Source: Streptomyces sp. NBC_00457
GTDB taxonomy: Bacteria; Actinomycetota; Actinomycetes; Streptomycetales; Streptomycetaceae
DNA: 64,000 nucleotides
Assembly (NCBI RefSeq): GCF_036014015.1
Contig: NZ_CP107905.1
Location: forward strand, 4,278,001 to 4,342,000
Direction: 5' to 3'
Part shown: positions 1 to 64,000 of the stretch, one piece after another
How the letters are laid out: each line of letters opens with the position of its first letter
How positions within the stretch are numbered: the stretch's first letter is position 1
The notes under the pieces: generated by a model
Seen by the model: the letters and a program-made list of their open reading frames with translations, nothing else
Told to the model about the DNA's origin: nothing
Database searches by the model: none
Made by a program: the position numbers and the translations under genes

Positions 1-1
1 C

Positions 2-571
2 AAGCGGACGCTGGTCTTCCTTGGGCGTACGCACTTCTACGAGGGCCGCGGCGTGGCCGCCGTCGCGCACGGCGTCCGTACGGCGGTGGCGGCCGGCAGC
101 AAGACGGTCGTCCTCACCAACGGCTGCGGTGGTCTGCGCGAGGGCATGCGGCCCGGGCAGCCGGTCCTCATCAGCGACCACATCAACCTCACCGCGGCCT
201 CCCCGATCATCGGCGCGAACTTCGTCGACCTCACCGACCTGTACTCGCCGCGGCTGCGCGCGCTGTGTAAGGAGATCGACCCGACGCTGGAAGAGGGCGT
301 CTACGCCCAGTTCCCCGGCCCGCACTACGAGACCCCGGCGGAGATCCGCATGGCCCGTGTCATCGGGGCGGACCTGGTCGGTATGTCCACCGTGCTTGAG
401 GCCATCGCGGCGCGTGAGGCGGGCGCCGAGGTCCTGGGCATCTCGCTGGTGACGAACCTCGCGGCGGGTATGACGGGAGAGCCGCTGAACCACGAGGAGG
501 TTCTGCAGGCCGGGCGGGACTCGGCGACGCGGATGGGGTCGCTGCTGGCACAGGTGCTGGGCCGGCTGTAA
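2..571 (+). CDS. purine nucleoside phosphorylase (C-terminal part, 5' end outside window)
   Basis: Phosphorolysis of purine (deoxy)nucleosides to the free base and (deoxy)ribose-1-phosphate in the cytoplasm. The open frame runs in from the left edge, so only the last 189 residues are present. It opens with [11 protein letters not shown] and later has the family stretch [15 protein letters not shown] and the active-site region VTNLAAGM, typical of the trimeric PNP family. It is followed by a phospho-sugar mutase on the same strand, a pairing that fits nucleoside salvage, since the mutase can act on the sugar phosphate released. About 157 bases separate the two and include a dispersed intergenic repeat. 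The 5' end and its control region cannot be judged. Confidence 0.93.
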
Positions 572-596
572 GGCGTTTCGCGCCCCGCTTCGGAAA

Positions 597-690
597 TCAG
601 CCTCTCCGGCGTTTGAGGAGCGGGGGTCCAGGGGGCGGAGCCCCTGGAGGATGGGACGGGTAGGGGCGGCGGGGGCGAATACCCGGCCCG
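597..690. repeat. dispersed Streptomyces intergenic repeat, family A, copy 1
   Basis: A GC-rich element running from the gene-end side CTCCGGCGTTTGAGGAGCGG into GATGGGACGGGTAGGGGCGG, placed between the PNP and mutase genes. Nearly the same string recurs at about 36908-37018, and an inverted copy lies at about 36782-36871. It contains the complementary arms CCAGGGGGC and GAGCCCCTGG and so can fold. It looks like one of the short intergenic repeats scattered through Streptomyces chromosomes rather than coding DNA. Confidence 0.7.
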
Positions 691-728
691 CACCCGACAC
701 CGTACGGACACAACGAGAGGTACCCGAC

Positions 729-2360
729 GTGCACGACGATCTCATCGCCCGGGCCCAGGCGTGGCTCGCCGAGGACCCCGACGCGGAGACCCGCGACGAG
801 CTCGCCAAGCTCATCGAGGCCGGGGACGTCGCGGAGCTCGCCGAGCGTTTCGCGGGCACCCTCCAGTTCGGTACGGCCGGTCTGCGCGGTGAGCTGGGCG
901 CGGGCCCGATGCGCATGAACCGCTCGGTCGTGATCCGCGCGGCGGCGGGTCTCGCCGCGTACCTGAAGAAGAACGGTCGGGCCGGCGGACTGGTCGTCGT
1001 CGGCTACGACGCCCGCCACAAGTCCGCCGACTTCGCCCGCGACACCGCCGCCGTGATGACGGGCGCTGGCCTGCGCGCGGCCGTCCTGCCCCGCCCGCTC
1101 CCCACCCCCGTCCTCGCCTACGCCATACAGCACCTGGGCGCGGTCGCCGGTGTGGAGGTCACCGCCAGCCACAACCCGCCCCGCGACAACGGCTACAAGG
1201 TGTACCTCGGCGACGGCTCGCAGATCGTCCCGCCGGCGGACGCGGAGATCGCGGCCGAGATCGACGCGATCGCCGCCCTCGCCGACGTCCCCCGCCCCGA
1301 CTCCGGCTGGGAGACGCTCGACGACGCCGTCCTCGACGCCTATCTCGCCCGCACGGACGCCGTCCTGACAGCCAGGTCACCGCGCACCGCCCGCACCGTC
1401 TACACGGCGATGCACGGCGTCGGCAAGGACGTCCTGCTGGCCGCGTTCGCCCGCGCCGGCTTCCCCCGGCCGGTGCTCGTCGCCGAGCAGGCCGAGCCCG
1501 ACCCGGACTTCCCGACCGTCGCCTTCCCCAACCCGGAAGAGCCCGGCGCGATGGACCTGGCCTTCGCCAAGGCCCGCGAGACCGAGCCGGACCTGATCAT
1601 CGCCAACGACCCCGACGCCGACCGGTGCGCGGTCGCCGTCAAGGACGGCGCCGACTGGCGCATGCTCCGCGGCGACGAGGTCGGCTCCCTCCTCGCCGCC
1701 CACCTCGTCCGGCGCGGCGCACAGGGCACGTTCGCCGAGTCGATCGTGTCGTCGTCCCTGCTCGGGCGGATCGCCGAGAAGGCGGGACTGCCGTACGAGG
1801 AGACGCTCACCGGCTTCAAGTGGATCGCCCGCGTGGACGGTCTGCGCTACGGCTATGAAGAGGCCCTCGGCTACTGCGTCGACCCCGACGGCGTACGCGA
1901 CAAGGACGGCATCACCGCGGCCCTCCTCGTCACCGAGCTGGCGTCCGAGCTCAAAGAGCAGGGCCGCACGCTCCTGGACCTGCTCGACGACCTCGCCGTG
2001 GAGCACGGCCTGCACGCCACGGACCAGCTCTCGGTCCGCGTCGAGGACCTGTCGGTCATCGCGGACGCCATGCGGCGCCTGCGCGAGCAGCCGCCGACCG
2101 AGCTGGCGGGGCTGGCCATCACCGAGGCCGAGGACCTGACGCGGGGCACGGACAAGTTGCCGCCCACGGACGGCCTGCGCTACACGCTCGACGGCGCCCG
2201 GGTCGTCGTACGCCCCAGCGGCACGGAGCCGAAGCTGAAGTGCTACCTGGAGGTCGTCGTGCCGGTCGCCGCGCATGACGGGCTGCCGGAGGCCCGTGCG
2301 AAGGCCGCCGAGCTGCTGGACGCCATCAAGCGGGACCTTTCCGCGGCGGCCGGCATCTGA
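729..2360 (+). CDS. phospho-sugar mutase (PMM/PGM superfamily), probable phosphopentomutase-like role
   Basis: Alpha-D-phosphohexomutase superfamily, 543 residues. The phosphoserine loop reads TASHNPPRDNG, the metal site DPDADR, the sugar-binding loop RGDEVGS and the C-terminal phosphate loop RPSGTEPKLK, all in the usual order. The GTG start at 729 is preceded by GAGAGG eight bases upstream; the longer open frame to 651 runs back into an intergenic repeat and is unlikely to be translated. Such genes are often annotated phosphomannomutase. The position next to PNP, with deoC, deoA, add and cdd elsewhere in the window and no recognisable deoB, suggests that it interconverts (deoxy)ribose-1- and 5-phosphate; that substrate is inference. 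Confidence 0.9.
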   Translation: MHDDLIARAQAWLAEDPDAETRDELAKLIEAGDVAELAERFAGTLQFGTAGLRGELGAGPMRMNRSVVIRAAAGLAAYLKKNGRAGGLVVVGYDARHKSADFARDTAAVMTGAGLRAAVLPRPLPTPVLAYAIQHLGAVAGVEVTASHNPPRDNGYKVYLGDGSQIVPPADAEIAAEIDAIAALADVPRPDSGWETLDDAVLDAYLARTDAVLTARSPRTARTVYTAMHGVGKDVLLAAFARAGFPRPVLVAEQAEPDPDFPTVAFPNPEEPGAMDLAFAKARETEPDLIIANDPDADRCAVAVKDGADWRMLRGDEVGSLLAAHLVRRGAQGTFAESIVSSSLLGRIAEKAGLPYEETLTGFKWIARVDGLRYGYEEALGYCVDPDGVRDKDGITAALLVTELASELKEQGRTLLDLLDDLAVEHGLHATDQLSVRVEDLSVIADAMRRLREQPPTELAGLAITEAEDLTRGTDKLPPTDGLRYTLDGARVVVRPSGTEPKLKCYLEVVVPVAAHDGLPEARAKAAELLDAIKRDLSAAAGI

Positions 2361-2744
2361 GCCGTACACCCCTGGTTCACCGGGAGTTGGGCTGCCGCTT
2401 GCTCCTCGGACGCCCGCCGAGGCGGCGGTCGCCGCAGGCTGTAACCGCGGTATGGATGCGCTCCTACCCCCCTTGGAGGCATCCGCCCCCAGGTGTCCCG
2501 CCGCCCCCAACACACCAGGCGGGACTCCGACATACCGCGTACAGGGCCCGGTACGGGGTTCAGACCCATGAGTCAGCTGGACTCTGTGCCGGGTCCCTCG
2601 TGTATGGGCCAACTTGCTTACGCGACAAGGGTGTTACCAGGCCCCGGCAGCGTTGTTAAAACGGAAGTCCGGGGAACCGCCGCGTGTCTCAGCGGCATCG
2701 GTACAGGCGCGGGGCATGGCGAGCACGGGACAGGGGGCGGGATC
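2361..2744. other. intergenic region, no gene recognised
   Basis: The stretch between the mutase and the lipoprotein gene. An open frame continues upstream of 2745 to about 2493 in the lipoprotein frame, but its product is low-complexity, lacks a ribosome site and would bury the signal peptide, so it is taken as noncoding leader. It presumably holds the promoter of the lipoprotein-kinase genes; I could not assign -10/-35 boxes with confidence. Confidence 0.5.
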
Positions 2745-3545
2745 GTGGCGTATGCGAGAGCCCGGCGTATCTGCGGGGCCTTGGTGTTGTGCGGGTTAGT
2801 GGTGGCCGGCTGCACGGACGGCGGAAACGGCGGGGAGGCTGAGGCGTCCGCGGACACGAGCACACGCGACGGCACGCAGTCGGCGTCCTCGCCGACCGCT
2901 GTGACGGCCCCCGCGAAGCAGCCGAGGACCACGGACCAGGCGCGGGCGCTGATCGGGAAGGTGATCGCCGACCCGGAGCTGTTCGGGCCGGGGGTCGTGC
3001 GGGCGACGCCGTACGAGAGCGACCCCGGCCGCTGGGCGGTGCTCGGCGACAGCTGCGCCTGGCAGCTCAGGGAACTGCCCGCGGACGTACTGGCCACGCT
3101 GACCCGGTACTTCGAAGTGCCCGCCGGGGACGGCAAGGGGTCGGTGCGGCTGTCGGCCACGGTCACCGTGCACCGTACGGCGCTGGACGCGGCCTGGGAG
3201 CAGGCCGGAGTGCTGGAAGAGGTGCTCGACTGCGAGGAGCAGCTCCTGCGGCCGGGCGAGCGGCTGACGGGACTGTCCTCGACCGCGTACGCGTGGGGCG
3301 AGGGCAACAACAGCTACAGCGACGAGTCGTTGGGGGAGACGGGTCTGTGCGTGAGTGACACCCGCGGCGGGCCGTACCCGTACCGGTGGGACCAGGCCAC
3401 GCTGGGCCCTGTGATGGCCAGTACCTCCGTGTGCGGGGGCCGGGGACGCGAGGCGGCCGAGCTGTGGCCCCTTGTCCAGGAGGCCCTGGCCAAGATGGTG
3501 GTGCGAGCGCAGGCGGAGATCGGGCGCCCGAAGGGGGGTGCGTGA
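2745..3545 (+). CDS. putative secreted lipoprotein coupled to a receptor kinase
   Basis: 266 residues from a GTG preceded by a GGGGGCGGG stretch. The N-terminus VAYARARRICGALVL leads into lipobox VVAGC, so the mature protein should be lipid-anchored outside the membrane. After a Ser/Thr/Ala-rich tether comes a roughly 200-residue domain with four cysteines (within DSCAW, LDCEE, GLCVS and SVCGG), probably two disulfides. The layout recalls small extracellular sensor-type lipoproteins, but I do not recognise the family with certainty. Its stop overlaps the start of the following kinase (TGATG), so the two are translationally coupled and a joint role, for instance in ligand presentation, is a reasonable inference. 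Confidence 0.75.
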   Translation: MAYARARRICGALVLCGLVVAGCTDGGNGGEAEASADTSTRDGTQSASSPTAVTAPAKQPRTTDQARALIGKVIADPELFGPGVVRATPYESDPGRWAVLGDSCAWQLRELPADVLATLTRYFEVPAGDGKGSVRLSATVTVHRTALDAAWEQAGVLEEVLDCEEQLLRPGERLTGLSSTAYAWGEGNNSYSDESLGETGLCVSDTRGGPYPYRWDQATLGPVMASTSVCGGRGREAAELWPLVQEALAKMVVRAQAEIGRPKGGA

Positions 3546-5701
3546 TGGAGCGGCTGCTTCCCTCCGATCCGTCCCGCCTCGGTGGCCACCGGCTGCTGGG
3601 ACGGCTGGGCGCGGGCGGTATGGGCGTGGTCTACCTGGCCCGGAGCGAGGCCGGGGACCTGGCCGCGGTGAAGGTGATCCAGCCGGAGTACGCCGGTCAG
3701 GCGGAGTTCCGGGCGCGGTTCCGCCGCGAAGTGGCCTCCGCCCGGCGGGTGGACAGCCCGTGGGTCGTGCCGGTGCTGGGGGACGACACCGAAGCTGATG
3801 CGCCGTGGCTGGCCACGGCGTTCGTGCCGGGTCCTTCGCTGGCCGAGGCGGTCGCTGCCTGCGGGCCGCTGCCGACGCGCGCGGTGCGGATACTGGGCAA
3901 GGTCCTGGCGCGGGCCCTCGCCTCGGTGCACGACGCCGGTCTGGTGCACCGGGACGTCAAACCCGGCAACATCCTGCTCGCCCTCGACGGGCCCCGGCTG
4001 ATCGACTTCGGTATCGCGCGGCCCACGGCGGCCGAGGAGACCGAACTGACCTCGGACAGCGTGGTGGTGGGCACGCCCGGTTTCCTCTCCCCCGAGCAGG
4101 CGCGGGCCCTGGAGGTCGGGCCGGCGAGCGATGTGTTCTCCCTCGGCTGCGTGCTGGTGTACGCGGCCACCGGCCGACCGCCGTTCGGCGCCGGCACCGC
4201 GGACGCGTTGCTGTACCGCACCGTCCATGACGCGCCGGAACTGGAGGGCATCGACGACGCGGAACTGCGCGCGCTGCTGGAGCGGTGCCTGGACAAGGAG
4301 CCCACCGCGCGGCCCACGGCGGCCGAGGTGGACACGGCGATCGTGGAGGACGCCCCCGCCGATTCCATCGACTGGCTGCCGGACGCGGTGGTCGCCATGG
4401 TCACCGACCGGTCCGCCGAGATGCTGGCCCTGCCCGGCATCGAACCGACCGAGCTCGCCGCCGGGGGCGGGCCGGACACCGGGGCCCAAGAGCCGGGGCG
4501 CCGCCGGGTCCTGGCACTGGCCGCCGGGGGCGCGGCGCTCCTCGCGGCGGGCGGCGGCGCGGCCCTGTGGGCGGCGCTGGGAGGCGACGGCGAGAAGGAC
4601 CCGGCGTCACGGTCCGCCGGCCCGCGCTGGGTGCTGGGCGTCCACGCGGACCTGAGCGGACCGCAGAAGGAGGCCGGGAGGGCACAGGAGCGCGCCGCCC
4701 GGCTGGCCGTGGAGCAGTTCAACCCCCGCAAGGACAAGCCGTTCACCCTCGCCCTCCGGGCGGTGGACGACCGGGGTGAGCCGGCGCGGGCGCAGCGGGC
4801 GGCCCGGCAGCTGGCCGGCGACGCCGATGTGCTCGCCGTCCTCGGCCCCACCGGCTACACCTCGACGCAGGCCGCCCTGGAGGTCTACGAGGCCGCCGGC
4901 CTGCCGGTGCTGTCCGTGTCCGAACTCTCCTTCACCGCCGCGCAGTCGGCCCTGCTGGCCGAGCCGAAGGGGTACTTCCGGGCCGCGCCCATGGCCGCGT
5001 TCGCCGTCTACAACACCGTCGTCACCCTCGCCGCCCAGGGTTCCCGCCGCCCGGGCCTCCTGATCGACCGGGCGGGGCGGATCACCGGCATGGAGTCCGC
5101 GCAGATCGTCCGCGACACGGCCCGCGCCCGCCAGGTCGCCCTGTACGCCAGGGTCGTGCCCGCCGCCGCGCCGGACGCGTCGGTGGTGGTCGCCGACATG
5201 CTCGCCCACGGCATCGACGGCTTCTTCTGCACCGGCACCCCTCAGCGCGCCGCCACGGTCGCCCGCGCCCTTGCCGAGCGTGGCTTCGCGGGGCCGCGGT
5301 TCCTGGACGCGCCCACGGCCACCGCGTCCTTCGTCACCGCGGCGGGCGGTGCGGCCGACGGCTGGCAGACCATCACCCCGTACATCAGCCCGGATGCCAC
5401 ACCCGTGCGTACCTTCGCCACCGCCTACCGCAAGCGCTACGGCGGCGCGCCGGGCGTCTGGGCTCCGGAGGCGTACGACACCGCCCGCCTGGTCGTCGAC
5501 CGGATCACCGCCCTGGCCGCGGGCGGCGGCCGACGGCCCAGCCGCGCCCAGGTCACCAAGGCCCTGACCACGGCCGGCTTCAAGGGCCTGACCACGACGT
5601 ACGCGTTCGACGACAGCGGAGAACTCACCATGCAGCAGACCCATCACTACCGGGTCGACGGCGGCCGGTTCGCCTACGTCGGCAAGCTGTCCGCGTCCTG
5701 A
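3545..5701 (+). CDS. membrane Ser/Thr protein kinase with extracellular PBP1-like sensor domain (first of tandem pair)
   Basis: 718 residues. Residues about 15-270 are a PknB-type kinase: glycine loop LGAGGMG, VAIK-type lysine K43 in AAVKVI, catalytic loop HRDVKPGN with D137, DFGIARP and the SPEQA segment. Around 320-347 a single hydrophobic helix follows an Arg-rich stop (RRRVLALAAGG). The outer part, from about 358, resembles type 1 periplasmic binding proteins of the branched-chain amino acid/amide family (WVLGVHADLSGPQKEAG, LAVLGPTGYTST, APEAYDTARLV). The ATG overlaps the upstream lipoprotein stop. Likely role: ligand binding outside controls phosphorylation inside. The ligand is unknown; a small amino-acid-like molecule would fit the fold. 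Confidence 0.9.
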   Translation: MERLLPSDPSRLGGHRLLGRLGAGGMGVVYLARSEAGDLAAVKVIQPEYAGQAEFRARFRREVASARRVDSPWVVPVLGDDTEADAPWLATAFVPGPSLAEAVAACGPLPTRAVRILGKVLARALASVHDAGLVHRDVKPGNILLALDGPRLIDFGIARPTAAEETELTSDSVVVGTPGFLSPEQARALEVGPASDVFSLGCVLVYAATGRPPFGAGTADALLYRTVHDAPELEGIDDAELRALLERCLDKEPTARPTAAEVDTAIVEDAPADSIDWLPDAVVAMVTDRSAEMLALPGIEPTELAAGGGPDTGAQEPGRRRVLALAAGGAALLAAGGGAALWAALGGDGEKDPASRSAGPRWVLGVHADLSGPQKEAGRAQERAARLAVEQFNPRKDKPFTLALRAVDDRGEPARAQRAARQLAGDADVLAVLGPTGYTSTQAALEVYEAAGLPVLSVSELSFTAAQSALLAEPKGYFRAAPMAAFAVYNTVVTLAAQGSRRPGLLIDRAGRITGMESAQIVRDTARARQVALYARVVPAAAPDASVVVADMLAHGIDGFFCTGTPQRAATVARALAERGFAGPRFLDAPTATASFVTAAGGAADGWQTITPYISPDATPVRTFATAYRKRYGGAPGVWAPEAYDTARLVVDRITALAAGGGRRPSRAQVTKALTTAGFKGLTTTYAFDDSGELTMQQTHHYRVDGGRFAYVGKLSAS

Positions 5702-5719
5702 CGGCGGCGGGAGCAGGGG

Positions 5720-7903
5720 ATGCGGGCGCTGCGGGCCGAGGACCCCGAGTCCCTCGGCGGGCACCGGCTGCTCGCCCGGCTCGGGGCCGGCGGCATGGGC
5801 ACGGTCTATCTGGCCCGCGCCGCCGACGGGGCACTCGTCGCCGTGAAGATGATCCGCGCCGAGCACGCCGCGGATCCCGCCTTCCGGGCGCGCTTCCGCC
5901 GCGAGGTACAGCTGGCCACCGCACTCACCGCCCGCTGGGTGGTCCCGGTGACGGCCGCCGACACCGAGGCGCGCGAGCCGTGGCTGGCCACCGCCTTCGT
6001 GCCCGGCCCGTCGCTGACCGAGGCGGTCGACGGACACGGTCCGCTTCCCGCGCACACCGTCGCCGTACTCGGCGCGCGGCTGGCGCGGGCGCTGGCCGAG
6101 GTGCACGCGGCGGGCATGGTCCACCGCGACGTCAAACCCGGCAACATCCTGCTCACCCGTGACGAACCCCGGTTGATCGACTTCGGCATCGCCCAGGGCG
6201 CCGGCACCACCGCCCTGACCGCCCCCGACGCGATCATCGGCACCCCCGGCTATCTCTCCCCCGAACAGGCCCGGCCCCACGAGGGCGAGGTGGGCCCGGC
6301 GAGTGATGTGTTCTCCCTCGGCTGCATGCTGGCTTACGCGGCCACCGGCCGTCGGCCGTTCGGCACCGGCACGGCGGCGGCGATCCTCTACCGCACCGTC
6401 CACGAGCCCCCCGACCTCACGGGCCTCGACCGTCACCTTCCGGGACCGCTGCGGGCGGCGATCACCGGCTGCCTCGCCAAGACTCCCGGGGACCGGCCCA
6501 CGGCAGCCGAACTCGGTGCCGCGCTTGAGGCGGCAACCGGCCGGACCGACGAGACGCCGAGCGGTGACTGGCTGCCGCCCGAGGTGCTGCGGCTGGTGGC
6601 CGACCGTTCTACTCGCGCCCTCAACCCGCCGCCGCGCCCGTCTGCCCCCGCTGCTCCGTCGGTCTCTCCCCCGGAGTCGGTACGGAGGCTGCCCCGTCGC
6701 CGCGTTCTCGCGATCGGCGGGGCGGCGGCCGCGGCCGCGGGCACCGGAGCCGCCGTACTGCTGAACCGACGGGACACCACGCCGACGGCCGGTACGCCCC
6801 GCAAGGCGCCGACGCACACGATCGGCTTCCAGGCCGACCTGACAGGGCCTCAGAAGAGCACCGGCACGGCGCAGGAGCGGGGGGCCCGCCTCGCCGTCGC
6901 CCTCCACAACGCACGGGCGGACGCCTCCTTCCGCCTGGCCCTGACGACGTACGACGACCGGGGCGAGACCGCACGGGCGAAGGACGCGGCCCGCAGCCTG
7001 CTCGCCGACACCGCCGCACGGGCGGTCATCGGCCCCACCACTGCCACCGCCGCCCGCGCCGCCGGCCCGCTCTACGGGGCCGCGTCGACGCCGTTCGTGC
7101 TCGTGTCGGTCGACGCCGACGAGGCCGGACTGCCGACCGTCGCCCTGCGGCGCACCCTGTGCCAGACCAGGGCATCGGGGTCCGAGCGCGGCCTGCCGGT
7201 CATCGCTTACCTGACCCGGGCGCACTCGGCGCGTCGTACCGCCGTCATCGAGGACCGGGCCGCGGGAGAGACGGCCTGGAACCTCAGCCGCTACATCGGT
7301 GAGTCTCCGCCCAGCGAGGGCACGGTCACCCTCCACCCCGTGGCGGCCGGCACGGACGACTTCGGCCCGGCCGTCACCGAGGCCCTGACCACCGACCCAC
7401 AAGCCCTCGTCTACGCCGGGGTCTCCCCGATCCGAGCCGCGGCCTGCGCCGAGGCCCTGTCAGCGGCCGGATTCACCGGTCCACGCATGGGATTCGAGCC
7501 CGTCATGCGGCCGGCCTTCCTCACGGGGGCGGGTGAGGCGGCCGAGGGCTGGATGTTCGAAGCCCCGTACACCGAACCACAATCGGTGGGCACCAAGGCG
7601 TCCAGGTCGTTCACCAGCGCCTACCGGAAACGCTACGGCCAGGCACCCGGACGCTGGGCCGCCGAGGCGTACGACGCCGTCGGCCTGATCGCCCGCACCC
7701 TCGACGCACTCGGGGGCGGCGCGGACACCGAGCCCGGCCAGGTCGCCGAACGCCTCTTCCGCACCGCCCACGACGGCGTGGCCAAACCGATCCGCTTCAG
7801 CGAGACGCCCACGCACTCCCTGCAACAGGAGAACGCGAGCTTCCTCTACCAGGTCAGGGGCGGGGACTTCCGGTTCCTGGGACGGTACGACCAGGTTCGG
7901 TGA
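5720..7903 (+). CDS. membrane Ser/Thr protein kinase with extracellular PBP1-like sensor domain (second of tandem pair)
   Basis: 727 residues, a clear paralogue of the preceding kinase along its whole length. Kinase features include LGAGGMGTVYLAR, lysine K43 in VAVKMI, HRDVKPGN, DFGIAQG and SPEQA; the transmembrane helix is near residue 328-350 after RRRVLAIGG; the outer domain begins TIGFQADLTGPQKSTG and has AAEAYDAVGLI near the end. The start ATG at 5720 follows a GGGAGCAGGGG ribosome site, 18 bases after the first kinase stop. Divergence is strongest in the linker and sensor, suggesting different ligands. Its 3' end lies 3 bases from the end of the convergent sortase-fold lipoprotein gene. 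Confidence 0.9.
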   Translation: MRALRAEDPESLGGHRLLARLGAGGMGTVYLARAADGALVAVKMIRAEHAADPAFRARFRREVQLATALTARWVVPVTAADTEAREPWLATAFVPGPSLTEAVDGHGPLPAHTVAVLGARLARALAEVHAAGMVHRDVKPGNILLTRDEPRLIDFGIAQGAGTTALTAPDAIIGTPGYLSPEQARPHEGEVGPASDVFSLGCMLAYAATGRRPFGTGTAAAILYRTVHEPPDLTGLDRHLPGPLRAAITGCLAKTPGDRPTAAELGAALEAATGRTDETPSGDWLPPEVLRLVADRSTRALNPPPRPSAPAAPSVSPPESVRRLPRRRVLAIGGAAAAAAGTGAAVLLNRRDTTPTAGTPRKAPTHTIGFQADLTGPQKSTGTAQERGARLAVALHNARADASFRLALTTYDDRGETARAKDAARSLLADTAARAVIGPTTATAARAAGPLYGAASTPFVLVSVDADEAGLPTVALRRTLCQTRASGSERGLPVIAYLTRAHSARRTAVIEDRAAGETAWNLSRYIGESPPSEGTVTLHPVAAGTDDFGPAVTEALTTDPQALVYAGVSPIRAAACAEALSAAGFTGPRMGFEPVMRPAFLTGAGEAAEGWMFEAPYTEPQSVGTKASRSFTSAYRKRYGQAPGRWAAEAYDAVGLIARTLDALGGGADTEPGQVAERLFRTAHDGVAKPIRFSETPTHSLQQENASFLYQVRGGDFRFLGRYDQVR

Positions 7904-7906
7904 CGG

Positions 7907-8713
7907 CTATGACCCGACCCGCGCGAGATAGCTGAAGCCCGTGTTCGGGCCGACGCAGGACTGGAGCGTCAGGTCGCCCCAGTAGAGGCCGTGGGAGGGG
8001 GTACCGCGCCCGGGCGACACGTAGGTGGCGTAGACGCGGTACGTGAAGGTGCCGCGCGGGGTGGTGGCGGTGACCGTCGTGCCCACCGGCAGCTTGGCGA
8101 ACTGTGCGAAGCCGCAGTAGTCGTGGCCGACGACGACGACGGTGCGCAGCGCGTGGCCGTCCTCCGTCCCCAGGTCGGGTCCGGTCCACTGCACGGCGTC
8201 GTCGCAGGCGTCCACCGCGTCCTGGCCGCCGCGGACGACCTCGGTGGACCAGGAGCCCACCCGCAGGGTGGTCGAGCCGTCCTCGCTGCGCCCGCCGAAC
8301 GCCTCCGCGCGCGGCACGGCGGACGGCTTCGGCGAGGGCTTCGCGGGCGTGTTGCGGGGGCGCGAGGGGGCGGACGGGGGTGCCGTGGCCGACAGGTCCG
8401 GGAGCTTCGCCTTCGGGGTGGTCGTGGGCTTGCCGGGGGACGGTGTGGGACGGGGGGTGGATGCCGTGGGAGCAGGTTCGGGCGCGACGGTTCGGGCCGG
8501 TGTGCCGTGGCGGGTCGGCTCGGTGGGCGCTGTGGGCACCTGATCGGGAGACGGGACGGTGGCCGGGGCGCTCGCGGGCGGGCCCGCGAGCGTTGTGTCG
8601 TCGACACCGGGAGCGGCACATCCCGCCAGGGCGGCGGACGCGACCACGGTCGCAAGGGCGGTGGCACGGGCCACCGTACGGCCGTATCGTCCGGTGGTCG
8701 TCACGCTCAGCAC
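7907..8713 (-). CDS. sortase-domain lipoprotein
   Basis: 268 residues. A signal peptide ends in lipobox ALAGC (Cys32), then a long Pro/Ser/Thr-rich tether (about 40-150), then a sortase-like barrel. Candidate catalytic residues are all present: His197 in VVGHDYCG, Cys253 in LTLQSCVG and Arg265 in FSYLAR. The class is not clear to me. A lipid-anchored sortase is unusual, since most are held by an N-terminal helix. GTG at 8713 has GAGGGAG just upstream; a second GTG at 8704 would also keep the signal peptide. It lies 7 bases downstream of pstB and is the last gene of the pst/sortase block; it could be the active partner of the degenerate sortase upstream. Confidence 0.75.
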   Translation of the reverse strand: MLSVTTTGRYGRTVARATALATVVASAALAGCAAPGVDDTTLAGPPASAPATVPSPDQVPTAPTEPTRHGTPARTVAPEPAPTASTPRPTPSPGKPTTTPKAKLPDLSATAPPSAPSRPRNTPAKPSPKPSAVPRAEAFGGRSEDGSTTLRVGSWSTEVVRGGQDAVDACDDAVQWTGPDLGTEDGHALRTVVVVGHDYCGFAQFAKLPVGTTVTATTPRGTFTYRVYATYVSPGRGTPSHGLYWGDLTLQSCVGPNTGFSYLARVGS

Positions 8714-8720
8714 CTCTCCC

Positions 8721-9608
<888 letters not shown>

Positions 9609-9628
9609 GGTGCTGAACTCCTCGTCGG

Positions 9629-10570
9629 TCAGAGCAGGTTGGGCAGCAGGCGGGTGGCGGCGCTGGAAACGGCGAGGCCGAAGGCGGCCAGTACGGGAAC
9701 GCCGACGATCCACGTCTGCCAGCGGCCCCACGCGCGATACGCGGCCATGGTGAGCAGGGCGGCCAGGAGCAGCCCCTGCGACCAGAGGAAGACCGGCAGC
9801 CAGGCGGCGTCCTCACTGCCCAGGGACTGCTCGGAGTCGTCGATCCAGCCGGGGGCGAGCGGGCGGGGTGGGGCGGGCTGTGCGTCGCTGGTGAGCGTCG
9901 CGTCGACGCGGATCGTGCCGGCGGGGGTGTACGGCCTGCCCTCGGCGGTGATGAGCGTGAGCCGGCCCTCGTTCTCCTTCAGGACGGGCGGCAGCGGGTC
10001 GCCCTCGCGACGGATGGTCGTGACCTCGTAGGTGGCCGTGCCCTGACCGGTCGTCACCCGGATCTCGGTGCCTACGGGCAGCTCGTGCAGGCTGTTGAAC
10101 GGGCTGCCGTACCCCCACTGGCGGCCCATGATCACGCTGGTGCCGGCCTGTCCCGGCAGCGGGGTGTCCCGGCGGTGGCCGGGGCCCGACATCAGCACCC
10201 CGGAGGTCGTGCCCTCCGCCACGACCTCCTTCAAGCCCAGCGCCGGAATGCGCAGCAGCGCGACGGGCGCGCCGGGATCCAGCAGCTTGCCGTCGTACGT
10301 CTGCTGGCCCACCGGTGCGATGCCGAGGGCGAGTTGACGGCGGTACTCGTCGTACGCGGTCTGCTGGTCGCGGGAGTGCTGGAGGTGGCCCACGATCGTG
10401 AGGTTGGCGGCGAAGCCGAGCAGCAGGGCGGCGAGCACGCACAGTGCGGCCCCGGCGAACGCGAACCCTGCGCGTTCGACCCGCGGCGCCCCGGAGCTGG
10501 GCTCGGGCTCGGGTGAAGGCGCCGGCGCCGGCGGCGCCACGGCCGGCGGGGGCGGGGACAGCACGGTCAC
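9629..10570 (-). CDS. degenerate sortase-like membrane protein lacking catalytic His and Cys
   Basis: 313 residues. A Pro-rich cytoplasmic tail, a helix at about 36-60, a sortase fold at about 100-225, then two further C-terminal helices. The fold aligns well with class C/E-like sortases ([46 protein letters not shown]), but where an active enzyme has AGHR this protein has MGRQ (Arg150), and where it has LTLITC this has LTLITA (Ala209). Arg221 is kept. Transpeptidation by the normal mechanism is therefore not expected; a binding or scaffold role is inferred. GTG at 10570 has AGGAG upstream. It lies between an LAxTG wall protein and pstB. Confidence 0.82.
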
Positions 10571-10665
10571 GGGGTGCGCTCCTGTGGAGAGGAGAAGGGT
10601 GGGGTGGAGGAACGGGGGCGCGGGCGGCGGGGTGGGGGCCCGCCGCCCGTGCTCCGCCGCGCGTG

Positions 10666-12108
10666 TTACGCGCTCGGGTCGCCGAAGTTCAGCAGCCCGT
10701 TGCGGCGGCCGTAGCGCACGAAGGCGATGCCGGCCGCGGTGAGGACGATGGCGCCGATGCCGGAGAAGAGGGCGATCTGGCTACCGGTGGAGGCGAGGCC
10801 GCCCTGCGGCGAGGTGCCGGCGGTGGTGGAGTCGCCGCCGGTGGTGCTTCCTCCGTCGGTCGTGCCGGACGTCGTGCCCGAGGTGGTGCCGGACGTGTCG
10901 CCCGAAGGGTCGTCGCTCGGCTCACCGGAGGGGTCGTCCGACGGGTCGTCGGAGGGATCGTCCGAGGGGTCGCCGCTCGGGGACTCGGAGGACGGGGCGG
11001 GAACCTTGAAGGCTACGGCGGTGACGTTGGTGCAGTTGGGGCTGAGGTCCCAGGCGGTCTGACCCTCGACGGCGTCCTCGGGGACCGTGAGCGACTGCCA
11101 CGTCACCACGCCGCTCCCGTCGGCCGTGGCGTCGGGGAACTCCGCGTCGTTCCGCTCCATCGCCATCGCGTACTTGGCGCCGGCCTCGCAACCGCGCACG
11201 ATGACCTTCACCTTCTGGCCACGCTGCAGCTCAGGGTTGTCGGCCAGCCGCTCGCCCGATTCGTCGAGCATCTCGTACCGCGGAAGCCGCACGTTCAAGC
11301 GAGCGGGCTCGGATTCGGACGGCCCGAACTTGGTGGCATCCGTCGGGGTGAACCGGGCGACGATGTCGTGATCGCCCTCGGACAGCGTCTTCGTCTTGAA
11401 CTCGGCCTTCCCACCGGCGACGGCGGCTTCGCCGAGCTCTGTCTCACCCGCCATGAACTTCACGGTGCCGGCCGCGTCCGTCGGCGTGATCGTCGCGGTG
11501 AGCGTTACTTCCTCGCCCGGCTCGAGTTCGGACTTGGAGGGGGTCAGCTGAACGCTGGTTGCCTTCGCCCCTTCCCCGACCGCCCAGTTGTCGCCGGTGA
11601 CGGTGATCTTCTGAGTCCAGTACGGATCATCCGGATGGAACCCACCAAAGTCGTCATAGCACGCCAGGCGAAGTTCGTACGTGCCGTCAGATGCGAAGAT
11701 CTGCGGCAGATCCTTGACCGCTAGATCGGCGTTGTCCGCCTTGGCCAACGACACCGATTTCGGCGCGTCGAACGGCGAACCGTTCGTGATGCCTTCGATC
11801 GCGACCGGCACAGTGCCGTCGGGCTTGGCCACGCGGAGCTGAAGGCCGTAATTGATGGGGATACTTTCGAGGACGTTGCCGTTTTCATCCTTGATGTCAT
11901 AGTCAGGGCACTTGGCAGGTATGGAGACAGTGGCGCCGAACGGCTCCGCATCGCTCAACTTGCCACTCTGCGCCATGGTGAATTCCCCGATGGACGCCGC
12001 CCGGGCCGGCTGGGACTGGGACGCCACCAGGGCCACAACGCCCAGGGCGAGCACGGCACAGGCGGCGACGATGGCGGCCACTCTTCGGAACGGATGTAGC
12101 GCTGTCAT
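10666..12108 (-). CDS. LAxTG-anchored cell-surface protein with Ig-like domain
   Basis: 480 residues. Signal peptide ending near ARAAS, a roughly 160-residue N-terminal domain, an Ig-like/Big-type domain at about 175-270 (SKSELEPGEEVTLTATITPT), a further domain, then a long repetitive Ser/Asp/Pro/Gly and Thr/Ser/Gly stalk. The C-terminal sorting signal is LASTG (438-442), a hydrophobic helix and the Arg-containing tail RYGRRNG. LAxTG is the motif recognised by class E sortases of Streptomyces, so covalent attachment to peptidoglycan is expected. The ATG at 12108 begins the signal peptide. The adjacent sortase-like gene cannot process it by the usual chemistry, so a sortase encoded elsewhere, or the lipoprotein sortase nearby, would be needed. 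Confidence 0.85.
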   Translation of the reverse strand: MTALHPFRRVAAIVAACAVLALGVVALVASQSQPARAASIGEFTMAQSGKLSDAEPFGATVSIPAKCPDYDIKDENGNVLESIPINYGLQLRVAKPDGTVPVAIEGITNGSPFDAPKSVSLAKADNADLAVKDLPQIFASDGTYELRLACYDDFGGFHPDDPYWTQKITVTGDNWAVGEGAKATSVQLTPSKSELEPGEEVTLTATITPTDAAGTVKFMAGETELGEAAVAGGKAEFKTKTLSEGDHDIVARFTPTDATKFGPSESEPARLNVRLPRYEMLDESGERLADNPELQRGQKVKVIVRGCEAGAKYAMAMERNDAEFPDATADGSGVVTWQSLTVPEDAVEGQTAWDLSPNCTNVTAVAFKVPAPSSESPSGDPSDDPSDDPSDDPSGEPSDDPSGDTSGTTSGTTSGTTDGGSTTGGDSTTAGTSPQGGLASTGSQIALFSGIGAIVLTAAGIAFVRYGRRNGLLNFGDPSA

Positions 12109-12211
12109 GGTGAAGGCCCCCCGGGGGACGGTCGGTTGATGAATGCCGGGACAGCACGTGGGGCCGGGCACCCAGAGGGCGCCCGGCCGGCACGCGAGGA
12201 TCAGACGACGA

Positions 12212-13222
12212 TCACGAGTTCAGGCCGCCCGTGACGTTGCGCGCGTTGCAGTTGGAGACGGTGCCGAAGCCGTAGGTCGTGATGGTGCTGGAGGCCGCGC
12301 AGATGTCCGAGAGCGCCTCGGAGATCGCGGGCTCGTTCAGCCGGGACGTCTGGACGACGTTGTAGACGTCACGGGAGAAGACGAAGCTCGGGTTGAGCGC
12401 GAGCGCGGTGCCCGAACCGGTGGTCGGGGACTGACCGTCGATGCTGCGCAGACGCGACTCACCGCGACGGTTCGGGACGTCCGCGATGCCCTTGCCCTGG
12501 GCGATCCACTGAGCGACCGAGTACGGCATGAGCTGGTTGGCAGCCGTGATCGCCGTACCGTCGTGCTCCTGGGCGTTCTGGTTGACGCATGCGCCCGGCG
12601 TGGTGACACCGATGGAGTCCAGCCAGTACTGCCGGGTGCCGGAGCCGGCCTGCGGCAGCAGCGGCGCCACGGTGACCGTGGTGCCGGAGGCGTTGGTGTA
12701 GGTGCAGTTCGTGTAGATGCTGGCCAGCTGCGCCTTGGTCAGGTTCGTCGGCACGGTGCTACCGAGGTCCGTGGCGTAGGTGACGGCGTCACGGGCGAAC
12801 GGTACGTAGGTGAGGTCGGTGCCGGGCACGGAGGCCTTCGGGCCACGCGAGGAGCGGGCCATGTCGATGCAGTTGGTGCCGCCGTTGGCGATGTCCTCGG
12901 ACAGCCGGGCGATGCCGTTGCTGGAGCCGTTGGTCTGGGCACGGGTGTACGAGCAGCCCGTGGCCTTGGTGTTGTACGGGTCGGAGAGGCCGCCAATGGC
13001 GTTCCACGACGCGATGATCTTGTTGCCGCCGGCGTCCACGACAGCGGTGCCGTTGGCGAGGCCGTTCATGACGTACTGCGTGGTGTCCGAGCCGACCACG
13101 GCCAGGGTGCGGTAGTCGGTCGACGTGGACGGGTCCGCAGAGGCCGGAGCGGCCAGGATGCCGAGACCGAGAACCGCGGCGCCGACAGCGGCACCGATCT
13201 TGGCGTAAGACTTGACGTTCAC
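12212..13222 (-). CDS. secreted PstS-like substrate-binding protein
   Basis: 336 residues with signal peptide (VNVKSYAKIGAAVGAAVLG, cleavage near PASAD). The mature part has the PstS-like layout: VVGSDTTQYV at the start, DMARSSRGP, a stretch about the allowed position TYVPFARDAVTYA, and PQAGSGTRQYWL in the ligand loop. Several cysteines (GCSY, TNCID, TNCTY, GACVN, DICAA, SNCNA) suggest disulfide bonding outside the cell. GTG at 13222 follows AAGGGG by seven bases; the longer frame is leader. Unlike the two binding proteins encoded upstream it has no C-terminal membrane helix, so it is probably released or held by partners. Inferred to feed the PstCAB-type importer. Confidence 0.8.
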   Translation of the reverse strand: MNVKSYAKIGAAVGAAVLGLGILAAPASADPSTSTDYRTLAVVGSDTTQYVMNGLANGTAVVDAGGNKIIASWNAIGGLSDPYNTKATGCSYTRAQTNGSSNGIARLSEDIANGGTNCIDMARSSRGPKASVPGTDLTYVPFARDAVTYATDLGSTVPTNLTKAQLASIYTNCTYTNASGTTVTVAPLLPQAGSGTRQYWLDSIGVTTPGACVNQNAQEHDGTAITAANQLMPYSVAQWIAQGKGIADVPNRRGESRLRSIDGQSPTTGSGTALALNPSFVFSRDVYNVVQTSRLNEPAISEALSDICAASSTITTYGFGTVSNCNARNVTGGLNS

Positions 13223-13391
13223 TTCTGAACCCCTTGGTTTCTGGATTTCGAAGACTGGACGTTCAAGCTGAATCCGGATTTTCGTGCTGCCGACCCGTCG
13301 GCCGACCACCGGATACATTTCCAGAATTTGGTACGGCGGCCAACAAATTCCCATCGAGGGAAAGGTTAAGGGAAGGCTTCCTAGGTGTCTC
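13223..13391. promoter_or_regulatory. AT-richer leader between two PstS-like genes
   Basis: A 169-base gap that is less GC-rich than the surroundings and precedes the secreted binding-protein gene at 13222. On the minus strand it holds the ribosome site AAGGGG and stretches such as TTTGTTGG, ATGTATCC and CACGAAAATCC. Because other genes of the block overlap or nearly touch, such a gap suggests a separate promoter for the distal genes. No exact PhoP-type repeat was recognised in it. Confidence 0.35.
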
Positions 13392-15887
13392 CTAGGGAGT
13401 CCGACGTTGCGCATAGCGAAGCATTACGGGACCTGCCAGTCCTGCTGCTCCGCCGATGAACAGGATGGCAAGAAGGACCCAGCGGATAATGCCGAGAATT
13501 TCGCCGGGCGTGAGTCCTTGTTTGGCTTGCGCGATATTCTGCTGCGGTCCTGATCCAGGAGGCGCGGAGCCATTCGGAGAGGATGCCGCCGACGCCGGCG
13601 AGTCGGGGTCGGCGCCGCCACCCGGGCCACCCGCGGACGCTCCTCCGCCGTCCGTACCGGAAGAGGTCCCTCCTCCGGTGCCGGCTCCGGCTGTCAGTCC
13701 CCCTGAACCGTTCGCGTTCGGATCGTCGCTCGACGGATCGCTCCCGGGGTCGCCGCGCTGCAGGTCGTCGGCGGCAGCCTGGGCCTGCTTGCGCAGTTTC
13801 GCGGGCAACGGTGCGTAGCCGGGGGGAAGTTGGCCGGCCGCTCGGCCCTGTGCCTGGCCCGGTCCCGCGGCGTACCTGATGAAGTCGGCGTACGCCTTGC
13901 GGTCCTTCGCGTCCTGGTTCACCGAGGCTGCGGCGTAGGTCACCACGGTCATCGGGTATGCCTGCCCCTTGGCCCGTGCCGGATCGGGTTTGAGCACCGC
14001 GGAGTTGTCCGACCACGCTTGCATGGCGTTGACGCCGGCCTGGAGTGTGCTGACGGAGGCCTTCACAAAATTGCCGTCCGCGTTGCGCAGGGCCGCAGTC
14101 GGCAACCCGTAACGTACCGCCGACGCGGCATCGACGATCGCCATGGCGACACGACGGCCTGGCGGAGGAACCAGATTGACGACCTTGGCCGGAACTTGAT
14201 CGTTCGGCTGCGCGTATTCGGTGGTGCGACCGTTGTTGCCCCTGCGGGTTTTCACGGCTCCGTCGTGCAGGTCGATCGTGTACGGGTCCAGGTCCAATAT
14301 CGTGTAGGTGGCCGTCCCCATGATGGGCTGATCGTTGATGGCAGGCTTTACCGTCGGGTCCGACTTGGGGAAGTCAGTCAGATCTGCGTTCGCTGCCAGG
14401 TTCAGCTCCTGAAAGTACGGATTGACCCGCATCCCATGGGGATCCGGCTTCCCGGAGAGGAAATCCCTGGCCTCCTTGTCCGACTGCAGCCAGTTCCAGA
14501 TGACCCGCGTGGTATCGGAATTCCCTTGAGGAACCATGAGGCTCATGGGCTCGGCTGCGGCATCCAGCTTGGCGAATTGCGGATTGAGGTCCAAGAACTC
14601 TTTGTCCTTGGTGAAATACAGCGGATTTCCCTTGAGGTGTTCTGCTTCGGGCGAGTCACAGCCGGGTGGGCTGCACACATTCGTCCACGGGACATCATGC
14701 ACGTATGAGTGGGTGAGCATCTTGGCGACGAGCCTCGGCGTCAGTTTCATTTCTTGTATGACGCCGTCCGTGCCTTCGACAAAAAACCCGACCGCGAGCC
14801 CGGACACCGCCACCGGCGCGTGGACGACACGTGACCCGTCTCCCGATCGATCCACGGGATCGACGGTGACGCCCATGGCGGGCGCCTCCTCGGTCGTACC
14901 CAGCACCTCACCCCTGGCCTCCTCTTCGGGCCCGCGGTTGAAGGTGAAGGTGTTCCCCGTCGACGTGCACAGCTTCGGCGCCCACGACGAGACGGCATCG
15001 TCCGCGAGCTCGGAGCCGGGTACGGGCCGCTCGGGCTGGCCCTCCGGACAGAACTCGTCGACCGGCTGGAAGTCCAGACGGAAAACGATCCGCTGGGCCC
15101 AGTTCGTCGCGGACAGCGGCGAGGAAGCGAGCTTGTCGACGGTGATCTCATTGCCGTTCGCGTCGTGCGTGCCTCGCGGCACCGCCACCAGCCAGCAAGG
15201 GCGCGGAGCAGGGGTACTGCCGGCGGCCGCCGTGTTCACTCCGCAGCCGAGGTAGTCCGCCTGAATCCCGTCCTGCACCTCGAATTCCGTTTCACCGGTG
15301 CCGTTCTCGAAGGTTCGGACAGCCTTTTGCTCGTTGGTGTCCAGCGGACCGAAGTAGGTGTAGTCGTGGGAGGACTTCGTAGCCGGCTCACCGTTGGCCG
15401 GGCGGAACGGGACGAAAGGAAACGAGCCCGTGTACTTCTCGTCCTCCTCGGGGTCATCCTCGCTGCCTGGCGTTGTCCCGGTCCCGTAGCGCACCACCCG
15501 ACCGTTGCCGGCCCCCGCCGCGGTACCCGCGCCGAAGACACACTGCTCCCGATCAGGACCGGACGGATCGTCTCCCCAACACTGCATGATCTGCAGGTAG
15601 TTGACGTTGAAGGCAGTGCTCGGCGCCGTCGGCGCCCCGCCCTTCCAGCTGACCCGCACGCTCTGGGAGTGCAGGTTCTTCGTCTGGTGAACGGTCACCT
15701 TCAGATCCGAGAAGTCGTCGTACTTCCCCTTCTTCCCCGACTTCGTCACCGCGGAGTCCTCACCGGTCGCCGCCACCGCCGGCGTCGTCCCCGGCGGCAC
15801 CGGCAACAACGCCACCACGAGCGCGGCCAGCAGACAGCCCACGGCAATGAGAATGCGCGGCCGGGGACGCGTCAGCACCGGCGTCAT
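13392..15887 (-). CDS. large membrane-anchored PstS-like binding protein
   Basis: 831 residues. Signal peptide (ILIAVGCLLAALVVALLPV), a long extracellular part, a Gly/Ser/Asp-rich linker at about 710-785 and a C-terminal helix IRWVLLAILFIGGAAGLAG followed by a basic tail. The middle and end of the extracellular part carry PstS-like stretches (PMSLMVPQGNSDTTRVIWNW, YPMTVVTYAAASVNQ, AYADFIRYAAGPGQ), but the first about 350 residues look like extra material of unknown function. It is twice the size of an ordinary PstS. Its ATG overlaps the stop of the gene before it by ATGA, so both are made together. Role inferred: tethered ligand capture for the importer. Confidence 0.75.
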   Translation of the reverse strand: MTPVLTRPRPRILIAVGCLLAALVVALLPVPPGTTPAVAATGEDSAVTKSGKKGKYDDFSDLKVTVHQTKNLHSQSVRVSWKGGAPTAPSTAFNVNYLQIMQCWGDDPSGPDREQCVFGAGTAAGAGNGRVVRYGTGTTPGSEDDPEEDEKYTGSFPFVPFRPANGEPATKSSHDYTYFGPLDTNEQKAVRTFENGTGETEFEVQDGIQADYLGCGVNTAAAGSTPAPRPCWLVAVPRGTHDANGNEITVDKLASSPLSATNWAQRIVFRLDFQPVDEFCPEGQPERPVPGSELADDAVSSWAPKLCTSTGNTFTFNRGPEEEARGEVLGTTEEAPAMGVTVDPVDRSGDGSRVVHAPVAVSGLAVGFFVEGTDGVIQEMKLTPRLVAKMLTHSYVHDVPWTNVCSPPGCDSPEAEHLKGNPLYFTKDKEFLDLNPQFAKLDAAAEPMSLMVPQGNSDTTRVIWNWLQSDKEARDFLSGKPDPHGMRVNPYFQELNLAANADLTDFPKSDPTVKPAINDQPIMGTATYTILDLDPYTIDLHDGAVKTRRGNNGRTTEYAQPNDQVPAKVVNLVPPPGRRVAMAIVDAASAVRYGLPTAALRNADGNFVKASVSTLQAGVNAMQAWSDNSAVLKPDPARAKGQAYPMTVVTYAAASVNQDAKDRKAYADFIRYAAGPGQAQGRAAGQLPPGYAPLPAKLRKQAQAAADDLQRGDPGSDPSSDDPNANGSGGLTAGAGTGGGTSSGTDGGGASAGGPGGGADPDSPASAASSPNGSAPPGSGPQQNIAQAKQGLTPGEILGIIRWVLLAILFIGGAAGLAGPVMLRYAQRRTP

Positions 15888-17608
15888 GCCACACCCCCCT
15901 TACGACGCGTCCGGTTGGCCATCAGACGCCCGACGACAGGCGGCCCGACGACCACGCCGACCAGCAGCGCGGCCGACAGCGCCATCAGCGCCGTACGCAG
16001 ACCGAGGGCGTCGTCGGCGCCCAGGGAGACCGGGCTGGCCGCGACGTTGGTGTCGCCCGTGCCCTGGTCGCCGCTGATGACCTCGCCGGTGTCGGGGTCG
16101 ACGACCGTTCCGCCGGTCGCCGCGCCCGCGCCGCCGGTGCTGCCTGCCGTATCACCGCCGGAGCCGCCCGTCGCGCCTCCCGAACCCGTGGAGCCGGATC
16201 CGCCCGTCGAGCCGGAGCCGCCGGTCGAGCCGGAGCCACCCGAGCTCGAACCGCCCGAGCCGGACCCGCCCGAACTGCCTCCGTTGACCGGCGTCGTGTT
16301 CTTGTTGCCGCCGGTACCCGTCGCGCACTGGTCCGGGCCCTTCTTGTCGCACGCCTGCGGGTAGGGCGCGCTCTCGATCAGGGTGTTCCGCCCGCCGGAG
16401 AACGTCGGGTTGTTGCACTTGCCGATGTCGATCCTGCTCGTGTCGGCACCAGGGATCTTCCGCGTCTGCGCCATCGCGGCTTCCACCAGGTTCTTCGGCA
16501 GCGGCGAGTAGCCGAGCCGGTCGGCCTGCTGCTGGCCATCGCAGAGGAAGTAGTTGTTGAACGCGCTGAGCGTCTTCCCCTTGGCCTTGGTGAAGCCGCT
16601 CTCCTCCTTGGTCGGGACGATCATGTAGCTGTAGCTGGAGAGCGGGTAGGTGCGCCGGTCCCCGAAGGTGTAGACGCTGTCCAGGTTCTGGGTCAGGTAG
16701 TTGGCGGAGCGCGGGTCGTTGTTGATCCGGGCCTTGGTCAGGGCGACCGCCACGCTGGAGGCGGTCGGCTCGACGTAGTAGCCGGACCTGTTGAGGATCT
16801 TGGCCACCGGGAAGCCCGCGTTCCTCGCGTACGAGTACTCGACGTAGGTGATGGCGCCCTCGGCCTGGGACTGCTTCGTGTAGCCCGCGACACCGAGTGA
16901 ACTGGACTGGGCGACGAAGCCGGAGCCGGGGATCACCGGGAAGTACGACGTCAGGCCGCAGGGGGTCTGCTTGCCCGCGCGGCGGCAGTAGTCGTTCCAC
17001 ATCGAGCCGTACTGCTTGGACATCCACAGGGTGAACTGCGCGGTCGTACCCGAACCGTCGGAGCGGACGACCGGGACGATACGACGGGCCGGCAGGGCCA
17101 GCTTGGGGTTGTCCGCCTTGATCTCCGGAGCGTTCCACTGGGTGAGCTTGCCGGTGAAGATCTTGGTGAGGACGTCACCGGACAGCCGCAGGTTGGTGAC
17201 CTGCCTGCCGCCGATCTTCAGGTTGTACATGAACGACGTACCGCCGGCCACGATCGGCATGTAGGCGTACTTGCGGGTGGGCGGCGGGTCCGACTGGCCG
17301 AGGTCGTTGAGTCCGTAAGGGATCTCGGACACACCGAAGTCGGAGGTGCCGTTCTTGAACTGCTGACGGCCGACCGACGAGCCGACCGCCGAGTAGTTCA
17401 CGGTCATACCCTGCTGGCGGACGTTGCGGCGCCACTGCTCGATCGCGTTGGCGCTCCAGGTCGAGCCGGAGCCGCTGATCTTGGTGTAGGTGGCCGCGGA
17501 GGCATTCGGTGGGTGGATGGCCAGCAGCGCGCAGACCGCGGCGACGAACAGCGCCAGCGCCTGGTGCACGCGCGTAGCGCGTGAACGACGGACAGGTGCG
17601 GGTTTCAC
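15884..17608 (-). CDS. membrane-anchored PstS-like phosphate-binding protein
   Basis: 574 residues. Signal peptide (HQALALFVAAVCALLAI, cleavage near ASAAT) followed by a well-conserved PstS domain: SGSGSTWSANAIEQW, GRQQFKNGTSDFGVSEIP, IFTGKLTQWNAPEI and the phosphate loop RSDGSGTTAQFTLWM. A Gly/Ser/Thr repeat linker at about 435-500 leads to a C-terminal helix (LRTALMALSAALLVGVVVG) and basic tail, so the protein is held in the membrane at its C-terminus instead of by a lipobox. It overlaps pstA (ATGA at 17605-17608) and the next binding-protein gene (ATGA at 15884-15887), a tightly coupled operon. Confidence 0.85.
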   Translation of the reverse strand: MKPAPVRRSRATRVHQALALFVAAVCALLAIHPPNASAATYTKISGSGSTWSANAIEQWRRNVRQQGMTVNYSAVGSSVGRQQFKNGTSDFGVSEIPYGLNDLGQSDPPPTRKYAYMPIVAGGTSFMYNLKIGGRQVTNLRLSGDVLTKIFTGKLTQWNAPEIKADNPKLALPARRIVPVVRSDGSGTTAQFTLWMSKQYGSMWNDYCRRAGKQTPCGLTSYFPVIPGSGFVAQSSSLGVAGYTKQSQAEGAITYVEYSYARNAGFPVAKILNRSGYYVEPTASSVAVALTKARINNDPRSANYLTQNLDSVYTFGDRRTYPLSSYSYMIVPTKEESGFTKAKGKTLSAFNNYFLCDGQQQADRLGYSPLPKNLVEAAMAQTRKIPGADTSRIDIGKCNNPTFSGGRNTLIESAPYPQACDKKGPDQCATGTGGNKNTTPVNGGSSGGSGSGGSSSGGSGSTGGSGSTGGSGSTGSGGATGGSGGDTAGSTGGAGAATGGTVVDPDTGEVISGDQGTGDTNVAASPVSLGADDALGLRTALMALSAALLVGVVVGPPVVGRLMANRTRRKGGVA

Positions 17609-18873
17609 GAAGTGCTCCTCGTCGGTGCGGGACGGTCTGACGGCTGGTCTGCGGGGGCTTTCGCCGCGAAGCGCTTCGCGTCACGGCGGGACGCCTTGAC
17701 GCGACGGTGTTCCTGGCGGCGGGTGAGCTGGCCCGGTCCACGGCCGCCGAGGACACGGGCGATGACGAACAGGACGAGCACCAGCATCAGCAGCACCGCC
17801 GCGGTGCCGAAGCCGCGGGCGATGTAGGTGGGCTCGGGGGACTTGACGAGTTCGAAGGCCGCCAGCGGCAGCGACACCATCGGGTCGTGGAGCGGATTGG
17901 CGTTGAGCTCCGCCGTGTAGCCGGCGGTCAGCAGCACCGGCGAGGTCTCACCGACACCGCGGGCCGTGCCCAGGATGATCGCCGTGGTGAGGCCGGAACG
18001 GGAGGTGGGCAGCACGACGTGCCACACCGTGCGCCAGCGCGAGGTGCCGAGTGCGTACGACGCCTCCCGCAGCGTTCCGGGCACCAGCCGGATCACCACG
18101 TCCGCCGCACGGATGATGATCGGCAGCATCATCACGCAGATCGCCAGCGCGGCGGCGAGGCCGGAGCGGTCGAAGCCCAGCGCCAGGATGAAGGTCGCGT
18201 AGATGAACAGGCCGGCGACGATGGACGGCAACGCCGTCATCGCCTCGACCATGGTGCGGACGAACCGGCTGAAGGCGCCCGGCACTTCGTTGAGGAAGAC
18301 CGCACACACCAGCCCGGCCGGGATGCAGATCAGCAGGGCGATGGAGATCTGCCACAGCGTGCCGACGATCGCGTGCAGGATGCCGCCGACGCTGAGCGGC
18401 TCGACCGGACCCGCGTCGGCCATCGACTCCGTATAGAAGTTCAGGTGCGGCAGCGCGTCGCGGCCCTCCCAGAGGGTGTAGACGACCACGAACGCCAGCA
18501 CGGCCAGCATGACGATGCCGAGGCTCTGGACGATGGCGGCGGCCACACGGTCGCGCACCGCGGGGCCGTCCTCGTCGAAGGAGACCAGCAGCGCGTACAG
18601 GCCGATGAAGAGCAGGTAGGCGATGACGACGAAGCCCAGTGCGCCGTTGAAGGGCAGCATCCGGTCGAACATCAGCCAGGTGGTGCAGAGGGCGGCGGCG
18701 CCGGCGCCGAGCATGGCGTACACGTCGGTGGCGCGCAGCGTGGCCAGGTTGCGGCGCGACTCGGTGCGCGTCTTGCGGCGTGCGGGCAGGGTGGTGCCGG
18801 GCGCCGACGGTTTCCCGAGGCTCGTCTGCGGTCCCTGGTCGCCGGGCGGGCTCTGTGCGGTGGTGACGGTCAT
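17605..18873 (-). CDS. pstA: PstA-type phosphate ABC transporter permease
   Basis: 422 residues, inner-membrane permease. A basic N-terminal extension (LPARRKTRTESRRN), then two to three helices not found in minimal PstA (AMLGAGAAALCTTWLMF, ALGFVVIAYLLFIGLYALL), and the conserved binding-protein-dependent permease core with the EAA-type loop LREASYALGTSRWRTVWHVV and GTARGVGETSPVLLTAG. It follows pstC by 13 bases and overlaps the next binding-protein gene by ATGA, which argues for one transcript. Confidence 0.92.
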   Translation of the reverse strand: MTVTTAQSPPGDQGPQTSLGKPSAPGTTLPARRKTRTESRRNLATLRATDVYAMLGAGAAALCTTWLMFDRMLPFNGALGFVVIAYLLFIGLYALLVSFDEDGPAVRDRVAAAIVQSLGIVMLAVLAFVVVYTLWEGRDALPHLNFYTESMADAGPVEPLSVGGILHAIVGTLWQISIALLICIPAGLVCAVFLNEVPGAFSRFVRTMVEAMTALPSIVAGLFIYATFILALGFDRSGLAAALAICVMMLPIIIRAADVVIRLVPGTLREASYALGTSRWRTVWHVVLPTSRSGLTTAIILGTARGVGETSPVLLTAGYTAELNANPLHDPMVSLPLAAFELVKSPEPTYIARGFGTAAVLLMLVLVLFVIARVLGGRGPGQLTRRQEHRRVKASRRDAKRFAAKAPADQPSDRPAPTRSTS

Positions 18874-18886
18874 CGGGCTCGGTCTC

Positions 18887-19903
18887 CTAGGAGTCGCTCG
18901 CCGCGCCGGAACGGCTGCGGGCGACGATCGACGACGCGACGAAGTTGACGACGAGGGTCATCAGGAACAGCGCGAGGCCCGCGGCCATCAGCGCCGACAT
19001 GCCGATCTCGCTCGCCTCGCCGTAGCGCAGGGCGATCAGCGACGACACCGAGCTGGTGCCGTTCTGCAGGATGTGCGGCTGGATCACGAAGACCGGCGAG
19101 ATGATCAGGTACACGGCGATGGTCTCGCCGAGCGCCCGGCCCAGGCCCAGCATGGTGCCGCCGATCATGCCGCCCTTGCCGAACGGCAGGACGACGCTGC
19201 GGATCATGCCCCAGCGGTTCGCGCCGAGCGCGTACGCCCCTTCCCGCTCGCCGACCGGGGCCTGCGAGAACACCTCCCGCATCACCGAGCAGATGATCGG
19301 CGCGACCATCAGCGACACGACCATGCCGGCGATGAAGGAGCCGGAGGTGTAGACGGTGGCGGTGGCGAGCGGGTCCCCCGGATCGGCGCCGTCGACCTTG
19401 AAGAGCGGTATCCAGCCGAAGTACGTGGAGATCCAGCGCGACAGGGTGACCACATGGCCCTGGAAGAAGAACAGGCCCCACAGGCCGTAGACCACCGACG
19501 GTACGGCGGCCATCAGATCCACGATGCTGATGAGGGTCTGCTTGATCCGCGGCGGCGCGTACTCGGAGATGTAGAGCGCGGTACCCAGTGCCAGCGGTAC
19601 CGCGAAGACGATGGCGACGAGCGCGATGAGGATCGTGCCGACGAGGACGGCCGAGATACCGAATTCGCCCCCGTCGGGCTCCCAGGTCTCGGTGGTGACG
19701 AAACCCCACTTCGCGACGGACAGCGCCTGCCAGGCCCGGTAGGTCAGAAAGCCGCCGACGAGCAGCATGATGGCCAGTACGAGAGCGCCGCCCCCACGCA
19801 GGACGCCTCGGAAAACGCGGTCGGGCACGCCCATGTCGGCGTGCAGGCGTCTCGGAGGGTCGTCCGCCGGAGCCACAGGTCGCTCATGCATTCGCGTCGT
19901 CAC
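18887..19903 (-). CDS. pstC: PstC-type phosphate ABC transporter permease
   Basis: 338 residues, inner-membrane permease and first gene of the pst/sortase block. Six or so helices, the EAA loop GAYALGANRWGMIRSVVLP and LGLGRALGETIAVYLI are characteristic. GTG at 19903 has AGGAG eleven bases upstream; an in-frame ATG at 19891 is an alternative. The open frame extends upstream but lacks homology. Two near-identical 20-base direct repeats lie 44 and 84 bases upstream and may be operator sites. Confidence 0.92.
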   Translation of the reverse strand: MTTRMHERPVAPADDPPRRLHADMGVPDRVFRGVLRGGGALVLAIMLLVGGFLTYRAWQALSVAKWGFVTTETWEPDGGEFGISAVLVGTILIALVAIVFAVPLALGTALYISEYAPPRIKQTLISIVDLMAAVPSVVYGLWGLFFFQGHVVTLSRWISTYFGWIPLFKVDGADPGDPLATATVYTSGSFIAGMVVSLMVAPIICSVMREVFSQAPVGEREGAYALGANRWGMIRSVVLPFGKGGMIGGTMLGLGRALGETIAVYLIISPVFVIQPHILQNGTSSVSSLIALRYGEASEIGMSALMAAGLALFLMTLVVNFVASSIVARSRSGAASDS

Positions 19904-19946
19904 ATGTGCCGACGCTCCTGAGGCCCGGTGGACTTCTGCGCACACG

Positions 19947-20006
19947 GACGTGAACGAGGCGACCCCGAGAGGCAACATCCGGGATTGACGTGAACGTGGC
20001 GACACA
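19947..20006. promoter_or_regulatory. paired direct repeat upstream of pstC (candidate operator)
   Basis: Copies at 19947-19966 and 19987-20006 share GACGTGAACG followed by one variable base and GGCGAC, 17 of 20 bases identical, exactly 40 bases apart. On the pstC strand each reads GTCGCCnCGTTCACGTC. The GTTCAC part recalls the GTTCACC unit of Streptomyces PhoP boxes, but classical boxes repeat every 11 bases, so the assignment is tentative. Position fits transcriptional control of the pst block. Confidence 0.5.
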
Positions 20007-20101
20007 GGGGCACAGATCGGGAGCACACAAGGGGCCGGGGCCCGCCTTCTCGGCGAGCCCCGGCCCCTCCCGTGAATCGCCGAGCCCCTGGCTCGGCCGG
20101 C

Positions 20102-20491
20102 TCAGTTCATGTCGTCCCACGCGATCACGCCGCCCCCCGAACCGAGATCGCCCAGAAGCGCCCGGAACCGCTCATATGCGGCCTGGCACGTCGAGTGCCG
20201 CTCATAGGAACGCGACGACACCGCCAAAGCACCGCCGGCGGGTTCACGCAGTCGCCAGACCCAGCCGTTTCCCTCGGAGGTGTGGTGCACGCCCCCCGGT
20301 AAACCCGCGACGCCCGCGCACATTTCCTCGAACGCCGCTCTGCACTCGGCGTAGCTGCGGTACGTCAGGGCCGCTACGGCGACCACCCGCCCGTTCGTGG
20401 CGGTGAGCCGCCACAGGTAACTGCCGTCTGCGGATATGTCTATTTGGCAGCGCGTGCCGGGTACGGCCGCGCCCCCCTGTCTTGCCGCCAT
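20102..20491 (-). CDS. small DUF1508/YegP-like protein
   Basis: 129 residues with two tandem copies of a short beta-rich unit: SYLWRLTATNGRVVAVAALT near the N-terminus and GWVWRLREPAGGALAVSSRS later, each followed by a helix holding Tyr/Cys (SYAECRAAFEEM; RHSTCQAAYERF). This is the YegP-type repeat, a family of small soluble proteins of unknown function. ATG at 20491 follows a G-rich stretch; the longer frame to 20533 is unlikely. It is read from the same strand as the pst block but the 198-base gap makes joint transcription doubtful. Confidence 0.7.
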   Translation of the reverse strand: MAARQGGAAVPGTRCQIDISADGSYLWRLTATNGRVVAVAALTYRSYAECRAAFEEMCAGVAGLPGGVHHTSEGNGWVWRLREPAGGALAVSSRSYERHSTCQAAYERFRALLGDLGSGGGVIAWDDMN

Positions 20492-20969
20492 CCATCCCCA
20501 CCCCTGCGGATCCCGTCTTCCGGAAGGCCGCATGTGCCGACGACGGTTCGCCGTTCATGCGGCACCCGCAGGGTAGTGAGACCCGAGTGACAACGTTCGC
20601 CCTGCCTTAGTTGCCCCCGGCATGCTTCATTCGAAAGTTGCCCCTCGTTCACACAGCGGTCCCACAGCGGGCGCGAGAGGGGAATGAAGGCCTCCGGCTG
20701 CCGTCGCGCGGCCTGCCGCCGGGCCCGTGGTACGCGTAGGTGGTCGCCAGGTCCGCTGAAATTCCGATTGAGTTTTCCCTTCGGTTTTCCATGGAATCGG
20801 CGCACCCGATATTCGGCCCGCACGTCCTTTCCCGAAAAATCGGCAACCCTCTTCACCCGACCGCCAAAAACGTTCCGAAATCTCCACACCATGAGTACGC
20901 TGCCCACGTCAATTCGGGCCCGCCGAACGGGGATTGGCGGGTCGTGGCATTCAAACTTGGGGAATTCGG
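20492..20969. other. intergenic region between divergent genes, no gene recognised
   Basis: About 480 bases between the starts of the YegP-like gene (minus) and a secreted-protein gene (plus). Both promoters should lie here. The part from about 20740 to 20900 is less GC-rich than its surroundings. Short open frames exist on both strands but show no recognisable domain or ribosome site, so none is called. Confidence 0.5.
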
Positions 20970-21734
20970 ATGCGCATTTACTCTGCTGCCGTCGCCGCGT
21001 GCGGCGTCATAGCCCTGTCCGCACTCGCCGTTCCGGCCGCCCAGGCGGACGAGCAGTTCGGCGACACCGACATCACCAGCGTCGTCGTCAACAGCGGTGC
21101 CCCCGTTGTCGTCGGCACGAGCGCGAGAACCGTCACTGTCGAGGTCACCGCGACCGACCCGACCGGCTTCGACACGATCAACGCCACGCTCTACCACGGG
21201 TCTTACGCCGCCCAGGACGCCACCGTGGCCTCGACGGGGGCCTGCGGGCCGACGACCGCCGCGACCAGCACCTGCGCGCTGACCTTCGACCTGGCCCCCG
21301 GCACCGCCCCGGCCGACGACGCGCTGGCCGGCTCCTGGAGCGTGAGCGCCTTCGCGATCGCCTCCGACGGCGACGCCGAGTTCCTGGACAGCGCGGCCAC
21401 CTTCTCCCTGCGGCGCGAGACCCGGCTCACCGTCGACGCCACCCCCGAGCCGGTGAAGTGGGGCAAGGTCCTCACCGTCAAGGGCGGCATGCAGAACGCC
21501 GACTGGGCGAACGGCACGAACGTCGCCGCCGAGGCCGGCCGGCCGGTCGCTCTGCAGTTCCGCCAGAAGGGCTGCGCCACCTACAGCACCGTCAAGACCG
21601 TCAAGACCGCCGCCGACGGCACCCTCTCCACCACCGTCCGCGCGTACTCCGACGGTGACTACCGCTGGTCCTACGCCGGCACGAACACGACCGCGGCCGC
21701 GGTGTCCGAGGGCGACTTCGTGGACGTGCGCTGA
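20970..21734 (+). CDS. secreted protein of unknown function
   Basis: 254 residues. Signal peptide MRIYSAAVAACGVIALSAL with cleavage near AQADE. The mature part looks all-beta: a first domain at about 30-140 (SVVVNSGAPVVVGTSARTVT, TGFDTINATLYHG) and a second at about 145-254 (TRLTVDATPEPVKWGKVLTV, QFRQKGCATYSTVKTVKTAA) that resembles the Ig-like repeats of secreted actinobacterial proteins. Three cysteines lie in the mature region. No sorting signal or membrane helix at the end, so release is expected. ATG at 20970 follows TTGGGGAA. No function assigned; it converges on the PH-domain gene. Confidence 0.72.
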   Translation: MRIYSAAVAACGVIALSALAVPAAQADEQFGDTDITSVVVNSGAPVVVGTSARTVTVEVTATDPTGFDTINATLYHGSYAAQDATVASTGACGPTTAATSTCALTFDLAPGTAPADDALAGSWSVSAFAIASDGDAEFLDSAATFSLRRETRLTVDATPEPVKWGKVLTVKGGMQNADWANGTNVAAEAGRPVALQFRQKGCATYSTVKTVKTAADGTLSTTVRAYSDGDYRWSYAGTNTTAAAVSEGDFVDVR

Positions 21735-21768
21735 CCCCTGAGAAAGCCGGCCCCTGAGAACGACGTGC

Positions 21769-21802
21769 GGTGGGCCGGCGGGCGATCGCCCGTCAGCCCA
21801 CC
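21769..21802. terminator. bidirectional hairpin between convergent genes
   Basis: Arms GGTGGGC (21769-21775) and GCCCACC (21796-21802) enclose GCGGGCGATCGCCCGT, giving a long GC-rich stem. It lies between the ends of the secreted-protein gene (plus) and the PH-domain gene (minus) and includes the stop of the latter. Confidence 0.6.
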
Positions 21803-22428
21803 GCCAGCAGAATCGCCAGCAGCACCGCGCCCGCCGCCGCGGGGCCCACGATCTCGTACGCCCAGCGCACGACCACGCCCTCGCCCTGCGCGGTCTTCGC
21901 CGCCCCCCGGGCCTCCTGCAGCTCGCGCAGATCGTCCATGGCCTGGTCGCTCGCCGCCCGGGTCGGACCGTCCGGCACATTGCGGAGACCACCCTGCACG
22001 AGGCCACGCGTGGTGTCCTCGCCGCTCGCCATCGCGCGCGCCTCGCGCCGGGCCGCCTTCTTGCGGGCGCGCAGCGAGACCGGAATGGCCCAGAGCTGGA
22101 ACTTCTTGCCGGACCGGTCGACGACCTCGTTCGAGTAGCCCGAGCGCAACGAGGCGACCTGCCCCCACGGCAGCACGATCACGCGGAAGGGGTTGCGGAT
22201 GCGGAGGCGGTCCTCGTTCGCGTACACGGCGGGGCGCACGGTGAAGGCGACGATCAGCGGGACGACGAGGATCATCGCGGCGAGGGCCAGCCAGGGGGTG
22301 CGGCCGTTGCCCTGGAACAGGGCGTCGATGCCGAGCCAGGCGACGAGGCCCAGCAGGAGGACGCCGCCTGCGATGCCGCCGCTCGATCGGAAGACGCGGT
22401 CCTTGTTCTCGGGGTCGGGGGTGGTCAT
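21793..22428 (-). CDS. PH-domain (bPH2-like) membrane protein
   Basis: 211 residues. Two N-terminal helices (IAGGVLLLGLVAWLGIDALF; WLALAAMILVVPLIVAFTV), a bacterial PH-like region (VYANEDRLRIRNPFRVIVLP through KKFQLWAIPVSL), a charged Ala/Arg-rich stretch and a last helix (YEIVGPAAAGAVLLAILLAV). Common in actinobacteria next to deoC; function unknown, possibly membrane stress or lipid-associated. ATG at 22428. It is divergent from deoC, with about 220 bases between. Confidence 0.8.
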   Translation of the reverse strand: MTTPDPENKDRVFRSSGGIAGGVLLLGLVAWLGIDALFQGNGRTPWLALAAMILVVPLIVAFTVRPAVYANEDRLRIRNPFRVIVLPWGQVASLRSGYSNEVVDRSGKKFQLWAIPVSLRARKKAARREARAMASGEDTTRGLVQGGLRNVPDGPTRAASDQAMDDLRELQEARGAAKTAQGEGVVVRWAYEIVGPAAAGAVLLAILLAVG

Positions 22429-22499
22429 GCGGATGATTCTGCCTCAGCACGGTGGGTGGGTTTTGTGCGCCCAGGCGCCGTAGGGGATCTGCTTGATGG

Positions 22500-22552
22500 C
22501 GAGTGCGGGTCCGTTGTGGCTTGTCGCGCAGTTCCCCGCGCCCCTAGGTGGG
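22500..22552. repeat. dispersed Streptomyces intergenic repeat, family B, short copy
   Basis: A segment reading GTTGTGGCTTGTCGCGCAG then TTCCCCGCGCCCC, closely related to the elements at about 34352-34423 and, inverted, 39598-39712. Such elements are scattered between Streptomyces genes and are not coding. Confidence 0.6.
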
Positions 22553-22562
22553 ACAGCTCCCC

Positions 22563-22610
22563 TTCCCGACAAGGAACCCCTGCTCGTTCCTGACAAGGAA
22601 CCGCTTCTCG
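22563..22610. repeat. 24-bp tandem repeat upstream of deoC
   Basis: Two adjacent 24-base units, 22563-22586 and 22587-22610, each built around GACAAGGAACC, differ at 3 positions. They end 13 bases before the operator-like palindrome and 38 bases before the deoC start, so they lie in or near the promoter. Confidence 0.8.
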
Positions 22611-22623
22611 GGGTGTACAGCCG

Positions 22624-22635
22624 CTACGCGCGTAG
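22624..22635. promoter_or_regulatory. nucleoside-regulon operator-like palindrome upstream of deoC
   Basis: CTACGCGCGTAG, a perfect 12-base palindrome, 13 bases before the GTG start of deoC. The same palindrome occurs upstream of add and the importer operon, and a variant TAACGCGCGTAG upstream of both bmp genes. Placement at all five nucleoside transcription units argues for a repressor operator. Confidence 0.8.
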
Positions 22636-22648
22636 ATATGCTCGTCTG

Positions 22649-23605
22649 GTGACCATGCCCACCACTGCACATACCCTCACGGACGTGGCGGCCTCCGAGA
22701 GCACGCTGCGTCGGTTCCTCCATGGGCTGCCCGGCGTCGACGCGGTCGGCCTGGAGGCGCGTGCCGCCTCACTCGGTACCCGTTCGATCAAGACGACCGC
22801 GAAGGCGTACGCGATCGACCTCGCCATCTCGATGGTCGACCTGACGACGCTGGAAGGCGCGGACACCCCGGGCAAGGTCCGGGCGCTCGGCGCCAAGGCG
22901 GTCCGCCCCGACCCGACCGACCGTACGGCCCCCGCCACGGCCGCGGTCTGCGTCTACCCCGACATGGTGCCCGCCGCGAAGGCGGCCGTCGCCGGTTCCA
23001 CGGTCAAGGTCGCCTCGGTCGCCACCGCCTTCCCGGCGGGCCGCGCGCCGATCGTCGTCAAGCTGGCCGACGTCCGCGAGGCCGTCGCCGCGGGCGCCGA
23101 CGAGATCGACATGGTCATCGACCGCGGGGCCTTCCTCGCGGGGAACTACATGAAGGTGTACGACGAGATCGTCGCCGTGAAGGAGGCCTGCGGGGCGAGT
23201 GCCCGCCTGAAGGTCATCTTCGAGACCGGCGAGCTGTCGACGTACGACAACATCCGGCGCGCGAGCTGGCTCGGCATGCTGGCGGGCGCCGACTTCATCA
23301 AGACCTCGACCGGCAAGGTCGCCGTCAACGCCACTCCCGCGAACACGCTCCTCATGCTGGAGGCGGTGCGCGACTTCCGTGCCCAGACCGGCGTGCAGGT
23401 GGGCGTGAAGCCCGCCGGCGGCATCCGTACGTCCAAGGACGCGATCAAGTTTCTCGTTCTGGTCAACGAGACCGCCGGGGAGGACTGGCTGGACAACCAC
23501 TGGTTCCGCTTCGGCGCGTCCTCGCTCCTGAACGATCTGCTGATGCAGCGTCAGAAGCTGGCCACCGGCCGCTACTCCGGTCCCGACTACGTGACGGTGG
23601 ACTGA
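22649..23605 (+). CDS. deoC: deoxyribose-phosphate aldolase
   Basis: 318 residues. Cleaves 2-deoxyribose-5-phosphate to glyceraldehyde-3-phosphate and acetaldehyde in the cytoplasm. The class I aldolase lysine lies in DFIKTSTGK, the second lysine in VGVKPAGGIR, with the typical DEIDMVID and VFETGELS-like KVIFETGEL strands. Start is GTG 22649 or ATG 22655; no clear ribosome site precedes either, and a leaderless message is possible. A perfect palindrome shared with other nucleoside genes lies 13 bases upstream. The aldehyde dehydrogenase gene follows after 6 bases, so acetaldehyde can be oxidised at once. Confidence 0.95.
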   Translation: MTMPTTAHTLTDVAASESTLRRFLHGLPGVDAVGLEARAASLGTRSIKTTAKAYAIDLAISMVDLTTLEGADTPGKVRALGAKAVRPDPTDRTAPATAAVCVYPDMVPAAKAAVAGSTVKVASVATAFPAGRAPIVVKLADVREAVAAGADEIDMVIDRGAFLAGNYMKVYDEIVAVKEACGASARLKVIFETGELSTYDNIRRASWLGMLAGADFIKTSTGKVAVNATPANTLLMLEAVRDFRAQTGVQVGVKPAGGIRTSKDAIKFLVLVNETAGEDWLDNHWFRFGASSLLNDLLMQRQKLATGRYSGPDYVTVD

Positions 23606-23611
23606 TCCATC

Positions 23612-25045
23612 ATGGCTTTTGAGTACGCACCCGCACCCGAGTCCCGCTCGATCGTCGACATCGCCCCGTCCTACGGCCTGTTCATCGACGGCGAGTTCGT
23701 GGAGGCGGCCGACGGCAAGGTCTTCAAGACCGTCTCGCCGTCCACCGAAGAGGTCCTCTCCGAGGTCGCCCAGGCCGGTGCCGAGGATGTCGACCGGGCG
23801 GTGAAGGCCGCCCGCAAGGCCTTCGAGAAGTGGTCGGCGCTGCCCGGCTCCGAGCGCGCCAAGTACCTCTTCCGCATCGCCCGCATCATCCAGGAGCGCG
23901 CCCGCGAGCTCGCCGTCCTGGAAACGCTGGACAACGGCAAGCCCATCAAGGAGACGAGGGACGCCGACCTTCCCCTCGTAGCGGCGCACTTCTTCTACTA
24001 CGCGGGCTGGGCGGACAAGCTGGAGCACGCCGGCTTCGGTGCCGCCCCCCGGCCGCTGGGCGTCGCCGGCCAGGTCATCCCCTGGAACTTCCCGCTGCTG
24101 ATGCTGGCGTGGAAGATCGCCCCGGCGCTGGCGACGGGCAACACGGTGGTGTTGAAGCCCGCCGAGACGACCCCGCTCTCCGCCCTGTTCTTCGCGGACA
24201 TCTGCCGCCAGGCCGGTCTGCCCAAGGGCGTCGTCAACATCCTTCCGGGATACGGCGACACGGGCGCGTCCCTGGTCGCGCACCCGGACGTGAACAAGGT
24301 GGCCTTCACCGGCTCCACCGCGGTCGGCAAGGAGATCGCCCGCACGGTCGCCGGCTCGAAGAAGAAGCTCACCCTCGAACTCGGCGGCAAGGGCGCGAAC
24401 ATCGTCTTCGACGACGCCCCGATCGACCAGGCGGTGGAGGGGATCGTCAACGGGATCTTCTTCAACCAGGGCCAGGTGTGCTGCGCGGGATCGAGGCTGC
24501 TGGTCCAGGAGTCGATCCAGGACGAGCTGCTGGAGTCCCTGAAGCGCCGTCTGTCGACGCTGCGCCTCGGTGACCCGCTGGACAAGAACACGGACATCGG
24601 CGCGATCAACTCGGCCGAACAGCTCTCGCGCATCACGTCCCTGGTCGAGCAGGGCGAGGCGGAGGGCGCCGAGCGCTGGTCCGCACCGTGCGAACTCCCC
24701 TCCTCCGGCTACTGGTTCGCCCCGACGCTCTTCATGAACGTCACCCAGGCCCACACCGTCGCCCGCGACGAGATTTTCGGCCCGGTGCTGTCCGTCCTCT
24801 CCTTCCGCACCCCGGACGAGGCGGTCGCCAAGGCCAACAACACGCCGTACGGGCTGTCGGCGGGCATCTGGACCGAGAAGGGTTCGCGGATCCTGGCGGT
24901 GGCGAACAAGCTCCGCGCGGGCGTGATCTGGTCCAACACGTTCAACAAGTTCGACCCGACCTCGCCCTTCGGCGGCTACAAGGAGTCGGGCTTCGGCCGC
25001 GAGGGCGGCCGCCACGGCCTGGAGGCGTACCTCGATGTCCGATAA
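23612..25045 (+). CDS. aldehyde dehydrogenase (NAD(P)-dependent)
   Basis: 477 residues. Oxidises aldehydes; behind deoC the natural candidate is acetaldehyde. Cofactor-binding PWNFPLLMLAWK and FTGSTAVGKEIA, catalytic Glu in LELGGKGANIVF, catalytic Cys in FFNQGQVCCAGSR and the late motifs EIFGPVLSV and PFGGYKESGFGREGG are all present, so it should be active. The next gene starts inside its last 11 bases. The operon order deoC-ALDH-ALDH-like suggests that the two dehydrogenase-family products act together. Confidence 0.93.
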   Translation: MAFEYAPAPESRSIVDIAPSYGLFIDGEFVEAADGKVFKTVSPSTEEVLSEVAQAGAEDVDRAVKAARKAFEKWSALPGSERAKYLFRIARIIQERARELAVLETLDNGKPIKETRDADLPLVAAHFFYYAGWADKLEHAGFGAAPRPLGVAGQVIPWNFPLLMLAWKIAPALATGNTVVLKPAETTPLSALFFADICRQAGLPKGVVNILPGYGDTGASLVAHPDVNKVAFTGSTAVGKEIARTVAGSKKKLTLELGGKGANIVFDDAPIDQAVEGIVNGIFFNQGQVCCAGSRLLVQESIQDELLESLKRRLSTLRLGDPLDKNTDIGAINSAEQLSRITSLVEQGEAEGAERWSAPCELPSSGYWFAPTLFMNVTQAHTVARDEIFGPVLSVLSFRTPDEAVAKANNTPYGLSAGIWTEKGSRILAVANKLRAGVIWSNTFNKFDPTSPFGGYKESGFGREGGRHGLEAYLDVR

Positions 25046-25934
25046 GTCCGAGCAGCAGCGACTCAGCGTCTTCAAGACCTACAAGCTGTACGTCGGCGGG
25101 AAGTTCCCGCGTTCCGAGAGCGGCCGGGTGTACGAGGTGACGGACTCGAAGGGCAAGTGGCTGGCCAACGCGCCGCTCTCCTCCCGCAAGGACGCCCGGG
25201 ACGCGGTGGTCGCCGCCCGCAAGGCCTTCGGCGGCTGGTCCGGCGCGACCGCGTACAACCGCGGCCAGATCCTCTACCGCGTCGCGGAGATGCTGGAGGG
25301 CCGCCGCGATCAGTTCACGCGCGAAGTGGCCGACGCCGAAGGACTCTCCAAGTCCAAGGCGGCGGGGGTCGTGGACGCCACGATCGACCGCTGGGTCTGG
25401 TACGCGGGCTGGACCGACAAGATCGCCCAGGTGGTCGGCGGCGGCAACCCGGTCGCGGGCCCGTTCTTCAACCTCTCCTCGCCCGAGCCGACGGGCGTCG
25501 TCGCCGTCCTCGCCCCCCAGGAGTCGTCCTTCCTGGGCCTGGTCTCGGTCGTCGCCCCGGTGATCGCGACCGGCAACACGGCGATCGTGGTGGCGAGCGA
25601 GAAGTCCCCGCTGCCCGCCCTGTCGCTGGGCGAAGTGCTGGCCACCTCCGACCTGCCCGGCGGTGTCGTCAACCTCCTCTCCGGCCGTACGGCGGAGATC
25701 GCGGCGCCCCTGGCCGCGCACCAGGACGTCAACGCGATCGACCTCGCGGGCGCCGATGACGTACTCGCGAAGGAACTGGAGATCGCGGCGGCCGACAACC
25801 TCAAGCGCGTCCTGCGTCCACAGCCTGTGGATTACACGGCGACCCCGGGCACCGAGCGCCTGACGGCATTCCTGGAGACGAAGACGGTCTGGCACCCGAC
25901 GGGGTCGCTGGGCGCGTCCGGCTCGTCGTATTAG
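25035..25934 (+). CDS. truncated aldehyde dehydrogenase-family protein without catalytic domain
   Basis: 299 residues against about 480 for the family. It aligns with the N-terminal half of aldehyde dehydrogenases (VGGKFPRSESGRVYEV, AARKAFGGWSGATAYNRGQI, WVWYAGWTDKIAQV, PTGVVAVLAPQESSFL, ATGNTAIVV), but it lacks the ELGG glutamate segment and the catalytic cysteine, and ends with an unrelated tail. The reading frame is clean, coupled to the full-length gene by an 11-base overlap, so this does not look like decay. A regulatory or structural partner of the active enzyme is inferred; independent activity is improbable. Confidence 0.85.
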   Translation: MSDKSEQQRLSVFKTYKLYVGGKFPRSESGRVYEVTDSKGKWLANAPLSSRKDARDAVVAARKAFGGWSGATAYNRGQILYRVAEMLEGRRDQFTREVADAEGLSKSKAAGVVDATIDRWVWYAGWTDKIAQVVGGGNPVAGPFFNLSSPEPTGVVAVLAPQESSFLGLVSVVAPVIATGNTAIVVASEKSPLPALSLGEVLATSDLPGGVVNLLSGRTAEIAAPLAAHQDVNAIDLAGADDVLAKELEIAAADNLKRVLRPQPVDYTATPGTERLTAFLETKTVWHPTGSLGASGSSY

Positions 25935-25959
25935 AGGTACTGGAGCCGCCCGAGACCGG

Positions 25960-25999
25960 AGAGCCGCGCTTCCCCTCCGTCCAGGGAAGGCGCGGCTCT
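25960..25999 (+). terminator. hairpin after the deoC-ALDH operon
   Basis: AGAGCCGCGCTTCCC (25960-25974) pairs with GGGAAGGCGCGGCTCT (25984-25999) with one bulged G and a 9-base loop. It lies 25 bases after the last stop of the operon. Confidence 0.8.
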
Positions 26000-26069
26000 C
26001 TGTGATGCGCACTTCACATGCCGACCCACGGCTTCGATGAACGGCAAGTGAATGCCACACTGGTGTCCC

Positions 26070-26705
26070 GTGAGTTCCCAACCGGCCATACCGACGCGAG
26101 TCGTGCTGCTCTGCGGCCCCTCCGGCTCCGGCAAGTCCCTGCTCGCCGCCCGCTCCGGTCTTCCGGTGCTGCGGCTCGACGACTTCTACAAGGAGGGCGA
26201 CGACCCGACGCTGCCGCAGGTCCTCGGGAGCTCCGACATCGACTGGGACCATCCCGACTCCTGGGACGCGGACACCGCCGTCGCCGCCATCGCGGAGCTG
26301 TGCCGCACGGGTCGTACGGACGTCCCGCTGTACGACATCTCCCGCAGCGCCCGCACCGGCGCGGAGACCGTCGACATCGGGCGCACCCCGCTGTTCATCG
26401 CGGAGGGCATCTTCGCCGCCGAGATCGTCACGCGCTGCCGTGAGCTCGGCGTCCTGGCCGACGCGCTGTGTCTGAGCCGCGGACCGGTGCGGACCTTCCG
26501 GCGCCGTTTCCTGCGGGATCTGAAGGAGGGGCGCAAGTCCGTGCCGTTCCTGCTGCGGCGGGGCTGGCGGCTGATGCGTGCCGAGCGGTCCATCGTGGCC
26601 CGTCAGACCGCGCTGGGCGCGTACGCCTGCGACCGCGACGAGGCGATGGGGCGGCTGGCGGACGCGGCGGCCGGGCGGTGCGCGACGGCGCGTACGGCGG
26701 TCTAG
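26070..26705 (+). CDS. uridine kinase-like P-loop kinase
   Basis: 211 residues. Phosphorylates uridine/cytidine in pyrimidine salvage by family assignment. P-loop LLCGPSGSGKSLLA, substrate segment LRLDDFYKEGDDPTLP, a downstream IFIAEGIFAAE-like strand (LFIAEGIFAAEIV) and the lid RTFRRRFLRDLKEGRK. GTG 26070 or ATG 26052 could start it; neither has a clear ribosome site. It stands alone between two terminators, close to the deoC operon and sigQ. Confidence 0.85.
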   Translation: MSSQPAIPTRVVLLCGPSGSGKSLLAARSGLPVLRLDDFYKEGDDPTLPQVLGSSDIDWDHPDSWDADTAVAAIAELCRTGRTDVPLYDISRSARTGAETVDIGRTPLFIAEGIFAAEIVTRCRELGVLADALCLSRGPVRTFRRRFLRDLKEGRKSVPFLLRRGWRLMRAERSIVARQTALGAYACDRDEAMGRLADAAAGRCATARTAV

Positions 26706-26737
26706 GCGCCGCCCCGGCGTCGTACCGCACACACGAA

Positions 26738-26776
26738 AGCGGGACTGGACGGACCCCCCGGCCCACCAGTCCCGCT
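26738..26776. terminator. hairpin between uridine kinase and sigQ
   Basis: AGCGGGACTGG (26738-26748) pairs with CCAGTCCCGCT (26766-26776); an 11-base perfect stem followed by CCTTTGT. It lies between convergent genes and can serve both. The next hundred bases are a C-rich tract without a gene. Confidence 0.8.
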
Positions 26777-26869
26777 CCTTTGTGCTCCCCCGTGGTCCCC
26801 CGTGACCCCGTTGGTTCCCCCCGGAACCGTTCCCCCGTGCTACCCCGTTACTTGCTTCCCCCCAGACCT

Positions 26870-27616
26870 TCAGGCGACAAGCTCCCCGAAGGACTCCTCC
26901 TCGTCACGGCCGAAGCTGAGGACCTCGTCCTCGCGCAGCCGGCGGAGCGACCGCCAGATGCTGGACTTCACCGTGCCGACACTGATGTCGAGGATCTCCG
27001 CGATCTCCGGGTCGGTGCGGCCCTCGTAGTAACGGAGGACCAGCATCGTCCGCTGGAGTTCGGGCAGCCGGGCCAGCGCCTGCCACAGGACCGCGCGCAG
27101 TTCCGTGCCGCGCATCGCGTCCGTGTCGCCGGGCGTCTCCGGCAGTTCCTCGGTCGGGTATTCGTTCAGCTTGCGGCGCCGCCACGCGCTGATGTGCAGG
27201 TTCGTCATGGTGCGGCGGAGGTAGCCCCCGACCGCGGCCTTGTCACTGATCCGGTCCCACGCCCGGTACGTCGAGAACAGCGCGCTCTGCAGCAGGTCCT
27301 CGGCCTCGAAGCGGTCACCGGTGAGGTGGTAGGCGGTTGCGTACAGGGAGGCGCGGCGCTCCTGGACGTAGGCGGTGAACTCCGCCTCCGACAGCGAGCG
27401 CCGACGCTCCCCCGAGTCCTCCCCGTACGCGGTTCCCCCGTGCGTTTCCCCCGTGAGACCGTCAACCACCGTCATGTACGCGGTGTGCTGACGCCCGGTG
27501 CCGCGAGCGCACCCCCGCCCGCTCACGGCACCGGACTTCTCGGAACCCCGGCCCCCGTTCACGTCGTGCAGACGCGTGACAACTGCGCTTGCGCTCGTGC
27601 TGTGCAGCGTGTTCAT
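26870..27616 (-). CDS. sigQ: SigE-family RNA polymerase sigma factor SigQ
   Basis: 248 residues. Region 2 reads SLYATAYHLTGDRFEAEDLLQ and AVGGYLRRTMTNLHISAWRRR, region 4 LPELQRTMLVLRYYEGRTDPEIAEILDISVGTVKSS, typical of the SigE family. A long N-terminal extension of about 80 residues precedes region 2. ATG 27616 is preceded by a G-run. It is transcribed away from afsQ1, the arrangement known for sigQ in S. coelicolor, where AfsQ1 controls sigQ and antibiotic production on certain nitrogen sources. Two GTnAC-n6-GTnAC-like boxes lie in the shared promoter region. Confidence 0.88.
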   Translation of the reverse strand: MNTLHSTSASAVVTRLHDVNGGRGSEKSGAVSGRGCARGTGRQHTAYMTVVDGLTGETHGGTAYGEDSGERRRSLSEAEFTAYVQERRASLYATAYHLTGDRFEAEDLLQSALFSTYRAWDRISDKAAVGGYLRRTMTNLHISAWRRRKLNEYPTEELPETPGDTDAMRGTELRAVLWQALARLPELQRTMLVLRYYEGRTDPEIAEILDISVGTVKSSIWRSLRRLREDEVLSFGRDEEESFGELVA

Positions 27617-27736
27617 CTCGCGCCCCCCGTCGTGGACTTCCCGGTGTTCGTTCTCGCTCGGCCTGGTCTGCGGCCTCGCTTCCTTGCCTGTGCCCAAAAG
27701 CTTGCCGAGCCGACTTCATGGCCGTGTCCGCCGACT

Positions 27737-27776
27737 GTCACAGACCTGTCACAGGGGTCTGTGACAGGTACCTCAC
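27737..27776. promoter_or_regulatory. AfsQ1 boxes in the sigQ-afsQ1 intergenic region
   Basis: GTCAC (27737-27741), six bases, GTCAC (27748-27752) matches the AfsQ1 consensus GTnAC-n6-GTnAC exactly. A second copy, GTGAC (27761-27765), six bases, CTCAC (27772-27776), differs at one base. They sit midway between the divergent sigQ and afsQ1 starts, fitting control of both genes by AfsQ1. Confidence 0.8.
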
Positions 27777-27859
27777 AGTCCGATCACGGAAAACAGCGCT
27801 ACGTGCACGGAGCCGTACAAGTGTCGAAACCCCAGCCCCGCATGGGCCAGAATGAGCGC

Positions 27860-28537
27860 GTGCCTTCCCTGTTGCTGATCGAGGACGACGACGCCATCCG
27901 TACGGCCCTGGAGCTGTCACTGACGCGCCAGGGACATCGGGTTGCCACCGCTGCCACCGGTGAGGACGGTCTGAAGCTCTTGCGCGAGCAGCGGCCGGAC
28001 CTGATCGTGCTGGACGTGATGCTGCCCGGCATCGACGGCTTCGAGGTGTGCCGGCGCATCCGGCGCACGGACCAGCTGCCGATCATCCTGCTGACCGCGC
28101 GGAGCGACGACATCGATGTGGTCGTCGGTCTCGAGTCCGGTGCCGACGACTATGTCGTCAAGCCCGTGCAGGGACGGGTGCTCGACGCCCGGATCCGGGC
28201 CGTGCTGCGGCGCGGGGAGCGGGAGGCGAACGACGCGGCGACCTTCGGCAGCCTGGTGATCGACCGGGCGGCGATGACCGTGACGAAGAACGGCGAGGAT
28301 CTCCAGCTCACGCCGACCGAGCTGCGGCTGCTCCTCGAGCTGAGCCGGCGGCCCGGTCAGGCGCTGTCCCGGCAGCAGCTGCTGCGGCTGGTGTGGGAGC
28401 ACGACTACCTCGGTGACTCACGGCTGGTGGACGCGTGTGTGCAGCGGCTGCGGGCGAAGGTGGAGGACGTGCCGTCGTCCCCGACGCTGATCCGGACGGT
28501 GCGCGGCGTCGGCTACCGGCTGGACAGTCCTCAGTGA
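27860..28537 (+). CDS. afsQ1: response regulator AfsQ1
   Basis: 225 residues, OmpR/PhoB type. Receiver domain (LLIEDDDAIRTALEL acidic pocket, phospho-acceptor Asp in LIVLDVMLPGIDG, LLTARSDD, DYVVKPV) and winged-helix DNA-binding domain (LTPTELRLLLELSRRPGQ, LRTVRGVGYRL-like end). Length and sequence match AfsQ1 of S. coelicolor as I remember it. GTG 27860 is chosen because the receiver starts there; upstream frame is promoter DNA with AfsQ1 boxes. The stop overlaps the afsQ2 start by GTGA. Confidence 0.93.
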   Translation: MPSLLLIEDDDAIRTALELSLTRQGHRVATAATGEDGLKLLREQRPDLIVLDVMLPGIDGFEVCRRIRRTDQLPIILLTARSDDIDVVVGLESGADDYVVKPVQGRVLDARIRAVLRRGEREANDAATFGSLVIDRAAMTVTKNGEDLQLTPTELRLLLELSRRPGQALSRQQLLRLVWEHDYLGDSRLVDACVQRLRAKVEDVPSSPTLIRTVRGVGYRLDSPQ

Positions 28538-30108
28538 CACCAGCGCACGGGGGCTTCCGCGGCTGGGCCGCGGCACGCGCACGACAGGTGGCCCGGCTGC
28601 GTTTCACCAGTCTGCGGCTGCGGCTGGTCGTCGTCTTCGGCCTGGTCGCGCTGACCGCCGCGGTGTCCGCGTCCGCGATCGCGTACTGGCTCAACCGCGA
28701 GGCCGTGCTCACCCGCACCCAGGACGCCGTGCTGGCCGACTTCCAGCAGGAGATGCAGAACCGCGCGGGCGCCCTGCCCGAGCACCCCACCCAGGACGAA
28801 CTGCAGCACACCGCGGGCCAGATGGCGAACAGCAGCCAGCGCTTCAGCGTGCTGCTCGTCGCCCAGGACGACAGCGGCCGGACCGTGTACGGCAACTCCG
28901 GCGCCCTGGACGGCTTCGCGCTCCAGGACGTGCCCAAGTCGCTGCGTACGGCGGTGAACAAGGAGCAGGAGGTCAACGCGAACAACAAGTACGCGTACCA
29001 CCTGTACTGGCAGCGAACCGTCGAGGACGGCACCCCTTATCTGGTGGCCGGCACGAAGGTGATCGGCGGCGGGCCGACCGGCTACATGCTCAAGTCGCTG
29101 GAGCCGGAGGCGAAGGACCTCAACTCCCTCGCCTGGTCGCTGGGGATCGCCACGGGCCTGGCGCTGATCGGCTCCGCACTGCTCGCGCAGGCCGCCGCCA
29201 CGACCGTACTCAAGCCCGTGCACCGGCTCGGGGTCGCCGCCCGGCGGCTCGGCGAGGGCAAGCTGGACACCCGGCTGAGGGTGTCCGGGACCGATGAACT
29301 CGCCGATCTGTCAAGGACGTTCAACGACGCGGCAGAAGCGCTGGAGAAGCGGGTCGCCGAGATGGCCGCGCGGGAGGACTCGTCCCGGCGGTTCGTCGCG
29401 GACATGAGCCATGAACTCCGTACGCCGCTCACCGCGATCACCGCCGTGACGGAGATCCTGGAGGAGGAGCTGGAGGCGGAGTCCGGGTCGATGGACCCGA
29501 TGATCGAGCCCGCCGTACGGCTCGTCGTCAGCGAGACGCGGCGGCTGAACGACCTGGTCGAGAACCTGATGGAGGTCACCCGCTTCGACGCGGGCACCGC
29601 GCGGCTCGTCCTGGACGACGTCGACATCGCCGACCAGATCACCGCCTGCATCGACGCGCGGGCCTGGCTGGACGCGGTGGAACTGAACGCCGAGCGCGGC
29701 ATCCACGCCCGGCTCGACCCGCGCCGCCTGGACGTGATCATGGCGAACCTGATCGGCAACGCGCTCAAGCACGGCGGGTCGCCGGTGCAGGTGTCGGTGC
29801 GTGAGGCGGTCGAGGACGTCGTCATCGAGGTGCGCGACCACGGGCCCGGCATCCCCGAGGACGTCCTGCCGCACGTCTTCGACCGCTTCTACAAGGCGAG
29901 CGCCTCCCGGCCGCGCTCCGAGGGCAGCGGGCTCGGCCTGTCCATCGCCATGGAGAGCGCACACATCCACGGCGGCGCGATCACCGCCGCCAACTCCTCC
30001 GAAGGCGGTGCGGTGTTCACGCTGTCGCTGCCGCGGGACGCGTCGGAGCTGACGGCGCAGGAGACCGACGAGAAGAAGAACGGCAAGCGCGCGGAGGGGG
30101 AGGCCTGA
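28534..30108 (+). CDS. afsQ2: sensor histidine kinase AfsQ2
   Basis: 524 residues. An N-terminal helix (RLVVVFGLVALTAAVSASAI), an extracellular sensor region to about 195, a second helix (LAWSLGIATGLALIGSALLA), HAMP, the H-box FVADMSHELRTPLTAI with the phosphorylated His, and an ATPase domain with N-box IMANLIGNALKHGG and G-boxes DHGPGIPEDVLP and GSGLGLSIA. Partner of AfsQ1, reported to respond to nitrogen source in S. coelicolor. Start GTG overlaps the afsQ1 stop; the end overlaps the following lipoprotein ATG (TGATG), so three genes are coupled. Confidence 0.93.
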   Translation: MTPAHGGFRGWAAARARQVARLRFTSLRLRLVVVFGLVALTAAVSASAIAYWLNREAVLTRTQDAVLADFQQEMQNRAGALPEHPTQDELQHTAGQMANSSQRFSVLLVAQDDSGRTVYGNSGALDGFALQDVPKSLRTAVNKEQEVNANNKYAYHLYWQRTVEDGTPYLVAGTKVIGGGPTGYMLKSLEPEAKDLNSLAWSLGIATGLALIGSALLAQAAATTVLKPVHRLGVAARRLGEGKLDTRLRVSGTDELADLSRTFNDAAEALEKRVAEMAAREDSSRRFVADMSHELRTPLTAITAVTEILEEELEAESGSMDPMIEPAVRLVVSETRRLNDLVENLMEVTRFDAGTARLVLDDVDIADQITACIDARAWLDAVELNAERGIHARLDPRRLDVIMANLIGNALKHGGSPVQVSVREAVEDVVIEVRDHGPGIPEDVLPHVFDRFYKASASRPRSEGSGLGLSIAMESAHIHGGAITAANSSEGGAVFTLSLPRDASELTAQETDEKKNGKRAEGEA

Positions 30109-30710
30109 TGACCGTACGCCGATGGGCGGCCGTTCCCGTGCTCGCCGTGCTGCTGGCCGGGTGCGGGATCCGGGCCACCGAGGTGCCGACGGACTTCGGG
30201 CCCGCGCCGTCGCGCGTGCAGTGCGCGCAGACCGAGCAGGACGCCTCGACGCAGGCCTCGCGCGGGCTGCCGGTCCAGGTCTTCCTGCTGTGCCGCTCGT
30301 CGCTGGTGGCCGTCGACCGGACCGTACGGGTGCCCGACGGTGCCGTGGACTCCGAGCGGCGGGTGCTGGTCGCGCAGGAGCTCCTCGACGAGCTGGCCCA
30401 GACTCCGTCGGCGGCCGAGAAGGAAGCCGGGTACACCACCGACGTACGCGGCGGCATGACCGTCGACGGCCCGCGCCCCGGCGACCCCGAGGACGCGCTG
30501 CGGCTGAGCACCCCGCCCGAGGACCTCACCTCCTACGCCCTCGCCCAGACCGTCTGCACCCTCTCCGACTCCGCCGCGGCCGAGGGCGACGGCTCAGTGA
30601 TCCTCGGCGGCCCGGACACCGGACCCGTACAGCGCTACGAATGCACCGACGAGGTCCGCTCGAGGCCGGGCACACAGACGCCGCCGTCGACGGGGGTCAC
30701 GGGCGGCTGA
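30108..30710 (+). CDS. lipoprotein of the afsQ operon
   Basis: 200 residues. Signal peptide with lipobox LLAGC at residues about 15-19, so it is lipid-anchored outside. The remainder contains a VFLLCRSSLVAVDRTV strand and a helix VLVAQELLDELAQTPSAAEKEAGYTT, resembling GerMN-type domains; four cysteines besides the lipobox Cys. Translationally coupled to afsQ2 by TGATG, suggesting it modulates signal sensing by AfsQ2. In S. coelicolor a lipoprotein gene holds the same place. Molecular function not established. Confidence 0.8.
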   Translation: MTVRRWAAVPVLAVLLAGCGIRATEVPTDFGPAPSRVQCAQTEQDASTQASRGLPVQVFLLCRSSLVAVDRTVRVPDGAVDSERRVLVAQELLDELAQTPSAAEKEAGYTTDVRGGMTVDGPRPGDPEDALRLSTPPEDLTSYALAQTVCTLSDSAAAEGDGSVILGGPDTGPVQRYECTDEVRSRPGTQTPPSTGVTGG

Positions 30711-30798
30711 CCTCGGTTCGAGCCCTGTGTCGTATGCCTCAAACACTGTGTGTCGACATTGCGGAACCGATCGTGCCGAGGGCCGCGTCTAGGGGGGC

Positions 30799-31350
30799 GT
30801 GCAGCGTGAAGGCTCCATCGGCGGCGGCGCCGCGATTCGCATCCGTGTGGCAGGGGGTGTCCTCCTCGCCGCACACCTCGCGTTCGTCGCCTGGCTCACG
30901 CTGCGTCCGCTGGACGTCCCCTGGGTGATGCCCGCCAATCTGCGTCCGTTCGCCGGCATCCGCGCCGATCTGGCGCTGGGCTGGCCGGAGGCGGCCCGGC
31001 GCATCGGCGAGGGGCTCGCGCTCCTCGCGCCGCTGGGCGTGCTGCTCCCGCTGGCCCACGGCAGACTCCTCGCCTCCCCGCTCGGCTCCCTGGTCCGTAC
31101 GATCACCGCGGGCGCCCTGATCTCGCTCGGCATCGAACTCCTGCAGACCGGCGTGCCCGGCCAGATCGTCGACGTCGACTCGCTCCTGCTGAACACGGTG
31201 GGCGTCGCCCTCGCGCATCTGACGCTGGTCCCGGCGGGTCGCCTCGCGCTCCGCCGCAGGACCGAGCGCAAACGGCGTACGACCGTCCGCCAGGAGGAGC
31301 CGGCTCAGGGTCGCACCCCGACGATTCCCAGGGTCGGGATCGCACCGTAG
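30799..31350 (+). CDS. VanZ-family membrane protein
   Basis: 183 residues with about four helices: VAGGVLLAAHLAFVAWLTL, a segment GLALLAPLGVLLPLAHG, TITAGALISLGIELLQTG and SLLLNTVGVALAHLTLV. The IELLQ...RQIVDVDSLLLNTVGV-like order (here PGQIVDVDSLLLNTVGV) is the VanZ signature. Such proteins are common in Streptomyces and their presence alone does not mean glycopeptide resistance. GTG 30799 follows GGGGGGC. The C-terminal tail is basic and probably cytoplasmic. Confidence 0.82.
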   Translation: MQREGSIGGGAAIRIRVAGGVLLAAHLAFVAWLTLRPLDVPWVMPANLRPFAGIRADLALGWPEAARRIGEGLALLAPLGVLLPLAHGRLLASPLGSLVRTITAGALISLGIELLQTGVPGQIVDVDSLLLNTVGVALAHLTLVPAGRLALRRRTERKRRTTVRQEEPAQGRTPTIPRVGIAP

Positions 31351-31489
31351 AGCGACGCTTTGCCCCCTTCGTCGCCGTAGCGTTGAAGACAGATGAGGCC
31401 ACCACAGAGGGGCCTCGCGTCAACGCACCGCGAGTGAGCCGAAGGGGCGCCCCGGAGGCGAACGAGCCAAACAACACGAAGGAGCCGCA

Positions 31490-31690
31490 ATGACCGCCCT
31501 TGCCCGCCCCACCAACGGCCGCATGATCGGCGGAGTGTGCGCTGCGCTGGCACGGCGCTTCGGCACCTCCGCGACCACGATGCGCGTGATCTTCGTCCTG
31601 TCCTGTCTGCTGCCGGGCCCGCAGTTCCTGCTCTACATCGCGCTGTGGATCTTCCTGCCCTCGGAGGAGAAGGCCCGCACGTCCTGGTAA
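31490..31690 (+). CDS. PspC-domain small membrane protein
   Basis: 66 residues. GRMIGGVCAALARRFG followed by one hydrophobic segment with a central Pro-Gly (IFVLSCLLPGPQFLLYIALW) and the end LPSEE, the complete PspC domain. In other bacteria PspC proteins act in envelope-stress response. ATG follows GAAGGAG. It is a single-gene unit ended by a strong hairpin. Confidence 0.9.
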   Translation: MTALARPTNGRMIGGVCAALARRFGTSATTMRVIFVLSCLLPGPQFLLYIALWIFLPSEEKARTSW

Positions 31691-31725
31691 GTCCCTGGCG
31701 TACTGGTAAGCGCCTTGCGCATCAA

Positions 31726-31770
31726 CGCCGATGGGGCGCACCCCGAGCAACGGGGTGCGCCCCATCGGCG
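31726..31770. terminator. 20-bp perfect hairpin after pspC gene
   Basis: CGCCGATGGGGCGCACCCCG (31726-31745), loop AGCAA, and its exact complement (31751-31770). It lies between convergent genes (pspC plus, secreted protein minus) and can end both. Confidence 0.92.
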
Positions 31771-31787
31771 CGCTTCGAGGGCTCAGC

Positions 31788-32135
31788 TCAGCCCACCGGC
31801 ACCGCCTGGACCGGCACGGCCTGCACCGGCATCCCGCCGAGCAGCAGGGAGGCCGGGGAGGTGAGGCCCTGGGCCAGGGCCCATCCGGCGAGGGTGGGGC
31901 CGGTGACCGGGGTGAGCACGTACGCCCCCTCGACGCCGCGCTCCTTCTCACCGGCCGGCAGGGTCTTGGAGACGTCCTCCGCCGGCAGCGCCGCGGTGAC
32001 CATCTTGGCGGTGTTCACCACCGACCCGGTGTCCGGAACGACGGCCGGGGCGGCGTGCGCGGCGCCGGTTCCGGCGGCGGCGAAGGCGGCACCGAGCGCG
32101 GCGACACCGAGGGTCTTGGCAGCAGACTGCTTCAT
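31788..32135 (-). CDS. small secreted protein, function unknown
   Basis: 115 residues. Signal peptide MKQSAAKTLGVAALGAAFAA with cleavage near AHAAP; the mature protein of about 85 residues is rich in Val, Pro and Ala (GSVVNTAKMVTAALPAED) and ends PVQAVPVQAVPVG. No cysteine or known domain. ATG 32135 follows AAGGA nine bases upstream. Single gene, with the pspC terminator downstream. Small Ala-rich secreted proteins of this type are frequent in Streptomyces. Confidence 0.75.
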   Translation of the reverse strand: MKQSAAKTLGVAALGAAFAAAGTGAAHAAPAVVPDTGSVVNTAKMVTAALPAEDVSKTLPAGEKERGVEGAYVLTPVTGPTLAGWALAQGLTSPASLLLGGMPVQAVPVQAVPVG

Positions 32136-32291
32136 CGTGAATGCGTCCTTGAATAGGGCCGACGGGGATTTGTTCACAACCGTAAACATCCCTCGCCGCC
32201 CACCGCAAATACCGAAATGCGGGCAGGTTGTGAATGCCGTCAGAATTTCGTGTGCGCTGACGCCCCGGAACAGCCCGAGATCAAACCCCGA

Positions 32292-33455
32292 TCAGCCCTC
32301 GGATGCCGTAGAACCGCTGGTGGAAGCGTTCTCGCGGAACAGCCATTCGGACTTCAGCTCGGCGTATCCCGGCTTGATGACGTCATTGATCATCGCCAGC
32401 CGTTCATCGAAAGGAATGAATGCTGACTTCATAGCATTGACCGAGAACCATTGCATGTCGTCAAGGGTGTACCCGAATGCCTCGACTAGGTGCTCGAATT
32501 CCCGGCTCATACTGGTGTGGGACATCAGCCTATTGTCGGTGTTCACCGTGGCCCGGAAATGCAGCCGCCGCAGCAGCCCGATCGGGTGCTCGGCGTACGA
32601 GGCCGCGGCGCCGGTCTGCAGGTTGGAGCTGGGGCACAGCTCCAGCGGGACGCGCTTGTCCCGTACGTACGAGGCGAGCCGCCCGAGCTTCACCGAGCCG
32701 TCGGCGTGCACCTGGATGTCGTCGATGATCCGCACCCCGTGCCCGAGCCGGTCGGCGCCGCACCACTGGAGGGCCTGCCAGATGGACGGCAGGCCGAAGG
32801 CCTCGCCCGCGTGGATGGTGAAGTGGTTGTTCTCGCGCTTGAGGTACTCGAAGGCGTCCAGGTGCCGGGTGGGCGGGTAGCCGGCCTCGGCGCCGGCGAT
32901 GTCGAAGCCGACGACGCCCAAGTCGCGGTAACGGTTGGCGAGTTCGGCGATCTCCAGGGCGCGGGCGGCGTGCCGCATGGCGGTGAGCAGGGCGCCGACG
33001 CGGATGCGGTGGCCGTTCGCGCGGGCGGTCCGCTCGCCTTCCCGGAAGCCCTCGTTGACGGCCTCGACGACCTCTTCGAGGGTGAGCCCGCCTTCGAGGT
33101 GCTGCTCGGGCGCGTACCGCACCTCCGCGTACACGACGCCGTCCTCGGCGAGGTCCTCGGCACACTCGGCGGCGACCCGGACGAGCGACTCACGGGTCTG
33201 CATGACACCGACGGTGTGGGAGAACGTTTCCAAGTACCGCTCCAGAGAACCGGAGTCGGCGGATTCCCGGAACCAGACGCCGAGCTTGTCCGGGTCGGTC
33301 TCGGGGAGCTGGGAGTAGCCCGTCGCGCGGGCGAGGTCGACGATCGTGCCGGGGCGCAGCCCGCCGTCGAGGTGGTCGTGCAGCAGAACCTTGGGTGCCC
33401 GGCGGATCTGGTCCGAGCTCGGTGTGTTTCCCATCGGGGCAGTCTGGCTCGTCAT
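32292..33455 (-). CDS. add: adenosine deaminase
   Basis: 387 residues. Deaminates (deoxy)adenosine to (deoxy)inosine in the cytoplasm, feeding purine nucleoside phosphorylase. Metal ligands in [19 protein letters not shown] with catalytic Glu, and the late [12 protein letters not shown]; all intact. ATG 33455 has little room for a ribosome site; the palindrome CTACGCGCGTAG ends 16 bases upstream, close to the probable transcription start. Divergent from the hydrolase-fold gene. Confidence 0.95.
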
Positions 33456-33471
33456 TTTCGCACTCTAACTC

Positions 33472-33483
33472 CTACGCGCGTAG
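33472..33483. promoter_or_regulatory. nucleoside-regulon operator-like palindrome upstream of add
   Basis: Perfect CTACGCGCGTAG, 16 bases upstream of the add ATG on the minus strand and about 86 bases before the divergent hydrolase gene. Identical to the sites at deoC and at the importer operon. Confidence 0.8.
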
Positions 33484-33568
33484 ATCGCGCGTCGCGCGAA
33501 TCCGTCGATACGCAACGGTGACCGTGCGGCAGGGTCGCGTACACCCCCACTTCTGACACTGTTCTGTC

Positions 33569-34330
33569 ATGGCACAGCAAGCGACGCCGGTTCGCACGGC
33601 CCGGCTGGGGAGGACGCTCGGCCCGGAGCCGAGGGCGGTCGGCGGGGCGGTGCTGCTGCTCCCCGGCGGCGACGAGGTCTCCGGCCGCCGACCCTCCCCG
33701 ATGCTGGCAGCCGCGTCCGTACGGGCGTTGGGCCGCCGTCTGGCGCGCGCGGGCCGCGACGAGGGGCTGGTGACCCACGTCGTGCACTACCGCTACCGCG
33801 GCTGGAACGGCAGCGAGGCGCATCTCGCCCGCGACGCGTCCTGGGCGGCCAGCGAGGTCGTACGACGCTATGGCGACGTCCCCGTCTGCCTCGCCGGCAT
33901 CGACATGGGCGGCCGGGCGGCCCTGCGCGCGGCCGGGCACGACGCCGTCAACTCCGTGCTGGCACTCGGCCCTTGGCTGCCGGAGGACGACGTGGCCGCG
34001 CCGCCCGAACCGGTGAAGCAGCTCGCCGGGCGGCGGGTGATGATCGTGCACGGCACGAACGACGAGCGCACCGACCCGGAGCTGTCGTTCCGGCTCGCGG
34101 AGCGGGCGAAGAAGTCCAACCGGAACGTGTGCCGGTTCGAGGTTCACTCCGATCGTCATGGCTTGCAGCAGCATCGGGATGAAGTGCTGTCTCTTGCGGA
34201 GGACTTCGTGATGGGGGCGTTGTTCGGGCGGGCGTTTTCGCGGCCGGTTGAGGATGCGTTTGCGGCTCCGCCTCCTTTGGGGTTGCGCATGCCGCTTGCC
34301 TCCGGCTTTGGGCGGTCCCTTCGCCGTTGA
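33569..34330 (+). CDS. alpha/beta-hydrolase-fold protein with Asp at nucleophile elbow
   Basis: 253 residues. Strand and oxyanion region GGAVLLLPGGDEVSGRR, elbow CLAGIDMGGRAALR, and a late Asp/His segment (VMIVHGTNDERTDPEL; FEVHSDRHGLQQHR). The elbow, usually G-x-S-x-G, reads G-I-D-M-G, so the nucleophile would be Asp as in dehalogenases and epoxide hydrolases, or it is not an esterase. The last 30 codons (PPPLGLRMPLASGFG) use codons less GC-rich in the third position than the rest and run toward an intergenic repeat. Substrate unknown. ATG 33569 lacks an obvious ribosome site. Confidence 0.72.
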   Translation: MAQQATPVRTARLGRTLGPEPRAVGGAVLLLPGGDEVSGRRPSPMLAAASVRALGRRLARAGRDEGLVTHVVHYRYRGWNGSEAHLARDASWAASEVVRRYGDVPVCLAGIDMGGRAALRAAGHDAVNSVLALGPWLPEDDVAAPPEPVKQLAGRRVMIVHGTNDERTDPELSFRLAERAKKSNRNVCRFEVHSDRHGLQQHRDEVLSLAEDFVMGALFGRAFSRPVEDAFAAPPPLGLRMPLASGFGRSLRR

Positions 34331-34351
34331 TGGTTGGGGTGGGTGGGGGTG

Positions 34352-34423
34352 TGCGGGTTCGTTGTGGCTGGTCGCGCCCACGCGGCGGAGCCGCAAATCG
34401 ATACAGCCCCGCGCCCCTGAGGG
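34352..34423. repeat. dispersed Streptomyces intergenic repeat, family B
   Basis: Reads GGTTCGTTGTGGCTGGTCGC, GCGGCGGAGCCGCA and GATACAGCCCCGCGCCCC. The inverse complement occurs at about 39598-39712 (CGCGGGGCTGTATCAATGTG through GCGACCAGCCACGA). Located between the convergent hydrolase and LysR genes. Confidence 0.75.
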
Positions 34424-34431
34424 CGATGCGG

Positions 34432-35346
34432 CTAGGTCGGGAGCAAGTTCCCTCTCTTTGACAGTAGGAACCTCTTGAACGCCGCCACTGGGGGTGTGTC
34501 CGGGTGGCCGTCGAGCCACGCGACGCCGATTTCTCGTGCCGCTCTTGGGGCTGTGACCGTCAGTTCTACGACGCCCGGGCGTGGCACGGCGGGCGGCGGT
34601 AGGAGGGACACCCCCAGCCCGGCCGCGACCAGGCCCCGCAGGGTCTCCGCCTCCTCTCCCTCGAAGGCGATTCGAGGCTTGAATCCGGCCTCCTTGCAGA
34701 GGTCGTCGGTGATGCGGCGGAGGCCGTAGCCGGGTTCGAGGGTGACGAAGGTTTCGTCGGCGGCCTCGGCGAGGCGGATGCGTTTGCGGGTGGCGAGGCG
34801 GTGGTCGGCCGGGACGACGAGGCGGAGTTTCTGCTCGTCGAGGCGGCGGGCGACGAGGTCCGGGGCGTCGGGGACGGGTGAGGTGAGACAGAGGTCGAGT
34901 TCTCCCGCGCGCAGCCGCTCGATCATCGCCTCGCCGTAGTTCTGGACGAGGCTGAAGCGGACGCGGGGATGGTCGGCGCGGAAGGCGCTGATGAGGCCGG
35001 GGACGGTCTCCCACCCCATGGTGTGCAGGAACCCGAACGCGACCTTGCCGGCGGCCGGATCGGCGTCGGCGCGCACCTCGTCGGCGGCGCGCTCGATCTC
35101 GGCGAGGGCGCGCTCGACGGAGGTGAGGAAGGTGCGTCCGGCGGGGGTCAGGGACACCGTACGGCCGCGGCGGGCGAACAGGTCGACGCCCAGGTCCTGT
35201 TCGAGGCGGACCATGGCTCGGGAGAGGGTGGACTGCGGGACGTTCATCTCCTGCGCGGCCCGGGTCACATGCTCGGTGCGCGCGACGCCGGCGAAGTAGG
35301 CGAGGCGGGGAGCGAGCAGCATCGACATGTCTGTCATGGTCGTCAT
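34432..35346 (-). CDS. LysR-family transcriptional regulator
   Basis: 304 residues. N-terminal winged helix LAYFAGVARTEHVTRAAQEM, SQSTLSRAMVRLEQDLG-type (NVPQSTLSRAMVRLEQDLGV), then a co-inducer-binding domain (LDLCLTSPVPDAPDLVARRL). Divergent from an MFS exporter gene, the usual layout for a LysR regulator and its target. ATG 35346 is preferred; ATGs at 35337 and 35328 are alternatives. A GTCAC-n6-GTGAC element resembling the AfsQ1 consensus lies 10 bases upstream, so the gene may also be under AfsQ1. Confidence 0.92.
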   Translation of the reverse strand: MTTMTDMSMLLAPRLAYFAGVARTEHVTRAAQEMNVPQSTLSRAMVRLEQDLGVDLFARRGRTVSLTPAGRTFLTSVERALAEIERAADEVRADADPAAGKVAFGFLHTMGWETVPGLISAFRADHPRVRFSLVQNYGEAMIERLRAGELDLCLTSPVPDAPDLVARRLDEQKLRLVVPADHRLATRKRIRLAEAADETFVTLEPGYGLRRITDDLCKEAGFKPRIAFEGEEAETLRGLVAAGLGVSLLPPPAVPRPGVVELTVTAPRAAREIGVAWLDGHPDTPPVAAFKRFLLSKRGNLLPT

Positions 35347-35355
35347 GTCTTCTGT

Positions 35356-35371
35356 GTCACTGGACGGTGAC
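35356..35371. promoter_or_regulatory. candidate AfsQ1 box at the lysR-MFS divergent promoter
   Basis: GTCAC (35356-35360), six bases, GTGAC (35367-35371), an exact match to GTnAC-n6-GTnAC; another GTGAC half-site is at 35382-35386. It is just upstream of the LysR start. The motif is short, so chance is possible. Confidence 0.45.
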
Positions 35372-35465
35372 AGGCGGGCCTGTGACCTCTGCTGATGCAC
35401 CATGGGAACGATTATGCCGATTCCATGCATTGGACGGATGAGTGCGGGCTCTTTACCTTCGAGGC

Positions 35466-36752
35466 ATGCCTGCTGCCAGTACCGAGGCGTCCACCACCGT
35501 GGGCGCCGACTCCGTTGTTCCCGCCGTCTCCTCCGACTCCCGTATGGCTCCGGGCGGGCCCGGCTACCGCCGGATGAGTTTCGCCCTGTTCCTCGCGGGC
35601 GTGGCGACCTTCGCGCTGCTGTACTCCACCCAGGCCCTCCTCCCCCTGATCTCCGGCGAGTTCGGGGTGACGGCGAGTGACGCGAGCTGGACGGTGGCGG
35701 CGGCGACGGGCGGTCTGGCGCTGTTCGTCCTTCCGATGAGCGCGCTGTCGGAGCGTTATGGCCGTCGTACGGTCATGACGGCGTCGCTGGTGGTGGCGGT
35801 GACGGTCGGGATGCTGGTCCCGTTCGCCCCCTCGCTGCCCGCGCTGGTCGCGCTGCGGGCGTTGCAGGGCGCGGCGCTGGCGGGGCTTCCGGCCTCCGCG
35901 ACGGCGTATCTGGCGGAGGAGGTCCGGCCGAAGGCGCTGGTGACCGCCATCGGTCTGTTCGTCGCGGGCAACAGCGTCGGCGGGATGAGCGGCCGGGTCA
36001 TCACCGGGTGGGTCGCGCAGGAGTGGGGCTGGCGGGTCGCGGTGGGCGTGATCGGCGCGCTCGCCGTGGCCTGCGCGGTGGCGTTCCGTCTGCTGCTGCC
36101 CTCCCCGAAGCACTTCAGGCCGGGCTCGCTACGGCCCCGCGTGCTGGCCCGCACGGTGCGCGATCACCTCGCCAACCCGTTGCTGTGCCGTCTGTACGCG
36201 ATCGGCGCGCTGTTCATGACCGTCTTCGGCGGCGTGTACACGGTGATCGGCTACCGCCTGACCGAGGAGCCGTTCAGCCTCCCGCAGGGCATCGTCGGCT
36301 CCATCTTCCTGGTCTACCTGGTCGGCACGGTGTCGGCGTCCACGGCCGGGCGCCTGGTGGGCCGCCTGGGCCGCAGGGGTGCGCTGTACCTGGCCGGCGG
36401 CACGACGGCGACGGGCCTCCTGCTGTCCATCGCGGACTCGCTCCCCCTCGTCCTGCTCGGCCTGATCCTCATCACGGCAGGCTTCTTCGCGGGCCACGCG
36501 GTGGCGTCCTCGGCGGTCAGCAAGACGGCGACCACGGGCCGCGCCCAGGCCTCGGCCCTGTACCAGTCGGCGTACTACATCGGCTCCAGCGCGGGCAGCA
36601 CGGCCGGAGCGGTGGCCTTCCACGCAGGGGGCTGGGCCGGGACCGTCGGGGTCGGACTGCTGGCGGTACTCGGCGTCGTGACCATCACGGTGTTCGGATC
36701 CGTCGCAGCGGCAAGGGTCGCCGCACGACGGGACCCGGCGACGGCGCACTGA
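35466..36752 (+). CDS. MFS transporter
   Basis: 428 residues, 12 expected helices. Signature loop between helices 2 and 3 ALSERYGRRTVM; RALQGAALAGLPASATAYLAEE in helix 4-5, a motif of YnfM/AraJ-like drug efflux members. The N-terminal about 40 residues are Ser/Thr/Val-rich and cytoplasmic. ATG 35466; upstream ATTATGCCGATTCC lies in the divergent control region with the LysR gene. Substrate not predictable; export of a small molecule is likely. Confidence 0.92.
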   Translation: MPAASTEASTTVGADSVVPAVSSDSRMAPGGPGYRRMSFALFLAGVATFALLYSTQALLPLISGEFGVTASDASWTVAAATGGLALFVLPMSALSERYGRRTVMTASLVVAVTVGMLVPFAPSLPALVALRALQGAALAGLPASATAYLAEEVRPKALVTAIGLFVAGNSVGGMSGRVITGWVAQEWGWRVAVGVIGALAVACAVAFRLLLPSPKHFRPGSLRPRVLARTVRDHLANPLLCRLYAIGALFMTVFGGVYTVIGYRLTEEPFSLPQGIVGSIFLVYLVGTVSASTAGRLVGRLGRRGALYLAGGTTATGLLLSIADSLPLVLLGLILITAGFFAGHAVASSAVSKTATTGRAQASALYQSAYYIGSSAGSTAGAVAFHAGGWAGTVGVGLLAVLGVVTITVFGSVAAARVAARRDPATAH

Positions 36753-36781
36753 GACGCCGGGTCCGACAACGGATTTTCCTC

Positions 36782-37018
36782 GCCCCCGCCGCCCCTACCC
36801 GTCCCATCCCTGGGGGCTGCCGCCCCCAGACCCCCGCTTCGGCCTGAACGGCCTCGTCCTCAAACGCCGGACGGGCTGAATGATGCCGACCCGGCGCTGA
36901 AAATCCAGCCCCTCCGGCGTTTGAGGAGCGGGGGTCCAGGGGGCAGAGCCCCCTGGCGGGGTCGAAGGGGCGGAGCCCCTGGGGGATGGGACGGGTAGGG
37001 GCGGCGGGGGCGAACTCT
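36782..37018. repeat. inverted pair of family A intergenic repeats
   Basis: An inverse-oriented copy at about 36782-36871 and a direct copy at about 36908-37018 face each other across about 40 bases, so the region can form a very long hairpin. The direct copy carries GGCGTTTGAGGAGCGGGGGT and ends GGGACGGGTAGGGGCGGCGG, as at 597-690. It lies between the MFS and ECF sigma genes and may end MFS transcription. No gene is seen in the whole 36753-37138 gap. Confidence 0.8.
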
Positions 37019-37138
37019 CCTGACCTGCACGTTCATCCACTCCGCACGCCATTGTCAGTGGGCTGCGGTAGCTTCCGAAGTGCTGGACGCAATGAGGCGT
37101 ACGACACAGGCACGGCCACAGGGGTGGGTGGACGATCG

Positions 37139-38152
37139 ATGACCGACATCACGACGACAACAGACCTGGACACCAAGCTCGAAGCACACCGGACCGAGCT
37201 GACCGGCTACTGCTACCGCATGCTCGGCTCGAGCTTCGAGGCGGAGGACGCGGTGCAGGACACCCTCATCCGAGCCTGGCGCAGCTACGACAAGTTCGAA
37301 GGCCGCTCCAGCGTCCGCTCCTGGCTCTACAGAATCGCGACGAACGTCTGCCTGGACATGCTCACCGCAGGCAACAAACGCGCCCGGCCGATGGACCTCA
37401 CCGACTCCACCCCTCTCGCCCAGGCCGCCCTCTCCCCCCGCCCGGACAACACCTGGCTGGAGCCCATGCCGGACGCCCGCGTGCTCCCCACCACCGCCGA
37501 CCCGGCGGAGGCGGCCATCGCCAAGGAGTCCGTGCGGCTCGCGTTCATGGCCGCCCTCCAGCAACTCCCGCCCAAGCAGCGCGCGGTGCTGATCCTGCGC
37601 GAGGTCCTGGCCTGGAAGGCGAGCGAGGTCGCCGAACTGCTCGGCACGACGGTCGCGTCGGTCAACAGCGCGCTGCAGCGGGCGCGGGCGACGCTCGCGG
37701 AGCGGGAGCAGCCGGGTGCGGATGCCACCGTCTCCGACCCGCTGGACGAGGAGCAGCAGAAGCTCCTGGAGCGCTATGTCGCGGCGTTCGAGGGCTATGA
37801 CATGACGGCCCTGACGGCGTTGCTGCACGAGGACGCGATCATGACGATGCCGCCGTTCGACCTGTGGCTGACCGGCGTCAAGGACATCACCGGCTTCATG
37901 ACGACGCTCGGTGCCCCGTGCGCCGGCTCCCATCTGGTGCCGGTCCAGGTCAACGGCCTGCCGGGCTTCGCCCAGTACAAGCCGGACCCGGAGAAGGGCG
38001 GCTTCACCCCGTGGGCGGTGCAGGTCCTGGAGATATCAGACGGCCGGATCACCGGGTTCCACTGCTTCCTGGACACCGAACGCTGGTTCCCGCTGTTCGG
38101 GCTGCCCCTCCATGTCGAAGCGGAGACCGACCAGGTCGAGGAGGGCGTGTAG
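37139..38152 (+). CDS. ECF sigma factor with C-terminal SnoaL-like domain (SigG/ECF56-like)
   Basis: 337 residues. Region 2 LTGYCYRMLGSSFEAEDAVQ and SVRSWLYRIATNVCLDML, region 4 LPPKQRAVLILREVLAWKASEVAELL, then a SnoaL/NTF2-like domain at about 210-330 (LERYVAAFEGYDMTALTALL, MTMPPFDLWLTG, HCFLDTERWFPLFGLP). The layout matches the SigG-type group, in which the C-terminal domain replaces a membrane anti-sigma factor. No anti-sigma gene is adjacent. ATG 37139 has a GGTGGAC stretch upstream. Its 3' end overlaps a convergent STAS gene by 117 bases. Confidence 0.9.
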   Translation: MTDITTTTDLDTKLEAHRTELTGYCYRMLGSSFEAEDAVQDTLIRAWRSYDKFEGRSSVRSWLYRIATNVCLDMLTAGNKRARPMDLTDSTPLAQAALSPRPDNTWLEPMPDARVLPTTADPAEAAIAKESVRLAFMAALQQLPPKQRAVLILREVLAWKASEVAELLGTTVASVNSALQRARATLAEREQPGADATVSDPLDEEQQKLLERYVAAFEGYDMTALTALLHEDAIMTMPPFDLWLTGVKDITGFMTTLGAPCAGSHLVPVQVNGLPGFAQYKPDPEKGGFTPWAVQVLEISDGRITGFHCFLDTERWFPLFGLPLHVEAETDQVEEGV

Positions 38153-38422
38153 GGCGGGGGCTGGATCGCGGAGCCGGATGCGGCCTCCGGCCCGCCGGGC
38201 GGCGAGTTCCAGCCGGGCCAGCAGGTCGACGGTGCCGAGCCCCGGCGGTCCGAGCCCGCCGACGTCGCACACCACGACCCCGGCCTCCGTCGCCTCCAGC
38301 AGCGCCCGCACGTCGTCGCACAGCCCTGTCACCTCGTCCCTGGTGACGGGGCCGGTCAGCACGAGTACTGCGGGTGTCATGGCGTCCACGAGCGGTAGAC
38401 CGGGCGGGCGGGCGTAACTCAT
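38036..38422 (-). CDS. STAS-domain protein lacking the phosphorylatable serine
   Basis: 128 residues with a STAS fold: TPAVLVLTGPVTRDEVTGLC, VVVCDVGGLGPPGLGTVDLL, AARRAGGRIRLRDPAPAL. In anti-sigma antagonists the middle motif is DSSGLG; here the serines are Pro-Pro, so control by serine phosphorylation is not expected. ATG 38422 or 38380 may start it. The last about 39 codons lie antisense to the end of the ECF sigma gene, which is either a real overlap or means the product continues longer than in homologues. Frame use and domain make it a convincing gene despite the overlap. Confidence 0.65.
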   Translation of the reverse strand: MSYARPPGLPLVDAMTPAVLVLTGPVTRDEVTGLCDDVRALLEATEAGVVVCDVGGLGPPGLGTVDLLARLELAARRAGGRIRLRDPAPALHALLDLVGLRFDMEGQPEQREPAFGVQEAVEPGDPAV

Positions 38423-38599
38423 CGGGGCGCCGCGCTGGACGTGCCGTACACCCACACCGCAGGCTGCCGTACACCCGCGCGCGGCCCGCGAAGGATCACA
38501 TTGACCTGCGTCCCGCCTTCCCCGGAGGGTTGGGTGCATGCTCCATGAATCAGCACCTCCGGCGATACCCCACGGCTTCCTCACCGCTGAGGAGGCGCT

Positions 38600-39523
38600 G
38601 TGCAGGGGGTGCTGACGGGCTTCGCGGTGATCGCGGTCGTCATCGCGGTGGGCTATGTGCTCGGCCGCCGCGGTCACCTCGGCGAGCATGGCCGCGAGGT
38701 ACTGACCAAGCTGGCCTTCCACGTGGCGTCCCCGGCGTTGCTGTTCACCACGCTCGCGCAGACCGACCTGTCGGTGGTCTTCTCCAGCCGTCTGCTGGTG
38801 ACCGCGCTGAGCACGGCAGCGGCGGCGGGCGTGTTCATCGCGGTGGGTGCCGTACGCGGCTGGGGCCCGGGGCGTACGACGATCGGCGCGCTGTGCTCCA
38901 GCTACGTCAACTCGGGCAACCTCGGCATCCCGATCGCGGTGTACGTCCTGGGTGACGCCTCGCTGGTGGCGCCGGTGCTGCTGTTCCAGCTCCTGCTGCT
39001 GACGCCCATCGCGCTGACGGTGCTGGACCTCTCGACCGCCCGGGACGGCAAGGAGCCGCTGTGGCTGAGGCTCCTGACGCCGCTGCGCAATCCGATCGCC
39101 CTGGGTTCGCTGGCCGGCGTCGCGGTCTCGGCGACCGGCCTCCGCGTCCCGGCCCCCGTCATGGACCCCGTGACCCTGATCGGCAACATGTCGGTCCCCG
39201 CCGTCCTGCTCGCCTTCGGCATCTCCCTGTGCGGCAGCACGATGCCCGGCCGGGGTCCGGACCGGCATCTGGTCCTGCTGTCGGTGGCGCTGAAGTCGGT
39301 GGGCCAGCCCGCGGCGGCCTGGGCACTCGCGGCCGGCGCCTTCGGCCTCCACGGCGCCCAACTCCTCGACGTGGTCGTCACGTCGGCACTCCCGGCCGCG
39401 CAGAACCTCTTCACCTACGCGTCGAGATACCGGGTGGCCGAGCGACTCGCACGCGACTCGATCCTGCTGTCGACGGCGCTCTCGGTACCGGTCCTGGTGG
39501 TCGTCGCGACCCTGCTCGGCTGA
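38600..39523 (+). CDS. AEC (auxin efflux carrier)-family transporter
   Basis: 307 residues with ten or so helices, among them FAVIAVVIAVGYVLGRRG and the crossover-type segment SSYVNSGNLGIPIAVYVLG, plus NMSVPAVLLAFGISLCG, typical of AEC permeases. GTG 38600 follows GAGGAGG. Substrate unknown; bacterial members often move malonate, malate or related anions. Single gene, followed by a hairpin. Confidence 0.9.
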   Translation: MQGVLTGFAVIAVVIAVGYVLGRRGHLGEHGREVLTKLAFHVASPALLFTTLAQTDLSVVFSSRLLVTALSTAAAAGVFIAVGAVRGWGPGRTTIGALCSSYVNSGNLGIPIAVYVLGDASLVAPVLLFQLLLLTPIALTVLDLSTARDGKEPLWLRLLTPLRNPIALGSLAGVAVSATGLRVPAPVMDPVTLIGNMSVPAVLLAFGISLCGSTMPGRGPDRHLVLLSVALKSVGQPAAAWALAAGAFGLHGAQLLDVVVTSALPAAQNLFTYASRYRVAERLARDSILLSTALSVPVLVVVATLLG

Positions 39524-39536
39524 GGGCACGCAGGCG

Positions 39537-39570
39537 AAAGGGGCCGGAGCCCGAAGGTTCCGGCCCCTTT
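39537..39570 (+). terminator. hairpin after the AEC gene
   Basis: AAAGGGGCCGGA (39537-39548) pairs with TCCGGCCCCTTT (39559-39570), loop of 10, starting 13 bases after the stop. Confidence 0.85.
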
Positions 39571-39597
39571 AGGGCCTGGCGAAGTCGGCTGCGGTTC

Positions 39598-39712
39598 GGG
39601 CAGCGCCCGAAGGGGCGCGGGGCTGTATCAATGTGCGGCTCCGCCGCGATGGGGGTCCCCCCGCTCGAGCGAATTCGAGAGTGGGGGAGCGACCAGCCAC
39701 GATGGTGCCGCA
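39598..39712. repeat. dispersed Streptomyces intergenic repeat, family B, inverse copy
   Basis: CGCCCGAAGGGGCGCGGGGC, TGTATCAATGTGCGGCTCCG and GGAGCGACCAGCCACGA; the inverse complement of the element at about 34352-34423, with an extra inserted part (about 39650-39692) containing CTCGAGCGAATTCGAG. Between the AEC terminator and the end of deoA. Confidence 0.75.
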
Positions 39713-39760
39713 GACGATCGACGGCCCGTCACGGCACTTCCAGCGGAGCGCTCAGGCGCG

Positions 39761-41053
39761 TCAGGCAATACGCTCCCGCACCACCGGCGACGCCTTGAAG
39801 TCCGTCCCCGCCGCCGAGACGTCGTACGAACCCTCCACCGCCTCCAGGGCGTACGCGAAGCGTTCCGGCGTGTCCGTGTGCAGGGTCAGCAGGGGCTGGC
39901 CCTCGGTCACCGTGTCTCCCGGCTTGGCGTGCAGCTCCACGCCCGCGCCCGCCTGGACCGGGTCCTCCTTGCGGGCACGCCCCGCGCCGAGGCGCCAGGC
40001 GGCGACGCCGATGTCGTAGGCGTCGAGGCGGGTCAGGACGCCGGAGGCGCTCGCCTTCACCACGTGCTGCTCGCGCGCCACCGGCAGTTCCGCGTCCGGG
40101 TCGCCGCCCTGTGCCGCGATCATGCGCCGCCAGACGTCCATCGCGGAGCCGTCGGCCAGGGCCTTCGCCGGGTCGGTGTCACGGATGCCCGCCGCGTCGA
40201 GCATTTCGCGGGCCAGGGCGATGGTCAGCTCCACGACGTCCGAGGGGCCGCCGCCCGCCAGGACCTCGACCGACTCCCGGACCTCAAGGGCGTTACCGGC
40301 CGTCAGGCCCAGCGGGGTCGACATGTCCGTCAGGAGCGCGACCGTCTTGACGCCGTGGTCGGTGCCCAGGCCCACCATCGTGGACGCCAGTTCCCGCGCG
40401 TCCTCGATGGTCTTCATGAACGCGCCCGTGCCGACCTTGACGTCCAGGACGAGCGAGCCCGTGCCCTCGGCGATCTTCTTCGACATGATCGAGGAGGCGA
40501 TCAGGGGGATCGCCTCGACCGTGCCGGTCACATCGCGCAGGGCGTACAGCTTCTTGTCCGCGGGGGCCAGGCCGTCGCCCGCCGCGCAGATAACCGCGCC
40601 GACGCCGTCCAGCACGGACAGCATCTCCTCGTTCGAGAGCAGCGCCCGCCAGCCGGGGATCGACTCCAGCTTGTCCAGTGTGCCGCCGGTGTGGCCGAGG
40701 CCTCGGCCCGACAGCTGGGGCACGGCCGCCCCGCACGCCGCGACCAGCGGGGCCAGCGGAAGCGTAATCTTGTCGCCGACCCCGCCCGTCGAGTGCTTGT
40801 CAGCCGTGGGACGGGACAGCGACGAGAAGTCCATGCGCTCGCCGGAGGCGATCATCGCGGCCGTCCAGCGGGCGATCTCCCGGCGGTTCATGCCGTTGAG
40901 CAGGATCGCCATCGCGAGCGCGGACATCTGCTCGTCGGCGACCTCCCCGCGGGTGTACGCGTCGATGACCCAGTCGATCTGCACGTCGCTGAGTTCACCG
41001 CGGTCCCGCTTGGTACGGATGACGGAGATGGCATCCGTCGACAAAGCAGCCAT
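39761..41053 (-). CDS. deoA: thymidine/pyrimidine-nucleoside phosphorylase
   Basis: 430 residues. Phosphorolysis of thymidine, deoxyuridine and perhaps uridine. Family signature SGRGLGHTGGTLDKLES, phosphate site KHSTGGVGDK, late LTRLDAYDIGVAAWRLGAGR. ATG 41053 has GGAAGGA five bases upstream. Last gene of the importer operon; 70 bases with a hairpin separate it from cdd, so it is expected to be co-transcribed at a different level. Confidence 0.95.
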   Translation of the reverse strand: MAALSTDAISVIRTKRDRGELSDVQIDWVIDAYTRGEVADEQMSALAMAILLNGMNRREIARWTAAMIASGERMDFSSLSRPTADKHSTGGVGDKITLPLAPLVAACGAAVPQLSGRGLGHTGGTLDKLESIPGWRALLSNEEMLSVLDGVGAVICAAGDGLAPADKKLYALRDVTGTVEAIPLIASSIMSKKIAEGTGSLVLDVKVGTGAFMKTIEDARELASTMVGLGTDHGVKTVALLTDMSTPLGLTAGNALEVRESVEVLAGGGPSDVVELTIALAREMLDAAGIRDTDPAKALADGSAMDVWRRMIAAQGGDPDAELPVAREQHVVKASASGVLTRLDAYDIGVAAWRLGAGRARKEDPVQAGAGVELHAKPGDTVTEGQPLLTLHTDTPERFAYALEAVEGSYDVSAAGTDFKASPVVRERIA

Positions 41054-41084
41054 GGCGTTCCTTCCGAAAAGAGCAAGAAAGTGC

Positions 41085-41116
41085 GCGGCCCCTCCGATCC
41101 GGTTCGAAGGGGCCGC
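41085..41116 (-). promoter_or_regulatory. intercistronic hairpin between cdd and deoA
   Basis: GCGGCCCCT (41085-41093) pairs with AGGGGCCGC (41108-41116), loop 14. It lies within the operon, so it may stabilise the cdd message or partly terminate before deoA. Confidence 0.6.
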
Positions 41117-41123
41117 ACGGGAG

Positions 41124-41513
41124 TTACTTGGCGAGGTGCCCCGGCCCGAAGGCCTGCGGCAGCATCTGAGACAGCGGCAGGATGCCCGCCGGTGTCTCAA
41201 GCAGCAGGTCCGGGCCGCCGAACTCGTACAGCAGCTGCCGGCAGCGGCCGCACGGGACGAGGATGTCGCCCTTGCCGTCGACGCAGGTGAAGTGCGTCAG
41301 CCGGCCGCCGCCGGTGCGCTGCAGCTCCGAGACGAGCCCGCACTCGGCGCACAGCCCGAGCCCGTAGGAGGCGTTCTCGACATTGCAGCCGGAGACCGTG
41401 CGGCCGTCGTCGACCAGGGCGGCGACGCCGACCGGGTAGCCCGAGTAGGGGGCGTACGCATGGGACATGGCGTCCCTCGCCACCGACCGCAGGGCCTCCC
41501 AGTCGACGGTCAC
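41124..41513 (-). CDS. cdd: cytidine deaminase
   Basis: 129 residues, the size of tetrameric zinc-dependent cytidine deaminases. Zinc and catalytic motifs CAECG (Cys-Ala-Glu) and PCGRCRQ; substrate part NVENASYG. Converts (deoxy)cytidine to (deoxy)uridine for DeoA. GTG start overlaps the permease stop (GTGA at 41510-41513), which couples salvage to import. Confidence 0.95.
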   Translation of the reverse strand: MTVDWEALRSVARDAMSHAYAPYSGYPVGVAALVDDGRTVSGCNVENASYGLGLCAECGLVSELQRTGGGRLTHFTCVDGKGDILVPCGRCRQLLYEFGGPDLLLETPAGILPLSQMLPQAFGPGHLAK

Positions 41514-42784
41514 TTGCCTTGTCCCTTCCGGTACGGCATGCCGTCCGCCTTCGGCATGCGCAGCCGCTGGGCGGACAACGCGAGGACGATCAGCGTGATG
41601 ACGTACGGCGTGGCCGAGACGACCTGGTTGGGAACCTCGTTGGTGCCGGCGTACCAGGCGAACACCAGGCCGCCGATGAGCAGGGTGACCGCGGACGAGG
41701 TGTACTTCTTCCGGAACGCCAGCCAGATCGCGCCGATGACCAGCAGCAGCGCCCCGAGCAGCAGCAGCGCGTGGACGTTCTCGGAGCCGCCGCGCAGGTT
41801 GAGGCTGTCGGTGTAGCCGAACAGGCCCGCGCCGATGGCGAGTCCGCCCGGCATCCAGTTACCGAAGATCATCGCGGCGAGGCCGATGTAGCCGCGACCG
41901 CTGACCTGGCCCTCCAGATAGAAGGGGTTGGCGACGATGGAGAGGAACGCGCCACCGAGGCCCGCCAGACCGCCCGAGATGATGACGGCCAGGTACTTGT
42001 ACTTGTAGACGTTCACACCGAGCGACTCGGCGGCGACCGGGTTCTCACCGCAGGACCGCAGCCGCAGACCGAACGCCGTGCGCCACAGGATCCACCAGGT
42101 CGCGGGGATCAGCGCGACGGCGATCAGGGTCAGCCAGGAGACATTGGTGATCAGGCCGCCGAGCAGTCCGGCGACGTCGGAGATGAAGAACCAGCCCTTT
42201 TCGTTGAGGTCCCGCAGGCCGTCGGAGAGACCTGGCACCGTGAAGTTGCCGAGCGAGTCGATCGCCGGGGACTGCTTGGCGGAGCCGCCCTCGTGGCCCT
42301 CGAAGGCGAGAGGCGCGAGATAGCGGGTGGCGCCCAGGGCGAGGATGTTGATGGCCACACCGGAGACGATGTGGTTGACGTTGAAGGTGACGGTGACGAG
42401 GGCGTGCAGCAGACCGCCGACGCAGCCGCCGATGATGCCGACGAGGACACCGGTCCACGGGCCCCACTGGAACCCGGCCCAGGCGCCGAACCAGGTGCCG
42501 AGGATCATCATGCCCTCGAGGCCGATGTTGACGACGCCCGCGCGCTCGGCCCACAGACCGCCGAGACCGGCGAGACCGATCGGCACGGCGAGCTGGAGCG
42601 CGGTGGACATCTGGCTGACGTTGGTGATGCCGTCGGCGCCGGTGATGATGCGGACGATCGAGGTCAGCGCCAGGGCTCCGGCGATGACCAGCAGCACGAC
42701 GGGCCACGACAGGCGCCGGCCGGTCGGCGCCGCGGGCTGCAGCGTGGGCTGGTTGACGTCGGTCGCCGAGATGGGGGCGGTCAT
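41510..42784 (-). CDS. nucleoside ABC transporter permease 2
   Basis: 424 residues, about ten helices. Branched-chain-type permease of the BMP/nucleoside importer family: LGGLWAERAGVVNIGLEGMM, HIVSGVAINILALGATRYL and the coupling loop RSCGENPVAAESLGVNVY. ATG overlaps the stop of the first permease (ATGA at 42781-42784), and cdd starts within its stop. A heterodimer with permease 1 is expected. Confidence 0.93.
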   Translation of the reverse strand: MTAPISATDVNQPTLQPAAPTGRRLSWPVVLLVIAGALALTSIVRIITGADGITNVSQMSTALQLAVPIGLAGLGGLWAERAGVVNIGLEGMMILGTWFGAWAGFQWGPWTGVLVGIIGGCVGGLLHALVTVTFNVNHIVSGVAINILALGATRYLAPLAFEGHEGGSAKQSPAIDSLGNFTVPGLSDGLRDLNEKGWFFISDVAGLLGGLITNVSWLTLIAVALIPATWWILWRTAFGLRLRSCGENPVAAESLGVNVYKYKYLAVIISGGLAGLGGAFLSIVANPFYLEGQVSGRGYIGLAAMIFGNWMPGGLAIGAGLFGYTDSLNLRGGSENVHALLLLGALLLVIGAIWLAFRKKYTSSAVTLLIGGLVFAWYAGTNEVPNQVVSATPYVITLIVLALSAQRLRMPKADGMPYRKGQGK

Positions 42785-43902
42785 CGGCCAGCCACCTCCT
42801 TCGTGGTGTTGGTGGCGCCGAGGACGTGACCGGCGGCCAGTTCAGCGCCGACGCGGCGCTGCTGGCGGCGCAGACCCCATTCGCGTACGGCCTCATAGGA
42901 GACGACGACCGAGAGCACGATCAGGCCCTGCATGATGACCGCGATCTCCTTGTCGTAGTCGTGGAAGTCCAGCTCGGGCGAGGCCTTGTCGAGCCAGGCC
43001 CACAGCAGGGCGGCGAAGGCGATGCCGACCGGGCTGTTGCGGCCGAGCAGGGCGATGCCGATACCGAGGAAGCCGATGCCGGTGGGGAAGTTGAGGTTGT
43101 AGGTGTGGGCGTCGCCGAGCAGGATCGGCAGGCCCGCGAGACCGGCGAGGCCGCCGGAGAGCAGCATGGCGGTGAGCACCATGCGCTTGGGGTCGACACC
43201 GCTGGCCGCGGCGGCGGTCTCCGAGGCGCCGGAGGCGCGCAGGTCGAAGCCGAACCGGGTGCGGTTGAGGGTGACCCAGAAGGCGATGCCGAGCACCACG
43301 GCGAGGATCACCAGGCCGTAGATCTCGCCCGCGTCGCCCATGTCGATGCCCGGCACCCAGCCGGACTCGTGCATCTCGCCGGTGGTGTTGTTGTTGCCGA
43401 CCTTCACACCGAAGACGTTCGGCAGCCACAGGTAGGCGATGACGGAGGTGGCGATCGCGTTCAGCATGATCGTCGCGACGACCTCGCTGACGCCCCGGGT
43501 GACCTTGAGGACACCGGCGATACCGGACCAGAAGGCGCCGGTGCAGACGGCGGTCAGGAGGAGCAGCGGGATCTGCAGGGCGGCCGGCAGATCGGCGTGG
43601 GCGCCGACGATCGCGGCCATCATGGCGGCGAGCTGGTACTGGCCGTCGACGCCGATGTTGAACAGGTTCATCCGGAAGCCGATGGCCACCGCGAGCGCCG
43701 CGATGTAGTACATCGAGGCCTGGTTGATGACCAGGACCTGGATGTCGGAGAACCCGATCTGCTCGAACATGATCGTGAACGGCTCGACCGGGTTCTTGCC
43801 CGAGGCGATCAGCACGATCGAGCTCAGCGCGAAGGCCACGGCGAGCGCGATGACCGGTCCGGCCACCGCGAGGAGCACGCGCTCCTTGTCGAACTTCTTC
43901 AT
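42781..43902 (-). CDS. nucleoside ABC transporter permease 1
   Basis: 373 residues, about eight to ten helices. FRMNLFNIGVDGQYQLAAMM and SGIAGVLKVTRGVSEVVATI are the family signatures; coupling loop LRASGASETAAAASGVDPKR. ATG 43902 lies one base after the stop of the ATPase gene; the longer frame is inside that gene. Confidence 0.93.
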   Translation of the reverse strand: MKKFDKERVLLAVAGPVIALAVAFALSSIVLIASGKNPVEPFTIMFEQIGFSDIQVLVINQASMYYIAALAVAIGFRMNLFNIGVDGQYQLAAMMAAIVGAHADLPAALQIPLLLLTAVCTGAFWSGIAGVLKVTRGVSEVVATIMLNAIATSVIAYLWLPNVFGVKVGNNNTTGEMHESGWVPGIDMGDAGEIYGLVILAVVLGIAFWVTLNRTRFGFDLRASGASETAAAASGVDPKRMVLTAMLLSGGLAGLAGLPILLGDAHTYNLNFPTGIGFLGIGIALLGRNSPVGIAFAALLWAWLDKASPELDFHDYDKEIAVIMQGLIVLSVVVSYEAVREWGLRRQQRRVGAELAAGHVLGATNTTKEVAGR

Positions 43903-43903
43903 T

Positions 43904-45511
43904 TCAGCGGGCCTCGTCTTCGCCGGGCTCGGGGGCGTCTTCGGGGGTTTCCTCGTGCTCCAGATGACCGGTGGCCGCACCGGTCATGGCCGAGCCGAGC
44001 TCCTCCGGGGTGATGGTGGCCGGATCGGCGTCGGCGACCAGCTTGCCGTTGTAGATCACGCGGAGGGTGTCGGACAGGCCGATCAGCTCGTCCAGATCGG
44101 CGGAGATCAGCAGCACCGCAAGCCCCTCCCGCCGCGCCTCGCGAATGTGATCCCAGATGGCGGCCTGCGCACCGACGTCCACACCGCGGGTGGGGTGGGA
44201 GGCGATGAGGAAGCGCGGCTTGTGGGTCATCTCGCGGCCGACGATCAGCTTCTGCTGGTTGCCTCCGGACAGGGAGGAGGCGGTGACGTCGATGCCGGGG
44301 GTGCGGACGTCGTACGCCTCGACGATCCGGCGCGTGTCCTCCTGCGCGGCCTTCGGATCGAGCCATACGCCCTTGGCGTTCGGCTTCTCGGTGACGTGCC
44401 CGAGGATGCGGTTCTCCCAGAGCGGCGCCTCCAGGAGCAGTCCATGGCGGTGCCGGTCCTCGGGGATGTACCCGATGCCCTGCTCACGGCGCTTACGGGT
44501 GGTCCAGCCGGTGATCTCCTCCTCCGCCAGCGTGATGGTGCCGGAGTCGGCGGCCTTGAGCCCGATGAGCGCGTCGACCAGTTCGGTCTGCCCGTTGCCC
44601 TCGACACCGGCGATACCGAGCACCTCACCGGCGTGAATGGTGAAGGTGATGTCGTCGAGCAGCGCCTTGCCCCCGAACGCCTCCAGCCGCAGCTTCTCCA
44701 CGCTGATGACCGGACGGTCGGTGACGGTCGACTCGGCGGTCTCCGGCGTGGGCAGCTCGCTGCCGACCATCATCTCGGCGAGCTGACGCGAGGTGGTCTC
44801 GGCGGGAACAGCGGTCCCCACAGTGGTCCCCCGCCGGATGACGGTGATCTCGTCGGCGACCGACAGCACCTCGCCCAGCTTGTGCGAGATGAAGATGACC
44901 GACAGCCCCTCGGCCCGCAGCTCACGCAGATTGTCGAACAGAGCGTCGACTTCCTGCGGCACAAGCACAGCCGTCGGCTCGTCCAGAATCAGAGTGGTCG
45001 CACCCCGATAAAGAACCTTCAGAATCTCCACCCGCTGCCGGGCGGCGACGCCGAGCTCCTCCACGAGCACATCGGGCCGCACCCCCAGCCCGTACCGCTC
45101 GGAGATCTCCTTGATCTTCCGCCGGGCCCTGCCCCCGATGCCGTACAGCTTCTCGCTGCCCAGCACCACGTTCTCGAGGACGGTCAGATTGTCGGCGAGC
45201 ATGAAGTGCTGGTGCACCATGCCGATGCCGCGGGCGATGGCGTCGGCGGGACTGCCGAAGCTGACCTGCTCACCGTCGATCGCGATGGTGCCCTCGTCCG
45301 GTTTCTGCATGCCGTAGAGGATCTTCATCAGCGTCGACTTGCCGGCGCCGTTCTCTCCGACGAGGGCGTGGACGGTGCCCTTGCGGACCGTGAGGTGGAT
45401 GTCGTGGTTGGCCACGACGCCCGGGAAACGCTTTGTGATCCCGGCGAGCTCGACGGCGGTCACCTGACCGTTGACCGCCGCGCCGGCCGGAGGGCTGCTG
45501 GACGCGTTGAT
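43904..45511 (-). CDS. nucleoside ABC transporter ATP-binding protein (two ABC domains), possible ATC start
   Basis: 535 residues if read from 45511. Duplicated ABC ATPase as in ribose/nucleoside importers: first domain Walker A GENGAGKSTLMKIL, signature-like LGVAARQRVEILKVL, Walker B LILDEPTAVL; second domain GVEGNGQTELVDAL, LSGGNQQKLIVGREM, FLIASHPTRGVD. The first in-frame GTG is at 45463 without ribosome site, whereas AGGAGA stands seven bases before an ATC at 45511, followed by an open frame INASSSPPAGAAVNGQ. An ATC start is therefore proposed; if wrong the protein begins at 45463. Palindrome CTACGCGCGTAG lies 28 bases upstream of the ATC. Confidence 0.92.
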   Translation of the reverse strand: MNASSSPPAGAAVNGQVTAVELAGITKRFPGVVANHDIHLTVRKGTVHALVGENGAGKSTLMKILYGMQKPDEGTIAIDGEQVSFGSPADAIARGIGMVHQHFMLADNLTVLENVVLGSEKLYGIGGRARRKIKEISERYGLGVRPDVLVEELGVAARQRVEILKVLYRGATTLILDEPTAVLVPQEVDALFDNLRELRAEGLSVIFISHKLGEVLSVADEITVIRRGTTVGTAVPAETTSRQLAEMMVGSELPTPETAESTVTDRPVISVEKLRLEAFGGKALLDDITFTIHAGEVLGIAGVEGNGQTELVDALIGLKAADSGTITLAEEEITGWTTRKRREQGIGYIPEDRHRHGLLLEAPLWENRILGHVTEKPNAKGVWLDPKAAQEDTRRIVEAYDVRTPGIDVTASSLSGGNQQKLIVGREMTHKPRFLIASHPTRGVDVGAQAAIWDHIREARREGLAVLLISADLDELIGLSDTLRVIYNGKLVADADPATITPEELGSAMTGAATGHLEHEETPEDAPEPGEDEAR

Positions 45512-45539
45512 GGCGCACTCTCCTGGGGACGGGGGTCGT

Positions 45540-45551
45540 CTACGCGCGTAG
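45540..45551. promoter_or_regulatory. nucleoside-regulon operator-like palindrome upstream of importer operon
   Basis: Perfect CTACGCGCGTAG, upstream of the ATPase-permease-permease-cdd-deoA operon and downstream of the bmp1 terminator. Confidence 0.8.
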
Positions 45552-45590
45552 CGCCCCTACGGCATTCAAAGGGGCCGACGCATTCGCTGA

Positions 45591-45628
45591 CAACGGGGTA
45601 CGGGGAGAAGCCTCCCCGTACCCCGTTG
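45591..45628 (-). terminator. 17-bp perfect hairpin between bmp1 and importer operon
   Basis: CAACGGGGTACGGGGAG (45591-45607), loop AAGC, CTCCCCGTACCCCGTTG (45612-45628). It follows the bmp1 stop by 46 bases, so bmp1 should be a separate transcript from the operon. Confidence 0.92.
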
Positions 45629-45673
45629 AGCGGACGTAACCCCGCGGTTACACGCTGCTCAGGGTCTCGATAT

Positions 45674-46720
45674 TCAGCTGGACTTGACCTTGATCTCGCC
45701 GCTGATGATCTTCTCCTTGGCCGTCTGGATGGCTTCCTGGAGGGCGGCGTCGTCCGCGAACTTCGGGTTGGAGTCCGCGAGGCCGACCTCGCCGCTCTTC
45801 AGATCGCCACGAACGATACCGGTCTCGGGCTTACCGTCCTCGACCGACTTCGCCAGGTTGTAGACCGCCTTGGCGACGTCCTTGGTCGCCGAGGTCAGGA
45901 TGGATTCCTTGTACGTGGCGAGCGCTGCCTGCTTGTACTGGTCGGAGTCGACACCGATCGCCCACACCTTGTTGGCGGCGGCGGCTTCGATCACACCCTG
46001 CCCCGACAGACCGGCCGCCGCATACACGACATCGGCCTTCTTCTCGATCTGCCCCTCGGCGGCCGACTTGCCCTTGTCGGGGCTGGAGAAGCCGCCTTCC
46101 TCCGCGGTCTGCGTCAGGTACTGCGACAGAACCTTGACCTTCGGGTCGGTGTCCTTGACGCCCTGCGCGAAGCCGGCCTGGAACTTGTGGATCAACGGAA
46201 TATCCACACCACCCACAAAGCCCACGGTGTTGGTCTTGGTGCTCTTGGCGGCCGCCACACCGGCGAGGTAGGAGGCCTCCTCCTCGGAGAACACCAGGTC
46301 GGCCACGTTGTCCGCCTGGACCTGGGAGTCGTCGACGATGCCGAACGTCGTGTCCGGATACTTCTCGGCGACCTCCTTGACGGCCGGCGCGTACGCGTAG
46401 CCGACACCGATCACCGGGTTGTACCCCTGCTTCGCCAGGGAGGCCAGCCGCTGAGCCTTGTCGGCGTCCGTCTCCCCGTCCGTGGGCTCGACGTCGTCCG
46501 TCTCGTACCCGAACTCCTTCTTCGCCCTCTCCAGCCCCGCGTACGCGGCGTCGTTGAAGGACTGGTCGCCCTTGCCGCCGACGTCGTACGCGATGGCGAG
46601 GCCCTTGTCGCCGTCCGACTCCGACGAGGCGGAGGTGGACGTACCGCCACAGGCGGACAGAACGAGGGCGAGGGAGGCGGTCGCTGCGCCCGCGACCGCG
46701 AGGCGGGAAACCCGGCGCAT
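45674..46720 (-). CDS. BMP-family nucleoside-binding lipoprotein 1
   Basis: 348 residues. Lipobox LSACGG after MRRVSRLAVAGAATASLAL. BMP/Med-type binding protein: IAYDVGGKGDQSFNDAAYAG, PVIGVGYAYAPAVKEVAEKY, GVAAAKSTKTNTVGFVGGV, DVVYAAAGLSGQGVIEAA. It should deliver nucleosides to the downstream importer. ATG 46720 has AGGAG nine bases upstream. It has its own operator-like site 64 bases upstream and its own terminator. A close paralogue is encoded upstream. Confidence 0.95.
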   Translation of the reverse strand: MRRVSRLAVAGAATASLALVLSACGGTSTSASSESDGDKGLAIAYDVGGKGDQSFNDAAYAGLERAKKEFGYETDDVEPTDGETDADKAQRLASLAKQGYNPVIGVGYAYAPAVKEVAEKYPDTTFGIVDDSQVQADNVADLVFSEEEASYLAGVAAAKSTKTNTVGFVGGVDIPLIHKFQAGFAQGVKDTDPKVKVLSQYLTQTAEEGGFSSPDKGKSAAEGQIEKKADVVYAAAGLSGQGVIEAAAANKVWAIGVDSDQYKQAALATYKESILTSATKDVAKAVYNLAKSVEDGKPETGIVRGDLKSGEVGLADSNPKFADDAALQEAIQTAKEKIISGEIKVKSS

Positions 46721-47397
46721 GTTGTGGTGCTCCTGTCGTACGAGCGCCGGACGGATCGGCTACGGCGCTGGCTTCGCCGCAGATTAACGCGCGTAGACAA
46801 GCCTGAAAACCCCTTCTGTCCACCTTGTTACCCGCCCGTGCCCTGCGCTTCGCGGAGGGCGGCGCTGACGGGTGCCGCGGGTTGGTGCCGGCCAGGGGGT
46901 CGGTCACGCAGCCCGGCGCCGACAGGGTGCCGTGGGTTGGTGCCGGCCGGGGGTGGGTCGCACAGCCCGGCGCCGACGGGGCGCCGCCTGCGCCCACCCG
47001 TGCCGCCCCAGGCGGCACGCATGCCCGCAGCTTGGCGGAAGGGCAGCTCGCAGCTTGGCGGGACGGCAGCTCGCAGCTTGGCGGGGCGGCAGCCCGTGGG
47101 CGGGACGGTGCGGCCGCCTGCTGAGTGGGCGCCGCCCCCGCCACACGACTGCCCGCGCCCTGACGGGGTGGGACCGTGCTCCCGCAGTCGCGCGCGGCGG
47201 GAAGGGGACGGGGTGGGGGGTGTCCGCCCGCAGCGGCGGGCGTCAACGCGGGGTACCTGCGGAGAAGCGGCAACCGCCCGACCGAGGACGGACACCCCCA
47301 CCCCGGCCCCGACCCACCCCCCACCGGCAGGCGCTACGCGCACCCCCAACCAGCCGCAGCCCCGCCGGGAGGCACTCCGCACCCCCACACAACGCGA
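46721..47397. other. intergenic region rich in imperfect tandem repeats
   Basis: Between the two bmp genes. A 45-50 base unit beginning GGTGCCG(C/T)GGGTTGGTGCCGG is present twice in 46878-46980, and an 18-base unit around CGCAGCTTGGCGG three to four times in 47029-47105. Open frames over this stretch are low-complexity Ala/Arg/Gly and have no ribosome site; none is called. It may be an expansion left by duplication of the bmp gene. Confidence 0.6.
46785..46796. promoter_or_regulatory. operator-like site upstream of bmp1
   Basis: TAACGCGCGTAG, followed by ACA; core ACGCGCGTAG is identical to the other sites but the left flank differs at two positions. 64 bases upstream of the bmp1 ATG. Confidence 0.7.
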
Positions 47398-47431
47398 AGC
47401 GGGCCGGCACCCCATCGGATGCCGGCCCGCT
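47398..47431 (-). terminator. hairpin after bmp2
   Basis: AGCGGGCCGGCA (47398-47409), loop of 10, TGCCGGCCCGCT (47420-47431). 21 bases past the bmp2 stop. Confidence 0.88.
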
Positions 47432-47452
47432 CCACGTCAATCCAACCGCGGA

Positions 47453-48496
47453 CTACTCGGTCTTGACCTTGATGGACCCGTCGATGATCGCCGCCTTCGC
47501 CTTGGCCACCGCGTCCGACAGACCCGCGATCTTCGCGAACTCCGGGTTGCTCTCGGCGAGCCCGACGCCGTTCACCTTCAGGTCGAAGGTCTGGACACCC
47601 GCCAGCGGCTTACCGTCCTCGACCGACTTCGACAGCGCGTACACCGCACCGCCGACATCCTTCAGAGCCGACGTCAGGATGTAGTTCTTGTACTGCGCCA
47701 GCGCCGCCTGCTTGTACTGGTCGGAGTCGACCCCGATCGCCCACACCTTGGCCTTCGCCGCAGCCTCGATCACACCCTGCCCGGACAGCCCGGCAGCCTG
47801 GTAGACGACATCGGCCTTCTTCTCGATCTGACCCTCGGCCGCGGCCTTGCCCTTGTCGGGGCTGGAGAAGCCACCCTCCTCGGCGGTCTGCGTCAGATAC
47901 TGCGAGACGACCTTGACCTTCGGGTTGGTCTCCGCGACGCCCTGCTTGTAGCCGGCCTCGAACTTGTGGATCAGCGGGATGTCGACACCGCCGACAAAGC
48001 CAACCGTGTTGGTCTTCGTCGCCTTCGCCGCGGCGACACCGGCGAGGTAGGAGGCCTGCTCCTCGGCGAAGACGAGAGACGCGACATTGTCGCCCTCGAC
48101 GACCGAGTCCACGATGCCGAACGTGGTGTCCGGGTACTTCGAGGCCACGGCCTCCATCGCGGGACCGTAGGCGAACCCGATGCCGATCACGGGGTTGTAG
48201 CCCTGCTTGGCCAGCGAGGACAGCCGCTGCTCCTTGTCCGCATCGGTCTCGCCCTCGGTCGGCTCGACGTCGTCCGTCTTGTAGCCGAACTCCTTCTGAG
48301 CCTTCTGCAGGCCCGCGTACGCGGCGTCGTTGAAGGACTGGTCGCCCTTGCCGCCGATGTCGTACGCGATGGCGAGACCCAGATCCTCCTTGGCCTCGTC
48401 ACCACTGTCACTGCTGGTGCCACCGCATGCGGTCGCGGCGAGTGCGAGCGACGCGACCCCCACCGCGACGCGGGTCAGTTTGGATATCCGACGCAT
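47453..48496 (-). CDS. BMP-family nucleoside-binding lipoprotein 2
   Basis: 347 residues, paralogue of the other BMP lipoprotein over its whole length (for example IAYDIGGKGDQSFNDAAYAG, GVAAAKATKTNTVGFVGGV and AAGLSGQGVIEAAAKAKVWA). Lipobox TACGG. ATG 48496 is chosen because GGGGAA stands seven bases upstream; ATG 48511 would have a ribosome site too close. Operator-like TAACGCGCGTAG lies 54 bases upstream. Two binding proteins feeding one importer suggest different nucleoside preferences. Confidence 0.95.
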   Translation of the reverse strand: MRRISKLTRVAVGVASLALAATACGGTSSDSGDEAKEDLGLAIAYDIGGKGDQSFNDAAYAGLQKAQKEFGYKTDDVEPTEGETDADKEQRLSSLAKQGYNPVIGIGFAYGPAMEAVASKYPDTTFGIVDSVVEGDNVASLVFAEEQASYLAGVAAAKATKTNTVGFVGGVDIPLIHKFEAGYKQGVAETNPKVKVVSQYLTQTAEEGGFSSPDKGKAAAEGQIEKKADVVYQAAGLSGQGVIEAAAKAKVWAIGVDSDQYKQAALAQYKNYILTSALKDVGGAVYALSKSVEDGKPLAGVQTFDLKVNGVGLAESNPEFAKIAGLSDAVAKAKAAIIDGSIKVKTE

Positions 48497-48816
48497 CGTG
48501 AAGTTCCCCATTCTCCAAGCCCCGCAGTGGGTGCTGAGTTCGGCGCACAGTAACGCGCGTAGACACTCCTGGGAACGGGGTTTCGCGTGGCCGTTATCCA
48601 TTCGTGCCGATGGCCGGTTACGTCCTTGTGAACCACCGGATCGAAAGGTGTTCTTGGGACACCGCACCCCATGGGTCCCGCACGCTCCGTGTACCGGGGG
48701 TGCCGTCAGCGTGATGGCGCCCGGACATGAACGCCATGCGCTCAGGCTGCCCCCGCGATCCCCCGTCCGCAACCGGAACGAACCACCACCAGCCGCGCGC
48801 CCTACACCCGCCCGCC
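48497..48816. other. bmp2 promoter region
   Basis: About 320 bases between bmp2 and the amidohydrolase. It contains the operator-like palindrome at 48551-48562 and, further out, no recognisable gene or repeat. Confidence 0.5.
48551..48562. promoter_or_regulatory. operator-like site upstream of bmp2
   Basis: TAACGCGCGTAG followed by ACA, identical in 15 bases to the bmp1 site (TAACGCGCGTAGACA). 54 bases upstream of the ATG. Confidence 0.7.
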
Positions 48817-50037
48817 CTACACCCCGCCCTCAAGCAGCGCGGCCGCCGTGAACAGCTCCACACCCACCGTGATCGCCGACTCGTCGGCGTCGAAGTCCCC
48901 CTGATGCAGATCGCGCACGGTCCGCTCCCCCGGCGTCCGCACCCCGAGCCGGGCCATGGCCCCCGGCACATGCTCCAGGTACCAGGAGAAGTCCTCGCCA
49001 CCGAGAGACTGCTCGGTGTCCTCCACGGCCTCGACACCGCGCCGCGCGACCATGGCGTCCCGCAGCAGCTCGGTGACGCCCGCGTCGTTGACGACGGGCG
49101 GCACGCCCCGCACATAGTTGATCTCGGACTTGGCCCGGTACAGATTGGCGATCTCGTCGATCGCCGCATGCACGATGTCCGGCGCCTGCCGCCACGCCTC
49201 GATGTCCAGGCACCGCACGGTCCCGGACAGTTCGGCGTGCTGCGGAATGACGTTGGGAGCGTGGCCGGACTCGACCCGCCCCCAGGTCACGGCGAGTCCA
49301 CTACGCGAATCGACGCGCCGCGAAACAAGAGCGGGCACATCGGTGACGACCCGAGCCGCCGCAGTCACCAAATCAGTCGTCAGATGAGGCCGAGCGGTAT
49401 GCCCACCGGGCCCATCCAGAGCGATCTCCAGCCGATCACAAGCGGACGTGATCGCCCCGGCCCGCAACCCGATCTTCCCGGCATCCACCCGCGGGTCACA
49501 GTGCACGGCGATGATCCGCCCCACACCCTCCAGCACGCCGCACTCGATGGCATCGGCGGCACCCCCGGGCAGCACCTCCTCCGCGGGCTGGAACAGCAGC
49601 CGCACGGGCCGCGGCAGCTTCCCCTGCCGGTGCAGCTCGGCCAGCACGAGCCCGGCGCCCAGCACCACGGTCGTATGCACATCGTGCCCGCACGCATGCG
49701 CCCGATCGGGCACGGTCGAGCGGTACGAGCACTCGCTCTTCGTGTCCGGAATGGGCAGCGCGTCGATGTCGGCGCGCAGCGCGAGCATGGGGTGTACGCC
49801 GTCCAGGTCACCGATGTCGCAGACGAGCCCGGTCCCGATGGCCAGCACGCGCGGGGCGAGGCCGGCCTTCTCGAGCCGTGCCTTGATGGCCGCGGTGGTG
49901 CGGAACTCCTGGTTGCCCAGCTCCGGATGCATGTGCAAGTCGCGCCGGAAGGCGACGAGTTCGGCACGCAGCGCCTCGGGCAGCGTGCCGGCGAGCACGG
50001 CTTCCCCGGGGAGATCGGCCTCGGACTCCAGTGACAT
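48817..50037 (-). CDS. M20-family amidohydrolase
   Basis: 406 residues. Metal-dependent amidohydrolase of the IAA-amino acid hydrolase/hippurate hydrolase type: FRRDLHMHPELGNQEF, LRADIDALPI, HACGHDVHTTVVLGAG, LLFQPAEEVLPGGA, LGGEDFSWYLEHVPGAM. Cytoplasmic; cleaves an N-acyl bond of an unknown substrate. ATG 50037 follows GAGGGTGAAG; GTG 50049 is an alternative, too close to the site. In nucleoside-gene neighbourhoods such genes occur without known link. Confidence 0.92.
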   Translation of the reverse strand: MSLESEADLPGEAVLAGTLPEALRAELVAFRRDLHMHPELGNQEFRTTAAIKARLEKAGLAPRVLAIGTGLVCDIGDLDGVHPMLALRADIDALPIPDTKSECSYRSTVPDRAHACGHDVHTTVVLGAGLVLAELHRQGKLPRPVRLLFQPAEEVLPGGAADAIECGVLEGVGRIIAVHCDPRVDAGKIGLRAGAITSACDRLEIALDGPGGHTARPHLTTDLVTAAARVVTDVPALVSRRVDSRSGLAVTWGRVESGHAPNVIPQHAELSGTVRCLDIEAWRQAPDIVHAAIDEIANLYRAKSEINYVRGVPPVVNDAGVTELLRDAMVARRGVEAVEDTEQSLGGEDFSWYLEHVPGAMARLGVRTPGERTVRDLHQGDFDADESAITVGVELFTAAALLEGGV

Positions 50038-50554
50038 CAGTTGCTTCACCCTCTGAAGGGTAGGACGCCCGGGTGGCCAACTGACCCACGATCAACAAAA
50101 GTTCAACCTGTTAGGGGAAGAAAATCTGGCCGCCAGACGCATGGCTTTCGACTGAGATGGGTAAACTCGTCCGACTTCCGGCCGAGTGGATCATGAGATC
50201 CGGTTACCCACTCTCCACGGATACCACGCCCACCGCGCCCCCGGCGGTTCTGTTCACCTGTCGGAACGGCGGCCCGAGCCCGGCCCACCCCGCCCGACCT
50301 GGGCCCCGACCACGCCCCCACGACCCCCCGACCGCGGCTCCACCCGGCGCACGACGAACACTCCACGCCCCCGCGACCACGCCCCCACCAGGCAAGCACG
50401 CACCAAGCCCACCCGCGACCGGCGAGCGACCAGCCGGAACACGACCGGCAAACGGGCAGCCGGAACGCGATCGGCAAGCGGGCAGCCGGGAAACAGCCGG
50501 CACCGGACAGGCAGCAGTCAGCCGAACCGGCCCCCCGACCCCGCCCGCCCCCAC
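50038..50554. other. intergenic region with low-complexity GC-rich repeats
   Basis: The first about 170 bases include the divergent promoter region with AT-richer DNA (near 50090-50220). From 50280 to 50540 the DNA is Pro/Arg/Gly-coding in every frame and contains imperfect repeats around ACCGGCGAGCGACCAGCCGG and GGCAA(A/G)CGGGCAGCCGG. The frame open from 50157 into the methyltransferase is considered non-coding here. Confidence 0.5.
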
Positions 50555-50560
50555 TAGCGT
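50555..50560 (+). promoter_or_regulatory. candidate -10 box for a leaderless methyltransferase mRNA
   Basis: TAGCGT seven bases before the GTG at 50568, the spacing of many Streptomyces leaderless genes; there is no ribosome site before that GTG. Confidence 0.4.
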
Positions 50561-50567
50561 GCGCCCC

Positions 50568-51227
50568 GTGAACCCCGAAACCCCCGCTTTCCTCCACGCG
50601 ACCCGGACCTCGTACGACGCCATAGCGGGCCCGTACAGCGACCGTCTCGCCGACCATCTGGCCGACCTGCCCCTGGACCGGGCCCTGCTCACCGGCTTCG
50701 CCGAACTGGTGAAGGGCGCGGCGCCGCATCCCGTGGCCGACATCGGCAGTGGCCCGGGTGCCGTGACCGCCCGCCTGAACGACCTCGGCCTGCCGGTGTT
50801 CGGCATCGACCTCTCGCCGCGCATGGTGGCGCTGGCCACCCGGACGTACCCCGAACTCCGTTTCCACGTGGGCTCGATGACGTCGCTGGACCTTCCGGAC
50901 GAGACCCTGGGCGGCATCGTCGCGCTCTACTCGCTGATCCACATCCCCGACGATCATCTGCCGACGACGTTCGCGGAGTTCCATCGCGTCCTGGTCCCCG
51001 GCGGCCATGTGCTGCTCGCCTTCCAGACCGGCGACCACGACGGCTCCGAACACCTCACGGAACGCTTCGGACAGCAGATCGCGCTCGACTGCTACTGGCG
51101 CACCCCGGAGACGGTGGCCGACCACCTGACCAAGGCGGGCCTCGACGCCCGCGCACGCGTCGTCCGCGAACCCCACGAGGACGAGAGCCGCCCCCGCGCG
51201 TTCCTCCTGGCCCGCAAGCCGGCGTAG
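50568..51227 (+). CDS. class I SAM-dependent methyltransferase
   Basis: 219 residues. SAM-binding VADIGSGPGAVTARLNDLG, FGIDLSPRMVALATR, SLDLPDETLGGIVALYSLIH, then HRVLVPGGHVLLAFQ. Small-molecule methyltransferase of unknown substrate. GTG 50568 chosen since homology begins there and a -10-like TAGCGT is directly upstream. Followed by a repeat region containing a duplicated 3' end of the next gene. Confidence 0.88.
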   Translation: MNPETPAFLHATRTSYDAIAGPYSDRLADHLADLPLDRALLTGFAELVKGAAPHPVADIGSGPGAVTARLNDLGLPVFGIDLSPRMVALATRTYPELRFHVGSMTSLDLPDETLGGIVALYSLIHIPDDHLPTTFAEFHRVLVPGGHVLLAFQTGDHDGSEHLTERFGQQIALDCYWRTPETVADHLTKAGLDARARVVREPHEDESRPRAFLLARKPA

Positions 51228-51248
51228 CGCACGCGGCCCTGCACCGGC

Positions 51249-51350
51249 CACACCGCCGTGACCGCCGTGACCGCCGTGACCGCCGTGACCGCCGACAGTC
51301 GGCGCACGTCCCGTGCCGTCCCGTCACCCCCGGCAAAAACCTGCGCACGA
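51249..51350. repeat. duplicated 3' end of the polysialyltransferase-like gene with 9-bp repeat expansion
   Basis: From 51249 the sequence matches the 3' end of the gene at 51406 (from about 51409), with four copies of ACCGCCGTG (51252-51287) where the gene has one, then ACCGCCGACAG and GCACGTCCCGTGCCGT shared. On the minus strand the extra copies encode Val-Thr-Ala. The copy sits downstream of the present stop. Confidence 0.8.
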
Positions 51351-51405
51351 GGCGAGCCGGCCCACAGCCGGCACAGCTCAACAGTCCGTACCGGCCGCGC
51401 CGACG

Positions 51406-52488
51406 TCACACCGCCGTGACCGCCGACAGCCGGTGCACGTCCCGTGCCGTGCCGGTGACCCCTGACAGGAACCCCTGTGCGCGGGGCGAGGCGTTCTCCG
51501 TCAGCCAGGCGGGGTCGATGTCGCACACGGCGACGCGGACCTCCGTGCCGGACAGGGCGAGGGGGAGGGTGTGGACGACGGTGGAGGGGAAGCTGAGGAT
51601 CGTCCGGCCGATGGGCCCGCGCCGGGCGATCAGCTCCAGCGGAAGGTCCGGTCGTACGATCTCCAGTCCCGTCTCGACGGCCAGCCGATGGAGCTTCTCC
51701 GTGCCCTCCCGGCGGTGGGCGAAGTAGCGGGTGGCGCCGTGGGCCTTGGCCAGGGAGCGGACGGCCTCCAGATAGCTGTCGCCGTCCACGACGCCGGTCT
51801 CGACCAGCGAGGTGCCGACCATGTCCGCGCCCTTGGTGATCCGGGGCGGGCCGAAGCGGAAGCGGGTCCAGGCGAAGGTGTTCGCGGTGACCGTCACTCC
51901 GGCCGGGGTGTCCGCCATCGGCATGGACGAGAAGATCTCCACCCGGCGCTTCTCGCTGGGCGTGAGGCGGCGGCGGGCCGAGGACGACACCGGGGCGAAG
52001 ATCAGGTCCCTGGGCCCGGGGCGGCCGCCCTTGCGGTGCCAGCGCACCAGGCGCTCACCGCTGGCCAGCTGGGCGACGAACTCCATCGTCGCCGTGCCGT
52101 CGTCGACGACCACCAGGTCACGTGCCTTGGTGATGGTCAGCAGCAGCTGGACGTAACGGGAGAAGGGATCGCCGAGGACGATCCGGTCGGCCCGGCGGAG
52201 CATGCCCGTCAGACCGCCGATGGTCTGGAACGGCGCCATGGCGCCGCCCCGCGCCTCCTCCCAGCGGACCTCGTGGCCCTCCTGACGGGCCAGCTCGGAC
52301 ATCCGTCGCAGCTGGCCGCGGGTCATCGGGTCGATCGGGGACAGGACCACCAGGGTGAGCCCCGCGTCGGGGCCCTCCTGGGTGTGCGGAGCCTGGGCAT
52401 GCGCCCACTCCAGCACGTTCAGGAGCTGTACCGGACTCTCCACGAAAGCGAGAGTCTTCAGGCCGGCTGACCCGGCACGGGGGCTCAT
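51406..52488 (-). CDS. polysialyltransferase-like glycosyltransferase
   Basis: 360 residues. Early LAFVESPVQLLNVLEWAHAQ, the middle VLGDPFSRYVQLLLTITKAR and VVVDDGTATMEFVA, and the late FAHRREGTEKLHRL plus RTILSFPSTVVHTLPLAL match the architecture of the alpha-2,8-polysialyltransferase (POLYST/GT52-like) family. Likely transfers an NDP/CMP-sugar in making the wall polymer; neuB and the cytidylyltransferase are just upstream in the same direction, beyond a terminator. The C-terminal end (GVTGTARDVHRLSAVTAV) is duplicated outside the gene and may be variable. Confidence 0.72.
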   Translation of the reverse strand: MSPRAGSAGLKTLAFVESPVQLLNVLEWAHAQAPHTQEGPDAGLTLVVLSPIDPMTRGQLRRMSELARQEGHEVRWEEARGGAMAPFQTIGGLTGMLRRADRIVLGDPFSRYVQLLLTITKARDLVVVDDGTATMEFVAQLASGERLVRWHRKGGRPGPRDLIFAPVSSSARRRLTPSEKRRVEIFSSMPMADTPAGVTVTANTFAWTRFRFGPPRITKGADMVGTSLVETGVVDGDSYLEAVRSLAKAHGATRYFAHRREGTEKLHRLAVETGLEIVRPDLPLELIARRGPIGRTILSFPSTVVHTLPLALSGTEVRVAVCDIDPAWLTENASPRAQGFLSGVTGTARDVHRLSAVTAV

Positions 52489-52555
52489 CGGCGAACGACC
52501 GTCCCGTCGTAAGGCGCTGTCTGCGCGCTGCGAACTCTAAGCGTTCTGGGGGGCG

Positions 52556-52589
52556 TTCGGGGCGGACACCGGCCGGTGTCCGCCCCGAA
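52556..52589 (-). terminator. 17-bp palindromic terminator after neuB
   Basis: TTCGGGGCGGACACCGG (52556-52572) directly followed by its complement (52573-52589). 17 bases beyond the neuB stop on the minus strand. Confidence 0.9.
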
Positions 52590-52606
52590 TCGCTGTCTGA
52601 GGGGGA

Positions 52607-53545
52607 TCAGACCTGGACCGGCTCGCCCGCGGCGGCGGCGATCTCCGCCTCGGCCACGACGCCGTTGACGCGGCGCAGCTTCTTCATCGGGCCCAGCTCG
52701 GACTCGTAGACCTTCTTGACACCGTCACCGAGGGAGGCCTCGATGGTGCGGATGTCACGGACGAGGCGGGTGAGGCCCTGCGGCTCGACGGAAGCGGCCT
52801 GGTCGGAGCCCCACATCGCGCGGTCCAGGGTGATGTGGCGCTCGACGAACACCGCGCCGAGGGCGACCGCGGCCAGCGTGGTCTGCAGGCCGGTCTCGTG
52901 GCCGGAGTAGCCGATCGGAACGTTCGGGTACTCCTTCTCCAGCGTGTTGATCACGCGGAGGTTGAGCTCCTCGGCCTTCGCCGGGTAGGTCGAGGTGGCG
53001 TGGCACATGAGGATGTTGTCCGAGCCGAGGACCTCGACCGCGTGGCGGATCTGCTTCGGCGTCGACATGCCGGTGGAGAGGATGACCGCGCGGCCGGTGG
53101 CGCGCAGCGCCTTCAGCAGCTCGTCGTCGGTGAGGGACGCGGAGGCGACCTTGTGGGCGGGGACGTTGAACTTCTCGAGGAAGGCGACGGCCTCGGTGTC
53201 CCACGGGGAGGCGAACCAGGCGATGTTCTTGGACTTGCAGTACTCGTCGATCTGGCGGTACTCGTCCTCGCCGAACTCCACGCGGTGGCGGTAGTCGATG
53301 TAGGTCATCCGGCCCCAGGGGGTGTCGCGCTCGATGTCCCACTGGTCGCGCGGGGTGCAGATCTCCGGGGTGCGCTTCTGGAACTTCACCGCGTCACAGC
53401 CGGCCTCGGCGGCCACGTCGATCAGCTTGAAGGCGTTCTCCAGGTCACCGTTGTGGTTGATGCCGATCTCGCCGCAGACGTAGACAGGCTTACCGGGGCC
53501 GACCTCGCGCGAACCGAACGAACGGATGCGGGTGTTGGTGCTCAT
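52607..53545 (-). CDS. neuB: NeuB-type nonulosonate synthase without SAF domain
   Basis: 312 residues. Condenses phosphoenolpyruvate with a hexosamine or hexose to a nine-carbon ulosonic acid. The NeuB TIM barrel is complete: VCGEIGINHNGDLENAFKLI, AVKFQKRTPE, ASPWDTEAVAFLEKF, MCHATSTYPA, IGYSGHE, ERHITLDRAMWGSDQAASVE. The usual C-terminal SAF (antifreeze-like) domain that closes the active site in sialic acid synthases is absent, so the protein is about 40 residues short. ATG 53545 follows AAGGA. In S. coelicolor the equivalent cluster makes a Kdn-type teichulosonic acid, which makes Kdn a more likely product than Neu5Ac. Confidence 0.9.
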   Translation of the reverse strand: MSTNTRIRSFGSREVGPGKPVYVCGEIGINHNGDLENAFKLIDVAAEAGCDAVKFQKRTPEICTPRDQWDIERDTPWGRMTYIDYRHRVEFGEDEYRQIDEYCKSKNIAWFASPWDTEAVAFLEKFNVPAHKVASASLTDDELLKALRATGRAVILSTGMSTPKQIRHAVEVLGSDNILMCHATSTYPAKAEELNLRVINTLEKEYPNVPIGYSGHETGLQTTLAAVALGAVFVERHITLDRAMWGSDQAASVEPQGLTRLVRDIRTIEASLGDGVKKVYESELGPMKKLRRVNGVVAEAEIAAAAGEPVQV

Positions 53546-53553
53546 GGGTTTCC

Positions 53554-54786
53554 TTACTTGGTGAGGGAATCGAGAGAGGGGCCGAGGATCCAGCTGGCGA
53601 TCTCTCGGATCGCGCCGTCGCCACCCGGGATGGTGGTGACCGCGCGTGCGGCGCCGCGCACGACGTCGTGGGCGCTCGCGACCGCCACGGGCCAGCCCAC
53701 GAGGGCGAAGCACGGGAGGTCGTTGACGTCGTTGCCGACGTAGAGCACGCGCTCAGGCGCGATGCCCTGCTCCTCGCACCACTGCTTCAGCGCGAGGTCT
53801 TTCCGGTCGATGCCGTGCAGGACCGGAATCTGCAGCTTCCGGGCCCGGGCGGCGACGACCGGGTTCTGCTCCGTGGACAGGATCAGCATCTTCAGGCCCG
53901 ACTTGCGCAGGGCCGCGATGCCGAGGCCGTCTCCGCGGTGCACGGAGACGAACTCCTTTCCGTCGGAGTCGATCAGCACCCGGTCATCGGTCTGGGTGCC
54001 GTCGAAGTCGAGGACGACCGCGTCGATGTCGGCGGCGGTCGGCAGCGCACCGGGACGGTCCGCGTCGAAGAGGGGGGCGAGCGCCCGGGCCCGCGCCAGC
54101 TCGTGGTGGTCGTCGATCTCCAGGACGCGGGCGGGGTCCGTGCGGACCAGCTCGGTGCGGCCGAAGAAGCGGTGCTGGTGCTTGCGGAAGCCGGCCGCGT
54201 CCATCGCGTAGGCGGCGCCGGTCTCCAGGAAGTCCTGGGGGCGGTCCTGGCGGCGCGGGCGGAAGGACTTGTCGTGGTTGACGCCGTGGCCGCCGTCCTC
54301 GGCGCCCTCGTCGCCGTCCCGCCAGATGAACCCGTGGAACGCGGCCACGGTCACCGCGGTGTCCGCGCCGTTGTCGAGGATCGCCGCGGCGACGCCGTCC
54401 ACGTCCTCCCGGGCGAGGAACGGGCTGGTGCACTGCACCAGCATCACCACGTCCACCGAGGACCCGTGCAGCGCCTCGTGCGCGTCCATGGCGTGCAGCA
54501 CGGCGGCCTCGGAGGTCGCCGTGTCGCCGGCGATGGCGGCCGGGCGGAGCACGACCTCGGCGCCCGCCTGGCGGGCCGCGGCCGCGATCGCCTGGTCGTC
54601 GGTGGAGACGACGACGTCGGTCACCAGTCGAGCGGCACGGCACTCGCGCACCGCGCGGGCCACCAGCGGCACGCCCCCGACCGGGGCGAGGTTCTTCGCG
54701 GGCACGCCCTTGGAGCCGCCGCGCGCGGGGATCACCGCGAGCACTCTGCGCACCGAGGCGCCTCGGTCTGCTTGCGAGTTGTTCAT
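53554..54786 (-). CDS. bifunctional acylneuraminate cytidylyltransferase-HAD phosphatase fusion
   Basis: 410 residues. Residues about 15-230: cytidylyltransferase (LAVIPARGGSKGVPAKNLAP, QCTSPFL). Residues about 250-400: KdsC-like HAD phosphatase (VVLDFDGTQTDD, then LSTEQNPVVAARARKL and LYVGNDVNDLPCF). Together with NeuB it can make the 9-phosphate, remove it and activate the sugar as CMP-ulosonate. ATG 54786 has AAGGAG eight bases upstream; the longer frame from GTG 54897 gives a low-complexity tail and is not favoured. The gap to neuB is 8 bases. Confidence 0.9.
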   Translation of the reverse strand: MNNSQADRGASVRRVLAVIPARGGSKGVPAKNLAPVGGVPLVARAVRECRAARLVTDVVVSTDDQAIAAAARQAGAEVVLRPAAIAGDTATSEAAVLHAMDAHEALHGSSVDVVMLVQCTSPFLAREDVDGVAAAILDNGADTAVTVAAFHGFIWRDGDEGAEDGGHGVNHDKSFRPRRQDRPQDFLETGAAYAMDAAGFRKHQHRFFGRTELVRTDPARVLEIDDHHELARARALAPLFDADRPGALPTAADIDAVVLDFDGTQTDDRVLIDSDGKEFVSVHRGDGLGIAALRKSGLKMLILSTEQNPVVAARARKLQIPVLHGIDRKDLALKQWCEEQGIAPERVLYVGNDVNDLPCFALVGWPVAVASAHDVVRGAARAVTTIPGGDGAIREIASWILGPSLDSLTK

Positions 54787-54893
54787 GGACATAACTCCTT
54801 GGACTTCTTGCGAAGGGCCTTGGTTGTCCTGCGAAGGCCCCGCATTTGCTCGCGAGGGGTGCGGGACGCGTCCCGGCGCCCCGGTCGGGTCGC

Positions 54894-56258
54894 TCACAGC
54901 TCCCCCATGCGCCGGATCACGGGCGCGACCCGCTGGACGCCGTGCCGGTAGGCGCCGCGCGCCGCCCGGCGCACGATCTGCCGGACCGGTCCGGGATCCT
55001 TGTCGGCGGCGGGCGCACCGGGCAGCGGACTGCCGTCCGGGCCGAGGTGGTGGCGGGCGAGTATGCCGGGCAGATAGCCGGGCGCGGTAGCCGGTGTGTA
55101 GTACGGCGTGAGGGGCGGCAGCTCGGGCGCGGAGAGCAGCTTGGCGATCCGCTCACGGGCCGCGTCGAACGCGGTCTCGTAGGTTCCGTCGGCCGCGACG
55201 CCCTGCCGGGACACCCACTCCTCGTCCGGGGTGGGCCGGTGTCCCTCGTCGAGTTGGTCCCAGGAGGCGAGGCAGCCGGACCCCACGAAATGGTGATTGC
55301 CGAGCATCTCGCGTACACCCAGGTCGGTGAGGATGACCGTGGGAATGCGTCGGTGCAGGGCTTCAAGGGCCGCCGTGGAACTGATCGTGACCATCAGGTC
55401 GGTGCGGTCGAGGACCTCGCCCATGTGCCCGTAGACCAGGCGGAAGTTGGCGGGCAGATCGGTCTTCTGCGCCAGCTTCTGGTAGGGCAACTCCTCGATG
55501 TGCGTGGTGTGTTCGCCCGGCTTGGAGCGCAGCTTGAGCAGCACCTCGCGCTCGGGGTGCTTGCGGGCGTGCTGAATCAGCCGGTCCAGCAGGTACGTAC
55601 GGTCCTTGCGGCTCTCCGGGACCGAGGGCTGCGCGGCGAACACCACGGTGTACGGCTCGTGTTCACCCGTGTAGGCAGCGCCGCCCAGGAACGGCAGGGC
55701 GACTTCGGTGACCGACGAGGAGTCGGCGCCCACACCGTCGTAAACCCCCCGGAAACGGTCCGCGTCCTGGCGGGAGTTGGCGAGGACGAGGTCCGCGCCG
55801 TGCCGCAGCAGCAGGCCGTCGGCGAGCTTCTCGTAGACGACTCCGACATAGCCGGTGACGACGACGGGACGTTTCGGGCGTCCCTCCCAGATCCGCTTGA
55901 GGCCGTGCAGCATCGCCTGGACACCGCCGCCGACCAGGGCGAGCACGACGATGTCGTACTCCTCCTGGTCCATGGCACGCAGGAACTCGACCGCGGTGAC
56001 CTCCCGCAGGGAGTCGGCCTGGACGCCGACTTCCGCCAGCTGGCGGGCGGTTGGCGTGGCCCGGCCGCGTAGCAGAAATCCGCTCAGGGCAGGGGCAACT
56101 TGCGTGTCGCCTCGCGGTCCGGTTTCCATGGACGGGCCCGGAGCGATACGACCCGCGGTCAAAGCACCCCATTTCCAGCGGGTGTCGGAGTCCGCGAGCA
56201 CGGCGATCCGCGGGGGCTTGCTGGTACTTGCTGGCACGCCGAAGACGCTAGGAAGCAT
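54894..56258 (-). CDS. putative glycosyltransferase of wall-polymer cluster
   Basis: 454 residues. N-terminal IAVLADSDTRWKWGALTAGR and the C-half LLKLRSKPGEHTTHIEELPY, LVYGHMGEVLDRTDLMVTIS and STAALEALHRRIPTVILTDL recall GT-B-type transferases that use CMP- or NDP-sugars (a DUF family of putative glycosyltransferases in actinobacterial wall clusters). The C-terminal tail is Arg-rich (RQIVRRAARGAYRHG), possibly membrane-associated. ATG 56258 has AGGAA only just ahead of it, so the exact start is doubtful. It heads the neuA-neuB strand and is divergent from a GT2 gene. Confidence 0.72.
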   Translation of the reverse strand: MLPSVFGVPASTSKPPRIAVLADSDTRWKWGALTAGRIAPGPSMETGPRGDTQVAPALSGFLLRGRATPTARQLAEVGVQADSLREVTAVEFLRAMDQEEYDIVVLALVGGGVQAMLHGLKRIWEGRPKRPVVVTGYVGVVYEKLADGLLLRHGADLVLANSRQDADRFRGVYDGVGADSSSVTEVALPFLGGAAYTGEHEPYTVVFAAQPSVPESRKDRTYLLDRLIQHARKHPEREVLLKLRSKPGEHTTHIEELPYQKLAQKTDLPANFRLVYGHMGEVLDRTDLMVTISSTAALEALHRRIPTVILTDLGVREMLGNHHFVGSGCLASWDQLDEGHRPTPDEEWVSRQGVAADGTYETAFDAARERIAKLLSAPELPPLTPYYTPATAPGYLPGILARHHLGPDGSPLPGAPAADKDPGPVRQIVRRAARGAYRHGVQRVAPVIRRMGEL

Positions 56259-56351
56259 TTCCTATGTATAGCCCAACCGCGACTCAACAAAAGGTTAACA
56301 ACAGCACCACGACAACCGAACTGGCCTGTCAGACCTGCGGAAGTACTTGGT

Positions 56352-57422
56352 ATGCACCGTTCCGACACACTGAGTTCACCTGTAGTACGATCACCAGAAA
56401 GTTCTGCCGCCGGTGAGCCCTCTAGGCTTTCGCAGGTGCCAAAGCTTTCCGTGATCGTGCCGTTCTACAACGTGCAGCAATACGCCCCCGACATGCTCAG
56501 AAGCCTGCGCGCGAACGCCAGGCGCGACTTCGAGTTCATCCTGGTAGACGACAAATCCAAGGACGAAACCCCCGCGATTCTCGAACGGGCCGCCGAGGAA
56601 CTCTCGGACGTCGCCCAGGTGCGCTTCATCCGCCACGAGGAGAACGGAGGGCTGGCCACCGCACGCAACACGGGCCTCGACGCGGCGACCGGCGAATATC
56701 TGACCTTCCTCGACGGCGACGACTGGATCGCCCCCGGCTACCTCTCCGACCTGGTCTCGGCCATCGAGGAGCTGGGCTGCGACTTCATCCGGACGGACCA
56801 CGTCCAGGCCACCGCCCGCGCCCGCTCGGTGCACAGGCACCCGCACGGCCGCCGGGGCGAGGTGCTCGACCCGCGCGAGGCGATCCTCCCCGTCGACCGC
56901 ACGACCTCCGTCGACTACGCCTACGCCTGGGCCGGCGCCTACCACCGCCGTCTGCTGGACAAGGGAGTGCTGCACTTCACCCACGGGCTGCGCACCGCCG
57001 AGGACCGGCCGTGGATCTGGAAGCTGCACCGCGAGGCGGAGTCGTTCGCCGTCGTCGGTCTGCTGGGCGTCTTCTACCGGCGGGGGGTCGCTTCCTCTCT
57101 CACTCAGATCGGTGACGTCCGTCAACTCGACTTCATCCGTGCCTTCGACCAGGTGATTGAGGAGACGGCGGCCGACCGGGACGCCGAGCGTCTGCTGCCG
57201 AAGGCGGTGCGGACGTACTGCGCGATCATCGCCCACCACCTGTCCGAGATCGACAAGTTCGAGCCGGAGGTGGCCAAGCAGCTGCGGGCGATGTCCGCCG
57301 CGGCGATCAAGCGCATGCCGCAGGACCAGCTCGTCGATGTGCTCGACACGATGGACCTGCGCCGGGCCAGCAAGCTGCGGCGGCTGCGGCGCAGGGTCAC
57401 CACTGCGAAGGCGGCCGCCTGA
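56352..57422 (+). CDS. GT2-family glycosyltransferase
   Basis: 356 residues. GT-A fold from about residue 28: LSVIVPFYNVQQYAPDMLRS, ILVDDKSKDETPAILE, ARNTGLDAATGEYLTFLDGD (with the DxD) and DRPWIWKLHRE. Cytoplasmic enzyme of wall glycopolymer synthesis. ATG 56352; the upstream 90 bases are AT-rich and hold the divergent promoters. The stop overlaps the start of the next gene by TGATG. Confidence 0.9.
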   Translation: MHRSDTLSSPVVRSPESSAAGEPSRLSQVPKLSVIVPFYNVQQYAPDMLRSLRANARRDFEFILVDDKSKDETPAILERAAEELSDVAQVRFIRHEENGGLATARNTGLDAATGEYLTFLDGDDWIAPGYLSDLVSAIEELGCDFIRTDHVQATARARSVHRHPHGRRGEVLDPREAILPVDRTTSVDYAYAWAGAYHRRLLDKGVLHFTHGLRTAEDRPWIWKLHREAESFAVVGLLGVFYRRGVASSLTQIGDVRQLDFIRAFDQVIEETAADRDAERLLPKAVRTYCAIIAHHLSEIDKFEPEVAKQLRAMSAAAIKRMPQDQLVDVLDTMDLRRASKLRRLRRRVTTAKAAA

Positions 57423-58777
57423 TGTCCTCGTCCTCCCCTACGACGTCCTCCCGTACGACCCAGATCTTCTGCGCCTCGACGCTGTACGGAGCGGCCACCC
57501 TGGCCGCCGCGATCGACTCGGACTGCTTCGCCGAGGCGGACCGCCGGCTGCTGCTGGTGTTCAACAACGCCGGGACGCCGGAGACCACGCCGGCCGTCGA
57601 CCAGATGCCGGGCTTCGAGTCGCTGCGCGACCACTTCGACGGCGTGCTGTCCTACAACGAGGCCATCAAGCCCTTCCACCCCGGTGCCTGGACGCCGCGC
57701 CCGGACGACATCCCGTTGTTCGAGCGGTATCTGCGGCTGCTGTGGGACCTGGGCGAGGACCGGGTGGAGCTGGTCCTGGAGTCCATCCAGGTCAGCCCGG
57801 CGCTCACCCTGGCCCAGCTGTTCACCGGCGCCCCGATCGACGTCTACGCCGACGGCCTGATGAGCTACGGCCCCACCCGCAACAAGCTGGACCCGCTGGT
57901 CGGCACCCGGGTACGGCGCCTGCTGCACCTGGACCTGGTGCCCGGTCTGACGCCGATGCTGCTGACTGAGTTCGACGTCCCGGCGCAGGTCGTGCCGGCG
58001 CCCGCGTTCCTGAAGGTGCTCAGCGGCCTCGGCGGCGTCGTACCGGAGCTGCCGGTCCTGCCCGACAACGCGGCGCTGCTCCTCGGCCAGTACCTGTCCG
58101 CGCTGAACATCCTCTCCCCCAAGGAGGAAGAGGAGCTGCACGTGCGGATGATGCGCGGAGCCGTGGCGCGCGGGCACCGCTCGATCGTCTTCAAGCCGCA
58201 CCCCACCGCACCGGCCCGCTACAGCCGGATCCTGGAGACCGAGGCCGAGAAGCTCGGCGTCGACCTCACCGTCCTGGACACCCCGGTCCTCGCCGAGGTG
58301 CTGTTCGAGAAGTCCCGGCCCGGGCTGGTCGTCGGCTGCTTCTCGACGGCGCTGTTCACCGCCTCCGCGTTCTACGACCTCCCGGTCGCCCGCATCGGCA
58401 CCGAGCCGCTCCTGGAGCGGCTGACGCCGTACCAGAACAGCAACCGCGTCCCGGCGGTGCTGGCCGACGCGGTGCTGCCGGACCTGGAGAACCGCAAGGG
58501 CGAGGAGACCGTCCCCGCGGACACGCTGTGGGCCCTGGTCACCGCCATAGGGTTCACCATGCAGCCGCAGATCTACGCGAGCCTGCGCCCGGTCGCGGAG
58601 CGCTACCTCTCCGAGCACTTCGGCCCGCGCACCCAGCGCTACTTCAAGCGCAAGCGGCTCACCTCGCTCGGCCTGCCCGGCGGCATCCCGGAGCGGCTGT
58701 CGTTCCTGCCCCGCAACGCGACGGCACGCCGGGTGGTGCGCAAGGCCCGGGCTCTGAAGAAGGCCGTGAAGCGCTGA
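57422..58777 (+). CDS. polysialyltransferase-family glycosyltransferase
   Basis: 451 residues. FCASTLYGAATLAAAIDSD at the N-terminus and the late IVFKPHPTAPARYSRILETE and LVVGCFSTALFTASAFYDL (FKPHP and STALF motifs) characterise the alpha-2,8-polysialyltransferase family. Translationally coupled to the GT2 gene. Second POLYST-like protein in the window; it may elongate the ulosonate polymer. C-terminal basic tail KARALKKAVKR could bind membrane. Confidence 0.85.
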   Translation: MSSSSPTTSSRTTQIFCASTLYGAATLAAAIDSDCFAEADRRLLLVFNNAGTPETTPAVDQMPGFESLRDHFDGVLSYNEAIKPFHPGAWTPRPDDIPLFERYLRLLWDLGEDRVELVLESIQVSPALTLAQLFTGAPIDVYADGLMSYGPTRNKLDPLVGTRVRRLLHLDLVPGLTPMLLTEFDVPAQVVPAPAFLKVLSGLGGVVPELPVLPDNAALLLGQYLSALNILSPKEEEELHVRMMRGAVARGHRSIVFKPHPTAPARYSRILETEAEKLGVDLTVLDTPVLAEVLFEKSRPGLVVGCFSTALFTASAFYDLPVARIGTEPLLERLTPYQNSNRVPAVLADAVLPDLENRKGEETVPADTLWALVTAIGFTMQPQIYASLRPVAERYLSEHFGPRTQRYFKRKRLTSLGLPGGIPERLSFLPRNATARRVVRKARALKKAVKR

Positions 58778-58917
58778 GCGAATCACGAGTGAACGCGGAG
58801 CCAATGCCAGGCGAACGACGACAGGCCACCCAGCTACTCCGCGGATTCCATGGTGAGGTGGTGCCCGTGAACTCTAGGATCACGGGCACCGCCTGATTCG
58901 AACACCGTGAGGCACTC

Positions 58918-59892
58918 ATGACGACGCTCGGCCGGCTCTACTCCATGTTCGACAGCGTCAAGCTGCCGGACGACCTGCCCTACACCCAGTGCAGCCAGTG
59001 GGAGCTGCAGTTCCTCTACCTCGTGGGGCGGCATCACCTCACAGGCAAGGGCCGGATCGTGGAACTGGGCTCCGGCGGCGGCGGGTCGACGTACGCGCTC
59101 GCGATGGGACTGCAGGAGAACCCGGCCTTCGACGCGAAGACGGGACGGCTGCACGCGTACGACTTCTTCCGGGTCGGCAAGGGCACGTACGCCACGGAGA
59201 AGTTCTTCGACTCCGGGCACAAGCCGGAGGACGACGACTCGTTCCTGAACGACTTCAAGGGCCGGCTGGAACCCTTCCTCCCCTTCCTGGAGATCCACGC
59301 CGGCGACCTGTGGCAGACCTCGGACCCGTCGGACACCAGCCCGGTCGAGTTCCTGCACATCGACATAGCCAAGACCGCCAAGGTCTTCAAGTGCGTGTCG
59401 GAGCGGTTCCTGAGCCGCATGCAGCCCGGCACGGTCGTCCTCCACCAGGACTTCGCGGGACCGCGTCTGCCCTGGTTGCACCACAGCACGGGCGCCCTGC
59501 TGCCGTACATCGAGATCGCGGGCCCGCCGATCCGCTCCACGCTCGCCTTCGAGGTGACCAAGCCGATCCCCACGGACGTGATGCACCGGATCACCGAGGA
59601 CGCCTACACGGTCGACGAGAAGCTGAAGCTGATCTCCGCCGTCCAGGAGCGCGTCGACCGCGACCACACCGGCGGCATTCCCTTCAAGTCCGTCCTGGAG
59701 TTCTCCAAGGCGTTCGTCTGCCACTACGACGGCCAGCACAAGAGGGCCTGGTCGATCGCCCGGCCCCTGCAGACCGACGAGTACCTCAGCCGCACCCGCG
59801 CCGACCACTTCGCGCAGCTGAAGAAGGCGTACGAGAGCGCGCCGAAGGTGTCGCCGATGTCGAGACTGAAGAAGCTGGTCCGCAAGGGGTGA
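58918..59892 (+). CDS. class I SAM-dependent methyltransferase of wall-polymer cluster
   Basis: 324 residues. Rossmann motif GRIVELGSGGGGSTYALAMG, then FLHIDIAKTAKVFKCV and HQDFAGPRLPWLHH. Methylation of wall sugars has been reported in such polymers; that role here is inferred from the neighbours. ATG 58918 has GTGAGG six bases upstream. Stop overlaps the GTG of the next frame (GTGA at 59889). Confidence 0.85.
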   Translation: MTTLGRLYSMFDSVKLPDDLPYTQCSQWELQFLYLVGRHHLTGKGRIVELGSGGGGSTYALAMGLQENPAFDAKTGRLHAYDFFRVGKGTYATEKFFDSGHKPEDDDSFLNDFKGRLEPFLPFLEIHAGDLWQTSDPSDTSPVEFLHIDIAKTAKVFKCVSERFLSRMQPGTVVLHQDFAGPRLPWLHHSTGALLPYIEIAGPPIRSTLAFEVTKPIPTDVMHRITEDAYTVDEKLKLISAVQERVDRDHTGGIPFKSVLEFSKAFVCHYDGQHKRAWSIARPLQTDEYLSRTRADHFAQLKKAYESAPKVSPMSRLKKLVRKG

Positions 59893-61670
59893 GAGCTGCC
59901 CGGAGCGGCCATCGAGCGGTCCAGGGCCCGGCGGTGCCAACGCGCGCCGTCGGGCCGGGTTCTGGGGCCGTGCAGACGGAAACCGCCGACAGTGCCCCCG
60001 AGAGCGACGGGAGGCCCCGAAGACCCGCGGAGCGCTTCGCCGCGTTGCGCCGGCACCGACAGCTGGTGTTCGTGCTCGCCGTCGTGGCGCTCCTCGCCCA
60101 GATGGCGGTGGCGATGGTCACCACCGCCAGGGAGCAGTCCCCGACCACCGACGAGCCGGTCTACGTCGGCACGGCCACGGTCTATCTCAAAGAGCACAGC
60201 CTGCGGTACAACCCGGAGCATCCGCCGCTGGGCAAGCTCATCATCGCGACCGGTGTGCTCGTCGCCGACCCGCATCTCAAGCAGGGCTTCCGCGGTGACC
60301 AGAGCAGGCTCGGACGCCATCTGCTGTTCGAGACCGGCAACGACGCGCAGCGGCTGATGTTGTGGGCCCGTACGCCGATGATCGTGCTGACGCTGCTGTT
60401 CGGGCTGGTTGTCTGCGCGTTCGCCCGCGACCTCACCGGCCGCGCGGGCGCCCTGGCGGCGCTCGCGTTGTACGCCTTCTCGCCCGACGTCATCGCCCAC
60501 GGGTCACTGGCCACCCTCGACGTGCCCGCGGCGGGCTTCGTGCTGACGTCGGTCTGGCTGACCTGGCGGGCGCGGCGGCGACCGGGGGTGTACCTCCCGT
60601 TGGCGGGGGCCGCGCTCGGCGCGGCCCTGGCCACCAAGATGACCACGCTGCCGGCTGTTCCCGTGGTGCTCCTCCTCGCCGTACTGACCGTCCTCGCAGC
60701 CCGGCGTGCACCCCGGCACGCCCCGCGCCGCATGGCCCGGCTGCTCGCATCAGGAGTCGCGTGGGCGGCCGGGATGGCGCTGATCGCGGTCGCCGTCGTG
60801 TGGGCCTCCTATCTCGTCGTCGACCCGCGGCTGCACTGGACCGCGCCCGCCGGTATGCCCAAGGTGCACGGGCTGCGGGCCCTCGCCGCCGACCTGCTGC
60901 CGTTCCCCCGCGAGTACCGGGACGGAATGCTGCTCCAGTTCGGCAAGGAGGAGACCGTGGTGCGGGAGGGCTTCCTCTACGGCCGGCCTTACAACGGCGC
61001 GCTCTGGTACTACCTGCCGGCCGCCCTGCTGGTGAAGACGCCACTCGGCATGCTCGCCCTGTGGGCGGCCGGTGCCGTGGCCCTTTGCGCGATCCGGCAA
61101 CTGCGACCCGCGGTCCCGTACGTGCTGCTTCCCACGGCCGTTCTGCTCGCCGCGGCCATGACCGGCGACCGCGACCTCGGCGTCCGGTACGCGATCTTCG
61201 TGCCGTTCTTCCTCGCCGTCGCGGCGGCGGCCGTGATCGCGGTCCGGCGGCGGTGGGCGTACGCCGTGACGGCGACGCTCGTCGCGTTCGTCGGCGTCAG
61301 CTCGCTCAGCACGTACCCGTACTACCTGCCGTATGCGAACGAGGCGTTCGGCGGGCCCGCGAAAAGCCATCTATGGCTGCACGACTCGAACGTCGACTGG
61401 GGCCAGGACCTCGGCAGGCTCGCCGACCGCCTGCGGCACCGCTACCCGCACGAGACGGTCTGGCTGGTCTACAAGGGCAGCGGCCAGCCCTCCTACTACG
61501 GCATCCACGCCTCCGACCCCATGACCGTCTCCCCGGACAAGGTCCGCGGACTGCTCGTCGTGTCGGACACCGCGGCCGCCACAGCGGAGGCCCCGCTGGC
61601 CGCGCTGATCGACAGCAGCAGCGCGGTGGACGAGGTCGGGCACTCGATCAGGATCTATCGCCGGCCCTGA
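59889..61670 (+). CDS. GT39/ArnT-like membrane glycosyltransferase
   Basis: 593 residues if read from the GTG overlapping the preceding stop; GTG 59970 gives 566 and is a good alternative. Multiple helices (LVFVLAVVALLAQMAVAMV first), the extracytoplasmic PTTDEPVYVGTATVYL acidic motif and YNPEHPPLGKLI are typical of dolichyl/polyprenyl-phosphate-mannose type transferases (GT39, PMT). Near the end DSNVDWGQDLGRLADRL. Likely adds sugars to an exported protein or polymer from a polyprenyl-phosphate donor. The end overlaps a convergent methyltransferase by 16 bases. Confidence 0.87.
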   Translation: MRAARSGHRAVQGPAVPTRAVGPGSGAVQTETADSAPESDGRPRRPAERFAALRRHRQLVFVLAVVALLAQMAVAMVTTAREQSPTTDEPVYVGTATVYLKEHSLRYNPEHPPLGKLIIATGVLVADPHLKQGFRGDQSRLGRHLLFETGNDAQRLMLWARTPMIVLTLLFGLVVCAFARDLTGRAGALAALALYAFSPDVIAHGSLATLDVPAAGFVLTSVWLTWRARRRPGVYLPLAGAALGAALATKMTTLPAVPVVLLLAVLTVLAARRAPRHAPRRMARLLASGVAWAAGMALIAVAVVWASYLVVDPRLHWTAPAGMPKVHGLRALAADLLPFPREYRDGMLLQFGKEETVVREGFLYGRPYNGALWYYLPAALLVKTPLGMLALWAAGAVALCAIRQLRPAVPYVLLPTAVLLAAAMTGDRDLGVRYAIFVPFFLAVAAAAVIAVRRRWAYAVTATLVAFVGVSSLSTYPYYLPYANEAFGGPAKSHLWLHDSNVDWGQDLGRLADRLRHRYPHETVWLVYKGSGQPSYYGIHASDPMTVSPDKVRGLLVVSDTAAATAEAPLAALIDSSSAVDEVGHSIRIYRRP

Positions 61671-62392
61671 CGCTCGGCAGTGGGGCGGTAGTACGAGGCG
61701 ACGGCAGGCTGGCCTGTGTAGTTGGGGCCGGCCTGCGGGTCGGCGCCGAGGTAGGTGAAGGGCAAGGCGATGGGACGCCCGCCCCGCAGGCTGAGGCGGT
61801 GGTCGCGGGCCGAGTAGTGGAAGCCGGCGGCGCGCAATGCCCGCAGGATCGGCCGGGAGAGGTCACTGCCGTCGGGGCGCCGCAGCGTCGAGGGGTCGAG
61901 ATGGGCGACCAGCAGGCCGGTTTCGGTGAGCCACGAGGCGGCCCGCTCCAGCAGGGAGAGCCGGTCACCGATGTAGTGCAGCCCGTGGACACAGGTGATC
62001 AAGTCATAGCGGCGCTCTGGGGACCAACGGCCGAGGTCAGCGGTGATGAGTTCGAGACCGTCGGGCAGCGCCGGCGGCAGCAGCGGGCCGACCAGGTCCA
62101 CGCCGGTGATGGTGGCCTGCGGGAGCCGCCGCGCTGCCGCGTGGAGGGCTAGCCCTTCTCCGCTGCACATGTCCAGCCAGGCCGGGGCGGGGCCGTGGCT
62201 GTACAGGAACTCGGCGGGGTCGAAGCCGAGTTCGCGACTGTAGCTGTTGACGCCCGTCAGGACCCGCTCGCGGTTCATGACGATGTTGGCCACTACGGAA
62301 TGGCCGGTCAACTCGTCGTCCTGGACCAACTGGGGCGGCGGTTGGGCCGTTGTCGGCGAAGCATCGTCGATCACCGGACCATTGTGCGGCAC
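61655..62392 (-). CDS. class I SAM-dependent methyltransferase
   Basis: 245 residues. WLDMCSGEGLALHAAARRLP, TGVDLVGPLLPPALPDGLEL, RRYDLITCVHGLHYIGDRLS. Small-molecule methyltransferase with no clear link to the wall cluster. GTG 62392 or 62374 may start it. It is the last intact gene before insertion-sequence debris. Converges with the GT39-like gene, overlapping its last 16 bases. Confidence 0.85.
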   Translation of the reverse strand: MPHNGPVIDDASPTTAQPPPQLVQDDELTGHSVVANIVMNRERVLTGVNSYSRELGFDPAEFLYSHGPAPAWLDMCSGEGLALHAAARRLPQATITGVDLVGPLLPPALPDGLELITADLGRWSPERRYDLITCVHGLHYIGDRLSLLERAASWLTETGLLVAHLDPSTLRRPDGSDLSRPILRALRAAGFHYSARDHRLSLRGGRPIALPFTYLGADPQAGPNYTGQPAVASYYRPTAERQGRR

Positions 62393-62689
62393 GCCGACCG
62401 AGCGGTGCCCCCGGAGTCAGCGGCAAGGAATCACGGGGCGGAGGGCCGGGGCGGCGAGGTCCAGCAGCAAATTGCACCAGGTGGGACGGTTGGGCCCGTG
62501 CACCGGCATGATCTTGTTGATGCCGCAGAACTCCACCGCCTCCCAAATGGATCTCGCTGCGCACTCGATGGACGAACGGATCCGGCTCATCGCGTTCCAT
62601 CCCGCCCCTTTTTTTGCCGGTCCAAGCCATGAGGAAGGCACCCGACTTCATCACGCCAGCGACACGAGCCGACATGTCTACGGAGCCAA

Positions 62690-62829
62690 GCGCACAGCCC
62701 CTGATCCCGGCGGGAGGCCGCCAGGCGCCGCCAGCGGGTACCGATCTGGCGGCGCCGGTCGGCGAGCTGCCGGGTGAGCAAGCGCAGGTGAGAGCTGGAC
62801 AGGTTGATCGCAGACGGTTGGACAAGCAC
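62690..62829 (-). pseudogene. IS5-family transposase, N-terminal remnant
   Basis: From GTG 62829, preceded by AGGAG seven bases upstream, the frame reads VQPSAINLSSSHLRLLTRQL and GTRWRRLAASRRDQG, the N-terminal start of common Streptomyces IS5-family transposases (VQPSAIDLSSSTLRYL-type). After about 50 codons similarity ends and no DDE catalytic part follows. A broken, immobile fragment. Confidence 0.72.
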
Positions 62830-62831
62830 GA

Positions 62832-62888
62832 TGAAGCTCCTGGTCGAGCTATCGATCTTGGTCGTGAACTCGTCTACCAGGAGCTTCA
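62832..62888. repeat. 13-bp perfect inverted repeat next to the transposase fragment
   Basis: TGAAGCTCCTGGT (62832-62844) and ACCAGGAGCTTCA (62876-62888), 31 bases apart. One arm holds the ribosome site AGGAG of the transposase start, so in RNA the site would be masked. Confidence 0.8.
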
Positions 62889-63222
62889 CCGCGTCAGATG
62901 GCCGGGGTGTAGCCCAACTCGCCTGCGCCGCAGCCACGTTGGAAAAGGCTCCCTACGTTGTTCTGCGGGAGGCGGTGAGCCCTTCGTATGGTTCACCCAC
63001 CCAGGGACGCGGGGTGTGGTTGAAAAGGCTCTGCCGCTTGTGGCTCTCAGTGATTGGCCGCTCGGCGTCCCACGACGACTCGGCTGCCAATTAGATCGTA
63101 TGAAGCGTCGGTGGGTTCGACCGCAGAGAAGACCAAGCCCGATGCCCCTCGCGCAAGTTGACGCGGGTTGCCTGCCGGTGGGCACGGTGGCGGGTAGTGC
63201 CGCAATTACCGGGAGGCACCGG

Positions 63223-64000
63223 ATGTTTTCCGAACGTACTTCGGTCGGCCTGGATGTCCACGCCCGCTCCACCACGGCCTGGGCACTGGACGGTACGACC
63301 GGTGAAATCTTCACCGACCGGCTCGTCGTCAACACAGCGGACGTGGTTGCCTGGGTGCGCCGTCTGCCGCAGCCAGCCGCGGTTGCCTACGAGGCCGGAC
63401 CGACCGGCTTCGTCCTGGCACGCGCCATGCAGCAGGCTGGTATCCGCTGCGTGGTGGCGGCCCCGTCGAAAATGGAACGGCCGGCCGGAGACCGGGTCAA
63501 GACCGACAAGCGCGATGCCCAGCGGCTCGCGAAACTGATCCGACTGGACGAGCTGCCCGCGGTGCGGGTGCCTGATCTGGAACAGGAAGCTGCCCGGGAC
63601 CTCACCCGGGCCCGCGACGACGTCCGCGCCGACCTGATGCGCGCCCGCCACCGCGTGGCCAAACTGCTACTGCGCCGCGGCATCGTCTACACCGACGGCA
63701 GGGCCTGGACCGCTGCCCATCACCACTGGCTGACCGGACACCGCTTCGACGAGTTCGGTCTGCGGGTCGCCTACGACGAGGCCCTGGAGACGGTATGGGC
63801 CCTCGAAGCACGCCGGACCCGCCTGGATGCGGCCATCACCGAACTCGCCGCCCAACCTGCCTGGGCCCCGGCCGTCCGCCGACTGGCCTGCATGCGCGGG
63901 GTGAGCACCTTCACCGCGTTCGGCCTCGCCGTCGAGATCGGTGACTGGCACCGCTTCACCGGCTCGACCATCGGCTCCTACCTGGGGCTTGTCCCCAGCG
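63223..64000 (+). mobile_element. IS110-family transposase/recombinase (3' end outside window)
   Basis: First 259 residues; the frame runs off the right edge. DEDD-type RuvC-like catalytic residues Asp11 (VGLDVHA), Glu57 (AVAYEAGPTG), Asp95 and Asp98 (VKTDKRDAQRLAKL), followed by a coiled middle (RARDDVRADLMRARHRVAK). The Tnp_20 serine domain should come later. ATG 63223 follows GGGAGG six bases upstream. Mobile; the element's left end is presumably at about 63000-63222, and in this family the noncoding end can encode a bridge RNA. Confidence 0.9.

Follow-up and report, generated by a model that had tools for sequence, protein, structure and literature searches.

The window (the whole stretch of DNA analyzed here, 64,000 nt) begins inside deoD, the gene for purine-nucleoside phosphorylase, whose 3′ part occupies 1..571 of the plus strand (TIGR01698, 343 bits for the whole gene, above the cut-off) and whose start and putative operator lie to the left. 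Downstream of it, a phosphohexomutase-family gene (651..2360, plus strand; models below cut-off), which has no operator of its own, probably takes the role of a phosphopentomutase. Further along the same strand, deoC, coding for deoxyribose-phosphate aldolase (22655..23605; TIGR00126, 178 bits, above cut-off), is directly followed by two aldehyde-dehydrogenase-like genes (23612..25934; no equivalog above cut-off) that probably belong to the deoC unit. The minus strand carries add for adenosine deaminase (32292..33455; NF006847, 644 bits, above cut-off) and an operon comprising an ABC transporter ATPase (43904..45463; assigned to its family by profile search, with the models shown below cut-off), two ABC permeases (41510..43980; the start of the first is uncertain), cdd for cytidine deaminase (41124..41513; NF004064, 179 bits, above cut-off) and deoA for thymidine phosphorylase (39761..41200; NF004490, 643 bits, above cut-off). 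The deoA match begins at residue 55, and the gene itself probably starts further 3′ than the ORF as called. The neighboring genes suggest that the importer is specific for nucleosides. Next to this operon are bmp1 (45674..46720, minus strand), coding for a BMP-type nucleoside-binding lipoprotein with matches to TmpC (2fqw, 1.4e-35) and to the lipoprotein 6ya3/6yab, by name presumably PnrA, and bmp2 (47453..48496, minus strand), coding for a second lipoprotein of the BMP family recognized by profile search.

A shared palindrome before the salvage units

An earlier note on this DNA had placed a common palindrome upstream of five nucleoside-salvage units, and all five sites were recovered at those coordinates. 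The 12-mer CTACGCGCGTAG constitutes the putative operators of deoC (22624..22635, plus strand), add (33472..33483, minus strand) and the importer-cdd-deoA operon (45540..45551, minus strand). Those of bmp1 (46785..46796) and bmp2 (48551..48562), both on the minus strand, read TAACGCGCGTAG at 46785 and 48551, differ from the 12-mer at 2 of 12 positions and, in the orientation of their genes, present the half-degenerate form CTACGCGCGTTA. Units for the importer, a deaminase and a phosphorylase, as well as that of deoC, are all preceded by one and the same putative operator. The range of 13–64 nt given earlier for the distance to the start codon describes add (16 nt before the ATG), deoC (19 nt before the ATG), bmp2 (54 nt) and bmp1 (64 nt), but the importer site lies 76 nt upstream of its GTG. 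The similar string reported near 17567 was likewise found within a predicted coding region (17566, GCACGCGCGTAG).

The sites are placed on or beside promoter-like elements, with all −10/−35 assignments read by eye. At deoC, the palindrome sits in the 17-bp spacer between TGTACA (22614–22619) and TATGCT (22637–22642); at add, it lies 4 bp 5′ of TAGAGT; at bmp1, its last two bases are shared with TAATCT (46781–46786); and at bmp2, it overlaps TACTGT (48547–48552). At the importer, promoter elements are hard to make out in this genome; in relatives the site seems to overlap the −35 element. A reading of the palindrome as an RNA hairpin is unlikely, since at both deoC and deoD it precedes the −10-like element.

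The exact 12-mer occurs three times in the window, against none in 100 dinucleotide shuffles; the 10.8-Mb genome contains four copies, against a single one of a reversed-pattern control. Each of the four is 5′ of a nucleoside gene (deoC, add, the importer and deoD), none before an unrelated one; the fourth precedes deoD (G000:4277710-4277721), 290 bp to the left of the window. When the pattern is relaxed this excess disappears: 25 sites within one mismatch of the 12-mer against 45 for the reversed control, and 182 within three mismatches of the 14-mer TCTACGCGCGTAGA against 227. The signal rests on the placement and conservation of the sites and not on their number. The 14-mer appears to be the full form of the element, an even-length palindrome whose halves, TCTACGC and GCGTAGA, meet in a central CG, and which usually seems to combine one perfect half (TCTACGCG) with a looser second one. 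A position weight matrix (PWM) was built from 20 sites of this genome that we selected, in part because of the genes downstream of them; neither candidate regulator's promoter was among them. Of these 20 hand-picked sites, 19 contain the central CG, and because each was turned so that its better half came first, their asymmetry is partly by construction.

Reach of the putative regulon and its conservation

Within three mismatches, the 14-mer was also found 5′ of secreted nucleases and nucleotidases, a purine-type permease, a second add gene (add2) and purSQ. Nine of the 11 sites at most one mismatch away precede genes assigned by family to nucleoside or nucleic-acid metabolism, namely deoD, deoC, add, the importer, a secreted EEP-family protein (nuclease or phosphatase), purSQ, a xanthine/uracil-type permease, a secreted HNH-type nuclease and add2; the other two stand 5′ of a CN_hydrolase of unclear role and beside no related gene, respectively. 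At two mismatches, seven of 16 sites precede such genes (bmp1, PhoX, a 5′-nucleotidase, a 2′,3′-cyclic phosphodiesterase, an ExeM-type nuclease and two for endonuclease I) and nine do not. The asymmetric half is found facing either way (e.g., bmp versus endonuclease I). The five salvage units named at the outset are thus part of the set, but as its full extent they were too narrow, since deoD, add2, secreted nucleases and nucleotidases, the purine-type permease and purSQ are also marked, with sites of varying quality. Among the half-site loci of two further genomes (all 23 listed in G357 and 13 of 14 listed in G333), eight of 36 precede genes for BMP, cyclic phosphodiesterase, 5′-nucleotidase, ExeM or acid phosphatase; as far as gene calls show, the remainder have no such gene downstream. 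One-mismatch 12-mer sites inside coding regions (L023, L028, L030, L016, two in L160, L161 and L163) were treated as chance, and we also disregarded sites close to rpoB and to genes for an M23 peptidase, a permease and a leucyl-aminopeptidase-like protein. The weaker distant sites may be due to chance.

Across 15 genomes of the genus, the 12-mer has stayed exact at deoD (15/15) and at deoC (15/15), with drifting flanks. Where upstream DNA was available, the site is present at add in 11 of 12 genomes (it is absent in G022), at the importer in all 11 (eight exact, three with one mismatch) and at bmp1 in the CTACGCGCGTTA form in 8/8; missing upstream DNA removed G020, G026 and G085 from the count for add, G061 for the importer and G020 and G085 for bmp1. 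In G085, a site appears 5′ of the divergent neighbor of add. At pmm, cdd, lpd and deoR, these 15 genomes showed nothing within two mismatches. At the level of the family, 60 of 61 sampled Streptomycetaceae genomes contain the exact 12-mer; hence, the absence from relatives that would have spoken against the palindrome was not seen. Ten divergent family genomes retain it within two mismatches at deoD (10/10) and, where the genes were found, at deoC (8/8) and add (6/6). In five of five divergent genomes there is no site directly 5′ of the importer ATPase gene; in two of these the ATPase gene follows a site-bearing bmp gene, and in two the match is only 46–47% identical. Two genomes from another genus have retained sites at their homologs of the cyclic phosphodiesterase and ExeM, and one of them at that of the 5′-nucleotidase as well. 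Exact family copies outside the nucleoside cluster were at add2 (five), a 5′-nucleotidase, purS or near purN in eight of 14 loci examined; the other six involve a HAD hydrolase, a transposase-like gene, a coding region, a secreted protein and, in two genomes, another secreted protein, of which one tested copy had no Pfam match.

Beyond the genus, exact copies are sparse: three in three of 15 genomes of the order sample, two of them inside an apparent IMP dehydrogenase gene (L035, L036), and nine in seven of 181 genomes of the class sample. No recognizable nucleoside-catabolic gene adjoins these copies (no gene was called at L096, L098 and L112). One genome, G230, has three, of which one lies, by inspection, about 630 bp 5′ of a run of sugar kinase, radical-SAM, IMP-dehydrogenase-like and phosphoribosyltransferase genes; the other two are near unrelated genes, and we treated the G230 copies as chance and not as independent conservation.

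Candidate regulators and a proposed mechanism

The exclusivity of the exact copies, their conservation throughout the family and their placement on promoter-like elements give good support to a single shared regulator acting through the palindrome. The earlier note had gone further in proposing one dedicated repressor; repression is what we infer from sites that overlap core promoter elements in both orientations. We accordingly consider it probable, on sequence grounds, that the palindrome is the operator of one repressor governing a regulon, common to the Streptomycetaceae, through which external nucleic acids are consumed. Its gene, as the earlier note held, would lie outside the window: of the two candidates, a DeoR gene is about 2.5 kb to the left of it and a LacI gene is distant.

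The likeliest repressor, a choice we make only tentatively, may be a LacI/GalR protein encoded apparently beside a gene that we take to be glnR, presumably SCO4158 of Streptomyces coelicolor by naming. Read in genomes of relatives, it has helix-turn-helix (HTH) and sugar-binding domains. The half-site CGCGTAGA is found in its promoter at all 80 fetched loci, which come from close relatives, are not independent and score 12.2–16.4 bits with the PWM; it is also present in G035 and G338. In G336 the LacI promoter lacks the site, though variant sites are kept at deoC, deoD and add. Another family-wide regulator of the GntR, TetR, IclR or LacI type encoded elsewhere is a serious contender, if one we would put at somewhat under even chances. 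Neither linkage nor autoregulation is required of a regulator, and our survey covered the DeoR and LacI families only (LacI in four genomes, partly read); yet the proposed LacI gene, in two genomes, is alone among the 24 LacI genes readable in a set of 30 loci in having a promoter site within three mismatches, and a 14-bp site with a central CG suits LacI types. The LacI comparison drew on 50 loci in all, with the regulator readable in 24 of these 30 and in 8 of the other 20.

Nucleoside genes are often controlled by DeoR-family proteins, and a DeoR/GlpR-family protein (DeoRC, 5.6e-50; HTH_DeoR, 1.8e-14), which we take by naming to be the SCO4920 ortholog, is encoded at G000:4274517-4275482, closely linked to deoD and 2.2 kb from its operator. 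Its ortholog is present in 132/132 genomes of the genus and 61/61 of the family, about the range of the palindrome, with a nearly invariant HTH segment. Against its being the repressor, its own promoter has nothing within two mismatches in 15/15 genus and 10/10 divergent genomes, scores a mean of −1.9 bits (best 11.6; n=60) and carries instead another stretch, strongly conserved, that contains TTTCG/TTCG words. Moreover, some homologs with a similar HTH in two other families adjoin sugar ABC transporter genes (L123–L125 and L128, of 14 loci) in genomes devoid of the exact 12-mer. Self-regulation is not obligatory and the missing site is not decisive, but for want of it we demoted this neighbor to an unlikely candidate; the distant LacI gene fits better.

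It is still less probable that the word is an activator site or a promoter element recognized by an alternative sigma factor. It does adjoin −10-like elements, and a clear −35 is missing at some targets; at promoters of this kind, such as that of add, an activator may act. We set the sigma-factor reading aside on the near-perfect palindromy, the spacing from the start codon, which varies from 0 to 168 nt among genes and species, and the occurrence of the asymmetric half in both orientations; further, deoC and bmp1 have −35/−10-like pairs 17 bp apart, by eye, without the word. That the sites are chance GC-rich words is extremely improbable, for although loose forms are no commoner than the control, conservation in genus and family rules this out for the window sites, and the exact copies are exclusive and absent from shuffles.

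Under the repressor model, the regulator would control secreted nucleases and nucleotidases, the BMP/ABC nucleoside importer, deaminases, phosphorylases, deoC and the purine-type permease, with purSQ marked as well. When nucleosides are absent, it would occupy the −35/−10 region and block RNA polymerase, and a nucleoside or breakdown product would free the promoter from it; binding, repression and inducer are all deduced. The LacI/GalR candidate would probably also repress its own gene through the half-site in its promoter. That this protein beside glnR is a master repressor coupling secreted DNases and RNases, nucleotidases, nucleoside import, catabolism and purSQ in Streptomycetaceae is a more speculative proposal still.

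Comparison with known systems

Streptomycetes live surrounded by dead cells and break down some of their own mycelium; a master LacI repressor, if real, would tie the reuse of dying hyphae's DNA to the supply of nitrogen and carbon. None of the listings and passages returned by our literature search names a regulator of nucleic-acid use in streptomycetes, and the passages found give no targets for the candidate LacI protein. With a 14-bp operator and a defined list of genes, the regulon can be tested directly; operator and list also hint at what several secreted nucleases and the BMP importer do, and they supply a specific candidate for the repressor.

In Escherichia coli, the CytR/DeoR regulon places deo, cdd and transport genes under dedicated LacI- and DeoR-family repressors. 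The present system is like it in the presumed co-regulation of these genes and differs in its operator, in marking secreted nucleases and nucleotidases too, and in its lineage, the Streptomycetaceae. LacI/GalR-type operators are palindromes of about 14–16 bp, of even length and with a central CG. This CG is shared with the operator of PurR, itself of the LacI family, and pur genes are marked here; however, the main targets are genes of salvage and scavenging, not biosynthesis, and the candidate LacI protein scores 171 bits against the PurR model, short of the 501 required by its cut-off. The CebR-type LacI operators of Streptomyces (TGGGAGCGCTCCCA) are likewise 14 bp long, with outer T...A and central GCGC, but their half-site letters and target genes differ. 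NupR of Bacillus thuringiensis is a GntR/HutC nucleoside permease regulator (PMC9430930); like the repressor proposed here, it is dedicated to controlling nucleoside transport in a Gram-positive bacterium, but it belongs to a different protein family.

Operator sites and their conservation

We found the window sites to be part of a real, family-wide operator. The palindromic 12-mer CTACGCGCGTAG lies at 22624, 33472 and 45540, upstream of deoC, add and the importer-cdd-deoA operon (headed by a probable ABC nucleoside importer), and TAACGCGCGTAG lies at 46785 and 48551, upstream of the BMP-family lipoprotein genes bmp1 and bmp2, exactly where the earlier note had placed them. Its range of 13–64 nt for the gaps to the start codons holds for add (16 nt), deoC (19 nt), bmp2 (54 nt) and bmp1 (64 nt), but not for the importer (76 nt). 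The exact 12-mer was absent from 100 dinucleotide shuffles of the window and occurs in 4 copies in the whole genome (10.8 Mb, one contig), the remaining one being 290 bp left of the window, upstream of the purine-nucleoside phosphorylase gene deoD; in line with the proposal of one shared regulator, all four precede nucleoside genes and none an unrelated promoter. Looser genome-wide matches showed no excess over reversed controls, either for the 12-mer at ≤1 mismatch (25 vs 45) or for its full-length 14-mer form at ≤3 mismatches (182 vs 227), and the case accordingly stands on placement and conservation.

The products of deoC, add, deoA, cdd and deoD score above the curated NCBIfam cut-offs, and that of bmp1 matches the solved lipoproteins TmpC (2fqw) and 6ya3/6yab, which we take to be nucleoside binders. 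Window genes were paired with their likely SCO counterparts by name and presumed order. Published reports describe SCO4914 as deoxyribose-phosphate aldolase (PMC3293853), SCO4901 as adenosine deaminase (PMC7244524) and SCO4885 as a putative nucleoside-binding lipoprotein (PMC6593405). We recognised no description of the operator or regulon among the literature matches listed, which were mostly non-subscription and had regulon databases outside their scope, so that novelty is unproven.

Across 15 genus genomes (this one and 14 relatives, with upstream regions anchored by tblastn), the 12-mer is identical at deoD and at deoC in 15/15, in keeping with the earlier note's expectation that related Streptomyces retain it upstream of the same genes, while the bases flanking it vary. 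Of the 12 genomes with DNA upstream of add, 11 have it there (G022 has no site); the importer site is exact in 8/11 and has one mismatch in 3/11; and the bmp1 site is CTACGCGCGTTA in all eight with upstream DNA. The upstream regions of pmm, cdd, lpd and deoR in the 15 genomes have no site at ≤2 mismatches. In the family sample, the 12-mer is found in 60/61 genomes (16/17 genera), and ten divergent members retain a site at ≤2 mismatches at deoD (10/10) and, where these genes were found, at deoC (8/8) and add (6/6). The importer ATPase gene of divergent members has no site directly upstream in 5/5; in two genomes (G330, G341) it lies downstream of a bmp gene that carries the site. The order sample recovered 2–6 exact copies in 132/132 genus members and a single copy in 3/15 genomes outside the genus. 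In the class sample outside the genus, 7/181 genomes have the exact 12-mer, with no copy adjoining a recognisable nucleoside-catabolic gene (3 of these loci gave no gene calls).

In one of these seven genomes, which is outside the family (G230; L138:5472-8554), an exact palindrome stands ~630 bp 5′ of what looks like a purine-related series of genes: a sugar kinase, a radical-SAM gene, an IMP-dehydrogenase-like gene and a phosphoribosyltransferase.

A proposed wider regulon

We derived a 14-bp consensus, TCTACGCGCGTAGA, with a nearly invariant half TCTACGCG, from 20 sites of this genome, picked partly by their downstream genes and with the better half oriented first. The genome has eleven sites that differ from it at no more than one position, and 9 precede nucleoside/nucleic-acid-type genes, namely deoD, deoC, add, the importer, a secreted endonuclease/exonuclease/phosphatase-family protein, purSQ, a xanthine/uracil-type permease, a secreted HNH-type nuclease (GmrSD_C; site around the start codon) and a second add (add2). 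Another precedes a CN_hydrolase gene (best model N-carbamoylputrescine amidase, below cut-off), and one has neighbours without related function. At two mismatches there are 16 sites, 7 of which precede nuclease/nucleotidase/phosphatase or bmp genes (endonuclease I, two; an ExeM/NucH-type nuclease; PhoX; bmp1; a 2′,3′-cyclic phosphodiesterase/nucleotidase; and a 5′-nucleotidase); the other 9 have no such gene downstream. For both the ExeM and the cyclic phosphodiesterase gene there is a further site with three mismatches; by our count, bmp2 likewise has a three-mismatch site.

The weaker sites carry weight only via gene function and conservation. Five relatives have exact copies at add2 (88–91% identical to the add2 of this genome), and G035 has one upstream of a 5′-nucleotidase gene. 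In another genus (G357, G333), the 14 bases at the cyclic phosphodiesterase gene, TCTACGCGCGTTGT, are unchanged, and ExeM has a two-mismatch site; in G357 the 14 bases at the 5′-nucleotidase gene are likewise unchanged. We rate the regulon reading as strong for the cluster and for add2, as good for the secreted 5′-nucleotidase, the cyclic phosphodiesterase and ExeM, and as tentative for the remaining targets. The purSQ copy (G000:5744644, L306) adjoins an lsr2-like gene; exact copies occur at purS in G018 (L105) and ~250 bp upstream of purN in G376 (L478), and such sites would link nucleoside salvage to de novo purine synthesis.

By inspection, two genomes of another genus (L463, L472) have a TCTACGCGCGTCCA word flanked by a peptidase-like gene on one side and, on the other, by a small precursor-like gene rich in Ser/Thr/Cys.

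Candidate regulators and promoter context

The DeoR/GlpR-family protein encoded near deoD could be the regulator: its gene is linked to deoD and present family-wide, and the HTH segment of the protein hardly varies. However, its own promoter is without the palindrome in 15 genus genomes and 10 divergent family genomes, carries a different conserved stretch, and across 60 examples averages −1.9 bits (best 11.6 bits) on a matrix of the 20 own-genome sites, which include neither the LacI nor the DeoR promoter. Across the family loci compared (L011:17483-17600, left of the window; L064-L093; L237-L256), this promoter and the first codons of the gene, low-GC ones (GCTGCAGAACGTCG) among them, are very strongly conserved, with TTTCG/TTCG words, and are suggestive of a further operator or an overlapping control element. 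Its counterpart by naming, SCO4920, is described in the literature as DeoR-family, at the centre of a network module with bldN (PMC3224704), and appears in a table of glucose-affected regulators, the DeoR-family ones being named there as glucose-repressed (PMC4848846).

We assigned promoter-like elements by eye, in gene orientation. The operator occupies the spacer of TGTACA-17 bp-TATGCT at deoC, shares its right-end bases with TAATCT or TACTGT at bmp1/bmp2, ends 4 bp upstream of TAGAGT at add, and covers the −35 position at deoD and, in relatives, at the importer. A repressor overlaps RNA polymerase contacts at variable positions, whereas the position of an activator is usually fixed; we infer that the regulator acts by repression. 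An RNA-level device at deoC and deoD is unlikely, since the palindrome there lies 5′ of the −10-like element. Two relatives (L144, G026; L154, G004) have a TCTACGCGCATAGA site directly 5′ of deoA, as if it had its own promoter there. WblC, which in S. coelicolor is reported to bind and repress the SCO4914 promoter, among others (PMC7157823), is a possible second control of the deoC promoter (near 22624).

The operator resembles those of the LacI family (14 bp, central CG), which led us to compile the LacI proteins of four family genomes (six in G081, the smallest). One of the six in G081, a LacI/GalR-family gene apparently adjoining what we recognise by sequence as glnR, has orthologues in 4/4, and CGCGTAGA in its promoter overlaps the −10-like TAGACT. 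Among the matches listed, the half-site is present in 80/80 loci (76 titled Streptomyces), which are close relatives and not independent; their promoters score 12.2–16.4 bits on the 20-site matrix. As background, 71/714 upstream regions of cluster stretches reach 12 bits: 67 score at least 14 bits and, by our reading, belong to known targets, to genes diverging from these or to deoA, and the other 4 belong to a LysR/MFS pair in two genomes. This divergent pair (L154, G004; L170, G061) carries, between its two genes, a TCTACGTTCGTCGT word at 12.8 bits and is probably unrelated. In G035 the site in the LacI promoter differs from the 12-mer at one position, and the LacI promoter of G336 has no site. 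We infer the identity of the regulator, and give slightly less than an even chance to the LacI candidate, seen in these other family genomes, acting on the palindrome. By naming it is SCO4158; this LacI regulator, encoded 3′ of glnR, has been suggested to act on that gene (PMC9739823) and has a listed ArgR-type box (PMC5839063). The LacI candidate matches the RbsR, PurR, GalS and CytR models best, in each case below the cut-off; among solved structures it is nearest to CcpA, RbsR and PurR.
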